A stretch of 64,000 nt of DNA from Auricularia sp. M13 (Eukaryota > Basidiomycota > Agaricomycetes > Auriculariales > Auriculariaceae), in the NCBI GenBank assembly GCA_037042915.1, contig CM073200.1, positions 3,468,832 to 3,532,831 on the forward strand, given 5' to 3'. The position numbers were made by a program, and so were the translations under genes. This document shows, one piece after another, positions 1-64,000 of the stretch; the first letter of the stretch is position 1, and every line of letters begins with the position of its first letter. The notes below the pieces were generated by a model. It was not told the DNA's origin. It searched no databases and was given only the letters and a program-made list of their open reading frames with translations.

Positions 1-456
1 GCTCGTCCTGTCGGTTACGCGCCATACGCAGAGCCAATCACACGCGCTGACCCCGCCCCTTGCTGCCGCACACACAGACCGTTTCTGGGGCTGGACTGAG
101 AACCAGCGCGAGCAAGAGCGCGACCTGAAAGAACTCTCAGAACGCGCACGCAAAGGTCTCCCGCTTTACGGCGTCTCTGGAGAGAACACCTGGATCCAGA
201 ACATCGCCTTCCGCAACTCGCAGTACTCTCAGCTGTTTTTCCGTCAGTCTATGTCTGAGCCTGTGCTTAAAGTTGCTAATTCTCGTGCCTGCAGACGTTG
301 TACCATGGTATATCACGATTACAGGTTCAGCTACGCCTTGCTTACAGTACTCACGACAGGTTCAACCTGGCCCGCCATCCCCACCACGGCGTCGACACTG
401 CAAAGTACTACGAGGCTGCGGGCGTCCCGGTCCCCTCTGCAGAACAGAAGCAGTAA
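1..456 (+). CDS. Unrecognised protein, 3' part of gene (5' end outside window)
   Basis: The frame starting at base 2 is open with no start codon, so the gene begins upstream of the window. Exon 1 runs to 246. A 101-nt intron (247-347, starting gtctat and ending ttacag) joins in phase 2 to a last exon that stops with TAA at 454-456. The visible protein has DRFWGWTENQREQERDLKEL, a charged helical stretch, and ends in HPHHGVDTAKYYEAAGVPVP followed by a short Gln/Lys tail. I do not recognise the family, and no membrane segment or catalytic motif is visible in this piece. A shorter intron ending at 294 is also possible, but it leads out of the good frame. The stop position is fairly certain and the product is unknown. 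Confidence 0.55.
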
Positions 457-1584
457 TTGTATCTACTTCGAAACCCAATCCAGGTGCCCGTCGTTCAACC
501 GGTCTTCCCTGGCATACGGAGAATCACTCCCGCGAAATCGGCCGACGAAACATGCACATCTAGCTGCTTTCCACATAGCTCGCCAGGTGTACCGGCGCCG
601 CGATGTCCGTGAAGATGCTCAGTGCCTACCAGCCTCGTCGCGTGTCTTTCTCCGTCTTTGTATGCTCAAATTGCCGCGGGATTGTGCAACGCCACACTGC
701 TGTCCATCCGTGGCTAGGACAGCTGCAGCACATTTTAGAAGACCAATAACCAGGATATCGAGGCAGAGTCATTTACATGTTTCAAAAACGCGGGGCGCTG
801 CTCTCAGAGTCGGGTCGATCTGTTTCTAGGGCACGAGGCCCGTTCTCTTGCCAGCACGACAGGTCCCTCGCGCTTCCGGTTATTACTAGGGCAGAATACA
901 TGGATTCATATCATTGAATGCGGTGTGGCAAGGCGCCAATGCATGGACAACTTCTGCACGCTCTTGCGCCCCATCCCAATTTACGCGTCTGGAGGCTTCG
1001 GCGGCTTGCGCTTCATGATTTCTTGCTTGCACGCAGGGGGCCAGGGTCTCGTAATCTCGGGCAATTGGTCGACAAATGAACGCCGATTGCTAGAAATCCG
1101 TACCGGCGCACAGATGCTGTTGGGCCGGCATGGCTCATATTCTATTTGTAGCAGCTCACTCTGCTGTTCATCTCAGCCTTCGGTTGCTTGCGAGGAGAAA
1201 TAGGGTCCTAAAATCCCGGGCAATTCCTCGAAATTGAACGCCGGTTGCTTGAGTTTTGGGCTACACCGGCCTGACCGCATACTCTGTTGTACACCAACCC
1301 ACCTGGCCGCCGGAAATTGAGCTACAATCAAATTGCGCCAATGGCTTTTGCTTTGAGCCTGCCGCTCTCTCAGGGTCTGTCTATCGGCGAAGCAGCGCTA
1401 CTGTTGAGGAGCAATTGTGCAACCTATCCGGGGACATATGTGCTATGCTCTCGTATAACGTTCATTTGCGGTCTGCCGGGGATGCTAAACAACAAGTCTC
1501 TCCAGATATATAACCTGCCAACGATGATCTATGGAGGATAATATCCTATTCCAACACCCCTGCTCCTGCTCCTGCTAGACTCTC
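457..1584. other. Gene-free stretch
   Basis: Several overlapping open frames occur here, but none has fungal-like codon use, plausible intron joins or a recognisable motif. The only structure seen is a degenerate direct repeat with a period of about 160 bp (listed separately). Promoter elements for the gene starting at 1585 must lie near the right end, but no TATA box is obvious. Confidence 0.5.
1015..1260 (+). repeat. Degenerate tandem repeat, about 160-bp period, two units
   Basis: The block around 1052-1092 (tctcgggcaattgg ... gaacgccgattgct) recurs around 1212-1252 (tcccgggcaattcc ... gaacgccggttgct). The bases before each block also agree: ttgcttgcacgcagg against ttgcttgcgaggag. This looks like an old tandem duplication that has drifted. 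No coding frame spans both units, so it is probably non-coding repeat debris. Confidence 0.5.
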
Positions 1585-2335
1585 ATGCACACGATCAAGA
1601 ACATTGCACTTCCTGACCTCAAGAGTCTTGACAAGAAAGACATCAAGACTGGTAAGCCTAGCCTGTCCATCACTCCTCAGTCAACTCATCTGACCATCCA
1701 CCGTTCAAGGCTTCGAGGCTATCAGCAAGTACATCAAGACTCTTCCCGATTACCCCGGAAGAGTGCCCATTGTGGTGGTGGGCGGAGCCTGCTCTGTCCT
1801 CGTGCTGCGCAACCGCAAAGCGACGAAGGACATCGATTATTTCGTGTTCAACCCAGACCACATGGGGCTCGTCGGCGATGCATCGAGGCTGGCGGACAAG
1901 GCGGAGACGAAGCGCTTCCCCAATGGGTGGATCAGCTCGGACGCCAACGCCGTCGCCCACTACCCCGGCAACGAGACCGCTTTCGCCGACTCGATCACCC
2001 AGAACGAGATCCTCTTCTCCTCTGATAGCCTCGTCGTCTACGCCGCAGACTGGCGGTACCAGCTCGTCAACAAGATGTCGCTTGTCCACGACGGTGTGCG
2101 GCTAAGCGAGACCAATCCGCCCAGCGAGGAGAGGGAGAAGGAGATCCAGAAGAACCTCGACGACGCGCTGGCAATCTTGAACCTTATGTTGACGAGGAGG
2201 AGCGGGCAGCCCATTCGCGAGGCCGAGGTCTTGACCTGGTACATGGATGGTCAAGCGCTGAACTCGGGGCACAGGATCTTCCGTATCGTCAATCAAGCGT
2301 ACCAGGCGAGGTACAACGTCCAGCCGATCGTGTAG
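1585..2335 (+). CDS. Minimal nucleotidyltransferase-like protein, copy A
   Basis: Two exons, 1585-1651 and 1710-2335, join in phase 1 (58-nt intron gtaagc...ttcaag) to give 230 aa. After a short N-terminal helix region, residues around 45-70 read IVVVGGACSVLVL, then RNRKATKDIDYF. This is the GG...R..T.DID core of the polymerase-beta nucleotidyltransferase superfamily, in which the two Asp residues bind metal. The rest (LADKAETKRFPNGWI, SLVVYAADWRYQLVNKM) is shared with the second copy at 4711. Fungi are known to carry families of such small nucleotidyltransferases, some close to bacterial AbiEii-type enzymes, but their substrates are mostly unknown. The core motif is seen directly. Enzymatic activity and substrate are inference. 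Confidence 0.75.
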
Positions 2336-2880
2336 CTCACTACTACCAGTATGCGCTGAGCACCCCCGAGTGCCGATCACACATGTCTATATTCCCTGAT
2401 GTATACCCTGCTGTCTTTTTTCTTCTTCAGTCAGGCTCGCCTCGGATATAATATCAGATATTTTTTGATTACTACTGTACCTCCATTGATCGCAGCTACT
2501 GTTTGTCCTAGTTTAAACAAAGACTGATCACCGACTCCTAAGTCGGTTCCTCAGAGGGGGGGGGTCTTCAGATTGGACAACCCGGTTTGTTCCGATGCTG
2601 CTCTCCGAAACCTCCCGAACTCGCAAAATCACCACATCGCAGTCGCATACTCTTCCCTCACTAAATTTTAGATGTTCCATCACTGACCCTTTCAGTAACT
2701 CAAAGTTAATGTGTAATATCTAACGGCTCCCTTGACTTTTTCTTTGTCTGATCCTACAAATGGGTAAGGAAACGATCGCGCCACTGTTCAACGTCTTGTG
2801 GTGGGTGCTGGGGTCCTTTCACACCCACTCATAACCCCACGTCAACAGCCTGCAGTGCCAGCCATTCCCAGTCCTCGGAA
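2336..2880. other. Gene-free stretch between nucleotidyltransferase A and the PWP1-like fragment
   Basis: This AT-richer segment probably holds the 3' end of copy A. It contains a G8 run near 2560 and no supportable open frame. Part of 2760-2880 may be further decayed PWP1-like sequence, but I could not align it by eye. Confidence 0.4.
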
Positions 2881-2904
2881 TACAGGTAGCTCAGACTGTT
2901 CATC

Positions 2905-3252
2905 TGGACCTCGGTGTGGTGCGTACCTAGCTCCCTCCTGCCTACCCACGCCCCTTGCCTACCTACCTACCTATCGCCCTAACTTCCCTGATGTGCCTCC
3001 ATCCCGCTTACAACCCCCTTTCGCTATCGCAGGGCAAAGTGTTCTCGGCGACCTGGTCCCCAGACGACCTGCTCGTGCTCGCCGCAGTGGGGAGCAAGGC
3101 GCGGCTGCAAGTCTGGGACGTCGCCAAGAACGGCAGCACGCGCAGCATCTTCGCGCCCAAGCTTGCCACCGCGGGCCGCGCGCTCGCGCTTGAGCAGCGG
3201 CGTTGTGGGCGTGCAGAGCGATGGCGAGGATGACAGCGGTGAGGGCGAGTGA
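2905..3252 (+). pseudogene. PWP1-like WD40 protein fragment (C-terminal end only)
   Basis: A short piece encoding DLGV (to 2918) splices across a 114-nt intron (2919-3032, gtgcgt...atcgcag) to GKVFSATWSPDDLLVLAAVG and then SKARLQVWDV. This matches the last WD repeat of periodic tryptophan protein 1 (Pwp1), a ribosome-biogenesis factor, as I remember the family. Downstream the open frame runs on wrongly. A shift by one base near 3190-3204 restores an acidic tail, GVVGVQSDGEDDSGEGE, ending in TGA at 3250-3252, which is how Pwp1 proteins end. The upstream WD repeats are missing or unrecognisable. I read it as a truncated, frameshifted gene copy, with the intact gene presumably elsewhere in the genome. 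Confidence 0.6.
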
Positions 3253-4710
3253 ATGAGGTCGACTCGACTCGGCCTGCTCGAGCACATTGTGTGGAGAAGC
3301 AGGAGGTCGATGATGACCGCGGTTGGTTGCGCCAGACATAGTGCGCTCGTTGGCGCAGCTGCGCAGCTTCATCATCTAACGGAGCGGTTTCAACTGGGGG
3401 CGCATGTTGCTCAAGGAGGTGGGAGGGCCGAGCAGTGCACTCGAGCGTGAGGATGATGACATGCAAGTCGCACAAAGTATTCTGCGGCTTCTGACAGCAA
3501 AGGACGGCCCCGCGACTACAGCAACGCAGGTGAAGATGGACGAACCTCCACGCCAAGTTGGTCAAGTTATACAGCCAGGTGCTCACGGCTGCCTGACGGC
3601 AAGGTCCACCGCGACGCGCTTGAGCATGTTGCACGCTCCCCGGATGACATGCTAGCAGACAGCTCGATTCCATTGAGTGCGAGGTTTGACTCATAATAAC
3701 GCCGAGTGCAGCCAAGTCTGGCGCTGCACACAGCTCTGGACATTTAGCAGGGCATTTAGCATCCCTGCAGGCAGAAAATTAACTGAAAAAAAGGCACATC
3801 ACGGTGTTCCAGTCACGAGCGGCACAAGGCAGGACGGAAACCCGCGGCACCAGACTTGTTTTTGCGGTTTAGCATAGCCCGAAAGGAAAAACACAGGGAC
3901 GTGGTCGAAAGTAGCACAGAAAGGCGTCCATAGTGAGCAGGTCCGATGATCACAGTGCATGCAAGAAGCGTATAGGCCAGTGAAGTTGAAGAAGGCACAG
4001 AGCCTTATGTTGAAATGAGACAGCATTGATTGAGGACGCGACACGGCGTGACTGCTAGAGTGGAGCTCATGGTGATGAACATAGAGCGACAGTGACAGAC
4101 GTGGAGCAGTCCAACCGTGAGCTAGCTTGGGTTGTATGACAAGGGCTTGCGGAGTAGCAGTAGACACCACGATCGTAGCGGTGGATAAACTGCGCACTAT
4201 TGGTAGCTGCCGGTGCGTTGTAGGTCTTGGGCTGCGTGATGATGGGCCGCGGCACCCCAGCAGCACTCAACGTCGCAGGCGATCCCAGCGCGCTGCTCTC
4301 GCTCGGCCGCAAAGGCTTCGGCGGCGAGTTCATGGACAATCCAGCGTCGGCCATCGTCGGCAGTGCTCACTGTCGGTGCGGTTCGGTAGCGTGAGCCCGC
4401 AGCGAGGCGGCTTAGGTCGCAAAGCAGTAGGTGTTCGCACACTCAAGTCCTGTAAGTTATGTAAAAGTGGGAGCAAGAGCTTCCCGGGCGTTCTGACTCC
4501 GACTCTGAGATGATAGCCGTCCAATCGAGATTTGATATAAAAGTTATTGTGACTGAAAATAATCAGTATAAGTTTGAATGTGGCTGACAAAATATCTAGA
4601 TCGATAGGAATAAGACAAGGATCTTAGGAGGCGGTGACTGCCGCTAGCGGCGCTACGATAGGACAGTTGTCCGCTTAGCATTCTGCATGCTCACTCTGCG
4701 GCACTAAGTA
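3253..4710. other. Gene-free stretch, possible decayed sequence
   Basis: Only short, mutually overlapping frames are present. A frame at 3404-3655 (LLKEVGGPSSALEREDDDMQ) has protein-like composition, but it has no start, no splice partners and no recognised family, so it may be further pseudogene debris next to the PWP1 fragment. From about 4520 the sequence becomes AT-rich, as expected for the promoter of the gene at 4711. Confidence 0.4.
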
Positions 4711-5447
4711 ATGCACGCCATCAAGAACATCTTGCTCTCAGATATCCACGAACTCGACGCGAACGACATTAAGACAGGTAAATATATACTTCAAATTGCT
4801 AAACTGCTGGGCTCCGCTCAACCGAGTCAACCATTGCAGGTCTTACCGCAATCAGCAAGTACATTAAAGACCTGGACGACTACCCCGGACACGCCGTGAA
4901 TATGGTCATCATCGGCGGCGCCCTATCGGTACTGATCCTGCACACCCGCAAATCGACGAAAGACATCGACTACTTCATCATCGAGCCCACCCACACCCAC
5001 ATAGGCCTCGTAGGCGACGCGGCACGGCTCGCGGACAAGAAGGAGACCAAGCGCTTCCCTCGAGCCTGGATCAATGCCGACGTCGTGGCCGTCGTCAATC
5101 GAGGCGACCTGGGGGTCTACCAGGATTCCATCGCGCAGAACGAAGTCGTCTTCAGATCTGACACTCTCGTTGTCTACGCCGCAGACTGGCGCTTCCAGCT
5201 CGTCAATAAGATGTCGCGCGCTCACGAGATCTTTTGCGAAAGTGGGAGGCGCGACGATAAGGACCTCCCAGACGCCGTGGCGATAATGCATCGCCTTCTG
5301 CAACAGCGGAGCGGGAGAATCGTCAAGAATAGCGAACTGACGACCTGGTACATGGCCGGCCGCGCGATGGAGGACGACGCAATTGACCTGCTCAATGAAG
5401 TGTATCAGGCAAGATACAACATCGTGCCGGTGGACAAACTCGCATAG
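4711..5447 (+). CDS. Minimal nucleotidyltransferase-like protein, copy B
   Basis: Two exons, 4711-4777 and 4840-5447, with the intron (gtaaat...ttgcag) at exactly the same place and phase as in copy A at 1585. The product is 224 aa. The core reads MVIIGGALSVLIL then HTRKSTKDIDYF, keeping the GG and DID signature of the polymerase-beta nucleotidyltransferase superfamily. Later blocks VVYAADWRFQLVNKMSRAHE and LTTWYMAGRAM correspond to copy A, but overall divergence is large, so the duplication is old. The two copies lie in the same orientation 2.4 kb apart with the PWP1-like remnant between them. Both catalytic Asp residues survive in both copies. The function is unknown. Confidence 0.75.
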
Positions 5448-5507
5448 CAAAGGTCACGATACATGCCATCCAAGGCCTGATGTACACGCTAATGGCTCGC
5501 AGATGGG

Positions 5508-6130
5508 TCAAACGTTCCCCAATTGCTGCGCATTCGCAAATATATTTCGTCTGTGAAACGGGTTCGCGTCCACGCGGCGCCCCATGGGCACCAGGCAAAG
5601 CGGCTCCTCCAGAGGAGCAACATGTGTTGTCCATGGCGGCTCCCGCTCGAACGGCGGGTTTGGGTCATTGTGGAAGGTGCCTATCAACCAAGGTCGGTTA
5701 TGCTGATGGATGCCCCGACGCAGTCCCAAGCGAATTTTACGATTGAAAGCAATAGCGAGATAATCGGCAATAGCAGCAAGCAGGGCATAACGCTGAGGAT
5801 CCGGGTCCTTTGGATCTGGAATGTCTTCGATGCGCCAATGCGGCTGTATGTGAAACCAATAGTGTCCTTCTTCCATCGTCTCGTTCTCGTTGTTCGTGAC
5901 GACACAGTCATAGATACGATAGAGAGCGCGGAGAGGCGTATCCCTCCAGATGAAAGGCCAGATCTGACGCAATTGCGTGTAGTTAACGTCGGACTCCTTG
6001 CGACGCTCAATGTAGTCCGGGTCATGCTGAAGTTCGCCGACTGAAGGATGCGGCTCGAGAGGAAGCCGCCATGGAAATGGCCAGAGAAGCCTGCCCACGA
6101 CGCGCCAAGGATGAGGACAGCTGACATGAT
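5508..6130 (-). CDS. Unrecognised conserved-looking protein (5' exon unresolved)
   Basis: One long exon on the minus strand encodes LLWPFPWRLPLEPHPSVGEL, then a DPDYIERRKESDVNYTQLRQ segment, a Trp/Pro-rich stretch (IWPFIWRDTP) and a C-terminus rich in PW motifs, ending at 5508. The frame has no ATG near its start. A splice acceptor (atgtcag) on the minus strand near 6130 suggests an upstream exon between about 6150 and 6400, which I could not fix. The composition is clearly protein-like, yet I know no named domain. It lies just downstream of, and in the same direction as, the AlkB-like gene, and could even be a far 3' part of that transcript, though nothing supports a join. Confidence 0.5.
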
Positions 6131-6504
6131 ATCAATAATGTGCAATGAGAGGTTACGCGCACTGACATGGAGATGCGTACAAACTGCGTTTGCAAGTCGA
6201 TCCAGGGTAGGTAAATATATCGAAAATATAATATGTGCAGAGACCTCAAGAACGACTTCTTGCGAGGCTGATTCACGCGCGGCCGTGCTCCATTCTTCGG
6301 GTCCATGCTGGCGAGGTGTTGACGGAGGGAATGAAGGTAAGGTTCGGAGCTGCAACTCGCGCAAAACTTAGTTGCTCCGAAGCCGTCAAGCAGCATCTAG
6401 CTCTCACAGTTGAGGCTGACAAGCACCAGAATGACCATAAATATCGTATTCAGCACGATAATATTTACTGGAACAACACCGGCTGCGTGAGGGCTCTCCA
6501 TGCC

Positions 6505-9500
6505 TTACCACGGCCTCGTCGAACCGTCTAGGTTATACCGCACCTCTGGCATCCATACGCGGTGCTGCCAGTCTTTGTCCCAGGGTTCAACCGTGGTAGC
6601 ATCAGTTGAAACTTCGTTACGCACCACCTGGTCAAACAGCACCATTCCCATGAGATCCATGGGGGCGTCCAAAAACTCGACAGTCTGCGACAGCCCTTCG
6701 TTGCGCACCGCCTGGTCAACCATCATCATTCCCGAAACGTCCCTGGAGAGATTCGACTCCACGTTCTGCGACAGTCCTTCGTTGCGCGTCGCCTGGCCAG
6801 CCAGCAGCACCCCCGAGAGGGAGGCGTTCGACTCGACGTTCTGTGACACTCCTTCCTTGTGCACCGCCTGGTCAACCAGCACTTTCTCTAAGAGGTCGAT
6901 GGGGGCATTCGACTCGATGTTCTGCACTGGGGCAAGCTTCATCGGCTTGCGTAATGTCGCCGACGTTTCATTGTTGTTGCGTCCGACATCGATGGACCGT
7001 GCAGTCGCCGCAATGCGGAAGCCGGTAGGGATGACAGTGTGCTCATAATACTCCTGTATCCCAGCTCCATGCATCACCAGTATGTCACCCTGCGATGTTT
7101 GAGACTAGGCCTAGACATGCAGGCGATAGGACGGACGTGGTTCAGCTTGAATTCGAGTTGAGGCCTGTCCTTGTTATTCGCTCCGCATTTCTTGTTCGCG
7201 CGAAATTTCATCAGAGCTGGTGAGCCGAGCGAGAGCTACGCAATACCACCATCAGAAACCATAAGGTGATTTTTTTAAATTACATACTGCTGCAACGTCT
7301 TCGCCTAGCCCCTGTTCAAAATCGCTGTCTGTGTATTGTCAGGTACACGCACATGCAATGCAGCTAGCAGCATACGGAACTGGAGTCGGATCGTTGTAAG
7401 AAACGTCAAAGGAAAGAATGCGATGTCCACTCACGTTCATCATCTGGCCTTCAAGATAGCCAGCAGTCAGGAGCTCGTTGAATGACGCGCCGGGGGCTAC
7501 GAGCCTGGCGCGCTGTGATGATGAGGTTTAGAGCCATGTTCACGGATAACGGCGCCTCGGAGAAAGGGATCTAGAGGGCATATGTTAAGCAACGTCGTGG
7601 TGGTGATGAGGAGCACTGACCGTGGTGTCTGTTCCTGCTACATACTGCAAGGTCGTGAGGTTACAATTCAGCAGACTACTTCTTCAAGTACCTTGTACGG
7701 AACACCAGCTGTATGGTGTCAAGTCAGGTGATGGCGGTTACACGTTACTAGAAGGGGAGCTTACAGTTCTGCGAGAAATACTGTGTCAACATTACGCTTG
7801 TCACTATAGCAGTGGATCAACCTCAAGCAGACGACGACCTGGAACAATAACGACGCACATCGATGCTAAAAACGAGACGCAGTCAATAATTTTGTCATCT
7901 AAAGAGAGACCACGTGGCCTACACTGGCGAGGGGTACCCTCTTTAATATCGACTTTTCGACAAAGTCGCTTTGGTAGCTCTTGAGAATATCTTCTGCAAC
8001 ACTGTTCGTCGCATCATTGCCAAGAATCTGGAAGATCTCGCCTCTGAAAGCCGAGTAAATTTACATTCCATGTGGCGTGGTACAGCGCCCACCTTCCGTT
8101 TGGCAGAGTGAACCGATTGACACAGGCTACCGTCGCGTTGTCATCAATATGAATAGTGTACTGTTGTAGTTCAACAGCCGGGTTGTGGATCTTGTACTCG
8201 CCCCAAGGCTGAGTACCATGGACTGCCTGCCACGCGCTAGCGGAATGGATGGGCCACTCGATTGCAAAGCGGTTCTGAATAATGCACGGAATAAGCGACC
8301 ATATCTGAAAGGCAGTACCTGCAGTTGCGTACTTCGCACTTTGGACATTGCCAGCACTCCCATTTGGAGCGCGTCGAGACCCGGCCGCACTTCTGACAGA
8401 AGAATCCTTTCTGAAATGCGCGCGAGGTCGTGAAGCCGTCTTCGTCACTGACGGCAGGAACTTGCGGACGATAGTCCCAGATGCACGCAGCGATGTGCGC
8501 AGGCGCCTTGGCAAGAGCGAGGAACTTTGGCTCGTACTTGAATCCCTCGCCCCGCGGTGAGGTCCCGTCAGACAGGTTCCAGAATGCGACACACGCTGCG
8601 TTGAGACACATCCAATCCAAGCGGTAAACCTGCTTCGATGGCGCTTTGCATCGGGCACAATGCAAGAAGAGCAGATCAGATGATAGTGTCCTGGCAACGC
8701 AGCGGTAAGTGGGCGAGCCCGAAATCTGACATAAACCGTACTGTTGGCCGATCTCCGAGCTGAAGACCTTGCGAGGTCGGCGACGCTGAGGATGCTGTTC
8801 GCCATTGAGCTCGACGCCTCCCGCCTTGGCCGCTTCGTCACCGGGACACCACCAGGGCCGACCCTGGGATTCGACCCATTGGAAGCACACTTTGATACGG
8901 GTGTGCCCCACGCCCTTAGCATCGGGCTCACATTCCTCTACAGAGGCAGAATATCAGTCAATCAGTGCCGCGTCGTAAAAAAAACATTCCTTACGCCACA
9001 TATCCCTAACCCAGTACCAGCCCAAGGCGTAGTACAGCTCATCCGCCTCGAACGCAAACGGGAACAACGCGTATCCACGGTCGGCGAGAAGAACGACAGG
9101 GTGTTGGTTCTTCCACGCATTGGCCAGTGCTGCGTGCTGCTGTGACCTCGTCTCGCCCTGGTTCTCCTGCAAGACCGTTATCTTCGCAGTCGCAGGTCGC
9201 TTAGTTGCATGCGCCCCCTCGGTGCCACCTATCTCAACTTCGACGGTGGCCTGTCCACCTCCGCTAATGAATGCGGTCGGTCAGATTGCGGAATTCTGAA
9301 GCGAAGTCTTAAGGACGAACGTATGCGAGATGATTAGCCGCCCTCCGTGCGCGAATACATCACGACTGGGCGAATGTCAGCAAAAAGCGCGATGTATGGC
9401 CCTAGGCTCACGGTGCAGCAAAGTTGCCCAGCAAATAGCCATAAGGTATGCAATCCTTCGCAGAGACGCCGCCTTGATAGGTTCGGAACCAGGGCACGGT

Positions 9501-11602
9501 CTCGCAGATCTCTTGACGAGTCTAGGTATAGTAATCAGCAAGCGAACTGTCGCGAATAACAGACACACCTGTGCCCAGAGGAGAGGGCGAACCCCAGGCG
9601 GAAGTGGCCGACGGGTTGTGGTGATAGGACAGTCTGCCTCAAAGGCCGTCCAATCCCGCTTCTTTGCAGGCGGTTGAGTCTTGCCGGGCGCCGTAGGATT
9701 GTCTTCAGCTGCTGGCCAGACATCTGGGGTTGGTGGCAAAGCACCATCTACAGCTGCAGCATCGGCGCCTGGCGGAAAGGTTCGACCTACAGCCACAGCC
9801 TCTGCGCCTGGCCGGATTGTGCTGTCAGCGCCCGCTAAACTAGGTCTCTGCCTTGAAAGTCCTTTTCTTGGTGTAGACGAGTCGCGATGCGCAAGTACCG
9901 GCCTATTCGCTGCCGATGAAATAGGTTTGCTAAGTCGCAAGGGAGGGATCCGAATCATGACACGCTGTTTCTTGTCTTCCTCCTTGTTCACGAGGGCTCG
10001 TTTCTGCGCGCGAGTCAGGCGAGGCAAGTCTTCTATGTCATCATGCTTTCGTTTGGTTGAGGGTGCAGTGGGCAAAGTAGATGGGCGAGCAAAGGGCTTC
10101 GTTGGTGGAGTTGCTGTCGAAGACTCGCTATCCTCCGGCTGTGGTGGCGTTACGATAGTCGGTGGAAGACTGACGGATGGCGAGAAAGCGCGGACCATGG
10201 GTAAGCGAGGACCAGCGGGAGACGCGTCCGCAGCAATATCGATCGTAAGGTCCTCCTGAGCTGCCGCGCGAGCAGAGGCCGTCGCGACAGAATGTTGGGC
10301 AGGCAGCAGCGAAGACGCCGGCTCATTTCGTTCAGGAAGTGCCGACGCAGATGCGTTGGCAACGCCATGCTCAGCGTGTGTCGCAGCCGGGCGAGGTGGA
10401 GTCTCTGAGTGAACGGAGAAGCTGGATGGAGGGGAGAGCACGCGAAACATAGGAGAACAAGCTCCACCGATCGCTGTAGCTAAATCATCGCCCGCTGGAA
10501 CGTCGACTGGCCTGGCAATGTCATGGTGGGCGGTGGATTGTTGGGCAGGTGGCCGTAGATGTCTGCCATCACGGGGATCCAATAACGAGGGCAGAGCAGC
10601 AGATGGTGCGAGGGTCTGGTCAATCTCGTCGGTGCCTCCCTCCAATGGCAACACAGCATTAACGGCAGAGTTATCCTGCTCGTGGGTCTCCGTCCCCAGC
10701 CGCCTTCGTTTGCGCGGCATGGACTTGGGTGTGGGTAGGCCATTGTCAGGGGCGTCATTACGAGATCGTTTACGCGGGATAGACTTGGGCGTAAGCAGCC
10801 CTTTGGATGCATCTTGGACAGGCACCGGCGCGACAGGATGTTTACGGATGCTTCTTCGAGACGTGCTATGCGCAGCACGTTGAGTGTCGCCTGTCCGACC
10901 ATTAGCGACGCGGGCGCTCCTTCGTGGTGGTGTAACCGGAGGCTGGGGTGCGGGGCGCGGGCGCAACTTTCTTCTGGGCAGCGTGGTTTGCACGTCAGGT
11001 TTGCGTTTTGACGACCTTAAGCATCTTGATGAAGGATGCGGAACGTGTGGAACCTTCACGCTCCGAGTCTTTCCTCCTCCGACTTTGCGCTTCTCGCTGG
11101 CACGCGTTGGGCACTTGCCCGCTTTGCTCTGGACCACGCGGATTATTTTGCTGACACCTCGCGGTTTGTACGGCGTTCCAACGTGCGAACAGCCTTGTCG
11201 CGACTTCTTGCAACCCTCACACCTCCCTGTCGTCCAAACGCACGGTATTCCAGCCATCTGGCAACGAGTGCACTGCAAAAAAGTTAGTCCAATGCCCGCG
11301 CTACATTTGGGACGCGCCTGCGGGGGCTTCGAGGCAGGTGCCGTGGTCAACGCGTCCCGGGAGCGAGCCTTCGATTTCGATGAAGATTTGACCACACGTG
11401 AGGGTTTCTTCTTCTTCTTCCGAAATATAGCGAGTATACGAGAAAGATCGACAAGCTCATCTTCCGAGCCCAGTGGAGTCAGGGGAGACGGGGGAAGGTC
11501 CTGATGCTCGTCGAGGATCGGCGAAAACTGAGTCTCGACGCAAAGACCGGGCGACGCGGCAGAGACACCAGAACGACGAGCGGCGGTAGAGCCTTTGGCC
11601 AT
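6505..11602 (-). CDS. AlkB-like 2OG-Fe(II) dioxygenase with Cys-rich N-terminus and repeat tail (3' half possibly decayed)
   Basis: Exon 1 (9569-11602) codes a long disordered basic region with a Cys cluster, CTRCQMAGIPCVW followed by RCEGCKKSRQGC. The next exons (9412-9521, 9321-9365, 8995-9263, 8333-8937) join in perfect phase and read TRQEICETVPWFRTYQGGV, then KVCFQWVESQGRPWW, then paired Cys motifs (CARCKAP...CLNAAC; CQKCGR...CPKC). Downstream pieces between 8300 and 7080 encode FTLPNGRWALYHATWNVNLL, TQYFSQN, YVAGTDTT, SFNELLTAGYLEGQMM and EQGLGEDVAALSLGSPALM. The end is GDILVMHGAGIQEYYEHTV and FRIAATAR, the His and Arg of an AlkB-type active site. This order matches a family of agaricomycete AlkB-like proteins I recall. 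Frame breaks near 8050, 7520 and 7440 suggest decay or assembly errors. The role could be nucleic-acid demethylation, by family only. Confidence 0.65.
6610..6915 (-). repeat. Four tandem 75-84-bp units in the tail of the AlkB-like gene
   Basis: Four consecutive units encode variants of VDQAVRNEGLSQNVESN, joined by short hydrophobic spacers such as APMDLMGMVLF. The two central units are nearly identical at DNA level around cttcgttgcgc and gcctggtcaacca, while the outer two have drifted. They sit after the conserved end of the dioxygenase fold, so they are a lineage-specific extension of the C-terminal tail made by unequal duplication. Confidence 0.8.
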
Positions 11603-11888
11603 GTCGACAGTGCCGGAATTTGCGCCAGGCTGATGCGTAGTTCAGAAGGCGCCAGTGAGTTGACTCGAGAACGTGTAGCCAACGAGTCGCCGGAGCTCTC
11701 GGACGCAAGGGCACTGGGACTCTGAACCAGGCCGGGTACCCTGCGCTGCCAGGCTGGGTGGCAGAGGACGGGGGAAGACAGGCAAGGCAAAGCTCGAATC
11801 ACTCAGGCATCGGCAACCGCGGACCAGATGTTGTCCAGAATCCAGCCTACAAAGTCCGCACGCCTGTTTGGAGAACGTATGAGTTGCA

Positions 11889-11918
11889 GACAAAACCAAC
11901 CAACCAAACCAACCAAGC
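11889..11918 (+). repeat. Left arm of a 30-nt perfect inverted repeat (CCAA-rich)
   Basis: The arm begins gacaaaaccaaccaacc and ends aaccaagc. Its exact reverse complement is at 12983-13012. The irregular spacing of the CCAA units is the same in both arms, which a simple microsatellite would not be expected to reproduce. Confidence 0.8.
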
Positions 11919-12982
11919 CAACCAACCAAGGTCGGTTCATACGGATCAAAGTGCCCGACGCTTCGGCCGAGCTGCGAACGCTCCGGCGGCTGACTCGCTG
12001 TCGTCGCCCGGCCGGAAATTTGCGGCGACCCTTTTCATTCCCCACATTTTTCGTCGTCGTCGCTGTCGTGTCACCGCTCTTGCTGCCGCCGCCGCCGCCG
12101 CGACACTACCCGCGCCCAAGAACGCGCAGTCAAAGGCTATCGCAGCCTTTCCTGCCCCCGGCTGGCGCGGGCTGGCTGTCCGGCAGCGTTGGCCTGCCGC
12201 ATTAATGGCTGCTCGCTGTGCGCGCTGCGCTTCCCCGCGCCCATCACACTTTCTATCGGCTGCGGCCGCTCTACTCCCCCACCCCCCTTTTTTTTTCAGT
12301 TGCGTTTGACCTCGCATGTGCGCACGGCCGGAGATCAGCATCGTCCAACTCCCCAAATGCCCCCAACCCATGGCCAGCTCATAATCAACTATTGCACTGT
12401 GCTTCCCTTTGCTACTTATATCGCAATACTAGCATCCGACCTTCTAACTTCGATGTCACTGACGCGCTGGTGAATCTCGGGCGTGCTTTATCCTATAGGC
12501 TGCCCCAACGCGCTCGAGTATCCGCATGTTCCTCGACGCCCAGCGATACTAGTAACCGGGTCGTCTCTCTCATGCAAGCAGGACACGGGTTAGCGAGTCT
12601 GCAGTTGTTCGTGTTCTTGGGCCTTACAATCGATGTGCTGGATGACGTTGTCAGTCCGCCGTTGTCAGTTGACTGCAGTGAAAGACGTGGTATGGAATGG
12701 CCTCATGCTATACATGACTCAGATCATGTTCGTCTTGTGCGGGACCCCTCCGTGGCAGGTCGTTTTCTAGTTATTGAGCGTTGAGCTGCTCAGGTACCCT
12801 CGACTTGACCCCCGAGTGCTCGGCCCGAATGCTCGGTGCAGCTTCCGTTTTGCCTCCGTGAGAGTCCTCCATACAATACGCGAAGGACAAGTTCCTTGAA
12901 TTTAGAGGGAGCACGTCATAACGGTCAAAGACTGAAGCTTGTGGGACCGAAATATTTCTCCACAATATTTGGTTGTTGGTTA

Positions 12983-13012
12983 GCTTGGTTGGTTTGGTTG
13001 GTTGGTTTTGTC
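12983..13012 (-). repeat. Right arm of the 30-nt perfect inverted repeat
   Basis: This is the reverse complement of 11889-11918, with 1064 bp between the arms. Bases further inward (taaccaacaacc against caaccaaccaa) are similar but not identical. No target-site duplication is evident outside the arms. It may mark a degenerate non-autonomous element or a pair of expanded CCAA tracts. Confidence 0.8.
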
Positions 13013-13428
13013 CGGATCTCCGACGTTGTGCCTGTTTGTCTTCTACTTCCCGCGGTGCCGTCGATGGCGCCCCCGCCGCCCGGGCTGCATGCGCTACATA
13101 GCTGTCGCCTCCTGCAACGGGTTTGATATGGCAATTCCGCCAGCCTCCAGCCCAGTTTTCAATGGCTATCAGGATACCTGCCAGTCGTTCGCCGCAAGTC
13201 GCAGGAGCGCCTCCTGCACCCTCATCTTGCTTGCGTGATGCTGCTTGTTCCATGCGGTCCTTTCTGTTGCTGCTAGTAAAGCGGAGAAGCGCTCTGGCCC
13301 CTTGCTGCCGTCTCCGCAAGAGTCAGCCTAAAGCAACCGGGACTGCTGCCTCATGTTTCCCTGCTCAGTCCGAGCGTCCATCCGTCGACCACAGGGCCCA
13401 TAGCAACAACAACTAGTGCTGGTTTTCA

Positions 13429-16194
13429 ATGTCCAAGCCTCTTTGCCGCTTCTATCAGGAAAACAAGTGCAGGAATGGTGCGAACTGCCAGTTCCGCCAT
13501 GGCAGTCGCATCGCTCCGTCACTTGGTCCTGGCAGTTCGCGCATTTCTACTGCCGCGCCAAAGCCGCCATGCATATTCTGGGCATCAGGTCGTTGTATGA
13601 AAGGACAGAACTGCGAGTTCTCGCATGCTGCTCTACAGCCAGCTTTGCTGCCAAGTCGTCCCTCGCAACAGCTCTGCAAGTTCTTCTTGCAGGGCAGGTG
13701 CGCGGCAGGAGATGGATGCACATTTGTGCACGCGCCTACAGCTCTTGATCCATCGCCAGTTCTACCCCAAGCTGCAGAGCCTGCGCTGCGCTCTCCGGCT
13801 TCTCCATTGGCCCAGGTACCTTGCAAATTTTTTGCTCAAGGACGCTGCACAGCGGCACAATGCCCGTTCTTACATGCTGATTCACCCGCTATCGTTGTCG
13901 CACAGGTTCGTTGATTAGTCCGGTTATGACATGGCTCGTTGAGAATGCTGTCGTAGCGCCCATCGCAATCCACACCGGCCTCTGGCGATCCTCCGATTCT
14001 TGCTCCCCCTTTTCTAGAGCAGCCCGAGCCAGATGTCCAGATGGAATGGCAGGACTGGCGGCCTATAACTGGCACGCATGTCCGCGTGCGATATGGCGAC
14101 GGTGGCGCCGTACAGGAGGTTATGACTGCCTTCGACTCCACGAGAGTTTTGCTCGCGAATCTCCCGCTGGACGTGTCTGAAGACGACGTGCAGCATCTAG
14201 TGGCGAATTTTGGAGACGTCCAAGATGTCACCGTCTACGCTGGGAATGCCAATACCGGGAAGACGACCGCGTTGGCCGAGTTCGACTCGTGCATGAGCGC
14301 GTCGAACGCCGCCGTCGCGCTCTCGGGCACCTCTATCACTTCTTCTTCTGGCTCCACGTCGATAATCGCTGCTTCAGTCCAGCCTAGAGCGGGAGAACGG
14401 GGCTCGGCGACGCTCAGGAGCAACAGCGTCAAGCTAACTTTCCACGCGCCGTCGAAGGTCGCATATGCCCACTACCACAACATCCGACGCGCCAAACAAG
14501 AGGCCGAGCGCCTGAACGGCCTGAAATTCAATAATCGTTTGGTGTCTGCGAAGTTCCAGAAGCCGACGGCGGGCCAGATCGAGTCCTTCACGGTGGTGAT
14601 TGGCAGCCTCCCCGTCGACGCCTCGAAAGAGCACGTGAAGCGCTTTACCCGCGCTGCGCATGTGGACGTTGCTGCCGCTTCGTACGATGAATATACCGGG
14701 CTGCTCCGCCTGCGGTCTACCCTGCAACAGTTCGGTGCATTGGAGAGTCTGGAGACGCAGCCAGCAATGCCTGGCGCGACGAAGCTGAAGGCGCTCGCGC
14801 GTTTCTCCACTCCCGCGGCCGCGGAGGAGGCCACGAAATCGCTGAATGGCAAGCAGCAGCAGTTCTTAGGGAAGAGTCCACTGTGGATCGAGCGGATTTT
14901 CTCTGTCAAGTACCCGGTGCCGCGAGGACTGTACATGGCGATCAAGGACCAGGTCGGGCTTTTGGAACTCGAGCAGAGCGCCGACGAGACCGCGGCCAAG
15001 ATTCGGGTGTACGACGTGGACTCAGATGGGAAGGCTGTCGACCCTGTCACTGTCCGCGTTTACTGCGACGAGCCCAAGCCGCTCGGCCGCCTGAAGATGG
15101 CGGTCGAGCAGCTGCTAGCTGGGGAGAAGTGGACGGACGATGCCGGCACTGGGGTCTGGGACGACTGTTTCCTCGAGGCGTCGGGCGAAGGACTGCTCGC
15201 CGAAGCTGTCGCTGCGGGCAAGGCCTTTGCGCGCTGCGACGCGCGACGTCGATGCGTGCTTCTTTATGGCGCTCCTGATGATCGCAAGGCACTGAAGCAA
15301 CGGCTTCAGCGTGGCCTCAACAAGCTCAAGGAGCACCGAGGCGTCCTCCCTCTCGATCGCAAAGCCACCCGCCGCCTTGTCACCGGCGGACTAGCCCGCG
15401 TTCAAGCATTCTACGGGCTCGAAAACGTCAAATACAACGTGTCTGCTCGTACTCTCGAGGTTCGCGCGGAGGACGTCGACCTGGACACTGTGCGCCAGCT
15501 ACTCAACGACCCCGGGAGCGTCGTCCAGGACGCGCAATCCATCAGCAGCGAGGGAGGAGTTGAATGCCCGATCTGCTTTTGCGACGTCACCAAGCCCGCG
15601 ACGTTGGCGTGCGGTCACAGCTACTGCGCGGGCTGCATCCAGCACTACATGTCGTCAGCAGCGAGCGGGGACACCTTCCCAATGACCTGTCTGGCGCAGG
15701 ACGGGCGGTGCGGCGTCCCCATCGCCGCGAAGGATCTTGCGCGGCTCATGAAGCCCGGGGACCAAGATAAGCTGACGCAGGCGTCGTTCCTCGCGCACAC
15801 GCGCGCTCGCCCGGCCGAGTTCAAGTACTGCCCGACGGCCGACTGCCCCGAGCTTTACCGCCCGACTGCAGAGGGCACGATGCTGCAGTGCCCGAGCTGT
15901 CTGACCGACATCTGCTCCGCGTGCCACACCGAGTTCCACGACGGCTACACCTGCGCGGGCTACCGCGAGATGAAGTCTGGGCGCGGCGGCGACGAGTCCT
16001 TCCGGCTCTGGAGGGAGCAGCACTTCGTACAAGCATGCCCTGGTTGTGGGACGTTGCTCGACAAGTACGAGGGCTGCAACCACGTAACGTGCGTTGTGTG
16101 CAAGACGCACATGTGCTGGAAGTGCTTGGGCGTGTTCGGGAGCAGCGAGATTTACGAGCACATGAGGATAAAACACGGGAATATCTACGGATGA
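13429..16194 (+). CDS. CCCH zinc-finger / RRM / RBR E3 ubiquitin ligase
   Basis: Two exons (13429-13905 and 13957-16194) join in phase 0 to give 904 aa. The N-terminus has four CCCH fingers, for example CRFYQENKCRNGANCQFRH and CKFFAQGRCTAAQCPFLH. Then come RNA-recognition-like folds (TRVLLANLPLDVSEDDV; SFTVVIGSLPVDASKEHV). The last 200 residues form a RING-IBR-RING unit: RING1 starts CPICFCDVTKPATLACGHSY, the IBR has CPSCLTDICSACHTEFHDGY, and RING2 has CPGCGTLLDKYEGCNHVTC, whose Cys after the GCNHVT turn is the thioester type. RBR ligases move ubiquitin through that Cys. The mix of RNA-binding and RBR domains resembles the C-terminal part of plant DEAH11/12-like proteins and suggests an RNA-linked ubiquitin ligase. 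Targets are unknown. Confidence 0.85.
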
Positions 16195-16959
16195 GCGATG
16201 GTGAGTGGTTTTAGTTATTGCTGTGGTGCAAACAGCTAATGGCCTGTGTCAACTTGGATAAGCTTGGATAAGCCTTGTGCGTTTGAACTTCATTGTGAAT
16301 GGTTTGCTCGGAATGGCCCCATGGTCGCTTCAGTTGTTGTACGCCAGTTGTTGGCAGTATGTATAAAAATCGCAATTGCATTGGCACGCTCTACTACACG
16401 CTGCAGGCCAGCACGCAAGGTCTAGTGCGGGTGGTTCTTGTGGTGCTCTGGAAACATAGTCAGCCAAGGCCGTAGGACACGAGGCAGGCGGAGTGCACTC
16501 ACTCAAGTGCACTGTTCAGATTGCAAGTTAGCTAGAGTCAGAGCAGGCCAAGAACGACACGCACTGTTGTAGTCGATGGTGTATCCCAGGCCGAAAATGG
16601 CAAGGATCCCCCAGAGCAGCGGTGCGCCGCTCGCGTTCTTGCCATCGACATAGCGCGCCTTGAGGCCGCGGACGGCGGGCTGGGGCGCGCGGCCCTTGGG
16701 CAGCTTGGAGTAGAACTCGACGAGCGGGGCCAGCGAGGCGCCTTGGCCGCTGGACTGGATGGCTGGGCGTCAGCTGGCGCAGCGAGCGCAGACGGCGGCG
16801 GCGACGCACGACCGAGTTCGGGGTCGCGATTTTGGGCGGGACAAGGTTCGAGAGCGCGCGGCGCGCAACGGAGGGGTTCATCGTCAACGACGGTTCGGGA
16901 GCAGAATCGGGCGGAGTTCCAGGCTTTCGACGCCGACACCGCGACCATCGACGGCGACC
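16195..16959. other. Intergenic region upstream of BUD6
   Basis: Minus-strand frames here (16528-17100) are antisense shadows of the BUD6 5' region and do not resemble a protein family. The segment holds the 3' end of the RBR gene and the promoter and 5' leader of BUD6. No TATA box is convincing. Confidence 0.45.
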
Positions 16960-19900
16960 ATGGCCAGCCAGAGCCCCGTCGCCGGCGCCCAAAGGTCCTC
17001 GCACCGCTCGTCCGACCGCAGAGGGGGGTCCAGCCGCTCCGCCTCGTCGGTGAGCGTCCCCGTTATCCCCGCCCAGCCTCGTCGCTGACTTGACGCACAA
17101 AGCACGCGCCCGCCGTCGAGTCTGCAGTGACCAGGCTGCTCGTTGCCATCAAGCAGCTGCTCGAGGCGCTGACGCTATGGAGCACGCTCAAGATGACCGA
17201 AAACCAAGTCAGCGACGTCTACGTGCGCCTGGGTAACGACTTTAACGCTGCTGTCGCCGCATTCAGCGCCTACGGCATCGACATGAGGTGCGTGCGTTGA
17301 CGCGTCAGTCGTAGGGTGCTGACCCATCCGCCCGCAGCGAGCTGCTGTCTGTGCCCGACGACCTGCGCGGCGTCCTGGAGCAATGTCTAGGCGAAGAGGC
17401 CAACCCGACCAACCTCGACCAGTACCTGCCCACCGTCCGCCAGATAATCACAAACCTGCTGCAGGGCCTGCGAAGTAAACAGTCCATATACCGCAGGACT
17501 GTCGCAGACAAAGAACCCAGTGGCTCCGACAGACACTCCACGCGCTCTTCGAGAGGCACAGTCGATTCCATCGACCGCAATTCCTCGGTAGAGTCTCGCT
17601 CCGCCCGCTCTGGCTCCAGTCGACGCGCCCAAGCGATGTCTTCTCATTCTCAGACTGCCTCTGAAGACGGCCGCTTTGTCGGAGGCTTCGCGCCAGTGCT
17701 CGAAGAGGAGCAACCTGCCAGTGCTGTGCCTCGCAGAACATCCGCCGCGACCTCGCATTCACGTTCTTCCCCCTTGTCTGCCAGTGCTGATCCGGAAGAT
17801 ACACGCTCTCCTCGTACGCCGCGGTCGGCGTCTCGAACGCTGTCTGAGGAAAATGCTTTCATTCCGCCGCCTCCGCCTGTGCCCCAGCCTCACGTTCCTG
17901 CCGATGTGAAACGATTTTCTCTGTCTGACAATCCCGTGCCGCCGTCTCCCATGCTAGGTCCCGACGTCGTGGTCGAGGCTGCTTCTCCAAAGACTGCTTC
18001 TATTCCAAATGGACGGCCGCCTTCACGTTCCGGCACGGCGACTCCGCCGCCGCCCACTCCGCCAATAGACCAGGCCAGCACCATGCAGAGCTCATTGGCT
18101 GCTCAGAACTCCTTGGCTGCGTTGAAGCGTTCAGAGGCGCTTGAACGTCGAGCGTCGAAACGTTTCTCTACCTACACATTCTCGAAGATGACCGGTATGA
18201 AGGACAAAGGCGCGGGCAGACTGGCAGCTGGCAATCTGTCTCTTACTCCTGGAGACCTCGAGGTCTTGGCTGAAGGCGACGAAGACGGTCAGGCTGCTAA
18301 GAGGGCTGGCGCGCCAGAGAGCAGTACCCGCCGAAGCAACAGCTTACGACGTCAACGGTCAGTCCCGCAGCCCATACCTGAAGCTGTGGAGTCGCCGCCA
18401 CCCGTACCCCCAATTCCGCCTTCTACCGTAGAACCACCTTCTGCGTCCACCGACGCACAGTCGTCCGCTCAGACAGTCCCGAGCCCGGCGACGCCAGACG
18501 GCCCGATGAGCGTCTTCCTCCAAGTGGGCAGACAGGTCAAGAAGGTCTCGATAGAACCCGGGCTCTCCTTTTCGTCGTTGCGCATGCTCTTCATGGATAG
18601 GTTCTCGTACAACCCCGGACAGGACAACTTTCCCGAAATATACATACGAGATCCTGCGAGTGGCGTGCAGTACGAGCTGGAGGACATATCCGAGGTCAAG
18701 AACAAGTGTTTGCTTTCGCTGAATATTGAACGTGAGTTTTCCATTCCCACTGTCATAGTGTCGTTTTCTGAAGATGTCATGCAGCCCTCGACCAGATAAA
18801 ACAGCATATCGATTTGCAGATTGGTACACTGTCCCAGGAGCTGAAGGACTTGAAGATGTCGCTCAACACTGCACGGCGGCTGTCCATACCTCCGCCGTCC
18901 ATGTCGACCCCAGCGCTTCCGTCGCCGTCGACGACCTCGTCGCGACCGTCAGAAGAGCAGCTTCAGCGGTTCGCTCGGAGGATGTCGCGTATGCCTGCCG
19001 ACGGGGCCGCTGCGGGCAGCGCCGCTCCCGCCTTGCCGCTGGTACCGCAGTCCACGGGCGGGACGCTGTCGGACGCCCAGAGCTCGCGCATTGTTAACGA
19101 CCTGCGCACGCACTTCGACGAGGTCGGCAATTTGCGGCGGGACTTGGGCGTGCTGCGGCAGCTCTACACGGACTTCATGTCGTCCACCAAGGAGTCGCTG
19201 GGCACGCTCCGCTCGCAGGCGGCGACCGTCAAGCAGCTCGCGGACAGCAAAGTCGGTGGCGCGCGCGGGTTCATCGACTCGGGCAAAGCGAACCTCGACA
19301 GCCGCAGCCAGACTGTGCTCACGAAGGTCGAGGAGCTGCAGGACACCGTCGAGGCGCTCAAGGACGACGTGCTGAAGCGGCACGTGACGCCGAAGCTGCT
19401 GGTGATGAAGAAGCTCAAGGTCGACATCGAGGAGAGCGCGGCGGAGCTGGAGAGCCTCAAGGAGACGATCAAGACCGTCAAGCCGATGTGGAAGAAGACG
19501 TGGGAGGAGGAGCTGCAGAACATCGTCGAGGAGCAGCAGTTCCTCTCCCACCAGGAGGAGTTCCTCGGCGACCTGCTCGAGGACCACAAGGCCGTCTCCG
19601 AGGTATACGGACACGTCGAGAAGGTCATCAGCCTGCGCGGCAGCCAGTCCGGGCGCGCCGGCGTGCGCGCGGCGTTCCGCCCGCCGCCGCCCGAGGAGGG
19701 CGGCGGTGGCGGGTTCAGCACGGTCATGCTCGAGCTCAAGGGCGCGCAGGTCGACCCCGAGAAACGCATGAAAGCCATCGAGGCCAGCCAGCGCTCGCGC
19801 CAGAAGGAGGCCGCGGCGCGCTCAGACGAGTTCCAGGACGAGCTGCACTCGTTCGTCAAGGATCGCAAGCTCAAGATGACCGGCGGCGCGGAGGAGGTGG

Positions 19901-19986
19901 AGCGCATCCGCCAAAAGCGCCAGGAGGCCACGCTCCGTGCTATGTTCAACGGCGGGACTGGCTCCCCGTCGAGCCCGCCGCCGTGA
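16960..19986 (+). CDS. BUD6: Bud6/Aip3, actin-interacting polarity factor
   Basis: Four exons (16960-17049, 17103-17287, 17338-18731, 18785-19986) close in frame as 956 aa. Near the N-terminus is VTRLLVAIKQLLEALTLWS with NQVSDVYVRLGNDFNAAV. A long Ser/Pro-rich linker follows. The AIP3 domain begins at VFLQVGRQVKKVSIEPGLSF and contains FPEIYIRDPASGVQYELEDI; the third junction restores NIEPLDQIKQHIDLQIGTLS, as in homologues I recall. The C-terminal third is strongly coiled-coil (VEELQDTVEALKDDVLKRHV). Bud6 binds actin monomers and formins and helps place actin cables at growing tips and septa. All introns have GT donors. Confidence 0.9.
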
Positions 19987-20275
19987 GCGCAGGACTCTTT
20001 TACTCGAGATGTTTTCTTTTCTCATGGTCATAGTCTCCCCCGAAGTACATACATACACATATTTGATCTGATCGCAGTGCGTTTTTGCTTTCATGTTGTG
20101 CAGTCTTTTTTGTTTCGCCTCCAAGTGCATCCACCCTATTCGAATCCTCCCCCATCATGCATCTTGTGCTAAATGCAATAATACATTAGCTACCCATCCA
20201 AATGACATTACAACCGCAAACATGTATCAACGTGTCTATCTACTCGATGGAATGGGAGGTTGCAATACTAGAGCT

Positions 20276-21870
20276 TTAACTATGTAAAAGCTTGGAGATC
20301 GTTTCGGCAAGTGGTGTGGTCGGGCCTTTGAGCGTGGCATCGAGGAACCAGGGCTTGCCCATGTAGTTACGGATGCTGTCATGCACGCGCGTTAAGCACG
20401 TGCGACTCGTAGAAGAGGTGTACACACCCGTCTGGAAGCAGAACGACGACATTCTTGCCTTCAACGTCGCCAAAGCGTTTCCAGCCGTCTTCGCTCTTCA
20501 GGTATCGCAGCGCGCCGGCTAATGCGGTTCCACTGGAGCCGCCGACAAGTAATCCTTCTGTGCGCATCAGACGGTGAGCGGCGGCGAAGGCTTCCTTGTC
20601 GTCCGTCTTGATCCAGAGGTCGACATGAGGGCTTTCACGGTCAAGCACTTCTGGGACGAAGTCGTATCTACGCGTCCAGATTGTAAGTTGAGGTAACGTA
20701 CTCCTACGGAGCGCAGTGCTGTGCTCACCCAATACCCTCGACAACGTACTGCCCCCCGCGGCCATCGTCATTCAGACTATCCGGGATCGCAAGAATGCTT
20801 CCTTTCTGTGCCAGTTTAGCCACTGACATTTCGGAGAGCGGTCGCACGCACAGGATCGACGGCGACGACTACGCAATCGCTGTTGTGCGCGCCTTTGAGG
20901 CAGCGCGAGACGCCGGTGATGGTGCCGCCCGTGCCCGCACCCGCAACGAACGCGTCGACCTTGCGCGAAGAGCCATCGAGCGTCTGGACGGCCGCAACGA
21001 TCTCGGGGCCGGTACCGTGCTCGTGGGCAAGCGGGTTGTGAGGATTACTGTACTAGTCAGGAACCACACGGTATTCAATGCTTTCGTGTCCTGATGCGGC
21101 GCAGACGTTGGATGACTGACCTGGTCGAGAATGACGGCGTGCGGGATGTTGCGCTGCAGCTTCTTGGCTACGCCTGCGAGATGCCGGCGTTGACGTGTGC
21201 GGCAGCAGCGTAGGTGATGCGGTTGAACGCACCGATGTGACTTTCCTCGGAGTCCCAGGATGCGGCTGTGGGTGTGCGGACGACCTCTGCGCCGAGAGCG
21301 CGGAGCGTTGCCTCTTTCTCGAGCGACATCTTCGCGAGCGATTAAACGGTAATATTTCGACATTTACGCTCGCTGGTGCCCACCTTGTCGGGCAAGGTGA
21401 TGATAACGGAGTATCCCTGCGCGCGTAGATGAGCGGATATGTCGTCAGCGGAACAAGATAGCACGCCAACCTTGATAGCGCCAGCAAGCGCGAGGCCGAT
21501 GCCTGCAGGCCGTGTAAGTGAGCTGGCGCACGGGTTCGCGGGGACGCGTGCAGACCGGTGTTGCCGCTTGTGGGCTCGATGATGACGCTCTTGCCGGGCA
21601 CGAGCACGCCGTCCTTCTCGGCGGCCTCGACCATCCGTTTCGCAATTCTGTCCTTGACCGACCCGCCTGCGCTGAAGAACTCGACCTTGGCCACTGTGCG
21701 GGCGCGGTTTGAGCACGCCAGTGACGACGACGGCCTCGCAATGCACTGAACGCACGGAGATTGCAGCGCAGGCCCTCTTCCTGCGCGATCTTGCCGAGGC
21801 GAATGACGGGCGTGTTGCCGACCGCCTCGAGCGCGTTGTTGAGGACAGCGGGGGCGATAATGGGAGGCAT
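20276..21870 (-). CDS. PLP-dependent cystathionine beta-synthase / cysteine synthase, catalytic domain only
   Basis: Ten exons on the minus strand (21756-21870, 21556-21693, 21471-21502, 21384-21416, 21233-21329, 21121-21173, 20852-21052, 20729-20805, 20428-20667, 20276-20375) close as 361 aa with every intron GT-AG. The start [20 protein letters not shown] is followed by [20 protein letters not shown], in which the Lys of SVKDR carries pyridoxal phosphate, then [33 protein letters not shown] is the phosphate-binding loop and [17 protein letters not shown] lies near the end. The [12 protein letters not shown] form is closer to cystathionine beta-synthase than to bacterial-type cysteine synthase. 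There is no N-terminal haem region and no C-terminal CBS (Bateman) pair. An in-frame ATG at 21930 could add 20 residues. Confidence 0.88.
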
Positions 21871-22669
21871 TGCGGGCGTTGGGGACGGCAACGAGATCCG
21901 GAGGGCTAAGTAAATCTTTGCAGAAATCATCTCCGATTTTATATTTTATCTGAGGTCCGGTGGCAGTGTCGGCCGTCTATCTGCACGTGACGCCTCGAAC
22001 GCAAGTCCATGTCGAAGGATCTGCCTCCTGCAATAATGATCCTAATACTCATGCCTGGTCTTCACTCTCCAAACGTTACATATGCAAATACTTGCAGTGC
22101 TTTCCCGCGCGTTGGCCTTCTCTGCCAACCGTCGCTGCTGCCGACGCTGCAATGCAGCTACAGTACAATGAGTACATGCAACTTCCAGAGTAGGCGCAAT
22201 TGCGATGCTTGCGCACACTGACCGGCGTGGCTGCTTATACGAATCGACAAATGTAGGCCCCTAGCTGACTGTACGTGACCTGGGTCTGATACGATTCTCG
22301 CTGCCATCGCCGCCTACCGCTCAGAAAATCAACGACCAAGAGCGGACATAGGCTATTCGATTATACGATTCGAAGCGTTCCTGACTGATTTTCAAATGCG
22401 GGCCTGGCAATCTGGGGAAACTCAAAGTTGTATTGTCGACGAGACCACTGGCAGGCCATGTTGAACGGTGCGTTCAGAACCTGGCGAACGGTCGAATGGA
22501 GTTGAACAAGCACGACAGGTCTCGTCTGCCGCAGGCCGCGAAGCCCCTGCCCATGCCAGCTCCTTTGTCAGAACATGTCAGCAGACAGGGCACTCATCAC
22601 GTGTGCAAATTGCCTGCGCCCCCGAGACTATAAGTCCGCGTCCTATGACTGCATGGCTGTTCGACAGAG
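21871..22669. other. Intergenic region upstream of tannase copy 1
   Basis: Divergent promoter region between the synthase gene and the tannase array. Its right half shares patches with the region upstream of tannase copy 2 (agagcggacataggctatt here, atggcggacataggctatt there), showing that the array duplicated together with its upstream DNA. Confidence 0.6.
22598..22634 (+). promoter_or_regulatory. Shared CACGTG-TATA block of tannase copy 1
   Basis: CACGTG at 22598-22603 is followed by tgcaaattgcctgcg and a TATA-like tataagtccgcg at 22629, 72 bp upstream of the start codon counted from CACGTG. The same arrangement lies before copies 2 (25374 and 25403), 3 (27662 and 27688) and 4 (30436 and about 30454). 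CACGTG is the classic binding site of basic helix-loop-helix regulators. Binding here is inferred. Confidence 0.65.
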
Positions 22670-24389
22670 ATGTTCCTCCCACCTCCAGCTCGCTTGCTTT
22701 GGCTGGGACTACTCGCTCCGGCGCTCGCCCTGACTTCTTCTGAGCGTTGCAGCCAGCTCGCGCGGACGTCGATCAAGAACGTACACTCCTTGAAGACAAC
22801 CTATCTGCGCGCAAACGAGAGCTACAGGATTCCTGCGTCATGTGGAATGGGCCTGGGTACCGACCTGCTCGCGCAGACTAGCGTCAACGTCTGCGTCGTT
22901 AACATCGTCTATAACACTTCGAGGACCAGCGCGACGCGCATCGAGGCCTGGCTTCCCGACGCGGACGCGTGGTACGGTCGTATCCTCGGCACCGGGGGCG
23001 GTGGTTTCGGCGGGTGTACGGGACCGCGTATTAAACGTTCTGTGCGACTTTCTCTGACTGTTCTCGTAGGTGTGGACTACTACGACCTCAAGTACGGATC
23101 CTCGTTCCATTTTGCCACATTCGGGCACGACGGCGGACACGATGGCGAATCTGGCGCTGCCTTCGCCTCAGAAGAGAAACTGGTCGACTGGGCCTACCGC
23201 AGCCTCCATATCGCTACTCTCACCTCTAAGCTGCTCGTCAAAGCGTACTACGGCCGCCCTCACGATAAATCATACTATATCGGATGCTCCACCGGCGGCC
23301 GGCAGGGCTTCCGCAGCGTACAAGACTTCCCTGAGGACTTCGACGGCGTTCTCGCAGGAGCGCCCGCCGTCAACGAAATCCACCTTCTCGGCGCCGGCGG
23401 CATATACAGCATCGCGGCGCAGAAACTCGACAAGGCAGCCTGGGATCTCGTCAACAAAGAGATTCTCAGGCAGTGCGATGGACTGGACGGTGTACACGAC
23501 GGCATCATCGACGACCCTGACGCTTGCGACTTCTTCCCCGAAGCTCTGCTCTGCACTGGTCAGAAGGGCCCCGACTGTCTATCCGTGGAGCAGGTCGACG
23601 CAATCCGCACGATCCACTCGCCAGTCCACGGACGAAACGGCGAGCAGCTCTCTGCTCGCTTGGATCCCGGTGCCGAGGGCGATGCGACATTGTTCCCCAT
23701 CCTCTTTGGCCAGCCATTCCTGCAATGGACATTGGTGAGTGTATGCGCATAATTCGCTTCTGCGTTCTCACCTCGTTGTAGGAGTGGTTCCGATATGTCG
23801 TCTACAAAAATAGCAAGTGGACTCCCAGCCCCAACTTCGGCCTCAAAGAGATATACGACGCTGAGAAGCGCGAGAAACAAGTCCCCGTCAGCTCGTGGAA
23901 CCCGAATCTGAGTGCATTCAAAAAGCGTGGCGGCAAACTGCTCTCGTACCACGGGACTCGTGACCTCGTGCGGCTCTCCCGCCTTCCGCGATTTCGTTTG
24001 CCCGCTAACAAGGCTACCAGCTCATCCCTCGCGGCAACTCCCTGCTGTACTATCAGCTCGTGTCTCGCGCTCTCGCGCTCCCTCCCGCGAAGCTGGACGA
24101 TTTCTACCGGCTTTTCATCGTCCCTGGTATGAACCATTGCTACCTCGGTCCTGGCGCATGGATGTTTGGCCAGATCGGGTTTGCCACCTGGGCCAATTCT
24201 TCCGACTCCAACGCGTTGCTCGCACTCGTCGACTGGGTTGAGAGTGGCAAAGCGCCCGAGACGCTGCGTGGCGCCGCACTCGACGCTACTGGCACGACAA
24301 TCTCGGGCACCAGGCTTCACTGCAAGTACCCGGCGAGGAGCGTATGGAAGCCCGAGGCGCACGATTGGCTCTGCGTTGACGCTCCCTAA
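22670..24389 (+). CDS. Secreted tannase / feruloyl esterase family protein, copy 1
   Basis: Four exons (22670-23015, 23070-23734, 23782-23967, 24021-24389) give 521 aa. The first 20 or so residues (FLPPPARLLWLGLLAPALAL) look like a signal peptide. The catalytic centre matches the tannase/feruloyl esterase family (PF07519): the nucleophile Ser in YYIGCSTGGRQGFRS, the acid Asp in GKLLSYHGTRD and the His in PGMNHC. The Cys next to Ser and the Cys after His form the family's linking disulphide. DPDACDF lies in the calcium-binding lid region. The enzyme should hydrolyse ester bonds of gallate, ferulate or related aromatic acids outside the cell. Substrate choice cannot be read from sequence alone. 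It is first of four + strand paralogues. Confidence 0.9.
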
Positions 24390-25446
24390 ACCGTATCTTT
24401 AACTAATCCGCCATTCCTTGACCCCGTAATTACTTACTAGTAATCTCAGATAATTTGGGGGCCGTTCATTAGCAGCAGTGCACGATGATCACTAGACCTC
24501 GACTTGCTTGGACTCATCGACAAGACAACAGATCTAGATGTAGACGTTATTACACGGACACGCGGTGAACTTGAAGGAGGAACGTTCAGAGTGCTTATTA
24601 TCGACGAGAGCGTATGTGCCCTCGGACGTCTGTCGTCCGGAAATGTATACGATGCTTCAACTGTAATAGCGTGGCTGCGGGATGATACTTGTTTGCCGAT
24701 GACCATGACCTCTGTCTCCGTCACCTCGACCTCCGCCGTACCTGTTACACCGTGACCTGCGCCTCCAGCATCTCCGCCACGAGTACATACCGTGATATTT
24801 CGCATACATTGCCTTAGGTATCCGGACTCCGTGACCTCGGAGGAATTGGACTGCCTGGCCGTTCATAACAGTACCTACAGTATCCAAACTGCGCACTTGC
24901 AGATATTGTCTTTGCTTTGCGCTTCCTCTGTTACCGCCGTTATAACCAGCATGCCAGGAACTTGCCAGGAACCCCTCCAGAGCAGGCGCAATTGCAGTGC
25001 TCGAGCTACCGAAACGAATAGGCGAGCTCTACGAGCAGCCTGATGACCACAGCCATCGCTTAGTGCTCAGAATTTGCCCGACCAATGGCGGACATAGGCT
25101 ATTTGCTTATACGATACGAGGGCGCGTACGAGGCGTCGTTCCTGATTGATTTTCTGAATGCGGAGCGGCGATCTGTGGGGCCCGAGACGAGAGCAAGTGC
25201 GGAACGTTCGAACGAACATTGAACGTTGAGCGGTGCGTCCAGGACGTGGTGAACGGCTGCCGAAATATTTAGTAGAGATTCAACAGGTCATCTGCGCAGT
25301 ACCTCAGGCCGCGAAGCCTGTTCCCGCGGCTGCACCTCCTTTGTCAAGCGATGTCAGCAGGCAAGGCACTCGTCACGTGTGCACATTGGCTGCGCCTGTA
25401 AGTATAAGTCCGCGTCCTGTGACTGCCATGGCGTGCGCCAGCAGAG
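24390..25446. other. Intergenic region between tannase copies 1 and 2
   Basis: No credible gene. The right half is a diverged duplicate of the DNA upstream of copy 1, including ggcggacataggctattt near 25086 and a gattgattttctgaatgcgg patch. The CACGTG at 25374-25379 and tataag at 25403 belong to the promoter of copy 2. Confidence 0.55.
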
Positions 25447-27179
25447 ATGTTCCCCCCAACTCCAATCCGCCTACTGTCGCTGGGACTGCTCGCTCCAGCG
25501 CTCGCCCAGGGTTCTCCTGAGCTTTGCACCCAGCTTGCACAGACGTCGATCGCGAATGTGCAGTCCATAAAGACGACGTACCTTCGCGCGAACGAGAGCT
25601 ATAGGGTTCCTGCGTCGTGCGGAATAGGCCTCGGTTCCGACCTGCGCGCACAGACTTCCGTCAATGTCTGTGTCGTTAATGTCGTCTATAAGACCTCGAA
25701 TGCCAGTGCGACACGTATCGAGACCTGGCTCCCAGACGCGGACGCCTGGTATGGTCGCATCCTCGGCACAGGGGGCGGTGGCTTCGGCGGGTGTACGTCG
25801 CTGCGTGTCGAACGTTCTGCGTAACAATACGCTCACTAGCCTCGTAGGCGTCGATTATGAGGACCTTAAGTACGGATCCTCCCTCCACTTTGCCACATTC
25901 GGCCACGACGGGGGGCACGACGGCGACTCGACCGTTGCTGTGTTCGCGCCTTCGGACGAAATCCTGATCGACTGGGCCCACCGCAGCCTCCATGTCGCCA
26001 CTCTCACCGCCAAACTGCTTGTCAAGGCTTACTACGGTCGCGCTCACGATAAATCGTACTACATCGGATGCTCAACCGGCGGTCGACAGGGCTTCCGCAG
26101 CGTGCAAGACTACCCCGACGATTTCGATGGTGTTCTTGCCGGGGCCCCCGCCGTTAACGAGATTCACTTTCTCGGTGCTGGCGGAATTTGGAGCATCGCG
26201 GCGCAGAAACTCGACAGCGCAGCCTGGGATTTCATTCGCAGCGAAATTCTCAGGCAATGCGACGGACTGGACGGCCTGCAGGACGGTATCATCGACGATC
26301 CTGACGCTTGCGATTTCTCCCCTGAAGCTCTACGCTGCGTTGGCAAGAAGCGCGCTGATTGTCTGTCCCAGGAGCAGATCGACGCAGTCCACACGATCTA
26401 CTCGCCGGTTCGCGGACAGAACGGAGAGGTTCTAGCTGCTCGCTTGGATCCTGGTGCCGAGGGCGACACGAGCTTGTTTTCTGTTCTCTTCGGCCTGCCT
26501 TTCACGCTGCCGACGCTGGTAAGCAGATGCATATCATTGATTCTTTCAAATGTCCCACCCTCGTTGCAGGAGTGGTGGCAATATATCGTCTACAGAAACA
26601 TTCTCTGGCTGCCTAGCCATGATTTTGGCCTCAAAGAGATAGCTGATGCTGACAAGCGCGACGAACAAATTCGCGTGGCCTCATTCAACCCGAATATAAC
26701 CGCGTTCCAGAAGCGCGGTGGCAAGTTGCTCTCGTACCACGGGACTCGTGACATGGTGAGCCTCTCTCAACCCTTCGCGATCCCTTAAACACACCAACTC
26801 TTTCCATTAGCTCATCCCTCGTGGCAACTCCCTGCTGTACTATCAACTCGTATCGCGCACGCTCTCCCTCCCTTCCGCGAAGCTAGACGATTTTTACCGC
26901 CTCTTCGTCATACCTGGCATGAACCACTGCTACAACGGCCCTGGCGCATGGTTGTTTGGCCAACTCGGCTTTGCCAACTGGGCCAATTCTTCGGACTCCA
27001 ACGCATTGCTTGCGCTTGTCGATTGGGTCGAGCATGGCAAGGCGCCCAAGACGCTGCGTGGCGCCGCACTCGATGCGAACGGCACGAACATCTCTGGCAC
27101 TAGGCTGCACTGCAAGTACCCAGCAAAGAGCGTATGGAAGCCAGAGGCGCATGATTGGATCTGTGTTGACGCACCTTAA
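25447..27179 (+). CDS. Secreted tannase / feruloyl esterase family protein, copy 2
   Basis: Four exons (25447-25792, 25848-26518, 26570-26755, 26811-27179) give 523 aa, with junctions at the same codons as in copy 1 and exon lengths of 346, 671, 186 and 369 nt. The signal peptide region is RLLSLGLLAPALAQ. The catalytic motifs are intact: GCSTGGRQG, LLSYHGTRDM and PGMNHCYNGPGAW. It differs from the others by a two-residue insertion near GHDGGDSTVAVFAPSD-like sequence after the first intron, and by FTLPTL in place of FLQWTL before intron 2. All introns are GT-AG. It is likely an active extracellular esterase of the same class, with substrate unknown. Confidence 0.9.
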
Positions 27180-27722
27180 ACGCTATCTCTAGCTAATCGG
27201 GCATTCCAATGTCCTGTTATGTAACTACTTGGTAGAAGTCTTATCTAACGCATGGACTCTTCGACGAAGATTATAATAATGGGCATACACGAAACGACCT
27301 GCGATGCGCACACCGAATAGAATTTCAGCATGGCCTCCCAACCGTGGCAATAGTACTCAGGGTCTGCGGCATTTCCAATTCCGTCAGACATGCTGCATCT
27401 GTGTCAATGGGTTGGTGTCCTTTGAGACCATCGTTTGCGCGATTCGTCGACGGCGTCAGCGAGCATTTGACAGCAAGTTGACAGATGGCGGGCGCGGCGG
27501 CACCGGACAATTTGCCGCTGATGCCCGTTCGCTTAGAACATTATTATCACAAGTATTGTACTACTTATAATACCTACCGGTCTTGACGGAACATTATTAT
27601 CACAAGTACTCTGTCCGTGTAGATCAAGCCTTATACGGCTCCGTGACCCACGGATTCTCATCACGTGCACAGATTGACTGCGCCACATATAACTCCGCGT
27701 CGTGCTTGGATTTTCGGCAGAG
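27180..27722. other. Intergenic region between tannase copies 2 and 3, with a short repeated motif
   Basis: The 19-nt motif aacattattatcacaagta occurs twice, at 27537-27555 and 27590-27608, and a close version is at 30380-30397 upstream of copy 4. CACGTG at 27662-27667 and a tata sequence at 27688 precede copy 3. No gene was seen. Confidence 0.65.
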
Positions 27723-29432
27723 ATGTTCCACCTAACGCCAATCCGCCTACTGTCGCTGGGACTGCTCGCTCCAGCGCTCGCCCTAAGTTCTCCTGAACTT
27801 TGCGCCCAGCTTGCGCAGACGTCGATCACGAATGTGCATTCCATCACGACGACATACCTTCGCGCGAACGAGAGCTACAGGATTCCTGCTTCATGCGGAA
27901 TGGGGCTTGGTACCGACCTGCGCGCACAGACCTTCGTCAACGTCTGCGTCGTTAATACGATCTATAATACCTCAAAAAGCAGCGCGACGCGTATCGAGAC
28001 CTGGCTCCCCGACGCGGACGCGTGGTATGGGCGCATCCTCGGAACGGGCGACGGTGGTTTTGGCGGGTGTACGTCTCAATAGTCATACATGTGCGGCATT
28101 TGCTGACTAGCCTCGAAGGCGTCGATTATGATAACCTCAGATACGGGCCGCCGCTCCATTTTGCTACATTTGGGCACGACGGCGGGCACGACGGTGAATC
28201 TGGTTCTGTATTCGCGTCGGACGAGGTCCTGATCGACTGGGCACACCGCGGCCTTCACGTTGCCTCTCTCACCTCCAAACTCCTCGTCAAGGCGTATTAC
28301 GGTCGCGCTCACGACAAATCGTACTACATTGGATGCTCCACCGGCGGTCGACAGGGCTTCCGCGCCGTGCAGGACTACCCCGACGACTTCGACGGCGTCC
28401 TCGCCGGCGCGCCCTCCGTTAACTCGGTCCACCTCCTCGGCGCTGGTGGTATTTTCAACATTGCGGCGCGAGTACTCGACAAGCCTGCCATCGATCTCAT
28501 CACCAGCGAGATTCTCAGGCAATGCGACGGACTGGACGGTCTGCAGGACGGCATCATCGACGACCCTGACGCTTGCAACTTCTCGCCTGAAGTGCTGCGC
28601 TGCATTGGAGGGCAAACTTCTGGCTGTCTGTCCCAGGAGCAGATCGACGCGGTCCACACGCTCCACACGCCGGTCTACGGGTCCAACGGTGAGAAACTTG
28701 CTCCTCGCTTCGACCCTGGTGCCGAGGGCGACACGAGCCTGTTTCCTGTCGTTTTTGGTCAGCCTTTCCTGCAATGGGCGCTGGTGAGAATACGCACATT
28801 GTCTACGCAAATATCTCACCTTGGTGCAGGAGTGGTGGCAATATGTCGTCTACAAAAACAGCACCTGGCAGCCCAGTCCTGACTTTGGCTTGAAAGAGAT
28901 CGCCGATGCTGATAGGCGTGATGCACAGCTGCCCGTCGCTTCCTACAACCCGAATATTACTGCGTTCCAACAGCGCGGTGGCAAATTGCTCTCGTACCAT
29001 GGCACTCGCGACATCGTGAGACCCCTTACTCCTTCGCGACCCCATACTAAAACTTCATGACAGCTTGTCCCTCACGGAAATTCCCTGGCGTACTATGAAC
29101 TCGTGCCGCGCACACTCTCCCTCCCTTCCACGAAGCTGGACGAGTTCTACCGTCTTTTCCTCATACCCGGTATGAACCACTGCGCTCTCGGCCCTGGCGC
29201 ATGGGTGTTTGGTCAGATCGGCTTCGCTAATTGGTCCAACTCTTCCGACGCCCACGCGTTGCTTGCCCTTGTCGATTGGGTTGAGAGTGGTAAAGGGCCC
29301 GAGACGCTGCGTGGCGCCGCACTCGACGCGACTGGCACGGCGATCACTTACACGAGACTCCACTGCAAGTATCCCGCGAAGAGCATATGGCGGCCAGAGG
29401 CGCAGGATTGGTTCTGCGTTGACACTCCCTAA
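27723..29432 (+). CDS. Secreted tannase / feruloyl esterase family protein, copy 3
   Basis: Four exons (27723-28068, 28119-28783, 28830-29015, 29064-29432) give 521 aa. Exon lengths (346, 665, 186, 369) equal those of copy 1. The signal peptide region RLLSLGLLAPALAL is nearly the same as in copy 2, so copies 2 and 3 seem the closest pair at the 5' end. Catalytic residues are kept in GCSTGGRQG, LLSYHGTRDI and PGMNHCALGPGAW. Charged substitutions around ASDEVLIDWAHRGLHVASL and the lid (PEVLRCIGGQTSGC) suggest some change in substrate pocket. Introns are GT-AG. The gene lies 543 bp after copy 2 and ends 1.06 kb before copy 4. Confidence 0.9.
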
Positions 29433-30490
29433 ATCATACCTCTTGCTAATTTGTCATTCCCTACCGCATCTCACCTGCCACTCTTTGTCCCGCTATTTAC
29501 TCACTAGTAATCCCAGATATTCCTTAGCCGAACAAACGGAGTACTTCAGATAATGAAGCGTGCGTTTATAGACAAGACAAGTGTATAAGTAGCAAAGGAC
29601 TCAATCCAGACAGAGTGCGCCAATTCACTGCAGATTCAAGCCGGGATGAGTGCCCTCTACAAGACGCGAGCTCGATGATCCTACACGCTGGGAGAGTGCA
29701 TGACTCCCTCCTCGAGCAGGACAAACGGACAGATGATTAGTGGTCATTCTGTAGTGCCATCTGAAGATAACGGAGAGCTGCTGGAGATTGCGACGGCAAC
29801 GCAGACGTGAAGCACTGGCACGCGGCGCCCGATATTCCCGCTCAGTCCAAGCTGCTCAAGCGAGAGTAAGTACGCAGGGCAGTGGCCTGCGCTTATGTCA
29901 CCCCGCGCGCGAGTCTCGCAGAAGCAGCGTGTCCAGGACCGTAACTCTGAGTTACGCGTGCCGAGGGCGCCCAAAAGCTCGCGGTGGCCTTGAATGCCGT
30001 TTCAGCCAGCGCGTACTCAGCCACGATCGCCTGCAAATTGAGCCCACTGCCCAGGGCGCCCGTGATGAGCATGTTGATTAATATTCTGACGACCGATAGA
30101 CGAGGCTACGCGCGTTCAGACCGCTCGGAGAGGATGCTCAAAAGCTCACGGTTACCGCCGCACCGGTTACTGTGGGCGCGCTGTGCTGTAGTACGCTCCT
30201 AGGCGGCGACGAAGGCCAGACGGAGAAAGCGGCGCCAACCGCGAAGTGCCGATGTGGCGCGAACAGACGGATGTAGTCATCATCAATCGACGGAAAGAAC
30301 GAAAGCCAGCGCTGCTGCAGAGCATGAGCAGGGGCACAGTCGCCCTCTCATCAGGAGTACGCCTTCCGGCCTCGATATAACATTATTATCACGAGAATCC
30401 CGTTAGGTACCCTGGGTTCTCATCGACATCACCGTCACGTGTGCAGATTGCCTGCATAAAAGTCCGCGTCCTGTGACGCGTTCGGCAGCG
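29433..30490. other. Intergenic region between tannase copies 3 and 4
   Basis: Short frames on both strands (for example LITGALGSGLNLQAIVAEYA on the minus strand near 30070) are protein-like but isolated, and may be decayed sequence. The right end carries a copy of the aacattattatcac motif (30380) and the CACGTG (30436) and cataaaa block of copy 4. Confidence 0.5.
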
Positions 30491-32209
30491 ATGTTCCCCT
30501 CAGCTTCGACTCACCTGCTTTGGTTGGGACTGCTTGTTCCGGCGCTCGCTCTGGGTCCTTCTGAGCGCTGCACTCAGCTGGCGCGTACATCGATCAAGAA
30601 TGCGCATTCGATAAAGACACTCTATCTGCGCGCAAACGAGAGCTATAGGATTCCCGCGTCGTGCGGAACGGCCGACCTGCGCGCACAGACCAGCGTCAAC
30701 GTGTGCGTCGTCAATGTCATCTATAACACCTCGAAGACCAGCTCGACGCGGATTGAAACCTGGCTCCCTGACGCAAACGCCTGGAATGGTCGCACTCTTG
30801 GCACCGGGGGCGGCGGTTTCAATGGCTGTATGTGGTCGCATATCACGCGTTCTGTGCAGCATTCCCTGATGAGCCTCGCAGGCGTGGACTACGAGGACCT
30901 TAAGTACGGATCGTTGCTCCAATTTGCCACATTCGGACACGACGGCGGACACGACGGAGAGTCTGGTGCCGCTTTCGCGTCAGACGAGAAACTGGTCGAC
31001 TGGGCCCACCGCGGCCTTCACGTCGCGACTCTCACCTCAAAACTCCTCGTCATGGCGTACTACGGTCGCGCGCACGATAAATCGTACTATATTGGATGCT
31101 CCACGGCCGGTCGACAGGGCTTCCGCGCCGTGCAGGACTACCCCGCAGACTTCGACGGCGTCCTTGCTGGCGCGCCCGCCATTAACGAAATTCACCTCCT
31201 CGGTGCTGGTGGCATCTTCAACATAGCGGTGCATAAGTTGGACAAGACGGCCATGAGCCTTGTCACCAACGAGGTTCTCAGGCAGTGCGACGGACTGGAC
31301 GGTCTGCGCGACGGTATAATCGACGATCCTGACGCGTGCGATTTCGTGCCCGAAGTATTGCTCTGCAGCGGCAAGAAGCGCCCCGACTGTCTCTCCGTGG
31401 AACAGGTCAACGCGGTTCGCACAATCTACTCGCCAGTGTACGGGCGCAACGGCGAGAAGCTCGCTGCGCGCTTCGATCCTGGTGCCGAGGGCGACACGGA
31501 CGTGTTTCCAGTTGTCTTTGATCCACCCTTCCTGCAATGGGCACTGGTGAGCATGCATCATTTAGTTCTTTTGAATATCTCACATCGTTATAGGATTGGT
31601 GGCGATATGTTGTGTACAAGAACAGTACCTGGCAGCCCAGCCCCGATTTTGGCCTCAAAGAGATCGCTGATGCTGACAAGCGCGACAAACAAATTCCTGT
31701 CGCTACGTTCAACCCGAATATAACCGCGTTCCAGAAGAGGGGTGGCAAACTACTCTCGTATCATGGGACCCGCGACATCGTGAGCCTTCTCCCTCCTTTG
31801 TGACCCCGATAAGATACTCACGTTTTCCACCTTCCGCCAGCTCATCCCTCATGGCAACTCCCTGATGTACTATCAGCTCGTCTCCCGCACGCTCGGCCTC
31901 CCACCCTCAAAACTCGACGAGTTCTACCGTTTTTTCATCATCCCTGGAATGAACCACTGCAATCGCGGCCCCGGCGCGTGGATGTTCGGCCAGATCGGCT
32001 TCGCGTCCTGGTCAAACTCTTCCGAGTCCAACGCGTTGCTTGCCCTCGTCGATTGGGTTGAGCGCGGCAATGCACCCAAGACGCTGCGGGGAGCCGCGCT
32101 CGATGTGACGGGGACAACCATATCGGGCACGAGGCTTCACTGCAAGTACCCGGCTAGGAGTATATGGAGAGAGGAGAAAAAAGACTGGGTGTGCACCGAT
32201 GCTCCCTAG
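30491..32209 (+). CDS. Secreted tannase / feruloyl esterase family protein, copy 4
   Basis: Four exons (30491-30827, 30882-31546, 31594-31779, 31841-32209) give 518 aa. Exon 1 is 9 nt shorter than in the other copies: SCGTADLRAQ here, SCGMGLGTDLRAQ in copy 3. Intron 1 (54 nt) has no stop and keeps the frame, so an unspliced form would encode 18 extra residues. The nucleophile motif differs slightly, GCSTAGRQGF instead of GCSTGGRQGF, while the Cys-Ser pair, HGTRD and GMNHC remain. The start chosen gives a clean signal peptide (THLLWLGLLVPALAL); an ATG at 30473 is in frame but upstream of the family start. Extracellular esterase activity is likely. Confidence 0.88.
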
Positions 32210-32755
32210 CCTGGACCAGATTTTTGCTGTTTTTAAGACGACGAATCGATACGATGACTATCAGAGTCTGCCGTAGGTTTCCAGGGCAAGGAGCAGCATT
32301 CTGTACGATGGGAGGTGTTTAAGCCACTGATTATTGGTCGCAAGTACCGTATATCGGTCTCCAATGTCAGGACCTTGAACAGATAGCGCGGAAGAGGTCT
32401 AGTACGTCGGACGAGAGGGTCCGAGGGAGTGCGAGCGAAGATCTCGTAAGAAATGAAGAGTCTTCTTGGCGCTCGAGCAGAACACAGGATCCCGGGCGGT
32501 CATTGCCTCAAGAAGCATCGTGCTGTTTGGAGCGGTTGCTCGAGCGTTTCGTTTGGCCATTGAACCCAGACTTCAAAGGGATAGCGCAGCCAGGAGCTGC
32601 GCGTGCGGTGCGCTGCCAAACATTGCTTCGCAATCCAGATGTAGTAGGTCAGAAGAGGCGGTGGGGAAGGCATCGTTCAAGTACAAGTCCAAGTGAAGTT
32701 GCGGAGTTCGATTGCGTTCCTCCTCGTGACTCTTGAACAAAGCCGATGATAGTAC
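32210..32755. other. Intergenic region upstream of GUP1
   Basis: Contains the 3' end of tannase copy 4 and the promoter of GUP1. Frames at 32466-32736 have no family resemblance. Nothing else was seen. Confidence 0.5.
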
Positions 32756-34995
32756 ATGGCCAGCGTCGACGTTGAGATGGCCGCTATGTCCAACGGTGCT
32801 GTATCAGGCGCCGAACCCAGGAAACGGAAGCCGGAGGGCATCCTACGCTTGACCGTCGACGTTCCGTCCTCCACGCGGCCGCCTGACCCGACGCTTCCTG
32901 CACCGCGATGGCGCACCACCGAGTTCCTGGCTTACTACGTTGTTATATTTTTTGCTGTCCTCTCTCTCATACAGTCTGCTACGACGCTCAGCGATCGTAC
33001 GTTGATGAGCTAAGGAATGACTGACGGCCATGGCTTACATGCGTTCATTGCAGCTCAACATCCCAATTACCCGCACTATGCTCGAAGACTATCTAACGGC
33101 TGGATATTAGGGCGCAAGGTGGTGAGTAACATAGTCACAAATTCAAGACAGAGATGCTCACGGAGCGTGCAGGACAACAGCGACCACCAACACCGCGTCA
33201 TTCGCAGCAACCTGCCTGCTCTCACCGCTCTCGCACTGGCGTACCTTGGTGTAAAAGCTTTGTATACGATGGCTCGTCCAAACGGCCACCGTATAGCCTT
33301 CATTGTCTGCTTTGCTGCAGCGATGCAGCTCGGTCTGCATGGCGCGAGCGCTCTCAAGGTCGCCGGCATACTGCTCGCCAACTTCGCAATAGGACGCTCG
33401 TTCTCCTCGAGTCGCATCTTACCCATGCTTACATGGGCGTTCAACCTGGCAATCCTATTCGCCAACGAATACTACGACGGCTATAAGTTCGCTTCGCTGC
33501 ATCCCATGCTACAGCCACTGGTGCGCCCTTCTTCGTATCAGCAGCTGTAAACTGCGACTAGACTCGCGTTTGCGGTAGGATAGGACGGTATCGGGGGCGT
33601 GTACCCGCGCTGGCATGTCACCTTCAACTTCACCATGCTGCGCCTCATCTCGTTCAATATGGATTGGTATTGGGCTTCCCGACGCGTCGGCCTTCTCGAT
33701 GTATTATACCTTTTGTCTCTGCGTGGAGTTCATGTCTGACCGCGTTTTCAGACTGGCGGCGAGTTGAACGAAAAGCAGCGTCCCGCAACTTCGCATGAGC
33801 TTGCCGAATATGACTCGTTTTCCAACTACGTGGCATATATTTTATACCCGCCACTGTACATTGCCGGCCCAATCTTGTCGTTCAACGACTTCCTCTGGCA
33901 GGTGAGCCTCTTGGCTCGTTGCTGACCTATTGAATCCGATATACCTTGCTAGATCAAGCGTCCGCTACACATAGCAGCGCGCGATGTCGCGAGCTACGCA
34001 GCACGCTTCGTCGTCTGCCTGTTGACGATGGAAATCATCCTGCACTACATGTACGTCGTCGCGATTAAGGACGCGCGCGCATGGGCAGGATTGACTCCCG
34101 CGCAACTGTGCACGTTGGGGTTCTGGAACCTCATCATTGTTTGGCTCAAGGTGCACTGAATGCGAATTTTCCGTCAAGCTTCTGATTTTGACTGTGGAAT
34201 TGAAGTTGCTGATTCCTTGGCGGTTCTTCCGCCTATGGGCGCTGGCGGACGGCGTGGACGCACCGGAGAATATGGTCCGCTGCATGGCGAACAACTACTC
34301 GCCCACCGCCTTCTGGCGCGCGTGGCACAGAAGCTTCAACCTGTGGAATATCCGGTATGCATTGGGTTTTTTTGTCATGTATCTTCAGGACTAATGGTGC
34401 GTAGCTATCTCTACGCGCCGCTGGGCGGTTCGAGACGGGCGATACCCTCGATGATCGTTGTCTTTACGTTCGTCGCGCTCTGGCACGACCTGACTTTCCG
34501 GCTGCTCGCGTGGGGCTGGCTTATCAGCCTGTTCGTCCTGCCCGAAGTTGCTGGTCGATTTATCTTCCCGTCTGCAAAGGTTCGTTGCGAAGAAGCTCGC
34601 TGTGTGTTGCTGACCGCAGTGCGTAGTACGGGGACGAATGGTGGTACAGACATCTGTGCGCCGCGGGCGCTGTAGGCAACATCCTTATGATGATGGGCGC
34701 CAACCTTGTTGGCTTCGTTCTCGGCGTCGATGGCGTGCAAGTCTTGATAGGGCAGCTCTTTGGAACATTTGCCGGTGCGCTTTCTGACTTTCCATAGCCC
34801 CATCGCGCACTTTTGACGGTCGTGCTCACTAAAGGTTGGCAATTTTTGATCATTGCTTACGTTGCGCTCTTCATGGCTGTCCAACTCATGTTCGAGTATC
34901 GGTATGTTACGCCCAGCAATTCACGTGCATTTTATGCTGATACATTGCTCCGTAGGGAGGAGGAGAAGAGGCAGGGGATATATAGACGGTACTAG
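32756..34995 (+). CDS. GUP1: Gup1-type MBOAT O-acyltransferase
   Basis: Eleven exons (32756-32996, 33054-33121, 33173-33520, 33584-33685, 33752-33901, 33953-34150, 34206-34354, 34405-34579, 34627-34774, 34835-34901, 34956-34995) close as 561 aa, about the length of yeast Gup1. The protein is polytopic. Diagnostic stretches are [64 protein letters not shown] and [17 protein letters not shown], the last holding the conserved MBOAT His. Gup1 works in the ER, remodelling GPI-anchor lipids with very-long-chain acyl groups and influencing wall integrity. The weakest junction is the donor at 33686 (gtcggc), chosen because it keeps the frame. Confidence 0.9.
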
Positions 34996-35134
34996 TTGCG
35001 CTGCGCTTGTCAAAATATACGAGTCTGTGAATTTGGAAAGGATGTAAAGTCGCCTCGTGAGCAGGACGAAAGCAGGCGCGGAGTTTGATCACGCGTCTCT
35101 CACCGGTTGCCGTCACTCGCCACATTAGCAGAAC

Positions 35135-38100
35135 ATGCCCCTGCCGACGCCAGCGCCCTCGTCGCCCGGCGGCTACGAAAACGACGATGAGCAGCAGAAC
35201 GACGAGCAGGAGGTCATCATCGAGGCGCCCGAGAACACGGGCACCTATCCAGAATTCGGCGCGCTGTGTGCGCTGCTCGACAGACTGCAGAAGGAGCGCA
35301 GGCAGGAAATGCGCCGTACGCTGCTTCAGAAGTGGTTTGCTGTGAGCCTTCCTCCTGGGCCTGTTCCCCAGTGCTGAGCTCGTCGTGGTTGCAGTTGTGG
35401 CGCGACCGTGTCGGCCCGGACCTGTACCCCCTCCTGCGCCTGCTCTTGCCCCAGGCGCGTTGCACAGCTCCTGGTTGGCTGCATATTGAACTGAGCATTG
35501 GGATTCAGAAAGACCGAGAGCGCGCCGTGTACAATATCAAGGAGAAGACGCTCGCCAAAGCGTTCATCAAGGCGCTCGGACTCGACCCCAAGGCCCCGGA
35601 CTCCATGCGGCTTATGAACTGGAAGAAGCCCACAGACAAAGACGCGAGTGCTATATTCCTGCTATTGCCCTTCTTCCCTGCGTGTCCTTACACTCGTTAC
35701 AGAAGACGGCTGGCGATTTTCCGACGGTGCTGTGGGAAGTCGTTTCCAAGCGCTCGTCGGTCATGCGCGGCACTATGCGCGTCGACCAAGTCAACGCTTG
35801 CCTCGACGACCTCGCAGCATGTGCGGGGAAGCTGTGCGTTGTCTGACTACTCTGTAAATGCATACTCACAGTGCGTAGTGACAAGATTATGCACGCAGTT
35901 CGACGCATTAGCGACGCAACAACCCCATCCGAGCAGCGCTGGATTGTCCGTATTATTCTCAAAGGTCAGTATAACCTTTCGTTTCGGTCTTATTGCTAAT
36001 GTTGCACACAAGACCTCATCATTTCGGTCAAGGAGACTACTATCCTGTCGGTATTCCATCCGGACGCGCTGTCGTTGTTCAACACTTGCTCGGACCTGAA
36101 GCGTGTTGCGCATCAACTCTGGGACGAGAACTACCGCTTGAACGACCAGGCAAGTCGAAGTTCCATACCTCCCACCCACCGAGACTGAATGCTCGTTTCA
36201 GGACAAGAGCGTGCAACTGTTCCGCTGCTTCGCACCCATGCTCTGCAAGCGGCCGACCAAGAGCCTCGAGGAGACCGTCGCGCTCATGAAAGGCGCAAAA
36301 TTCGTCATCGAGGAGAAGCTCGATGGCGAACGCATCCAGGTGCACAAGCGGGGGAACGAATACCTTTACTACTCCAGGAAGGGCAAGGATTATACATACC
36401 TTTACGGCAAGACCGTCAGCTCGGAGAAGGCGAGCTTGACGCCGTACCTGCACAAGGCCTTCAGAGGCGACGTTCGCGAGTACGTGTTTCTGCTTTCCGG
36501 TCATGGTACTGAGGCTATATTGCTGACTGATGCAGTTGTATTTTGGACGGCGAGATGCTCGTGTGGGATCCTGTCAGCGAGAAGCTCCTGCCGTTCGGTC
36601 ATCTCAAGACTGCAGCGTTAGGTTCGTACTTAGTCTTCCTGGAACGTCGCGCTCACTGCCGTCGGGTCGTTTTCAGGTAACGCCAGAGAAGCCCTAAATC
36701 CTCGGCCGTGCTGTTAGTGGGATGCAAAGAGCGCGACACGGACTATATTAACCAATCTTGCAGTCAAGATATTTGACATCCTCTATGTCAACGGCAAATC
36801 GCTGCTGGACAAGAAGCTCTCGCAGCGAAAGAAACTCGCGCACGACATCATCAAGGAGAATAAGGGCCGCGTGGAGTTTTCGTTCCAGGAAGAAGGCTAT
36901 ACCGCCAAGGACATTCGCGATGCTCTGCAGAGGGTCATGGAGGAACGGTGGGCGTTTGACGCAAATTCCTTGGACCGTGCTGAGCCAGGATGATAGTGGA
37001 GAGGGATTGGTTATCAAGCACCCCGACTCTCAATACCAGTTGAACGGACGCGTGAGCGACTGGATCAAGGTGAAGCCTGAGTATATGGACGATATGGGCG
37101 AGACAGTCGATGTGCTCGTCGTCGGTGCGCCACCCAATCATCTTCACCAGTCATGGATCTTGATATTATTTCAAGGTGGAAACTACGGTTCTGGCAAGCG
37201 CGGCGGAGGCGTGTCGACGATGATCTGCGCCGTCATTGAAGACCGCAATCAGGATGAGGACGAGACTAAGTATGCATGTGGTTTCTTGCTATGGAGTTCG
37301 TCCTCATCGTTTCAGATATTCCACTTTCGTTCGTATTGGCTCTGGGTTCTCGTACAACGATTACCTGGCCATCCGTGCTAAGCCATGGAAACCATGGGAC
37401 AAGAAACGGCCGCCTTCCTGGTTGATCACCGCGCCCAACAGCCAGGACGACAAGGGCGATGTGTATCTTGAACCAGAAGAGTGCGTCTCGGACCGCTCAT
37501 CATTTATTTCGACTGACGATCGGGATAGTTCATTCGTCGTAAAGGTCAAGGCTGCAGAAATCACAAAGACAGGTAAATTCATTCTTTCGTGCCTCGGTCG
37601 CCGGTTGGCTGACGTTGTGTAGATCAGTATGGCCTGAAGCTGACGATGCGCTTCCCCCGCGCGGTGCGCATCCGCGACGATCTGGATTGGACGCAATGTA
37701 TGACCGCGTCTGGTCAGTCTATTGTTCGTGTATGTCGTTGGAACGTGGCTTATACTGGTCATACAGATATCCTCGAAATGACGGCGTCGACGACGAAGAA
37801 GAAGCGCGCGGCTGGAGAGGACGAAGAGTATGTAATTTCTTTTGTGTGTTGCCGAACGGTGCTGATAATTTCTGTCCGCAGAGGACCAAGAAAGAAACGC
37901 AAGACAGTGAAGAAGCCTGTGAGTTTTGCAATATACCTCGGTGACGGTCTTCTGACACCTTAGTCCCATAGACTGCGTTATCGCAGGCCTTCAAGGGCGC
38001 AGACACAACGGACATATTGGTCACCTCGGACATCTTTACCGGCATGAAGTTCCGTACGTGCGACGATGAACGCTCCCTTCATCGCGTCATAGCTTACGTC

Positions 38101-39582
38101 TTATCCAGACGTGCTCGATAACCCGCGCGTTGTGGATGAAAAGAAAACAATGGAAACTTTGTCAGTTATTACAATTCTGCGGTTCATTATTGTCTGCGAT
38201 TGACACAGAATGCAGAATTAAGCAGCACGGCGGAGCATTCTGCCAGAAACCACTCGCGAGGGAGGTCGCGACTGTGTTCAGAGTCTTCGGCGGGTCGGAC
38301 CAGAAGCCACGTGGGTACCTCCCTGTTGCCTGGCGGCGCACACGTACTGTACAGATCCTGACTCCGCAACTCTGTGCAGCGCTGAGAGTGGCCAACATCA
38401 TCAACGAGGACTCGTCAGATATCCTCCGGCCGAGCTATATCAACGACTGTGTAGAGCGCGGTGAACGACTGCCACTGAGCAAGAAGTTGTTCACGCTCTC
38501 TTGTAAACCGTGTTCTTGTGGCTGATGTTGCGTGCAGATATTTCTTCTACAGAGCGGGCGGCAAGTCTCGCACCGAAGAGGAAGAAGCGGAGTATCAACA
38601 AGACGACGAGGAAGGACCTGCAGCTGACGACGCGATGGAAGCGAGCACCAGCGCTGCGCTGCGCGATTCCGCGGATTCTGTCAAACGAGAAAGCGCGGAG
38701 CCCGAGCTGGATCCGTCGTTATCGCAGTACTCCGAGTGGGTCTCCGTGAGCGACGGCGAGAAGGCCCGGCAGACGAAACACACGAATGAGCCCGCAGACG
38801 AGTCGGAGACGGAAGACGAGTCCTCGTGGGAGGCGCCCGACGACGGCGAGCAGACGGATGAGTGGGAGATGCTGAGCTCCAGCAAACTCACGGAATCTGT
38901 GAATCTGGGCAATCGCGAGGCAAGCTCTGTCGTTGCATATGAGCCTTTGCCATCTGATCGTCCGTCAGGCGACGTTGGAAGGCGACGACGTCCAGTTTAC
39001 ACCGACCGTGAAACAGGCGGCTATTCTTCCTGTCGCGGAGAAGGTCACGGTCAAGATGGGCGAAGATGAGTCTGCCATGGAGTACGACCCCGATATCATC
39101 TTCAAACATTTGTACGTTTTAAGCTTCATGCTTCGTGCCACGAAGATTCACTGATTGCTTAATAGACGATTCTACCTCGATACACCTGCGAATGCACGGC
39201 GGAATGACATGGATGTCAACTCCGCCGTCGAAGCTCAGATCACAGAGGAGTGCGTTATTCCTCTGCTTCATTCTTTCACCTGGGCTCACTATGAACTGCT
39301 AGCATGGCCGAGATCGCAAAGTTAATTGAAGACAACGGCGGGAAGATAGTCGATCTGGCAGACCCGAAGTTGACCCATATCATCGTCGACAAACGCGACT
39401 ACTCGCGTCTGAGGGAGCTGAGGAAGCGGACGAACAAGTACGCCCGCCTGCCTAAACGGCCGGCTTATGGATTCTGATGACAGTCGCACAGGCCGAAGCA
39501 AAGACAACTGGTGCAATCTGACTTCATCAGAGTAGCCGTGGAAGCAGAAACACTCCCAGACGAGGATGGATTCCGACCTTGA
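35135..39582 (+). CDS. LIG4: DNA ligase IV (non-homologous end joining)
   Basis: Twenty-five exons, starting 35135-35341 and ending 39492-39582, close in frame as 1063 aa. The N-terminal DNA-binding domain includes FGALCALLDRLQKERRQ. The adenylation motif EEKLDGERIQVHKRG carries the catalytic Lys. GEGLVIKHPDSQYQLNGRVS and GNYGSGKRGG mark the later ligase motifs. Two BRCT units follow (DILVTSDIFTGMKF; EIAKLIEDNGGKIVDLADPK), with an acidic linker of about 130 residues between them, in the region that binds XRCC4/Lif1. Lig4 seals double-strand breaks in NHEJ. Three introns need GC donors: 35455-35508, 35644-35702 and 36150-36201. A 36-nt exon at 36677-36712 encodes NAREALNPRPC. Confidence 0.92.
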
Positions 39583-39788
39583 CCATGCCACCAACACATA
39601 GAACATTTATGCACACGCACCCGACTCCCTGTACATGTGTACCACTTGTTGTTGTAATAAGCTGCAATGTACGATAGTCATTTCATGCAACGGTTCTCCT
39701 ACTACTCCGAATGGCACGAATTAAAGCAAGCACGAGAAATCAATGTAATATTCACGTCGTCCACCCACCCCCGGGTACTAAGAAAGCT
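39583..39788. other. Convergent 3' region between LIG4 and THS1
   Basis: 206 bp between the two stop codons, AT-rich, presumably holding both polyadenylation regions. No other feature was seen. Confidence 0.5.
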
Positions 39789-42657
39789 CTAGTCAAAACG
39801 GTTCTCAAGTTTGCGCGTCTTTTTCAGCTGCACAAGCTTGGCCACCAGGTCGTCCAAGGGGATCGTGACGTCGGACCGCGTCTTGGAGCCGACGTCGTCG
39901 CGATTTCTCACGTTGACAGACCGTGAGCTACGCTCAGTGTCGCCGACAACTGCGAGGTAGACATGAGTAAGGAATTCCGATAAATCGTGCGCCACGTACC
40001 CAACATGAAGTTGTACTGCGCGATCTCGGCGTTGCGGATCTTCTTCTGCAATGTGTTCTCGCCGTTGTCGACGTCGACGAAGATGCCGTTCTCTTGCAAG
40101 ATCTGGCCGACCTCCGTCGCATATCCCCTCTACGAACGGGATGAGTATACGCCGATATTAAAACCGCTCAGACGCACGAATTCATTGCCGACGGGAATGA
40201 CGGCGACTTGGCGAGGAGACAGCCAGAATGGCCTATTCCGCGACACGAGTGAGTTACAGTTACAGAAGGCAATGACCAGCCCAGCCAGCACATACCATTT
40301 GCCCGCAAAGTGCTCCGTGATGATACCCATAAAGCGCTCCACGCTGCCCAGGATGGCACGGTGTATCATAACAGGGCGCGACGGCTCGCGGCCCTTCGAG
40401 TCGGCATCATGGTCCTCCTTGCTGCGGTACGACAGGTTGAAGCGCTGGGGGAGCTGGAAGTCGAGCTGGATCGTCGCGCACTGGAACGAGCGGCGCAGCG
40501 CGTCCTCGATGGTGATGTCGATCTTGGGCCCGTAGAACGCGCCGTCGCCCGCGTTGAGCGCCCACGTGCCGGGGAAGAAGCGGTCGAGCACGCGCGTCAG
40601 CTGCGCCTCCGCGTCGTCCCACGTCGCCACCTCGCCCAGGAAGTGCTCCGGCCGCGTCGAGAGCTCCAGCTTGAACGTGAACCCGAACAGGCCGTACACG
40701 CTCTGCAGGAAGTCGATCACGCCCGCGATCTCGTCTTCAATCTGTCGCGCGCGCGTCAGCGTGCGGTGATGCAGTAAGGACGATCGCTGACCTGCTCGGG
40801 CATGCAGAAGATGTGCGCATCGTCCTGCACGAAACGGCGCACGCGCGTGAGGCCGCTGAGCGCGCCGGACGCCTCGTTCCGGTGCAGGATGGCGAACTCG
40901 GCCATGCGCAGCGGCAGCTCCTTGTAGCTGCGGTCCTTGCTGTCGAAGATGACGCAGTGGCCGGGGCAGTTCATCGGCTTCATCGCCCATTGCTCCTTCT
41001 CGACGTCCAGGTTGAACATGTTCTCCTTGTAGTTCTGCCAGTGGCCCGACGTCTCCCACAGCTTCACGTTGAATATGTTGGGCGAGATAACTAGATAGTG
41101 TCAGGAAACTCCGTATATGACCGCGGCGCGCAACCACCATACCTTCCTGGTAGCCACGCTTCCAGTATTCGCTCTGCAGGCCCGGGTCAGAGGCAAAGTG
41201 AGACGGCGCGGAGGTGACATGCCCGAATGAATTCCACGAGGGTGTTGTATATCCGGGTGCCATTGGGAAGGAAGAAGCAGCTGCCTGGGCTGATATCGTT
41301 GAAGAAGAACAGTTCTTGTTCCTGCAGGGACATTCAGCCCAGCGACAGCGTCATTATCAAAGGGCTTCCGTACCCGTCCAATTTTACGGTGATCACGACG
41401 AGCAGCTTCGGCGAGGAACTCCTTGTATTCCGCGAGCTGCTTCGTGTCGGGGAAGGAGATGCCGTATATCCGCTGCAGCGAGTCGTTCGCTGCGTCGCCA
41501 AGGAAATACGAGGCAGAGTTCTATCGCAAGGGTGAGAATGGCTGCTACATCGAGGAAGTCATAAACCGTGCGTTACCTTCGTGACCATGAAGGCCTTGAT
41601 CTTTCCCGTGTGCGGGATGTGCGGGCCAACGCACAGGTCAATCATGGGACCGCAGCGGTAGACTGTCGTCGATGTGCCGTCGGGAACCTTCGTGTTGATG
41701 AAGTGAAGCTTGTACTTGTTGTACTGCCGATAACTGCGTCAGACAAGGAAGAGCGACTATGTGAGCGTGCATACTGCAAACATCTCCAAGAGGTCTTCCT
41801 TCTTCATGACGAGTCGTTCGAACCGCTGTTTTTCCTTGACGGCGTTCTTGGACAGCGTCTCGAGGGCGGGATAGTCGGCGGCTGTCACAGCTCTGCGGCA
41901 AGTCAGAAGGGGAAATTCATGGGGAAAAGACGACTTTCCCCTCCATCGCCATTTCGTAGTAGAAGCCTTCATCTAACGGAGGCCCGAGGCAGAGGTGGCA
42001 GCCGTAATGCTTCTCGCTGGCTTCGCCGAGGACATGGGCGGAAGAGTGCCAGAAGACGCGCTTTCCTGCGAGACTGTGAGCACAAGGACATGAGTTGATA
42101 ACGAGCGTGTCACCTTCTGGGTGTTCAAAGTCCAGGAGCTCGAGCTTGACCGACTTTTCCAGCGGGCGTTCGAGGTCCCAAAGCTCTCCGTCGACCTGGA
42201 ATGCAGCCAGTCAGAATTACGGTGCAAGGATGGTGGGAGGATACGCGCTTTGGCGATGACGACGCGCTCGGAGAGGCTCTTCGAAATCTCCTTTGCGACG
42301 TCCATGGGAGTCGTCTCCCAGCTCGTGCCTTTGCGGTGCGGGCCATCGGGCATTTCAATCGTGATCTCCTGGCGCGGCTGGGCTGCAGGGAGTGAGCATA
42401 TACACAATATGTATGGCCGCGCACCTTTCGCCCATTCCTCGTATTCAGCTTTGAGGCGATCGAACATCTTGATTCGATGGTCAAAGAATTCCGGCTTGGG
42501 CGAGAGCTACAGGGCTGCATGAGCATGCCAGCAGGGTCATCGTGGACGCGATGCGCACTTCGAGGCTGGCAGCAGCGCTGGGCGCGCCTTTGGACTTGGA
42601 CTTTTTGTCTGTGGCTGGCTGGGCCGGCTTTGGCTGCTGGGCTGGTGGTTGTGCCAT
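39789..42657 (-). CDS. THS1: Threonyl-tRNA synthetase, cytosolic type
   Basis: Fifteen minus-strand exons from 42559-42657 down to 39789-39949 encode about 719 aa. Order: TGS-like region ([20 protein letters not shown]), editing domain ([14 protein letters not shown], with [17 protein letters not shown]), class II core ([44 protein letters not shown], motif 2; [18 protein letters not shown], motif 3) and anticodon-binding domain ([20 protein letters not shown]). The enzyme charges tRNA-Thr and edits Ser-tRNA. Introns 42196-42248 (gcgcgt) and 41174-41222 (gcatgt) require GC donors. One junction (41893-41934) is off by a single base with any canonical signal, so the sequence or the model has one unexplained base there. 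The start is shared divergently with the methyltransferase at 42828. Confidence 0.9.
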
Positions 42658-42827
42658 TGCGAGGGAAGAGCAGTAACGCGCAAGGCTTAGGAGACGGGGC
42701 GGGCGTGCAGCTGGGAGGGATTTGACGTGGTGCAATCGGAGGAACAAAGGTGTCCAAGACCTTTGCATGCGACGTGCGAGTCACGAGAGACGGGCGTCTA
42801 AATTCCCAATCTAAGCACCGCTCATCG

Positions 42828-44133
42828 ATGTCTCTCAATCTCAATCTCAATCCTAGGATATCCTCCATCGCTCGCAATTTCTACGCCCTGCGCCTGCCTC
42901 AAGACAACGATTTCCCTCAAAATGGCCAAGAGCTGCAAAATACACTGATTCAGGATATCCTGGAAAGCGAGCTCTACCGTTCATACCCTCCTGCCGCCAA
43001 CTACCAGCGCGTCTTCTGGAAACGCGCAATAACTCGTCTAGAGTCATGCGATGACCTCGAGGTCTCTGACTCCCTGTGCGCCCTGCTCCCAGCCACATTT
43101 AACGCGCGTCCCAGGAAATCGACAGCAGAGTCTACGATGCCCTGCTAGCTTTGATGGCCTGTGACTCCTCGTATGTGCTTGCCCAGCCTTCCCTCAGCCT
43201 CCAAGTCAACAGCGAGCGCTGGACAGTTCTCCGCGCCCACACGTGCAGGGACCACCGCCTCCCTCCTTCCTCACGCACTTCTGGCGTCTGCCCGGCTCTG
43301 GCCAACTCGCAACGACGACCTTGCTCGAGTCCCGCATGACGGTCGAAGCGGGCACTACGGGACTGCATACCTGGGGCGCGAGTCTCGCGCTGTGTCAGCA
43401 TCTACAGGCGCATCCAGAAACCGTGCAAGGGAAACGCGTGCTTGAGTTGGGATGCGGCGTCGGGCTGCTAGGGGCCGTCATAGCCCGCCTCGGTGCCCAG
43501 AGGACGATCCTCACCGACTGCAGCCAAGAAGTCCTGGAACGGTGCCGGGACAACATACATCGAGCAACAAGTGCGCAGCTCGTTTGTTCTGTCGTCTGTC
43601 TTTCCCCACACACCAGCAGACGTCCCGGAAACCGCGGCCGTGCACTTCGCGCAACTGGACTGGTTCGACGCGCTGCACGACACCTACTCGTTATCATCCC
43701 GAATTCGCGAATGGGATCCGCACACCGTCCTAGGGGCAGACATTGTACGCTCAAGCTGCCCATCGAGCATGCACGGCTCACCCCCTCCCTCCCTCAGGTA
43801 TACGATCCAGAGATAATCCCGCCACTCGCCCAAACGCTGCGACTCATGCTAACCTCGAGCACTCGTATCAAGTCTGTTCTGCTCGCCCTAACAGTCCGAC
43901 GACAAGAGACGTTCGACGCTTTCGTGTCCGCCCTCGGTGCGCATGTCCATGCAAAACGCAATTGATTGCTCAACCAGTTGTTGGCTTTTGCAGAACCAGT
44001 CGGCTTGCGAGCGCTCGTGCAGGAGCTGCAGGTCGACCCCGCCGGCGATTTTCTCTGTACGGCCAGCGAAACGGACAAGAGCTCACGCGTCATGCTGCTA
44101 GACATCACATCCTCCAAAGGGCACGAGCAATAA
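42828..44133 (+). CDS. EFM3: EFM3/FAM86-like protein-lysine methyltransferase
   Basis: Six exons (42828-43061, 43115-43170, 43227-43570, 43620-43744, 43798-43936, 43994-44133) close as 345 aa. The N-terminal FAM86 helix region has FYALRLPQDNDFP. The Rossmann methyltransferase core is clear: LLESRMTVEAGTTGLHTWGA, motif I VLELGCGVGLLGAVIARLGA (binds S-adenosylmethionine), then VLGADIVYDPEIIPPLAQTL, the post-strand motif of the METTL21/FAM86 class. In yeast and human this family methylates a lysine of elongation factor 2, giving the gene a role in translation; that assignment is by family. An upstream in-frame ATG at 42750 is possible but less likely. The 3' end faces APL4, 162 bp away. Confidence 0.82.
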
Positions 44134-44295
44134 GTAACATTGATCACATGTACCCCGCGATTCCTCAGCCCTCGCGGAGCATCTCAGTCTGTCGTGTCAC
44201 GTCGAGTACTTACTGTATCCGATACAAGCATTGCATTGGGACTACCGCTGATGTTACTTTACAATCAACACAATCACGGCCGTCGCGGTCTAAGG

Positions 44296-47200
44296 CTATA
44301 GCGTGCCACTCGTCAAGCCCTGCGGGAACCCGGAAAAGTCCACCTGCTCCATCACGGGCTGAGCCCCGAGCTGGTACTGCAGTCGTAACCGCAGCCGGAT
44401 GTGCGCCTACATCGCAGCAATCAGCAAGAGCAAAAGCGGGGGACTTCGAGGCTGGTGAACTGACTCCTACGGGCGCCTTGATGCGCAGCTGTTGCGTCTC
44501 GACGGCGCCGGGGAGCACGCTGGAGCTCGAAATGGGCAGCATCTGCAGCTGCATCGTCTAAAAGAGAAGCATAACCGCGTCAACACGAGCTGCGACAGAT
44601 GAATAACTAGATGAAAGGAAGGAAACACACTTTCGGAACGGCAGCCTGGAAGTTGAGCCCGGTGATCGTCTCGTTCGACGTCGACGCGAACCGCGCAATC
44701 GCCGCGACCATGCCAGGATGCTGCGGCGACACCTGCGGCGTGAGCGTCACCTTGAGCCCGTTCTTGTCGTACGCCGTGTAGCCGGGCGGTGCGGCCGGCT
44801 GTGACGGGGGCGGGGAGGACGCCTGCAGGAAGGACAGCCCGGAAGACGCTGCAACCGGTGCTGGTGCTGGCGCCGCTGCCGGGGCGCTCGGTGTTGAGTC
44901 GAACAAGCCAAGAATGTCGTTTACCGCCTGCTGGCGCGACGGCACTGCAGCTTGGGCGGCGGCAGTGGGACCCGACGCAGCTCCTCCACCGCCGCCGAAG
45001 ATTTCCGCCAACAGGTTCTGAGCGTTTGCTTGTGGTACGGCTGGCGAAACCGGATCATCTGTGAGGTCCAGCAGGGACTGCGACAACAGTTTCAGATAGA
45101 TTGCACCAAGTCGTGGGTACTCGAATACGCACGTCCTTGTCTGCTCTTGTGGAGCCGACGGGCTTGTTCTCGACGACTGTGTGTCCCCAGCATTAGGTTT
45201 ATATCGGCAAGCCTAGACGGCTGAGTAACTCACCAGTGCCCAGCACAGTTGCCTTCAACTCCGGCGGCGGCATCCTCTCCAGCACGCCTTCGACAACTTC
45301 CTTTGCCTGGCTAAGCAATGCCGCAAACTCCACAGCGCGCTGCTGAATCTCAAGCTCGGGCGTGGTCGAGAACTTGGAGAGCATCATCAAAATGCGCTGC
45401 CGCGACGGCGCCGTCGTCGCCGGCCGCGCGTCGATCTTGGTGAGCGCGGTGAGCACAAACTGGCGCGTGAGCGCGTTGACGTAGGGCGAGTTGAGCACAA
45501 GGTCGAACAGGTCCAAGATATCCTTGTCCGAGACCGGCCGGGGGCTCTCCTCGTGCACGATGCCGCTCTCCATCAATATTTCGCTGTACTCCCCAATGAG
45601 CCACACGGCGGCCAGCGTGAGCGACTCCTGCGAGACGTCCGCCTGGAGCGCAGTATAGAGCTTGCTCGTCGTGTACGCCTGCAGCTCGGGCGTGTGCGCG
45701 ACGAGGCGGATGAAGCCCGACAGGATCTCCTCGCGCACGTAGTTGCCCGCGAGCGTGAGCGCGCGCAGCACCGTGTCGATGTGCCACCGCTTGTTCGGCG
45801 CAAAGCGCTCCGCCGCGAGCGAGATCTGCGTCGTGATCCCGAGCTTGAACTCGTTGTCCGCAACCTCCAGGAAGGCCAGCAACTCGCGGATGAGGATGCG
45901 GACGTTCTGCTCGTTGATGAGCGCGTAGGAAAGCTCGAGCGCACGCCGCCGGATGGAGATGTCGCCGTCGCGCAGGCAGTCAAGGATAATGTTGCGGTGC
46001 CGCTGCACGGCGTTCGTGTCGATTGATACCACCTTGTTAAGGGTGTTCAAAGCAACGTAGCTGACCATACAGTGAGTTTGCAGCGCGGTCGGGATCGTGA
46101 TAGTACTCACCGGATGTTGTTGTCCCTGTTGCTCAAGAATTTACCAAGAATGTTGATTGCCATGACGCGCAGACCGCTATCTGCTTCGATATCGAGGACA
46201 GTAAGAACAGTCTCGTATAAAATCGAGTTGCCAACGTTCTTGCTGGAGTCCGTGTTTGTTGCAACCTAAACAAGATGGTTCATGGGCTTCTATGGATAGA
46301 GGCTCGGTAGCTTACCTGAGCGAGAATGTCGTTCATTATTTCGCTGGCCTTGGGGTCGCCTTTACCAGTCAAGCGCAGGAGGCGCAAAATCTTGACCTGC
46401 AAGAACGGATCCGTGATACCAGAGACATCGTGTTCTGGGCTGTAACCTGTCGTAACGAGGGACTTAAGGTGGCGGACGAGTAGAGGAACGGCCTGAAACA
46501 AGTTAGATATCAACACACGTAGGCATTGCTGTACGCGTACATTGCGGAACTCGTCGCAACAGGCAGCATCTGCTTCGCACATCTCGATTATAAGCGTTAT
46601 GCTCGCAAGGAGGACGCCATGATTCTGGTTGGACAGCAGGATCTTCGCCTTAGGGGTGATATGATCAATGAGGTCTGGCACTTTGCGAACGATCCGCAAG
46701 GCGCACAACGCAGCCTGGAAGGAGCGTTAGAACACATTAGAAGACGAAGACGAAGAGATATTGCCAACGCGCCTTCTTGCGAATATATGAGTTACTGGAG
46801 CCCAACAGTTTCTCAACTTCGTTACACAGATCTCGCGACATTTCCTCGGACGCGATATTTGCAAACGCGCACAGGCCGAGTCCGACGGCGTACATGTTGG
46901 AGTGGTTCATGTCGCTGCGAGGCGGCCGGGAGCGTCAGCGCACTCGGCGCGTCGATCTAGCTAAGGCGTACTTTTTGAGCGAATTTGTGACAAGCGTCAG
47001 GACCTCCTGCTTTTCGTCGAGCAGGAGCATAATCCCAAGATATCCCAGGCGCTTGTCTGCGAAGCGGGGGCTGGCAACGAGCTTGAGGCATTCGATCTGG
47101 CCAAAGTGTGCTGGGTAGCCGAGCATGTGGATGTAGAGCAGCTTTGCGACATTGTGGTAGCGCGTGTACGAGTCCTCCTCCTTGAACGCCGTCCGTATTG

Positions 47201-47401
47201 CCGCCGACTCTTTCTGGATCAGGGCGCGCTCGTCGGCGATGGTCTGCAGCACCGGTCAGCGCCAGCGCGCGTGTCAGCCAGCGCAGGACTCGCCTTGCAC
47301 GCGCGGATGGCCTTAATGAGCGCTGCAACGACCCTGGCATGTCAGCCCCGCTGCAGTGGGCTGCACTGTGCGTGCTCGCCTTTGAGGTTATGGTACACCA
47401 T
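44296..47401 (-). CDS. APL4: AP-1 adaptor complex gamma subunit (gamma-adaptin)
   Basis: Twelve minus-strand exons (47380-47401, 47294-47322, 46972-47243, 46773-46914, 46541-46714, 46316-46492, 46111-46265, 45234-46060, 45133-45176, 44631-45077, 44471-44557, 44296-44406) close as 828 aa. The start [20 protein letters not shown] is the hallmark N-terminus. The trunk continues with [20 protein letters not shown] and [20 protein letters not shown], then a Gly/Ala/Pro hinge with SLLDLTDD, and a C-terminal ear ([39 protein letters not shown]). It is part of the clathrin AP-1 complex sorting cargo at the trans-Golgi and endosomes. Three introns need GC donors (47323-47379, 47244-47293, 46715-46772). 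Confidence 0.93.
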
Positions 47402-47432
47402 CGCGCGCGAGAGGCCGTCAGAGTCCAAGTCG
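47402..47432. promoter_or_regulatory. 31-bp divergent start region shared by APL4 and the helicase-nuclease gene
   Basis: The APL4 ATG (47401, minus) and the first candidate helicase ATG (47433, plus) are 31 bp apart; using the helicase ATG at 47472 the gap is 70 bp. Either way the 5' leaders must overlap or reach into the opposite gene. No TATA box is visible in the gap. Confidence 0.6.
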
Positions 47433-49778
47433 ATGATGGCCGGCAACGTCCGTTCGTCCTGCTCGCGTCGCATGCCCAGCCATGTCGCGCTCTGCAGCCG
47501 CCTCGCTGCGAGACATGGCCTGCGGCTCCCCATTGCCCGCCTCTGCCTGCGCTCGCTGATTTTCGCCCGTAATTTCATCGCCAGCCCGGAGCAGCAGGCC
47601 GTCGTGCAGCATTGCCAGTCGCACAATGTCATGGTCTCTGCGCGTCCAGGCTCAGGCAAAACCGCCACTGCCGAGGCTCTCGTGCGAGAATACCCGGACG
47701 TGCCCATTGCCGTCGTCACGTACTCCAAGCGGCTCCAGCTCGCCACGCAGCAGCGCCTGGCCGACTACCCGCTCGCGGAGGCCTTTACGTTCCACGGTCT
47801 CGCGTCGCGTCTCTTCGGCGAAATTGTTTACAACGACACTGTTCTGCGCCATATCAGGCGCGGAAAGGCGATTCCAGTATGGAACATGCCCGATTACCAT
47901 TATGTCGTTCTGGACGAACTGCAAGACATGACTTCAGACCTTTACTGGCTTTCCTGTGCTTTCATATCTGCCTTGACGCGCCGCAGCGGGACTCCCCCGC
48001 ACCTTCTCATTCTCGGCGACCCGCACCAGGCTATCTACGAATTTCGCGGTGCTGACGCCAGGTATCTGAGTCTGGCCTCTACAACCTTTTCGGCTCTGTC
48101 GCCGCATCCGTGGGAGTCGTTGAAACTGGCTCAGAGCTTCCGCCTCTCCCGCCAGACCTCTGACTTTGTTAACGACGTCTTTCTCGCTGGTGAACAATAT
48201 ATTCAAGGCTCCCATGATGGTCCCAGGCCGATCTATGTGCACACCGACCTTTCTGTAACAAGTACTCTCATAGGTCCGTCGTGCGCCCATCCTACCCATA
48301 CTCCGGGAATGTAACGCTCAATAATAGACCTATTTTTACCGCTTATTCGAACCTATGGTCCGGAAAACACTGCCATACTCGCACCGTTTGTGCGCAACAA
48401 CCCATTTCTACCCCAGCTCACCAACACCCTCTCCCAACGATACTCTATTCCCGTCGCGGTCAGCACTTCAGATGACATCTCGCTCGACGCGGACGTGCTA
48501 AACGGCAAGCTGGCCGTGTCGACGTACCACCAATTTAAAGGCTCGGAGCGCGACTGCGTGATCGTCTACGGCGCCGACGCGTCCTACTTCAACTTCATGG
48601 GCCGCGATCTACCCGACGACCGCTGTCCAAACGCGACCTTCGTCGCGCTCACCCGCGCGCGCAAGCAGCTCGTCGTGCTGCAGAGCCACAAGTTCCCCGC
48701 CATGCCATTCGTCGACTGGGACGCCATGACGCAGCACGCGGACTACGTCGACCTCGCCGACACCTCGCCGCGCGCGCAGTACGAGCCCGGCCGCCCGCTG
48801 CAGCTCGGCCTGCTGCTCCCCAAGGACGTCTTTGCGAGCGAGATTGCGCGGCACGTGCGCGACGAGGAGCTGGAGGAGCTCATGCGCGCCAACGTCAACA
48901 TCGTCGAGCTCGTCGGGCCCACCCCGTACAACGACTTTGAGGCCGTGCCCGACAAGGTGTGCACCGACCCCGTCAAGAACCACTACGAGGCCGTGAGCGA
49001 CCTGAACGGGCTCGTAGTGACGGCCGCGCTGGAGTGGTCGTTGCAGGGCAAGCTCGATTCCTTTGGCTATGGAAGAAGAAAGATATCTAGCGCGTCGCCG
49101 CCGCCCGACGTACCGCTGGATGCGCGTCAGCGCGCTGTCTGGCTGATGAAGGAGGCCGTGCAGTACGAGGCGCGGGTGTCAAGGTACCGCTCGCGTCTCG
49201 TCCAAATGAAGGACCACTCGTTCGACTGGTTTGCCGTGGACGACGGCCGCCTGCTCGAGCTCGCCGTCAAGCGTTTGCGCGCGGAGGTCCTCGGTGATGC
49301 GGTCACGACGGACGCGCTCAACTTTGAGCATCCCATGTCATTCCGGGTCGAAATTGACGGCGAAGAGACCAAGCTCGCCGGCCGCGCGGACCTGCTCTTT
49401 TCAGAGACCAAGGGTGGCGAGGTGCACACGACTATATGGGAGGTCAAGTTCGTCTCCGCCCTGTCACAGGAGCACGTGGCGCAAGCAGTCGCCTACGCCT
49501 ATCTATGGTGGTCGACATCCCGCCCGAAATCGCGTTCGAAACGCAATGCGCCGATCGTGCATTTCCCGCGCATTGTGCTGTTTAACGTGCGTACCGGCGC
49601 TAAGTGGGAGATACAGACCACCGTCGACCGAGCGCGGTCACTCATTGAGGGTATTTTGCGCGCCAAATATACTTCCAAAGGCGAGAGTAGTCTTGAGGAG
49701 TTCATCACGACATGCATGCGTGTTGTGAAGGCGGTCGAGTCTCGTCAGACCTCCGACGAGACCTTGTCTGCTACATAA
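47433..49778 (+). CDS. UvrD-like SF1 helicase fused to a PD-(D/E)XK nuclease, probably mitochondrial
   Basis: Two exons, to 48273 and 48328-49778, join in phase 1; 763 aa from the first ATG, 750 aa from 47472. The N-terminus is Arg-rich with no acidic residues (CSRLAARHGLRLPIARLCLR), like a mitochondrial presequence. Helicase motifs in order: ASPEQQAVV (Q motif), VSARPGSGKT (Walker A), YVVLDELQDM (motif II), LLILGDPHQAIYEFRG (III), LAQSFRLSR (IV), VSTYHQFKGSERDCVIVYGA (V), VALTRARKQL (VI). The C-terminal domain has AGRADLLFSETKGG, then TTIWEVKFV, the D...ExK metal site of PD-(D/E)XK nucleases, then AQAVAYAYLWW. It probably processes DNA ends or flaps. Its exact role and location are inferred. 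Confidence 0.85.
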
Positions 49779-49945
49779 AATTGCACAAATTATTTCTCCA
49801 ACAATTGCAGGACCAATAATAGGATCCTGAACTGCACTGCAAAAGCAAGCAAACAGACCTGTCCGTCATCATAGAAGTTTCGGTATGCAAAAAGGGGACG
49901 ACAGTGGAAGAAAAATGATGTATATCCAGGAACAACAAAAGAACT

Positions 49946-50024
49946 TGACAGCTGCAGGACTCGAACCTGCGCCCTTTCGGACCGCGGCCTTAACACGGCG
50001 CCTTAACCACTCGGCCAAACTGCC
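49946..50024 (-). tRNA. tRNA-Leu (anticodon AAG)
   Basis: Read on the minus strand, the 5' acceptor strand GGCAGTT pairs with AGCTGTC (two G-U pairs). The D arm is GGCCGAGTGGTTAAGGC, typical of Leu/Ser tRNAs. The anticodon stem CCGTG/CGCGG closes a loop TTAAGGC with AAG as anticodon. There is an 11-nt variable arm, and the T stem is GCAGG/CCTGC around TTCGAGT. There is no intron. A TTTT run downstream (49936-49940 region on this strand) fits a polymerase III terminator. Confidence 0.92.
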
Positions 50025-50045
50025 TCAAAAACTGCTTTTAACAGC

Positions 50046-52096
50046 TTATATACATTCAGCATGAAAGTAAGAAAGCCCCTGTCTTGCAGGAGCACTTCGT
50101 AGTCCTTCCCCTTCCATTTCCAAGTTCTCGTTATGCTGTTGTTTATGCATCCAACCCTTGTTGGTCAACGTCCATCCAGACTCACGCCTGGCTAAGCACA
50201 CCGTGCAAAGAACGATTTGTATAGTTTCTAACGCTAGAAGACGGGCGATGTTCACTTTGCATTGGCAGTGTCTAGACATACCAAAAACTGCACAAAGCTC
50301 CTGGATATTGAGTGCCTAGAGCCCTGCAAGAAATCTCGCCACGCCTTCCTCCGTGTTAATCTACGTGTTTTAGCTGCGCTGCTTTATGGATATACTTATG
50401 CCAGGGGGCACTCACGAGATCTACCATCTGCTTTATGATCTTCTCCAAGGCGTCAGCATTTTGATTCGGGAATCCTCCGACAGACTCATTCTGTTGTATT
50501 AAAGGTATTGGAAACCGGAATCTCAATAATTGAGAGGACGTACGATGCGCTGGAAGTTCTTGCGGTATAGGGCAGTTGTCTCAGCCGAAAAGAGCGACCC
50601 GCCGGCTGCAGACCATTGAAACAGGCGTATCTGGTCTTCCGCCGACAAGCTGTCCTTGAAGGCGTCAACGAAGGCCGTCGTCGAGCGCTGAGACAGGCGG
50701 CTGAGGCTCGGACAGATATCTTTGTGACGAAACCCCTCTGTTCCGAACTTCCAGTCGCGCTGCTGGCACGCTTTGCTGCAGTAGCGTACGACCTTGCAGT
50801 TCGCACATGCGGAGAACGGACAGCCTTCGTTTCCGTGTACCGTCTTTCCGCACTCTGGTCCAGAGCAACCACGGAAACCAGAGAGCTGTTTCAGGTTGAG
50901 GGTCACCAAATTTGCCATGCATACACGTGCGTCCACAGGTCCGTCACCAAGCGGGCGACTCTCCCCACCATTTGGCCATCTGGCGCGTACACGTGCGTCG
51001 ACATCAGAAAGTGGCATGCTGAACGCGGTATAGAGCATTTCGATGAGGCTCGAGGCAAATGCGAAGAGTTCATCGGACGGGTCGAGCTTCCGGGATGCGG
51101 CCTGCAGGGCGGAGAAGAGAACACGCTCATAGCCGAGGAAGAAATCCAAGTAATCATTGTTCTTGATGTCAAGGCCTTGGTGGATTATGCACAAGAAGCG
51201 GATAGGCGGTTCAGTCAGCGTGTGGCGAATTCCGGGGAATGAAAGGGGGATAAGTTTGTCGACAGGACGGTTCACGGGAGGCGTTCCCTCCCAGCTTTCC
51301 GGGATAGCTTCAACGTCACCATGTAGTAGCTGTGAGAGAAGATAAACCATCTGCGCGTGCATGGTCTTCGAGGCCAAGAGATGCGGGAACGAAAGCGGGC
51401 GGGCCATGAGCAACGTGCAGCCGAAGACGTCGAACGAAGCTTGCGTGATACGCATGCTGCACCAAAATACATGCATCTCCACAGTCTGTTGTTCTCCGTG
51501 TGGAAACAGCTTGTCGACACTCTCCGGCCAGCGACCACGCTTGGTGCCGAATCTTTTCGGTATCTTCATCGTGGGCTTGTTAACCATAGGATGCTGACCG
51601 CGGGCAAGAACACATAGCAGCGACACGTATAGTGTTTCAAATAGCATGCGTAGAGGCTCTGCGGCACGCGAGCTGAAGAGCGAGTCGTGCTCCGAACGCC
51701 GACTGCATTGTCGAATATTCCTGAACAACTGGCGACGCAAAGCCGGCAAGTCATCCTCGGTGCGGGGCAGCGTCACGAACGCAATGCAGGCGTCCCAGAA
51801 CTCCGGATGGTTGTCGCGTAGTTGCTCTAGCAATGGAGATCGACGATGCTCAGCCGCGTGTAGCTCTCTACCGACGCTATAGAAGCATGCCGCACAGCTG
51901 GTAGGGGTCTGCAAGTCCTCGAGGCCCTGTGAGAGCGATAAAGCGCGATCTATGGTCAGGCTCATGACGCCAGTGTCGCCGGCGCAGCTGCTCTGAGTCA
52001 AGTAGTCGGACCTGGTGCAGATGCGAAGATAAGAAAGGAGGGCACGCTTCAAGGTCCGCACCACCGACGATCCTCAAGCTTCTCCCGATCCGACAT
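50046..52096 (-). CDS. MYND zinc-finger protein
   Basis: Minus-strand exons 52065-52096, 50544-52011, 50416-50490 and 50046-50315 join in phase. The start is MSDREKLEDRRSDYLTQSSC. The middle is an alpha-helical region without known motif. Near the C-terminal quarter lies a MYND finger: CGKTVHGNEGCPFSACANC, KVVRYCSKACQQRDWK, then FRHKDICPSL, giving the Cys/His pattern for two zincs. MYND domains bind proline-rich peptides. The last exon is less sure: an in-frame 48-nt stretch (gtatgt...ttctag, about 50234-50281) could be an optional intron, and the gene could also end sooner. It ends 21 bp before the tRNA-Leu gene. The function of this fungal family is unknown. Confidence 0.75.
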
Positions 52097-52244
52097 GGTT
52101 GTCCTCGTCTTGCAATCGTCGCGTGACCAAGGAGCATGCTCACGTGGCAGACGCCATTACAAGCAGAACACAAGTAATACAACGCGCGCAGTTGATCGCA
52201 TAGTGTTACATTGTCGTCGTCAAGTCCAGTCACTTCTGACGCTC

Positions 52245-53943
52245 TCAACGGACCCAGTTGATCTCGATGCCCGCCACGAGACCATCGAGAGCTGCCATCT
52301 GGCCGTGGTCGTACGGCCCTTCAGGAGCGTGAGATGACGAAGGTCGCAAAGACGGAGAAACGGAGAGACGCACCGACGAAGGGTCCAGCCCACACTGGAC
52401 CATAGTTGTTCTGTCCGTCCGTGGCAGTCGTAAACAATGCTTTGTACTGATGGACGCTAAGTGCTCTGAAGGCATGGTTGCATAATGCATTTGAGGCTTA
52501 CCTGGATGTTGAGATATGCCTTCAACAGCGCCCTCAGAGCTGTATCGTTGTATCTCCGGCGGTATACCTCTGTGAGCGAGCGCAGCCAGATAGCTGTACC
52601 GGAAGTCAGTGACCAATCCAAAGCAGGACCAGACGTGCAGGGGTCAGGACGCACCCTTGAACTCTCGCGCATCGTCATTCTTCGAAAGATCGCCACCCTG
52701 TGCCTCGGTGATCAAGCCGCTCGAACCCTGCCAGTTTGACGAGGTTTTGACAGCGGCCACGGTCGTCGCAAGGCCGCGGTCAAGGTACTTCTGCTGCGCG
52801 GACTGGCTGTAGAGCACGATGGCGCCCTCGACGAACTTTCCCTGGTTGTACGTGAAGTACCAGTTTGTGACGGCGCAGGTCTGCATGTTGAGGGTGTCGA
52901 GGGATATCGAGTTGGAGTCTTGCAGCTGGTTCACGATGAAGTTGAATGCAAGGTCCGCAGCATTGAGGTATGTGGTCTTGTTCGCCGGAACGGCCTCAGC
53001 ACTATGCAGTTCAGTATTAAACTTCGGGGAGAGAGTTAGGAAGCAACGTACAGGTAGGCAGACAGGGTGAGAAAGAGTCCCGTCGTGATCACGTTGACGT
53101 CAGAGCTGGTCCTGTCGCTCGTCGAGGCGCGCCACCAGACACCTATGCACCATCGTCCATAAGAAACTTCAATGTCACTTGAAGTGCACGCACCTCCCGC
53201 AGTTGTCTGGCTCTTGCAGGTCTTCTGAATGTTGAACGACCGAAGCGGGCTCTTTCCCGCGTTGGCCTGTGCGACCGTGATCTGCCTGCACCGTACGATT
53301 ACACAAGCTGGTTTCAGAGAAGGTCTGGAGCATTCTTACGACGAGGAGACATAGTTCCAAACGGTCTGCGCATATGCGAGCAAGTCACTGCCGCCATAGG
53401 CCCGGTAGGCGTAGTATGCTGCCGTACCCCACCACAGCGCGTCGTCATTGTACCCTGGCTTGAGTTCAGCGACAAGCAACGATGGCAAATGGCGTACGGA
53501 CGCACCATAAGGATCAAAGTTGCTGTTCGTGGACTTCGCACGTGCAAGCATGTTGCGTACGAAGTCCTTGTTGTCCTGTGTGCTGGCGACGGTGTCCTTG
53601 TACGCCAGCGCAGAGATCGCAGAACCTGAGTGCCACCACCCAACGGTGACTACGATGAATGTCAGCACTGCCGGCGCTTCGAGATGAGACGGACGCTCGA
53701 CGCACACAATCCAGTGCTGGAGTCGTACCAGCGGTTGCGCATGACGTTAATGCCGTTCTGGGCAATGGAATTGAGGCCGCCATAGTCCTTGTTCACTTGA
53801 TAGCTTGCCGGCTATGATGACGTCTCATCAACTATTGCTCATGCTGCATGAGTTCCGCGTACCGTCCATGACGACGGGATGGAGTAGTCGATGGCGAGGG
53901 CGCTGGTGCAGAGCGCCGTGAGGAGCGAAAGCGACTTGACCAT
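52245..53943 (-). CDS. Glycoside hydrolase family 76-type alpha-1,6-mannanase, secreted
   Basis: Nine minus-strand exons (53863-53943, 53706-53811, 53340-53649, 53194-53285, 53052-53142, 52655-53001, 52502-52593, 52374-52446, 52245-52318) close as 421 aa. The N-terminus KSLSLLTALCTSALA is a signal peptide. TVGWWHSGSAISALAYKD and KPGYNDDALWWGTAAYYAYR follow; the Asp-Asp pair in NDDALWW is the expected catalytic pair of GH76. VWWRASTSDRTSSDVNVITT, NWYFTYNQGKFVEG and YDHGQMAALDGLVAGIEINW complete the fold. GH76 enzymes cut alpha-1,6-mannan; fungal members act on wall mannan and GPI-linked glycans. No GPI signal is seen at the C-terminus. All introns are GT-AG. Confidence 0.85.
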
Positions 53944-54451
53944 GATCACAATCGACTGAACGAGGTCGAAGGCGAGTCTGCATCGGCGCACGCAATCCTG
54001 ATATTTATACTGAGGAGTTCCCAGAAGTCGTCAGGCGCCGTGCTTATAGTATCACTGGACCTTGTCACATGGAAGAACCACTTCGCGACCATGTGCACCC
54101 GATTGCTGAAGAGCTGCTGAACGAGAGTTTAAGTAGATTTCAAGTGTAGTGTGTAGTAGCAGCAAGTGGAGTTGTAGCAAGCCGCAGCAAGTCGAGACTC
54201 GAGATGAATCTGAAGCATCGAAGACTTAGAGGCTGCATAAGACTCTCTGATTCTGGACCAGAACTCGAGCCCAGTTAGAAAGCCGCGCGGCTGTCGGAGG
54301 ATAGCATGGTAGTATGGAGAGAATCATCGCGCGGCGCAGTGGTCATGTGGCGCCGGCGCAGAGTGCTCCTGCTGTTCGGCATCAAGAGAGAACAAAACGG
54401 CGGGAGCAGGCCGTCGGAGTCGGAGTGTCAAACGCGTCTTGACCAAGAACC
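53944..54451. other. Divergent promoter region between the GH76 gene and HFI1
   Basis: No coding frame. A clear TATAAATA on the minus strand (54002-54009) serves the GH76 gene. The middle holds a purine-rich stretch with repeated agcaag units near 54150-54200. Nothing else was recognised. Confidence 0.6.
54002..54009 (-). promoter_or_regulatory. TATA box of the GH76 gene
   Basis: TATAAATA on the minus strand, about 60 bp upstream of the start codon at 53943, in the expected place for a core promoter of a regulated secreted enzyme. Confidence 0.6.
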
Positions 54452-55521
54452 ATGAGGACGGCGCAGGAGATCAAGACCCAGCTTGCCGCGGAGCTCGGTT
54501 CCAACGGCCTCCCTTACTGGCGCACGCTTTCCGAGTATCTCACCGCAAAGATATCCCGGCAGGAGTTTGAGGACATAGTCAAGCAGTTTCTGAACGTGCC
54601 GCGCCTTGGTCAGTGGCTGGACCACCGTCGTGTCGGCCTCAATTTCATCGCTTACTCTCATCAGTACAATTACACAACGCGCTTCTCATATCTATCATCA
54701 CTGCAGCTGGGTCGAATGCCGCCCCGAGTGCAGCACCGCAAGTTGCGCACGCCCAGCGTAAACGACGCCGACTTCGCGCGTACCAGGGTGACGAAGCCGA
54801 AGCCACCGCTTCGCGCTCGGCTAGACTTAAGCAATGGGCGTTGGCTGCGGGGAAGCGCGAGCGCGAGAGAATACGCAACCTGGAGTATGGCGAATCCATC
54901 ACCGATCCACACGCGCGGGATGAAGTCCGCCAGGAGCGCGCCGTGCGCCGCGTTCCGGAGGCAGCAGATGGCAGACGTAAGCACATAATCCTACGCTATC
55001 TGGTGCACGTCTGAGCGTTGTCGTTAGCTTCTGAGAACTTCCACCATGTCCGCCTGGCGTCCACAACGCGCGGGATCACACCACAGCATTTGCACGAGCG
55101 TCTCTCATTAGCTGCCGCACAGCACGGACTCTCGCCGCACGTCCCCAAGTCTGCGTCTGTGTTGCTCAACCTCGCCGTAGAGGCCATGCTCAAGAACCTT
55201 GTTACGCAAGCTCTCGTGCAGACGTCGTCCTCGCGCGCTATCACCTCCATTAAGCCCGTTATGCCGCCAAGCAATTCTCTTGGGGTCTCAGCGTTCGACA
55301 CCGTGCTCACCATTACGCCGTCCATCATCCCTGATCAGAGTGCTGCTGCCGTGCGACTCGCGCAGGGCGAGCCCGATTATACGGACGAGCGCGATAGAAC
55401 GACGTGGACGCTTGGACGCGGTAAGGTCAACCCGGCGCCGCCGCGCGAGGACCCGCGCTGGCAGTTGCTCTCCATTTTGCGGGAACGTACTGGCGTTCGT
55501 GAGGTTTTGGATACGCTTTGA
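54452..55521 (+). CDS. HFI1: SAGA complex subunit Hfi1/Ada1
   Basis: Three exons (54452-54608, 54665-54976, 55028-55521) close as 320 aa. The first 50 residues, TAQEIKTQLAAELGSNGLPY followed by WRTLSEYLTAKISRQEFEDI, are the SAGA-Tad1 motif of Hfi1/Ada1, with QLHNALLISIITAA completing the helix. A basic stretch with RKRRRLRAY precedes a C-terminal histone-fold-like part (HLHERLSLAAAQHGLSPHVP; VLLNLAVEAMLKNLVTQA). Ada1 pairs with Spt7/Taf12-type histone folds and holds the SAGA coactivator together in the nucleus. It is about as long as other basidiomycete versions would be expected to be, but shorter than the 488-aa yeast protein. It ends 74 bp from the convergent RPC4 gene. Confidence 0.85.
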
Positions 55522-55595
55522 ACACTGCTCTGCGCTGTAACCCATTGTATTCCTTCTGTAATGTTGGCACATGTAATCTTATCCGCGGATAGACA

Positions 55596-57168
55596 TCAAC
55601 TGGCGTCTATTACTTGCGCCGTCCCCTTCACAGCTGCGACATCGTCTTCCTGATCGAGCTCGTCGAGGAGTCCGTCTAGGTCTGGTGAAACGACATATCG
55701 CTGTCGAATTTCGCCGAGCACGACCATTGCTTTCTTCTCCCGGTGCAGATGCACAGCATGCTGCAGATAAGAGGCGGGCGTCGCAGAGTTAACCTGTTGG
55801 CAGTTTGTTCAGCTCGCAACGAGGTGAATGGAACTCTCCCAGCCTCACATTGAGAAGGATATTTTCGCCCAATCGCATCTTTATAGAGCCGTCGTCGTAT
55901 ACCTCCAGCTGGCCGATAAGGCCATCAAGTGGAACCTTCTTTTCTTGCTTCTTCGCGCCCTCGTCGTCGTCCGCCGCTGCGAGCGGTTTGATTTCATCCG
56001 CGAACGACACGTGGCGCGAAGGGCCCGCGTCGGCCTTTTCTTTGCCTTTCGCTTTGTCCGACTTGATTGCAGGTGCGGGGGGTTTTGCGGAAGGTCCGGG
56101 CGCATCGTCTTTGACGTCTACATCCATCGGGTCGGCGGTTGCAGCAGTCGCGGTAGGCACAAAGGTCGGAAAAGGCTGTGGAAATTGGAATACAAATATT
56201 TCTTGACTCAGGGAGGTGATCTGTTGCAGACTGAGAGAAGTATTGACAGCGAGAGAGTATTTGCTTACCTCCATGTCGTCCTGTTTGCCTGTGAGCGCGC
56301 GTACTAATTCCTGGAGCTCGTCAGAGTCGTCCAAGTCGGCCAAGACAAATTCCGTGGGATCTTGAGTCTGAGCCGAGGCAGAGGGTCCAGCTGCCATGTC
56401 AAATAACTTGGCTGTATGTATCAGGTCAGTTGCTGTTAACCAGTAGACCATACAAAGCGGCTTACCGTCGGGATCCTCAATCTTCACGCGCGGTTTCGTC
56501 TTGCGCTCCTTGCGTAGCGTTTCAGGCGCCATATAGTCCATTCGCCGCACGTCGGAAAGGTCGACGATTTCGACGCCAGCATCTGGATCGGAATACTGCT
56601 CGGCCTCGTCCTCTTCCTCGTCTTTGGGACGCAGCTCCTTTTTCATAGAGAACGGTAAGGGCGGAGGGGCGCCAGATAGCGACAACATCGAGCTCGACGC
56701 AGACGCGACGGGCGCGAAGACCGTGCGCGGTGCCGCCCGCCGACCGGTGACGAGCGCTGGGCCCATCGCGAACGGTCCGCTGGCCACCATCGTCTCTTCG
56801 GGTCGTGGGTTACTAGGACGGTCGCCGCCGCCAGGCCCGCCGCGTCCGCGACCACGCCCTCGTCCGCGTCCCGGCGGCGGCTTGCTGCTGGTGCTTGCTC
56901 CCGCATTAGCAGGCTCCTACAGTAGAATTGCCTTGTCAGACACGCGTCTATGGCGGATATGCTGACATGCCTGTTTCACTTCAGCTCTAGATTGCAGTCA
57001 AACGCGTGCGAGCTGCAGGAAAGCGGAGCCTGCGCACTCTGCTGGCTTTTTCCTCGCCGCGAACGTCGGGACGAACTTGAGCTTCGCGGTGCCGCCCTTG
57101 GTCGTCGCATCGTCTGGTCTCTTGGCTTGGTTGCCGATTGCACGCTCCTGGCCTGGTGGCTGGCTCAT
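55596..57168 (-). CDS. RPC53: RNA polymerase III subunit RPC4 (RPC53)
   Basis: Five minus-strand exons: about 57004-57168, 56466-56916, 56269-56411, 55849-56220 and 55596-55793. The N-terminus MSQPPGQERAIGNQAKRPDD leads to KLKFVPTFAARKK, an Arg/Gly-rich tract (PPPGRGRGRGRGRGGPGG), acidic patches, and the C-terminal RPC4 domain: VPLDGLIGQLEVYDDGSIKM, RLGENILLNV, then SATPASYLQHAVHLH and MVVLGEIRQRYVVSPDLDGL. RPC4 pairs with RPC5 in the TFIIF-like arm of Pol III, helping termination and reinitiation. The end of exon 1 is open: a GT donor at 57003 gives 442 aa, a GC donor at 57042 gives 429 aa. Confidence 0.88.
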
Positions 57169-57259
57169 CCGCTAATTCCAGGAGTCACGGTAAGGAGTCG
57201 CGGCTCACAAACTCCGACTCTTGATCTCTTACTGCTCTCTCCGGTGCCACATCCTGTCG
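57169..57259. promoter_or_regulatory. 91-bp divergent start region shared by RPC53 and the F-box gene
   Basis: The RPC53 ATG at 57168 (minus) and the F-box ATG at 57260 (plus) are separated by 91 bp, so both promoters must fit here or overlap the genes. No TATA box was seen. Confidence 0.6.
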
Positions 57260-58795
57260 ATGGTCGTCTTACTCGAACTACCCGACGACGTGTGGTCATG
57301 CGTGTTCGACTGCATGACAGTGACACAACTCGTGGTAGCTTCGCATGTCTGCAAGCGTCTGCGGCTCTGTGCCCACGCCCACGAGACATTTTGGAGCGTT
57401 GCGACCATCTCCAAAAACCTTCATCCCGCCTCGCTTGAATTCTTCATGAAACAGCTGCTGCAGTCGAATATCGGACGTCGGCCCATCTCCGTTACTGTTT
57501 TGCCTCAGAAGGGCTGGTCAAGCTACCCCGATCAACTGCCGTTCATGCGGACCATAATCATTCCCGCTATCGGCGCCAGCCTATCCCATTTGGTAGCCCT
57601 GCACATTGAAGTGCCCCACATGCTCTCGGAATGCATGGTCAACATGCTTCGCCAACCTGCACCGGCGTTACGTTCGTTCACCGTCACCAACTGGCACTAC
57701 CGCGAAGATATCACCTCCATTATAGATACCATCGCCATTCCTAGTGACATCTTTGCGATGCATGCCCCACAGCTGGTTGTGCTTAGTATTGGCGATGGCA
57801 TCACATTCCCCGACCATCCGCTGCCTGCGTTCCGCGCCGTCGAACTGGTCAAGCTTCATCTTGGATGCGACCTGCCCAACCTGATCGGCCTGGAAAGACT
57901 CCTACAGTGGTTCCCTAATTTGCTCCATTTTGATATGCGGGCGCTGGAAGTGGAAGGGAAGACCTGGAGTCGTCTCCCACCGCAACTATTCGGACGTTTG
58001 AGCGACTTGATATCGATCGGACTACATGCCTCTTCGCTTGCCAACCTCCAACGGCTTGGCCTGTCTGGGCAGTTCCTTATCCCCATACGTCACGTTCGGG
58101 TGATGACAAGGTCCTTGGGTTCGCGTATCGGCGGCAGCATCGGGATGGACAGCGCGCTCAGGCAGTGCCTCATACCTCGAACATCCGCGGAGATATCCTG
58201 CTGGCTGAGGTACATAGGGGGATTATCCGAATCTTCTGAATACTTTGTCGCGGGCGCTCCCATGGCGTTCGTGTCGGAAGATGTCTATCCCATCTTGCGC
58301 GAGTTCGACGCGCCGGCGGACTACCCCGAGCATGCCGGCGTGCCCATATGGCAGACGTTCGCCACGACTGTTAGGCTTGCCGCGCTGTCTATGGATGTGG
58401 AACTCTGGCAATCATTCCGCCAGCATACAGACGCGCTGACTTCACTCGAAATCCTGCTTATCGAATTGAAATCGCAGCTTCCTAGGCAGCGTGATGCAGC
58501 TGGACAGGGACTTGTTGTCTCCTGCCCGCGCCTGAACACAGTCATCCTCCAGAGCCGCTTTCTGGGCGCTCAGCGTGCCATCGTGACCTGCCGCGGCGTA
58601 GATGCCTTCCTTTGTGCGTCGCTGTCTGTGGACGACTGGGCCTCCGTCGAGGTCGTCCTTCTCGACGTCAGGCTCTATGGTTCCGCGACTAGCGAAGGCA
58701 CTCGGATCGCTCGCGTTTCCGAATCCTCGAGGCATGAATGCGCGAAGCGCAGTGCCCGGGTTGCGACGCTACTTCGCTACTCGGAGATGATATGA
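57260..58795 (+). CDS. F-box domain protein
   Basis: One exon, 511 aa. The start is chosen so the F-box lies at the N-terminus: MVVLLELPDDVWSCVFDCMT, then VTQLVVASHVCKRLRLCAHA, the LP..V...IF pattern that binds Skp1. The rest has no clear repeat, but shows irregular Leu-rich stretches (FPNLLHFDMRALEVEGKTWS) that could form a curved recognition surface. Such proteins are highly expanded in agaricomycetes and choose substrates for SCF ubiquitin ligases. Targets are unknown. An upstream in-frame ATG at 57221 would put 13 residues before the box. Confidence 0.8.
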   Translation: MVVLLELPDDVWSCVFDCMTVTQLVVASHVCKRLRLCAHAHETFWSVATISKNLHPASLEFFMKQLLQSNIGRRPISVTVLPQKGWSSYPDQLPFMRTIIIPAIGASLSHLVALHIEVPHMLSECMVNMLRQPAPALRSFTVTNWHYREDITSIIDTIAIPSDIFAMHAPQLVVLSIGDGITFPDHPLPAFRAVELVKLHLGCDLPNLIGLERLLQWFPNLLHFDMRALEVEGKTWSRLPPQLFGRLSDLISIGLHASSLANLQRLGLSGQFLIPIRHVRVMTRSLGSRIGGSIGMDSALRQCLIPRTSAEISCWLRYIGGLSESSEYFVAGAPMAFVSEDVYPILREFDAPADYPEHAGVPIWQTFATTVRLAALSMDVELWQSFRQHTDALTSLEILLIELKSQLPRQRDAAGQGLVVSCPRLNTVILQSRFLGAQRAIVTCRGVDAFLCASLSVDDWASVEVVLLDVRLYGSATSEGTRIARVSESSRHECAKRSARVATLLRYSEMI

Positions 58796-59191
58796 TGGCT
58801 TGTCCTCTGTCTGCCGAATTGTAGCCCATCTAGGATGCTGCATTGGTGATGGCCTGCTCTTCTTCCTGTGTGCCTTGGGCAATGCGCCTTCGTCCCTTCC
58901 CCTTGATAATCTACATTGTATTATTTCGCTGATCTGTACTCATTGAATACTTCTGGGACGCATACGACATCATTGTGATTGAAGATATCCATTTGGGCTC
59001 TGAAAAGACTACACCTTCACCATCGGTCGATCTGCTGATATGAAAGCATTTCCACTTGCGCTGGAACCAGGCAATGTTGGTTGGCGGGGGAGAGAAGATG
59101 TCTCGACGGGTAGTCGACGCGGCGTCGGCGCTGGCGGACGTCCGCGGTCTCGGTCAATGCTGACGCGCAAATAAGTTCTAGATAAATTATT
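58796..59191. other. Intergenic region after the F-box gene
   Basis: AT-richer DNA holding the 3' ends of the convergent F-box and DUF6533 genes. No gene or repeat was recognised. Confidence 0.45.
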
Positions 59192-61022
59192 CTAGAACCT
59201 CCCTTCATCGCCACCTAGTATACAAGCCATGGCATCTTGAGGTCCATTACACAACATGTGTGCCGCCGCTCGCCAGAGCCTGTTCGCGGTAGTCGCCCAC
59301 AGCGAGGTCTCGCAGTGGAACCTCTTGCTGCTGTTGCCGCGCTCGCGCTCGTTGTTCCATTTCGGCTTCCAGGCCTCCACCAATCTCCGTGAGAAACGTT
59401 CTGCGCATTGTATCAGTAGTGGGTCCGTGAAACCGGGCCGTGCGACGCACGAAACGAGTTCAGACGGTTTGCTGAGGAAAGATATTCGGGACCTCATCGA
59501 TTGCACTTGCTGGGACGAGCCCGAGCGGCCAGTCACCGCGCGGAGGTTGAGGATGAGGCGACAGGTAGATAGGACAGTAATGCTGCCCGTTGAATTAGGA
59601 GGTCAACGTCTTCTGAATTGGCGAGACAACGCACGCGGACGAGAATCTGTGTCGAGACCGTTTAACAAGCCATACCACTTGGACATGTTAAAAAAAGCGT
59701 ACCCAGCATTTATATCTTGTAATCCGACCTGAGCGTGTAGTGTGAGGATCTCGTGAATCACGTGTGCGAGAAACGGGTTACCGGAGCGAACTGCGGATGC
59801 GAAACATGTCAATACGGACTCAAAGCCTCGTCAGGGGACTCACAATGAACATAAAGATGTTGAGGCAGTATGACAATGACATGAGCCTGCGAGGGGTAAA
59901 TGTATGCATCGCACGAGGAGGCGGCCACTTACCCGAAGTAAATAAGGCCGTCGCGAAGTATCACTTGGACGATTGGCATGTCCTTGTGCTCCTTCATGTA
60001 TTCAAGTGATTTGAACAGCGTGCATCCGAACACCATGCAGTCGTAAATAAAAGGGGCCGTCCTGAGGTTGGTCAGCGAAAGATTGGAAGTGTTCAGGCGC
60101 ACAGCAACTGACCAGGTAACTATGCCTTGCACGCGACGAGGGCTGCCTGGTATGCAGCCGAAGCCCTTCGGCAGCAGTGTGATGCGCTCGTCGAAAGCAG
60201 TCCAGATGAGCACACCAGCCTCAATGACAATGGCTGGTATGAACACTAGAAGAATGAGCTTCGAGCGGCGGTACAAACTGGGCGAGGTCAGCCTCGTGCG
60301 CAGACAATGAGTTGGGAAATACGTGCGCATATGTCCGTAGCAGAAAGATGATGTGCGCAATGATGACTAGCGCAATGACAAAGGCGGTGGGCGCTACAGC
60401 AAACTTGTTGCATCTGTGGCGAGGGTGAGAGCGGGGGAAAGCTTTCCAGCGAGATCAACTAACTCCTATAGCCATGTGGACGATCAGCTAGGATAGCACT
60501 GCGGGCCCCTGAAAATCGTACCTCTGGTTCCCATGTGGTTTGGAACATCGCTGGAGGGGAGTGAACGGTGAGGAAGAGCATAAGCTTGCAGCACTGACTG
60601 TACGTGGCGTTGAGATACATAAGAATTGGCAGGTAGCGCAGCTGAGGGCGCGCGGGAATGAGCAGATGTTATGTGCGCGGGAACAACAGCATACCAGGAC
60701 CCAGAGCCCCGTGAACGAGTTGCGCTGGCGCTGCCATATTCGTTCGACCTCCATGTCGAGGCAGATAACTGCCGTCTTCCTGGTCAGTAACTAATCGTGC
60801 AGCCTTGCCAAACGACTGGGTCCACTCACGCCAGTCCCATAAGAGCACGGCGTACGTAGAGACGAAGTATAACTTCCATGCCTGCCTGGGAGAAGTCGCG
60901 CGTTGTTAGCAGTCAAGATAGGGTAGGTTTGTTACTGCAGCCTGTTTTCCGGCGCTCAGCACTCACAGCTCAGCGAAGTGGCGGGCCGTCTCGGGGGAAT
61001 AATGCCCAGTGTCGTTGGCCAT
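59192..61022 (-). CDS. Seven-helix-type membrane protein, DUF6533 family
   Basis: Minus-strand exons begin 60967-61022, 60832-60885, 60695-60779 and 60604-60641. The start MANDTGHYSPETARHFAELQ leads into AWKLYFVSTYAVLLWDW and then CLDMEVERIWQRQRN, which is the DUF6533 signature (a Trp-Asp helix end followed by E.E.IW). Later hydrophobic helices include VAPTAFVIALVIIAHIIFLL with RTYALYRRSK, LILLVFIPAIVIEAGVLIW, TAPFIYDCMVFGCTLFKSL and YCLNIFMFIFAPV, then RLILNLRA near the end. These proteins are abundant in agaricomycetes; function is unknown, though receptor-like topology is often suggested. GC donors are required at 60831 (gcgtga) and 60326 (gcacgt). The exon around 60420-60600 and the last 350 bp are not settled. 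Confidence 0.75.
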
Positions 61023-61650
61023 GCGGGGCGCCGCGCGCCACGGTTCTCGCTGCGGTCGGCGACGAGCGGTCCGTCGTTAAGGCACGTCGTGGTCGGGCGG
61101 CAGGAGGACAAGGAGAGTCAGGGACGCCGGCCTCACGGCGCACGCGGCGCTTCGAAAGCGGATCAGATTCGCCCATCCGATGCGGGGCATTCCATCACGC
61201 GCACTGACATGCACGCATGCGACTGTCTGAAGTCTTGTGCATCGGCTTAAGACCTCCTAGATATGAGGGCGCTCGAATCTCACTTGTCTGCCGCGCCCAG
61301 CATGTGCATACTGACTGCGATCCAGAAGCACAGAACACTCATGATCATGTTACATATACGTACAAGAGCAAATCCTGCACAGAACTTCTCACATCCATGA
61401 TATATGATGATCCATCACGTGCTGACCGTCTTCGAGAACCACAGGTTCCCTGCTACACCCAGAAATAAAGTCGAATGGCTGAACAGATGAATCCCATGCT
61501 GCTTGCCAAGTCGCTGGACGCTCACCTCCATAACTAACAATCGCAAATCAACATTTACAGTTCCAGTCGACGATCATCAATTCAAGCAAGGTGGTTACTG
61601 TGCAAAGTTACACGGCGTCAAGACGAAACGACGGAATGTACGGGAGTGCT

Positions 61651-63388
61651 TCAACGGTAGCAGAGGACCTCGTAAGAGTTGCTCATTTTCTCTTCGCGAT
61701 CCGCACCAAAATGCGCCCCGTCTGCGATCAATTAGCTCAAGATATCGGTCGCGAATTATGCATTCACGAACCTCCAAACTGATCAGAGACCTTGCCGACC
61801 CTTTCGTGGGGTGAGAATCCGAGATGACAGGAGTGATCCAATGAAGGCTACGTACTGAACTCCGCCGCTGTAGGACGCGCGGGCTGCGTAGAGCACAGAG
61901 CCGTCGTCGTCGATCCCAGCACTGCGCGAAGTGAGAAGAACATCGGACGAAAGGTAATAGGTAAGTCGTACAAGACCGGGGTGTTGGAAAGACCACTTGG
62001 ATCGAGACGACCTTTGACGGAGACCCATTTGACGATGGACGCCTTGCCGGTGAGAACTTCGATGTTACTGACCTACCGGCCCTGATGTATTGGCAAATGC
62101 TACACCAAAGCCACAGCACGTCGACTCATAACTTACGAAGGCTTCGCCGCCATTGTAACCGAACGAACCGCCGCCCAGATGGTCCGCGGCCTTGCCGACC
62201 TCTGCAGACATACCACATCAGACAAAGCAACACACGCATCGCACGTAAGTAGCGCACGAAGGGAGGTTCGGTCGACGCCAGGGAATACTCCGCGGCAGAT
62301 GTACAGGGCGCCGCGCGAATCGTTCTCATGGCCGCCTTGAATAGCGCCTGAAGGAATGTTTCCGCCGCTGCTCTGCGTCCAGGCAAGTCCCTCGCTAACA
62401 GACGTATCAGATATGTTCTAAGATGGAAGTCGTGATGAACTCGAAGGACGTACTACTGGTAGACGAGCACCTCGTAGGTGGTGCCGATGTATTCGATCCC
62501 GTTGAATGTGGCGCTGGCACCTGAGCGACATGAGTTTCGAGCGAATAAACATCGAGAGCCGCCACCTTTCATGAGGGAGCTGATCTTGCCCGGCCTACGT
62601 GGGCGTCGATCGATTTAGTCGGCTGAACATCGAAAGATGCTGCTACATCCACTCACTGCAGGCCGATCGTGCTCGCCACGCTACCTCAAGGCAATGAGTC
62701 CCCAACAAAAGCTACGGAGACGCACTGGACACTCACCCATTTTCGAAGACTGGGCTGGCGACCTTGACGCGAGTGACGAACTGCGCGGCACCGTTGCCGT
62801 CATTTCCGGCGCTGAGTTCGATAAGTCAATAAAGGAATTGGGATGGATAGAAAACTCCGGGTCGCCACGCACAGGATGGGCATCCCATTGAGCTTCGCAA
62901 GGTCGAACTTTCCGGACTGCTCGACCCACTTGAGCTGCGGCGAGCGGCCACAGAGGACTTCGTAGTGGTTGAACTTCACAGCAGCAGGCGCAGTCAGCCT
63001 CAGGTCGTGAAACATTCATAGCCTGTGTAGTAGAACGACGTACGAACTGCTCGCGGCCATTGCAGGCCGCGATGGCGCCGTGGACATGCTGGCCACACTT
63101 GCCGACGTCTGCGGTTGGTTGTCAGCACCAGCGTAGTCGTACTGCATGCAGTAGGCCTCAGAGTAAAAGACCTACGGGTAACATTGCCGTCTACAATGCG
63201 CGCCACATAGAGCGTGTCGCCGGACTTCTCCTTGCCCGCGACTACCGCGTTCGGGGGGATGGTGCCGCTGGAGGCCGGGACCTGTCACGCATGAAAATCC
63301 ATCAGCAGCTGGGTGTTACTGAAGGAGGCTCGTCGAGGAGGCCCACCCAGCTGAAGCCGTTTGGGAGGATAGACGTGTTGAAAGACAT
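61651..63388 (-). CDS. DM9-repeat (DUF3421) protein, probable lectin
   Basis: A many-exon minus-strand gene from ATG 63388 (MSFNTSILPNGFSWVGLLDE) to TGA at 61651. DM9-type units are plain: PNAVVAGKEKSGDTLYVARI with VGKCGQHVHGAIAACNGREQ; FNHYEVLCGRSPQLKWVEQS; GNDGNGAAQFVTRVKVASPV; GASATFNGIEYIGTTYEVLV; GAIQGGHENDSRGALYICRG with EVGKAADHLGGGSFGYNGGE; VSNIEVLTGKASIVKWVSVK; GIDDDGSVLYAARASYSGGV; and the end EEKMSNSYEVLCYR. That is about two full double-DM9 domains. DM9 proteins studied in animals bind mannose; a cytosolic carbohydrate-binding role is likely here, as no signal peptide is seen. The junction near 62830-62890 does not fit in frame and remains open. Confidence 0.75.
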
Positions 63389-64000
63389 GGGATTGAGGAA
63401 TGCAGTAGACCGTTCGTGAATGCTGCGTCTTTATAGCCACCCTCGGCGCAGATCAGTCGAGTCGCATGTTTGCCATACAAGCGTCGAGGATCGAGTCTGG
63501 GGTCCGGGGAAGAGATCTACTTCATTAGCGCTCGAATGACGTTCCACCACTGGCAGAAGAAGGCCAAGGATCAGGTGTTGGATATACGAGCGTCTGGGGT
63601 AAAATCGAGTGGATCTGCTAGTTGGAGGCGTCCGATAATCCGCGCAAGACACGATGCAGATCAAGGTCCTCAATGTGATGGACCGTAGAAGCGCGAATGG
63701 CGGGCGCCTAGTCCACATATTTTCCCTCTACATTATGGATCATGTGAGAGATATACGCAATCCTCGATGTTTGTTACACCTGTCAGGCATGCTGCAGTAG
63801 AGAAGCCCACAAGAGGAGCCCAGGTTTTTGGCGCCCACAATAGACATTGAGGAGCGGGCCGCGCACGCAGGATACACGTGCCCAGCTGGCAGAAGGTGGA
63901 CAACCAGAACTCCACAGATTAATCGGTTTGAGACAGGGTAAAGTGATCAATCAATGAACGCCGCAGACAGCCAGCAGCGTCATTCGGATGTGTAGCCAGT
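63389..64000. other. Right end of window, no gene recognised
   Basis: Short frames occur on both strands (for example 63733-63915 minus), without recognisable motifs or splice partners. The left part should hold the promoter of the DM9 gene. Confidence 0.4.

Follow-up and report, generated by a model that had tools for sequence, protein, structure and literature searches.

How can several neighbouring genes in one stretch of a fungal genome carry introns that begin with GC, when U2-type GC-AG introns are reported to make up about 1.0% of fungal introns (PMC7072748)? Within the 64,000-nucleotide stretch analysed here (the window), an earlier note had proposed ten GC-AG introns, locally dense, in the genes LIG4, THS1 and APL4 and in a gene encoding a DUF6533 protein. 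Its core claim, that several such introns exist and lie close together, is borne out by our gene models and by an excess of GC donors in one block. Nine of the ten proposed introns are supported, although to differing degrees, and one (60780-60831) is rejected. Judging from gene models and protein alignments, it is very probable that nine introns of LIG4, THS1 and APL4 begin with GC in place of the usual GT, and these would be spliced as drawn in Table 1.

When a gene finder was allowed both GT and GC donors (GC prior 0.04), all nine supported introns were returned with identical ends. The same run placed seven further GC introns in the window; we accepted one of them (38920-38968), and the accepted set of ten comprises nine introns in LIG4, THS1 and APL4 and one in the DUF6533 gene. 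Six of the 16 candidates in the window (3736, 11273, 13862, 29416, 43157 and 47535) were not accepted; candidate 47535 was also called in the window-held-out run described below, and its likelihood drop in the run used for Table 1 was 1.19.

Table 1. Predicted genes and candidate introns. The drop is the score loss in the equal-prior run once the given GC intron is forbidden; the last column gives the call with the window held out.
Feature	Positions	Strand	Description	Drop	Held-out call
LIG4 (DNA ligase IV)	35135..39582	+	25 exons, 1066 aa; phmmer to DNA ligase 4, E 3.8e-130		
LIG4 GC-AG intron	35455..35508	+	cag/GCGCGT, 54 nt, phase 0		not called
LIG4 GC-AG intron	35644..35702	+	gac/GCGAGT, 59 nt, phase 0	5.62	GC
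LIG4 GC-AG intron	36150..36201	+	cag/GCAAGT, 52 nt, phase 0	3.48	GC
LIG4 GC-AG intron	38920..38968	+	gag/GCAAGC, 49 nt, phase 0; absent from earlier note	4.0	GC
THS1 (cytoplasmic threonyl-tRNA synthetase)	39789..42657	-	phmmer to cytoplasmic threonine-tRNA ligase, E 8.9e-170		
THS1 GC-AG intron	41174..41222	-	cgg/GCATGT, 49 nt, phase 0	0.99	GC
THS1 GC-AG intron	42196..42248	-	aaa/GCGCGT, 53 nt, phase 0	5.48	GC
APL4 (AP-1 gamma adaptin)	44296..47473	-	phmmer to AP-1 gamma-1 (query: first 618 residues), E 3.9e-209		
APL4 GC-AG intron	46715..46772	-	aag/GCGCGT, 58 nt, phase 0	3.65	GC
APL4 GC-AG intron	47244..47293	-	aag/GCGAGT, 50 nt, phase 0	5.76	GC
APL4 GC-AG intron	47323..47379	-	aag/GCGAGC, 57 nt, phase 1; upstream of 29-nt exon		CA donor
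DUF6533-gene GC-AG intron	60278..60326	-	tgc/GCACGT, 49 nt; lowest support	0.14	GC
DUF6533-gene GT-AG intron	60769..60829	-	GTGAGT; gene model and Pfam		

For a stricter run, the gene finder was re-trained on GT introns from beyond the window and gave each of the 15 non-GT donors the same prior, so that the 14 dinucleotides besides GC served as decoys. This hold-out was imperfect: the four rounds of GT-only re-training were made outside the window, but the starting parameters had seen it, and the earlier model's background and start-codon tables were kept. GC was nonetheless called at eight of the ten accepted introns (seven of the earlier note's nine, plus 38920-38968). Intron 35455-35508, through which reading can continue in frame, was called in neither of the two equal-prior runs, and at 47323-47379 both runs preferred a CA donor with the same acceptor, making that donor less secure. 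Over all the sequence, equal priors gave GC 12-16 of 644-654 introns, whereas the best single decoy of the 14 took only 3-8.

Protein comparison supports most junctions in LIG4, THS1 and APL4, with homology or a domain score backing seven of them; 47323-47379 is marginal, and 38920-38968 and 60278-60326 are without such backing. Four of the 24 LIG4 introns are GC-AG. Two of these junctions, at 35455-35508 (LLLPQ/KDRERAVYNIKE) and 35644-35702, align to DNA ligase 4 without a gap, that of 36150-36201 has a two-residue gap, and 38920-38968 lies beyond the aligned region. In THS1 (two of 14 introns) the junction VEFIR/SEYWKRG at 41174-41222 is ungapped, as are those at 46715-46772 and 47244-47293 (AIRACK/TIADER) in APL4 (three of 11 introns), whereas the alignment begins just three residues ahead of 47323-47379. 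The Pfam comparison, which covered eight proteins as N-terminal or partial stretches and left out the GT-only DUF6533 protein, gave 133.5 bits to DNA_ligase_A_N with GC introns versus 100.5 in the GT-only model, 504 versus 461.5 to Adaptin_N, and 49.6 to TGS with 42196-42248 versus 31.1 with its GT alternative. The tRNA-synt_2b score was the same in both models (76.2 versus 76.3).

These scores bear on whether the gene models are wrong and the real introns use nearby GT donors. The earlier note held that, except at 35455, a nearby GT choice or read-through would give a frameshift or stop, which does not stand: a GT-only parse is frame-complete in LIG4, THS1, APL4 and the DUF6533 gene, and single alternatives that keep the frame lie near both THS1 GC introns, 60278-60326 and 38920-38968. 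Similarly, the 25 exons of LIG4 and 12 of APL4 match our model, but it is not only with GC introns that they close. However, the weak donors of the GT-only model add or remove conserved residues in LIG4, THS1 and APL4 and lower the DNA_ligase_A_N, TGS and Adaptin_N scores, and across all the sequence the GT-only score totals 8284.6 against 8404.0 with GC allowed. As an account of these introns, wrong models seem very improbable.

They do account for 60780-60831 (gcgtga). We rejected this intron because the GT intron 60769-60829 fits better: the gene model splices from GTGAGT at 60829 to the acceptor at 60769, and Pfam DUF6533 scores 32.1 bits with this choice versus 24.1 with the GC intron. 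The other candidate of this gene, 60278-60326, is, together with 47323-47379, the least supported of the nine; reading through it meets stops, and the GT alternative 60259-60322 preserves the frame.

What kind of intron these are can be judged against the GT introns of the genome (median length 54 nt), which favour G over A at +3 (0.49/0.34), C over A at +4 (0.46/0.32), G at +5 (0.89) and T or C at +6 (0.54/0.34). The commonest GT donor is GTGCGT (84 of 610), GTAAGT accounting for just 12 of 610, and gcgcgt is therefore the commonest donor with T replaced by C. Thus, by the standard of this genome, the GC donors cannot be called weak, contrary to the suggestion that gcgcgt and gcgagc depart from the usual form. 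Exon AG precedes 6 of the 10 GC introns versus 124 of 610 GT introns (p 0.008), and U1 matches outside +2 average 5.5 versus 4.2 (p 7e-4), although both tests partly reuse features that the gene finder rewards. All ten have G at +5 and, by eye and with no control counted, CTNA near the 3' end; lengths are 49-59 nt. With GC and AG ends that keep the frame, extra U1 complementarity, and a branch site and length like those of GT-AG introns, the accepted introns are probably ordinary U2-type GC-AG introns, a known minor type, which they resemble in donor, acceptor, length, +5 G and enriched exon AG (PMC7072748). U12-type introns are described as having an ATATCC-type donor and a CCTTAAC branch (PMC3033335), and inspection of the ten donors by eye showed nothing resembling that type. 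Towards the end of intron 35644-35702 stands TCCTTAC, which approaches the U12 branch motif, yet the donor of this intron is GCGAGT.

The major spliceosome would remove such introns as ordinary U2-type introns: the C at +2 would cost one U1 pair, for which exon AG, the +5 G and a normal CTNA branch site may compensate. A variant U1 with G opposite +2 could pair with this C, and we therefore looked for U1 genes; Rfam RF00003 gave no match at E 0.001 or E 10 (prokaryote controls were silent, then sub-cut-off in 9 of 14), and the 13-base pattern of the U1 5' end, ATACTTRCCTGGC, occurs at six places with no evident U1 gene. Inspected by eye, two of these (L029, L030) read as GT donors on the opposite strand, two (L032, L034) show the same donor with GC, the gene finder making the first an intron in a KEX2-like gene but giving no intron for the second, one (L031) resembles retroelement coding sequence and one (L033) is unexplained. 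The exon AG enrichment also bears on assembly or base-calling errors that changed GT to GC. We found no evidence for such errors, which would have to affect about one-fifth of the donors in these genes and yet leave the flanking conserved protein intact, and exon AG is more frequent at GC than at GT donors; we consider them extremely improbable.

Outside the LIG4-APL4 block, GC donors may make up about 2-4% of introns, a noisy estimate; on the grid tried, the likelihood is maximal at 4.5%. The earlier note's figure of around 1% holds as a fungal average, but our own samples suggest a higher rate here. Of the seven sample blocks, five lie on one contig and two have a length of 20 kb each; one block (S6) has no predicted gene. 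Five sample blocks gave GC 17.5 of 452 introns (decoys averaging 2.8, worst 8.75), the rest of the window 2.5 of 124, below decoy AG at 3.9, and the two 20-kb blocks 1.6 of 38, below decoy CG at 2.7. Because decoys AG and CG beat GC in some samples, the base rate is uncertain. Eight loci (L001-L008) were retrieved by a GT pattern and are therefore biased toward GT. GC introns elsewhere include one in an adaptin paralogue (L039 338-386, drop 6.5), one in a pectate-lyase-like gene (S2 27319, drop 4.9) and that of the KEX2-like gene (drop 2.0; in-frame read-through also possible). As a control for gene class, the adaptin paralogues hold one well-supported GC intron among 31 introns at four loci.

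In the block itself about 10 of 54 introns are GC. Under three prior settings the block, which was chosen post hoc, has 6, 7 and 7 of 53 versus 6/591, 7/595 and 9/601 in the rest (Fisher p 4e-5 to 1.5e-4). Among 38 sliding windows, the top four ranks fall to the four that overlap the block, with 7.0 and 5.8 expected GC introns in two of them versus at most 2.7 in each of the 34 non-overlapping ones. The block's own best rate is 18%, and 4.5% sits 6.2 log units below. At uniform rates of 3.0 and 3.9%, at least 9 of 54 has a probability of 3e-5 and 2e-4; if the 649 introns found in 288 kb are scaled up to the genome, giving about 2,200 sets of 54, about 0.07 to 0.5 such blocks are expected, and pure chance is therefore strained. 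The clustering is mildly surprising, and the local density is above expectation without a demonstrated cause.

This low expectation, an excess common to three consecutive genes with a small one between, and a GC3 of 0.750 in the four genes versus 0.706 and 0.689 would suit a local T>C mutational or gene-conversion bias across the 12-kb stretch. However, a T>C drift across the region would be expected to push up both intron G+C and C at +6, and both are normal in the block (GT-intron G+C 0.507 versus 0.507 and 0.512; +6 C:T 16:23 versus 38:61 and 156:248), and among the four genes intron G+C is lowest (0.478) in LIG4, which carries four GC introns. Such a bias is therefore unsupported; we reject it as the main cause and hold regional conversion to be unlikely. 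The earlier note's suggestion that this lineage may be converting GT to GC is likewise unsupported. We are similarly doubtful of a hotspot spanning LIG4, THS1, the small gene and APL4, where conversion of GT donors to GC would run several-fold above the genome rate and fall largely on phase-0 introns, making donor erosion a regional process and not one of single genes.

Intron phase would suit selection at the level of these genes, with GC donors kept because they allow regulated or slow splicing or the retention of introns, an effect reported in single animal genes (PMC7242645). Phase 0 accounts for eight of the block's nine accepted GC introns versus 15 of 44 GT introns in its four genes (p 0.007, leaving aside 43157, an unstable candidate likewise in phase 0), and 35455-35508 could be retained in frame. 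Yet exon AG is commonest at phase 0 anyway (74/224 versus 29/185 and 14/159), in-frame read-through is seen only for 35455-35508 (the length of 47323-47379, too, is divisible by three), and curated Ganoderma lingzhi genes with non-canonical sites are reported to lack functional enrichment (PMC11590231). Exon AG is nonetheless missing from three of the block's eight GC introns in phase 0. We regard such selection as rather improbable here. Instead, we think it probable that these are U2-type GC-AG introns in a genome that would use GC donors at a few percent, equal to or somewhat over the curated polypore figure, and that the dense block is most likely an extreme draw combined with gene-to-gene variation, not a separate mechanism.

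The polypores offer the closest comparison. Curated GC-AG rates of 1.85% in G. lingzhi (PMC11590231) and 1.72% in Coriolopsis trogii (PMC13395996) place these wood-decay mushrooms over the fungal mean (PMC7072748), as probably does the rate of the present genome, about 2-4%, with some 18% over a single block of 12 kb. Since polypores already reach 1.7-1.9%, 2-4% implies no new kind of splicing. Those figures were curated with transcriptome data, whereas our introns are predicted from sequence. G. lingzhi also has genes with two or three GC-AG introns, as here (PMC11590231), but a run of adjacent GC-AG genes is not described in the accessible text for either species (PMC11590231, PMC13395996). 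Among Ganoderma MYB genes, 10 of 75 are reported to carry GC-AG introns, four pairs of them at the same place in two species; these are scattered across the family, whereas ours lie in neighbouring genes (PMC7407476). The algae Micromonas pusilla and Aureococcus, with 22-40% GC-AG introns, likewise combine a GC-rich genome with abundant GC donors, but there the abundance is genome-wide, while here it is local, with a few percent elsewhere (PMC3033335).

For genomes of this kind, gene finders restricted to GT donors will harm conserved genes, keeping the frame while altering the conserved protein of LIG4, THS1 and gamma-adaptin. Should reads and related genomes bear out a local GC-donor hotspot, it would provide a natural test of what makes weak donors spread: drift, mutation bias or selection.

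The search for GC-AG introns was made in a genome of 52.1 Mb (14 contigs, 57% G+C) in which introns are short and dense. The window lies at C8:3468832-3532831, and DUF6533 together with the intron density suggests a mushroom-forming fungus. We used a two-strand gene finder that scores codon-position content and intron length and has matrices for donor, acceptor and branch site. It was trained on the window and 224 kb of the same genome, in three rounds with GT donors only and then three with GT and GC. The donor matrices were learned exclusively from GT introns, and about 640 introns (median length 54 nt) were predicted. Ten GC-AG introns were accepted in the window, nine of them in the block at 34997-47480, which holds LIG4, THS1, a small gene and APL4.

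When 15 non-GT donors were given equal priors of 0.002, 0.005 and 0.01, the model chose 12, 14 and 16 GC introns, respectively, and at most 3, 6 and 8 for the best decoy. Forbidding non-GT sites one by one cost more than 3 log units at seven GC sites, six of them within the window, and at two decoy sites (one TC, one CT), the TC site giving the largest single drop (5.83). Two sites proposed in the earlier note showed low drops (41174, 0.99; 60278, 0.14), and 35455 and 47323-47379 were not chosen in this run. In a hold-out run with equal priors, the gene finder was re-trained in four rounds on GT introns from beyond the window, starting from a model that had already seen it, and called GC donors at 35644, 36150, 38920, 41174, 42196, 46715, 47244 and 60278, together with eleven decoy introns in the window. 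It also called 47535, which was left out of the accepted set.

GC-AG introns and other elements recorded in the window and elsewhere in the genome
Element	Location	Observation
LIG4 (+)	35455, 35644, 36150, 38920	accepted GC-AG introns
THS1 (-)	42196, 41174	accepted GC-AG introns
APL4 (-)	47323, 47244, 46715	accepted GC-AG introns
DUF6533 gene	60278	accepted GC-AG intron
Small gene between THS1 and APL4	43157-43212	possible GC intron, gatg/GCCTGT; passed over under equal priors, hold-out run included
Presumed KEX2-like protease gene	sampled locus L032, 1506-1553	GC-AG candidate, cag/GCAAGTAT, 48 nt; U1 consensus met except at +2; in-frame read-through possible
Paralogous adaptin gene	sampled locus L039, 338-386	well-supported GC-AG intron, aag/GCGCGT; likelihood drop 6.5
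U6 snRNA	contig C7:1592441-1592542; C8:3024473-3024578; C8:3098609-3098714	three strong matches; ACAGAGA box in the one inspected (locus L043)
Gene-free stretch	loci L035-L036, C2:2500001-2520000	20 kb, zero predicted genes; perhaps repeat-rich
Suggested tandem repeat	contig C12:673989-674550	so read because three identical sequence-pattern matches lie exactly 271 bases apart

Homology supports most junctions in LIG4, THS1 and APL4. LIG4 aligns with DNA ligase 4 gap-free over the junctions at residues 89 and 134, whereas the one at 252 shows a gap of two residues; THS1 has no gap against cytoplasmic ThrRS at residue 332; APL4 has none against AP-1 gamma at residues 41 and 179, and that alignment begins three residues before 31. 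GT-only models retain complete frames, and GC introns raise the scores of DNA_ligase_A_N (from 100.5 to 133.5 bits), TGS (31.1 to 49.6) and Adaptin_N (461.5 to 504), with tRNA-synt_2b the same under both. This support does not extend to 38920 or 60278. The GC-AG observation of the earlier note was mostly correct. Its intron 60780-60831 reduces the DUF6533 score from 32.1 to 24.1 bits and was therefore replaced by a GT intron at 60769-60829.

Stronger U1 pairing outside +2 is the known compensation of U2-type GC-AG introns, and the accepted introns probably work in this way. Exon AG precedes the cut in 6 of 10, compared with 124 of 610 GT introns (p 0.008), and in 9 of 15 after five from elsewhere are added (p 0.001). 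Outside +2 they agree with the U1 consensus at a mean of 5.5 positions versus 4.2 for GT introns, and +5 is G in all ten. Phase 0 holds 8 of the 9 GC introns of the block versus 15 of 44 GT introns in its four genes. Part of this excess may be explained by exon AG being commonest at phase 0 (74/224); three of the eight are without it.

Summed over all parses, the block is expected to hold 9.75 GC introns of 53.9 (10.2 of 54.1 after re-training outside the window). The corresponding values are 2.5 of 124 for the remainder of the window (AG decoy higher, 3.9), 17.5 of 452 for five 40-kb blocks (decoys CA 8.75, TC 8.74), 1.6 of 38 for two 20-kb blocks (decoy CG higher, 2.7) and 1.45 of 31 for four adaptin paralogues. 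Allowing for noise, we judge the rate outside the block to be roughly 2-4%. On the grid tried, the GC rate of highest likelihood was 0.18 for the block and 0.045 for the sequence outside it, and the latter rate fits the block 6.2 log units worse than its own optimum. Among 38 sliding 12.5-kb windows, the four highest values (7.0, 5.8, 4.2, 2.8) all belong to those that overlap the block, and the 34 clear of it reach 2.7 at most. Uniform rates of 1.85%, 3.0% and 3.9% give at least 9 of 54 with probabilities of 6e-7, 3e-5 and 2e-4. The block was picked because it stood out. Extrapolated to 52 Mb, 649 introns in 288 kb make about 2,200 sets of 54, among which a rate of 3-4% would by chance produce about 0.07 to 0.5 blocks like this one; this low expectation slightly raises the odds of a regional cause.

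A regional T-to-C bias is an unlikely cause of the excess, since G+C of GT introns is alike in the block, the rest of the window and the sample (0.507, 0.507, 0.512), as are C:T counts at +6 (16:23, 38:61, 156:248); GC3 is 0.750, 0.706 and 0.689. GT donors carry G 0.49/A 0.34, C 0.46/A 0.32, G 0.89 and T 0.54/C 0.34 at +3 to +6, and the commonest among 610 are GTGCGT (84), GTGAGT (48), GTGCGC (46) and GTACGT (44), with GTAAGT at 12. The gcgcgt donor, previously considered odd, is therefore simply the genome's commonest donor bearing T>C. Genome-wide, the donor matrix favours C over A at +4. A family search for METTL16 (PF05971) found no match in this genome, although genes split by exons may escape it; in yeasts, according to one study, METTL16 absence accompanies a +4 change from A to U, not C (PMC10581693).

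In published work, GC-AG introns average 1.009% in fungi (PMC7072748), 1.72% in C. trogii (PMC13395996) and 1.85% in G. lingzhi (1706 sites), where 194 genes hold at least two non-canonical site pairs and genes with such sites show no functional enrichment (PMC11590231). They occur in 10 of 75 Ganoderma MYB genes (PMC7407476) and reach 22-40% in algae (PMC3033335); mammals show 298 GT>GC versus 40 GC>GT changes (PMC2490688), and single animal genes have regulated GC donors (PMC7242645). Among titles and abstract openings of the papers listed, with subscription journals poorly covered, none concerned GC-AG introns clustered in neighbouring genes. The excess in the block, selected after the fact, is real in these data, and the accepted introns belong to a known kind of intron.
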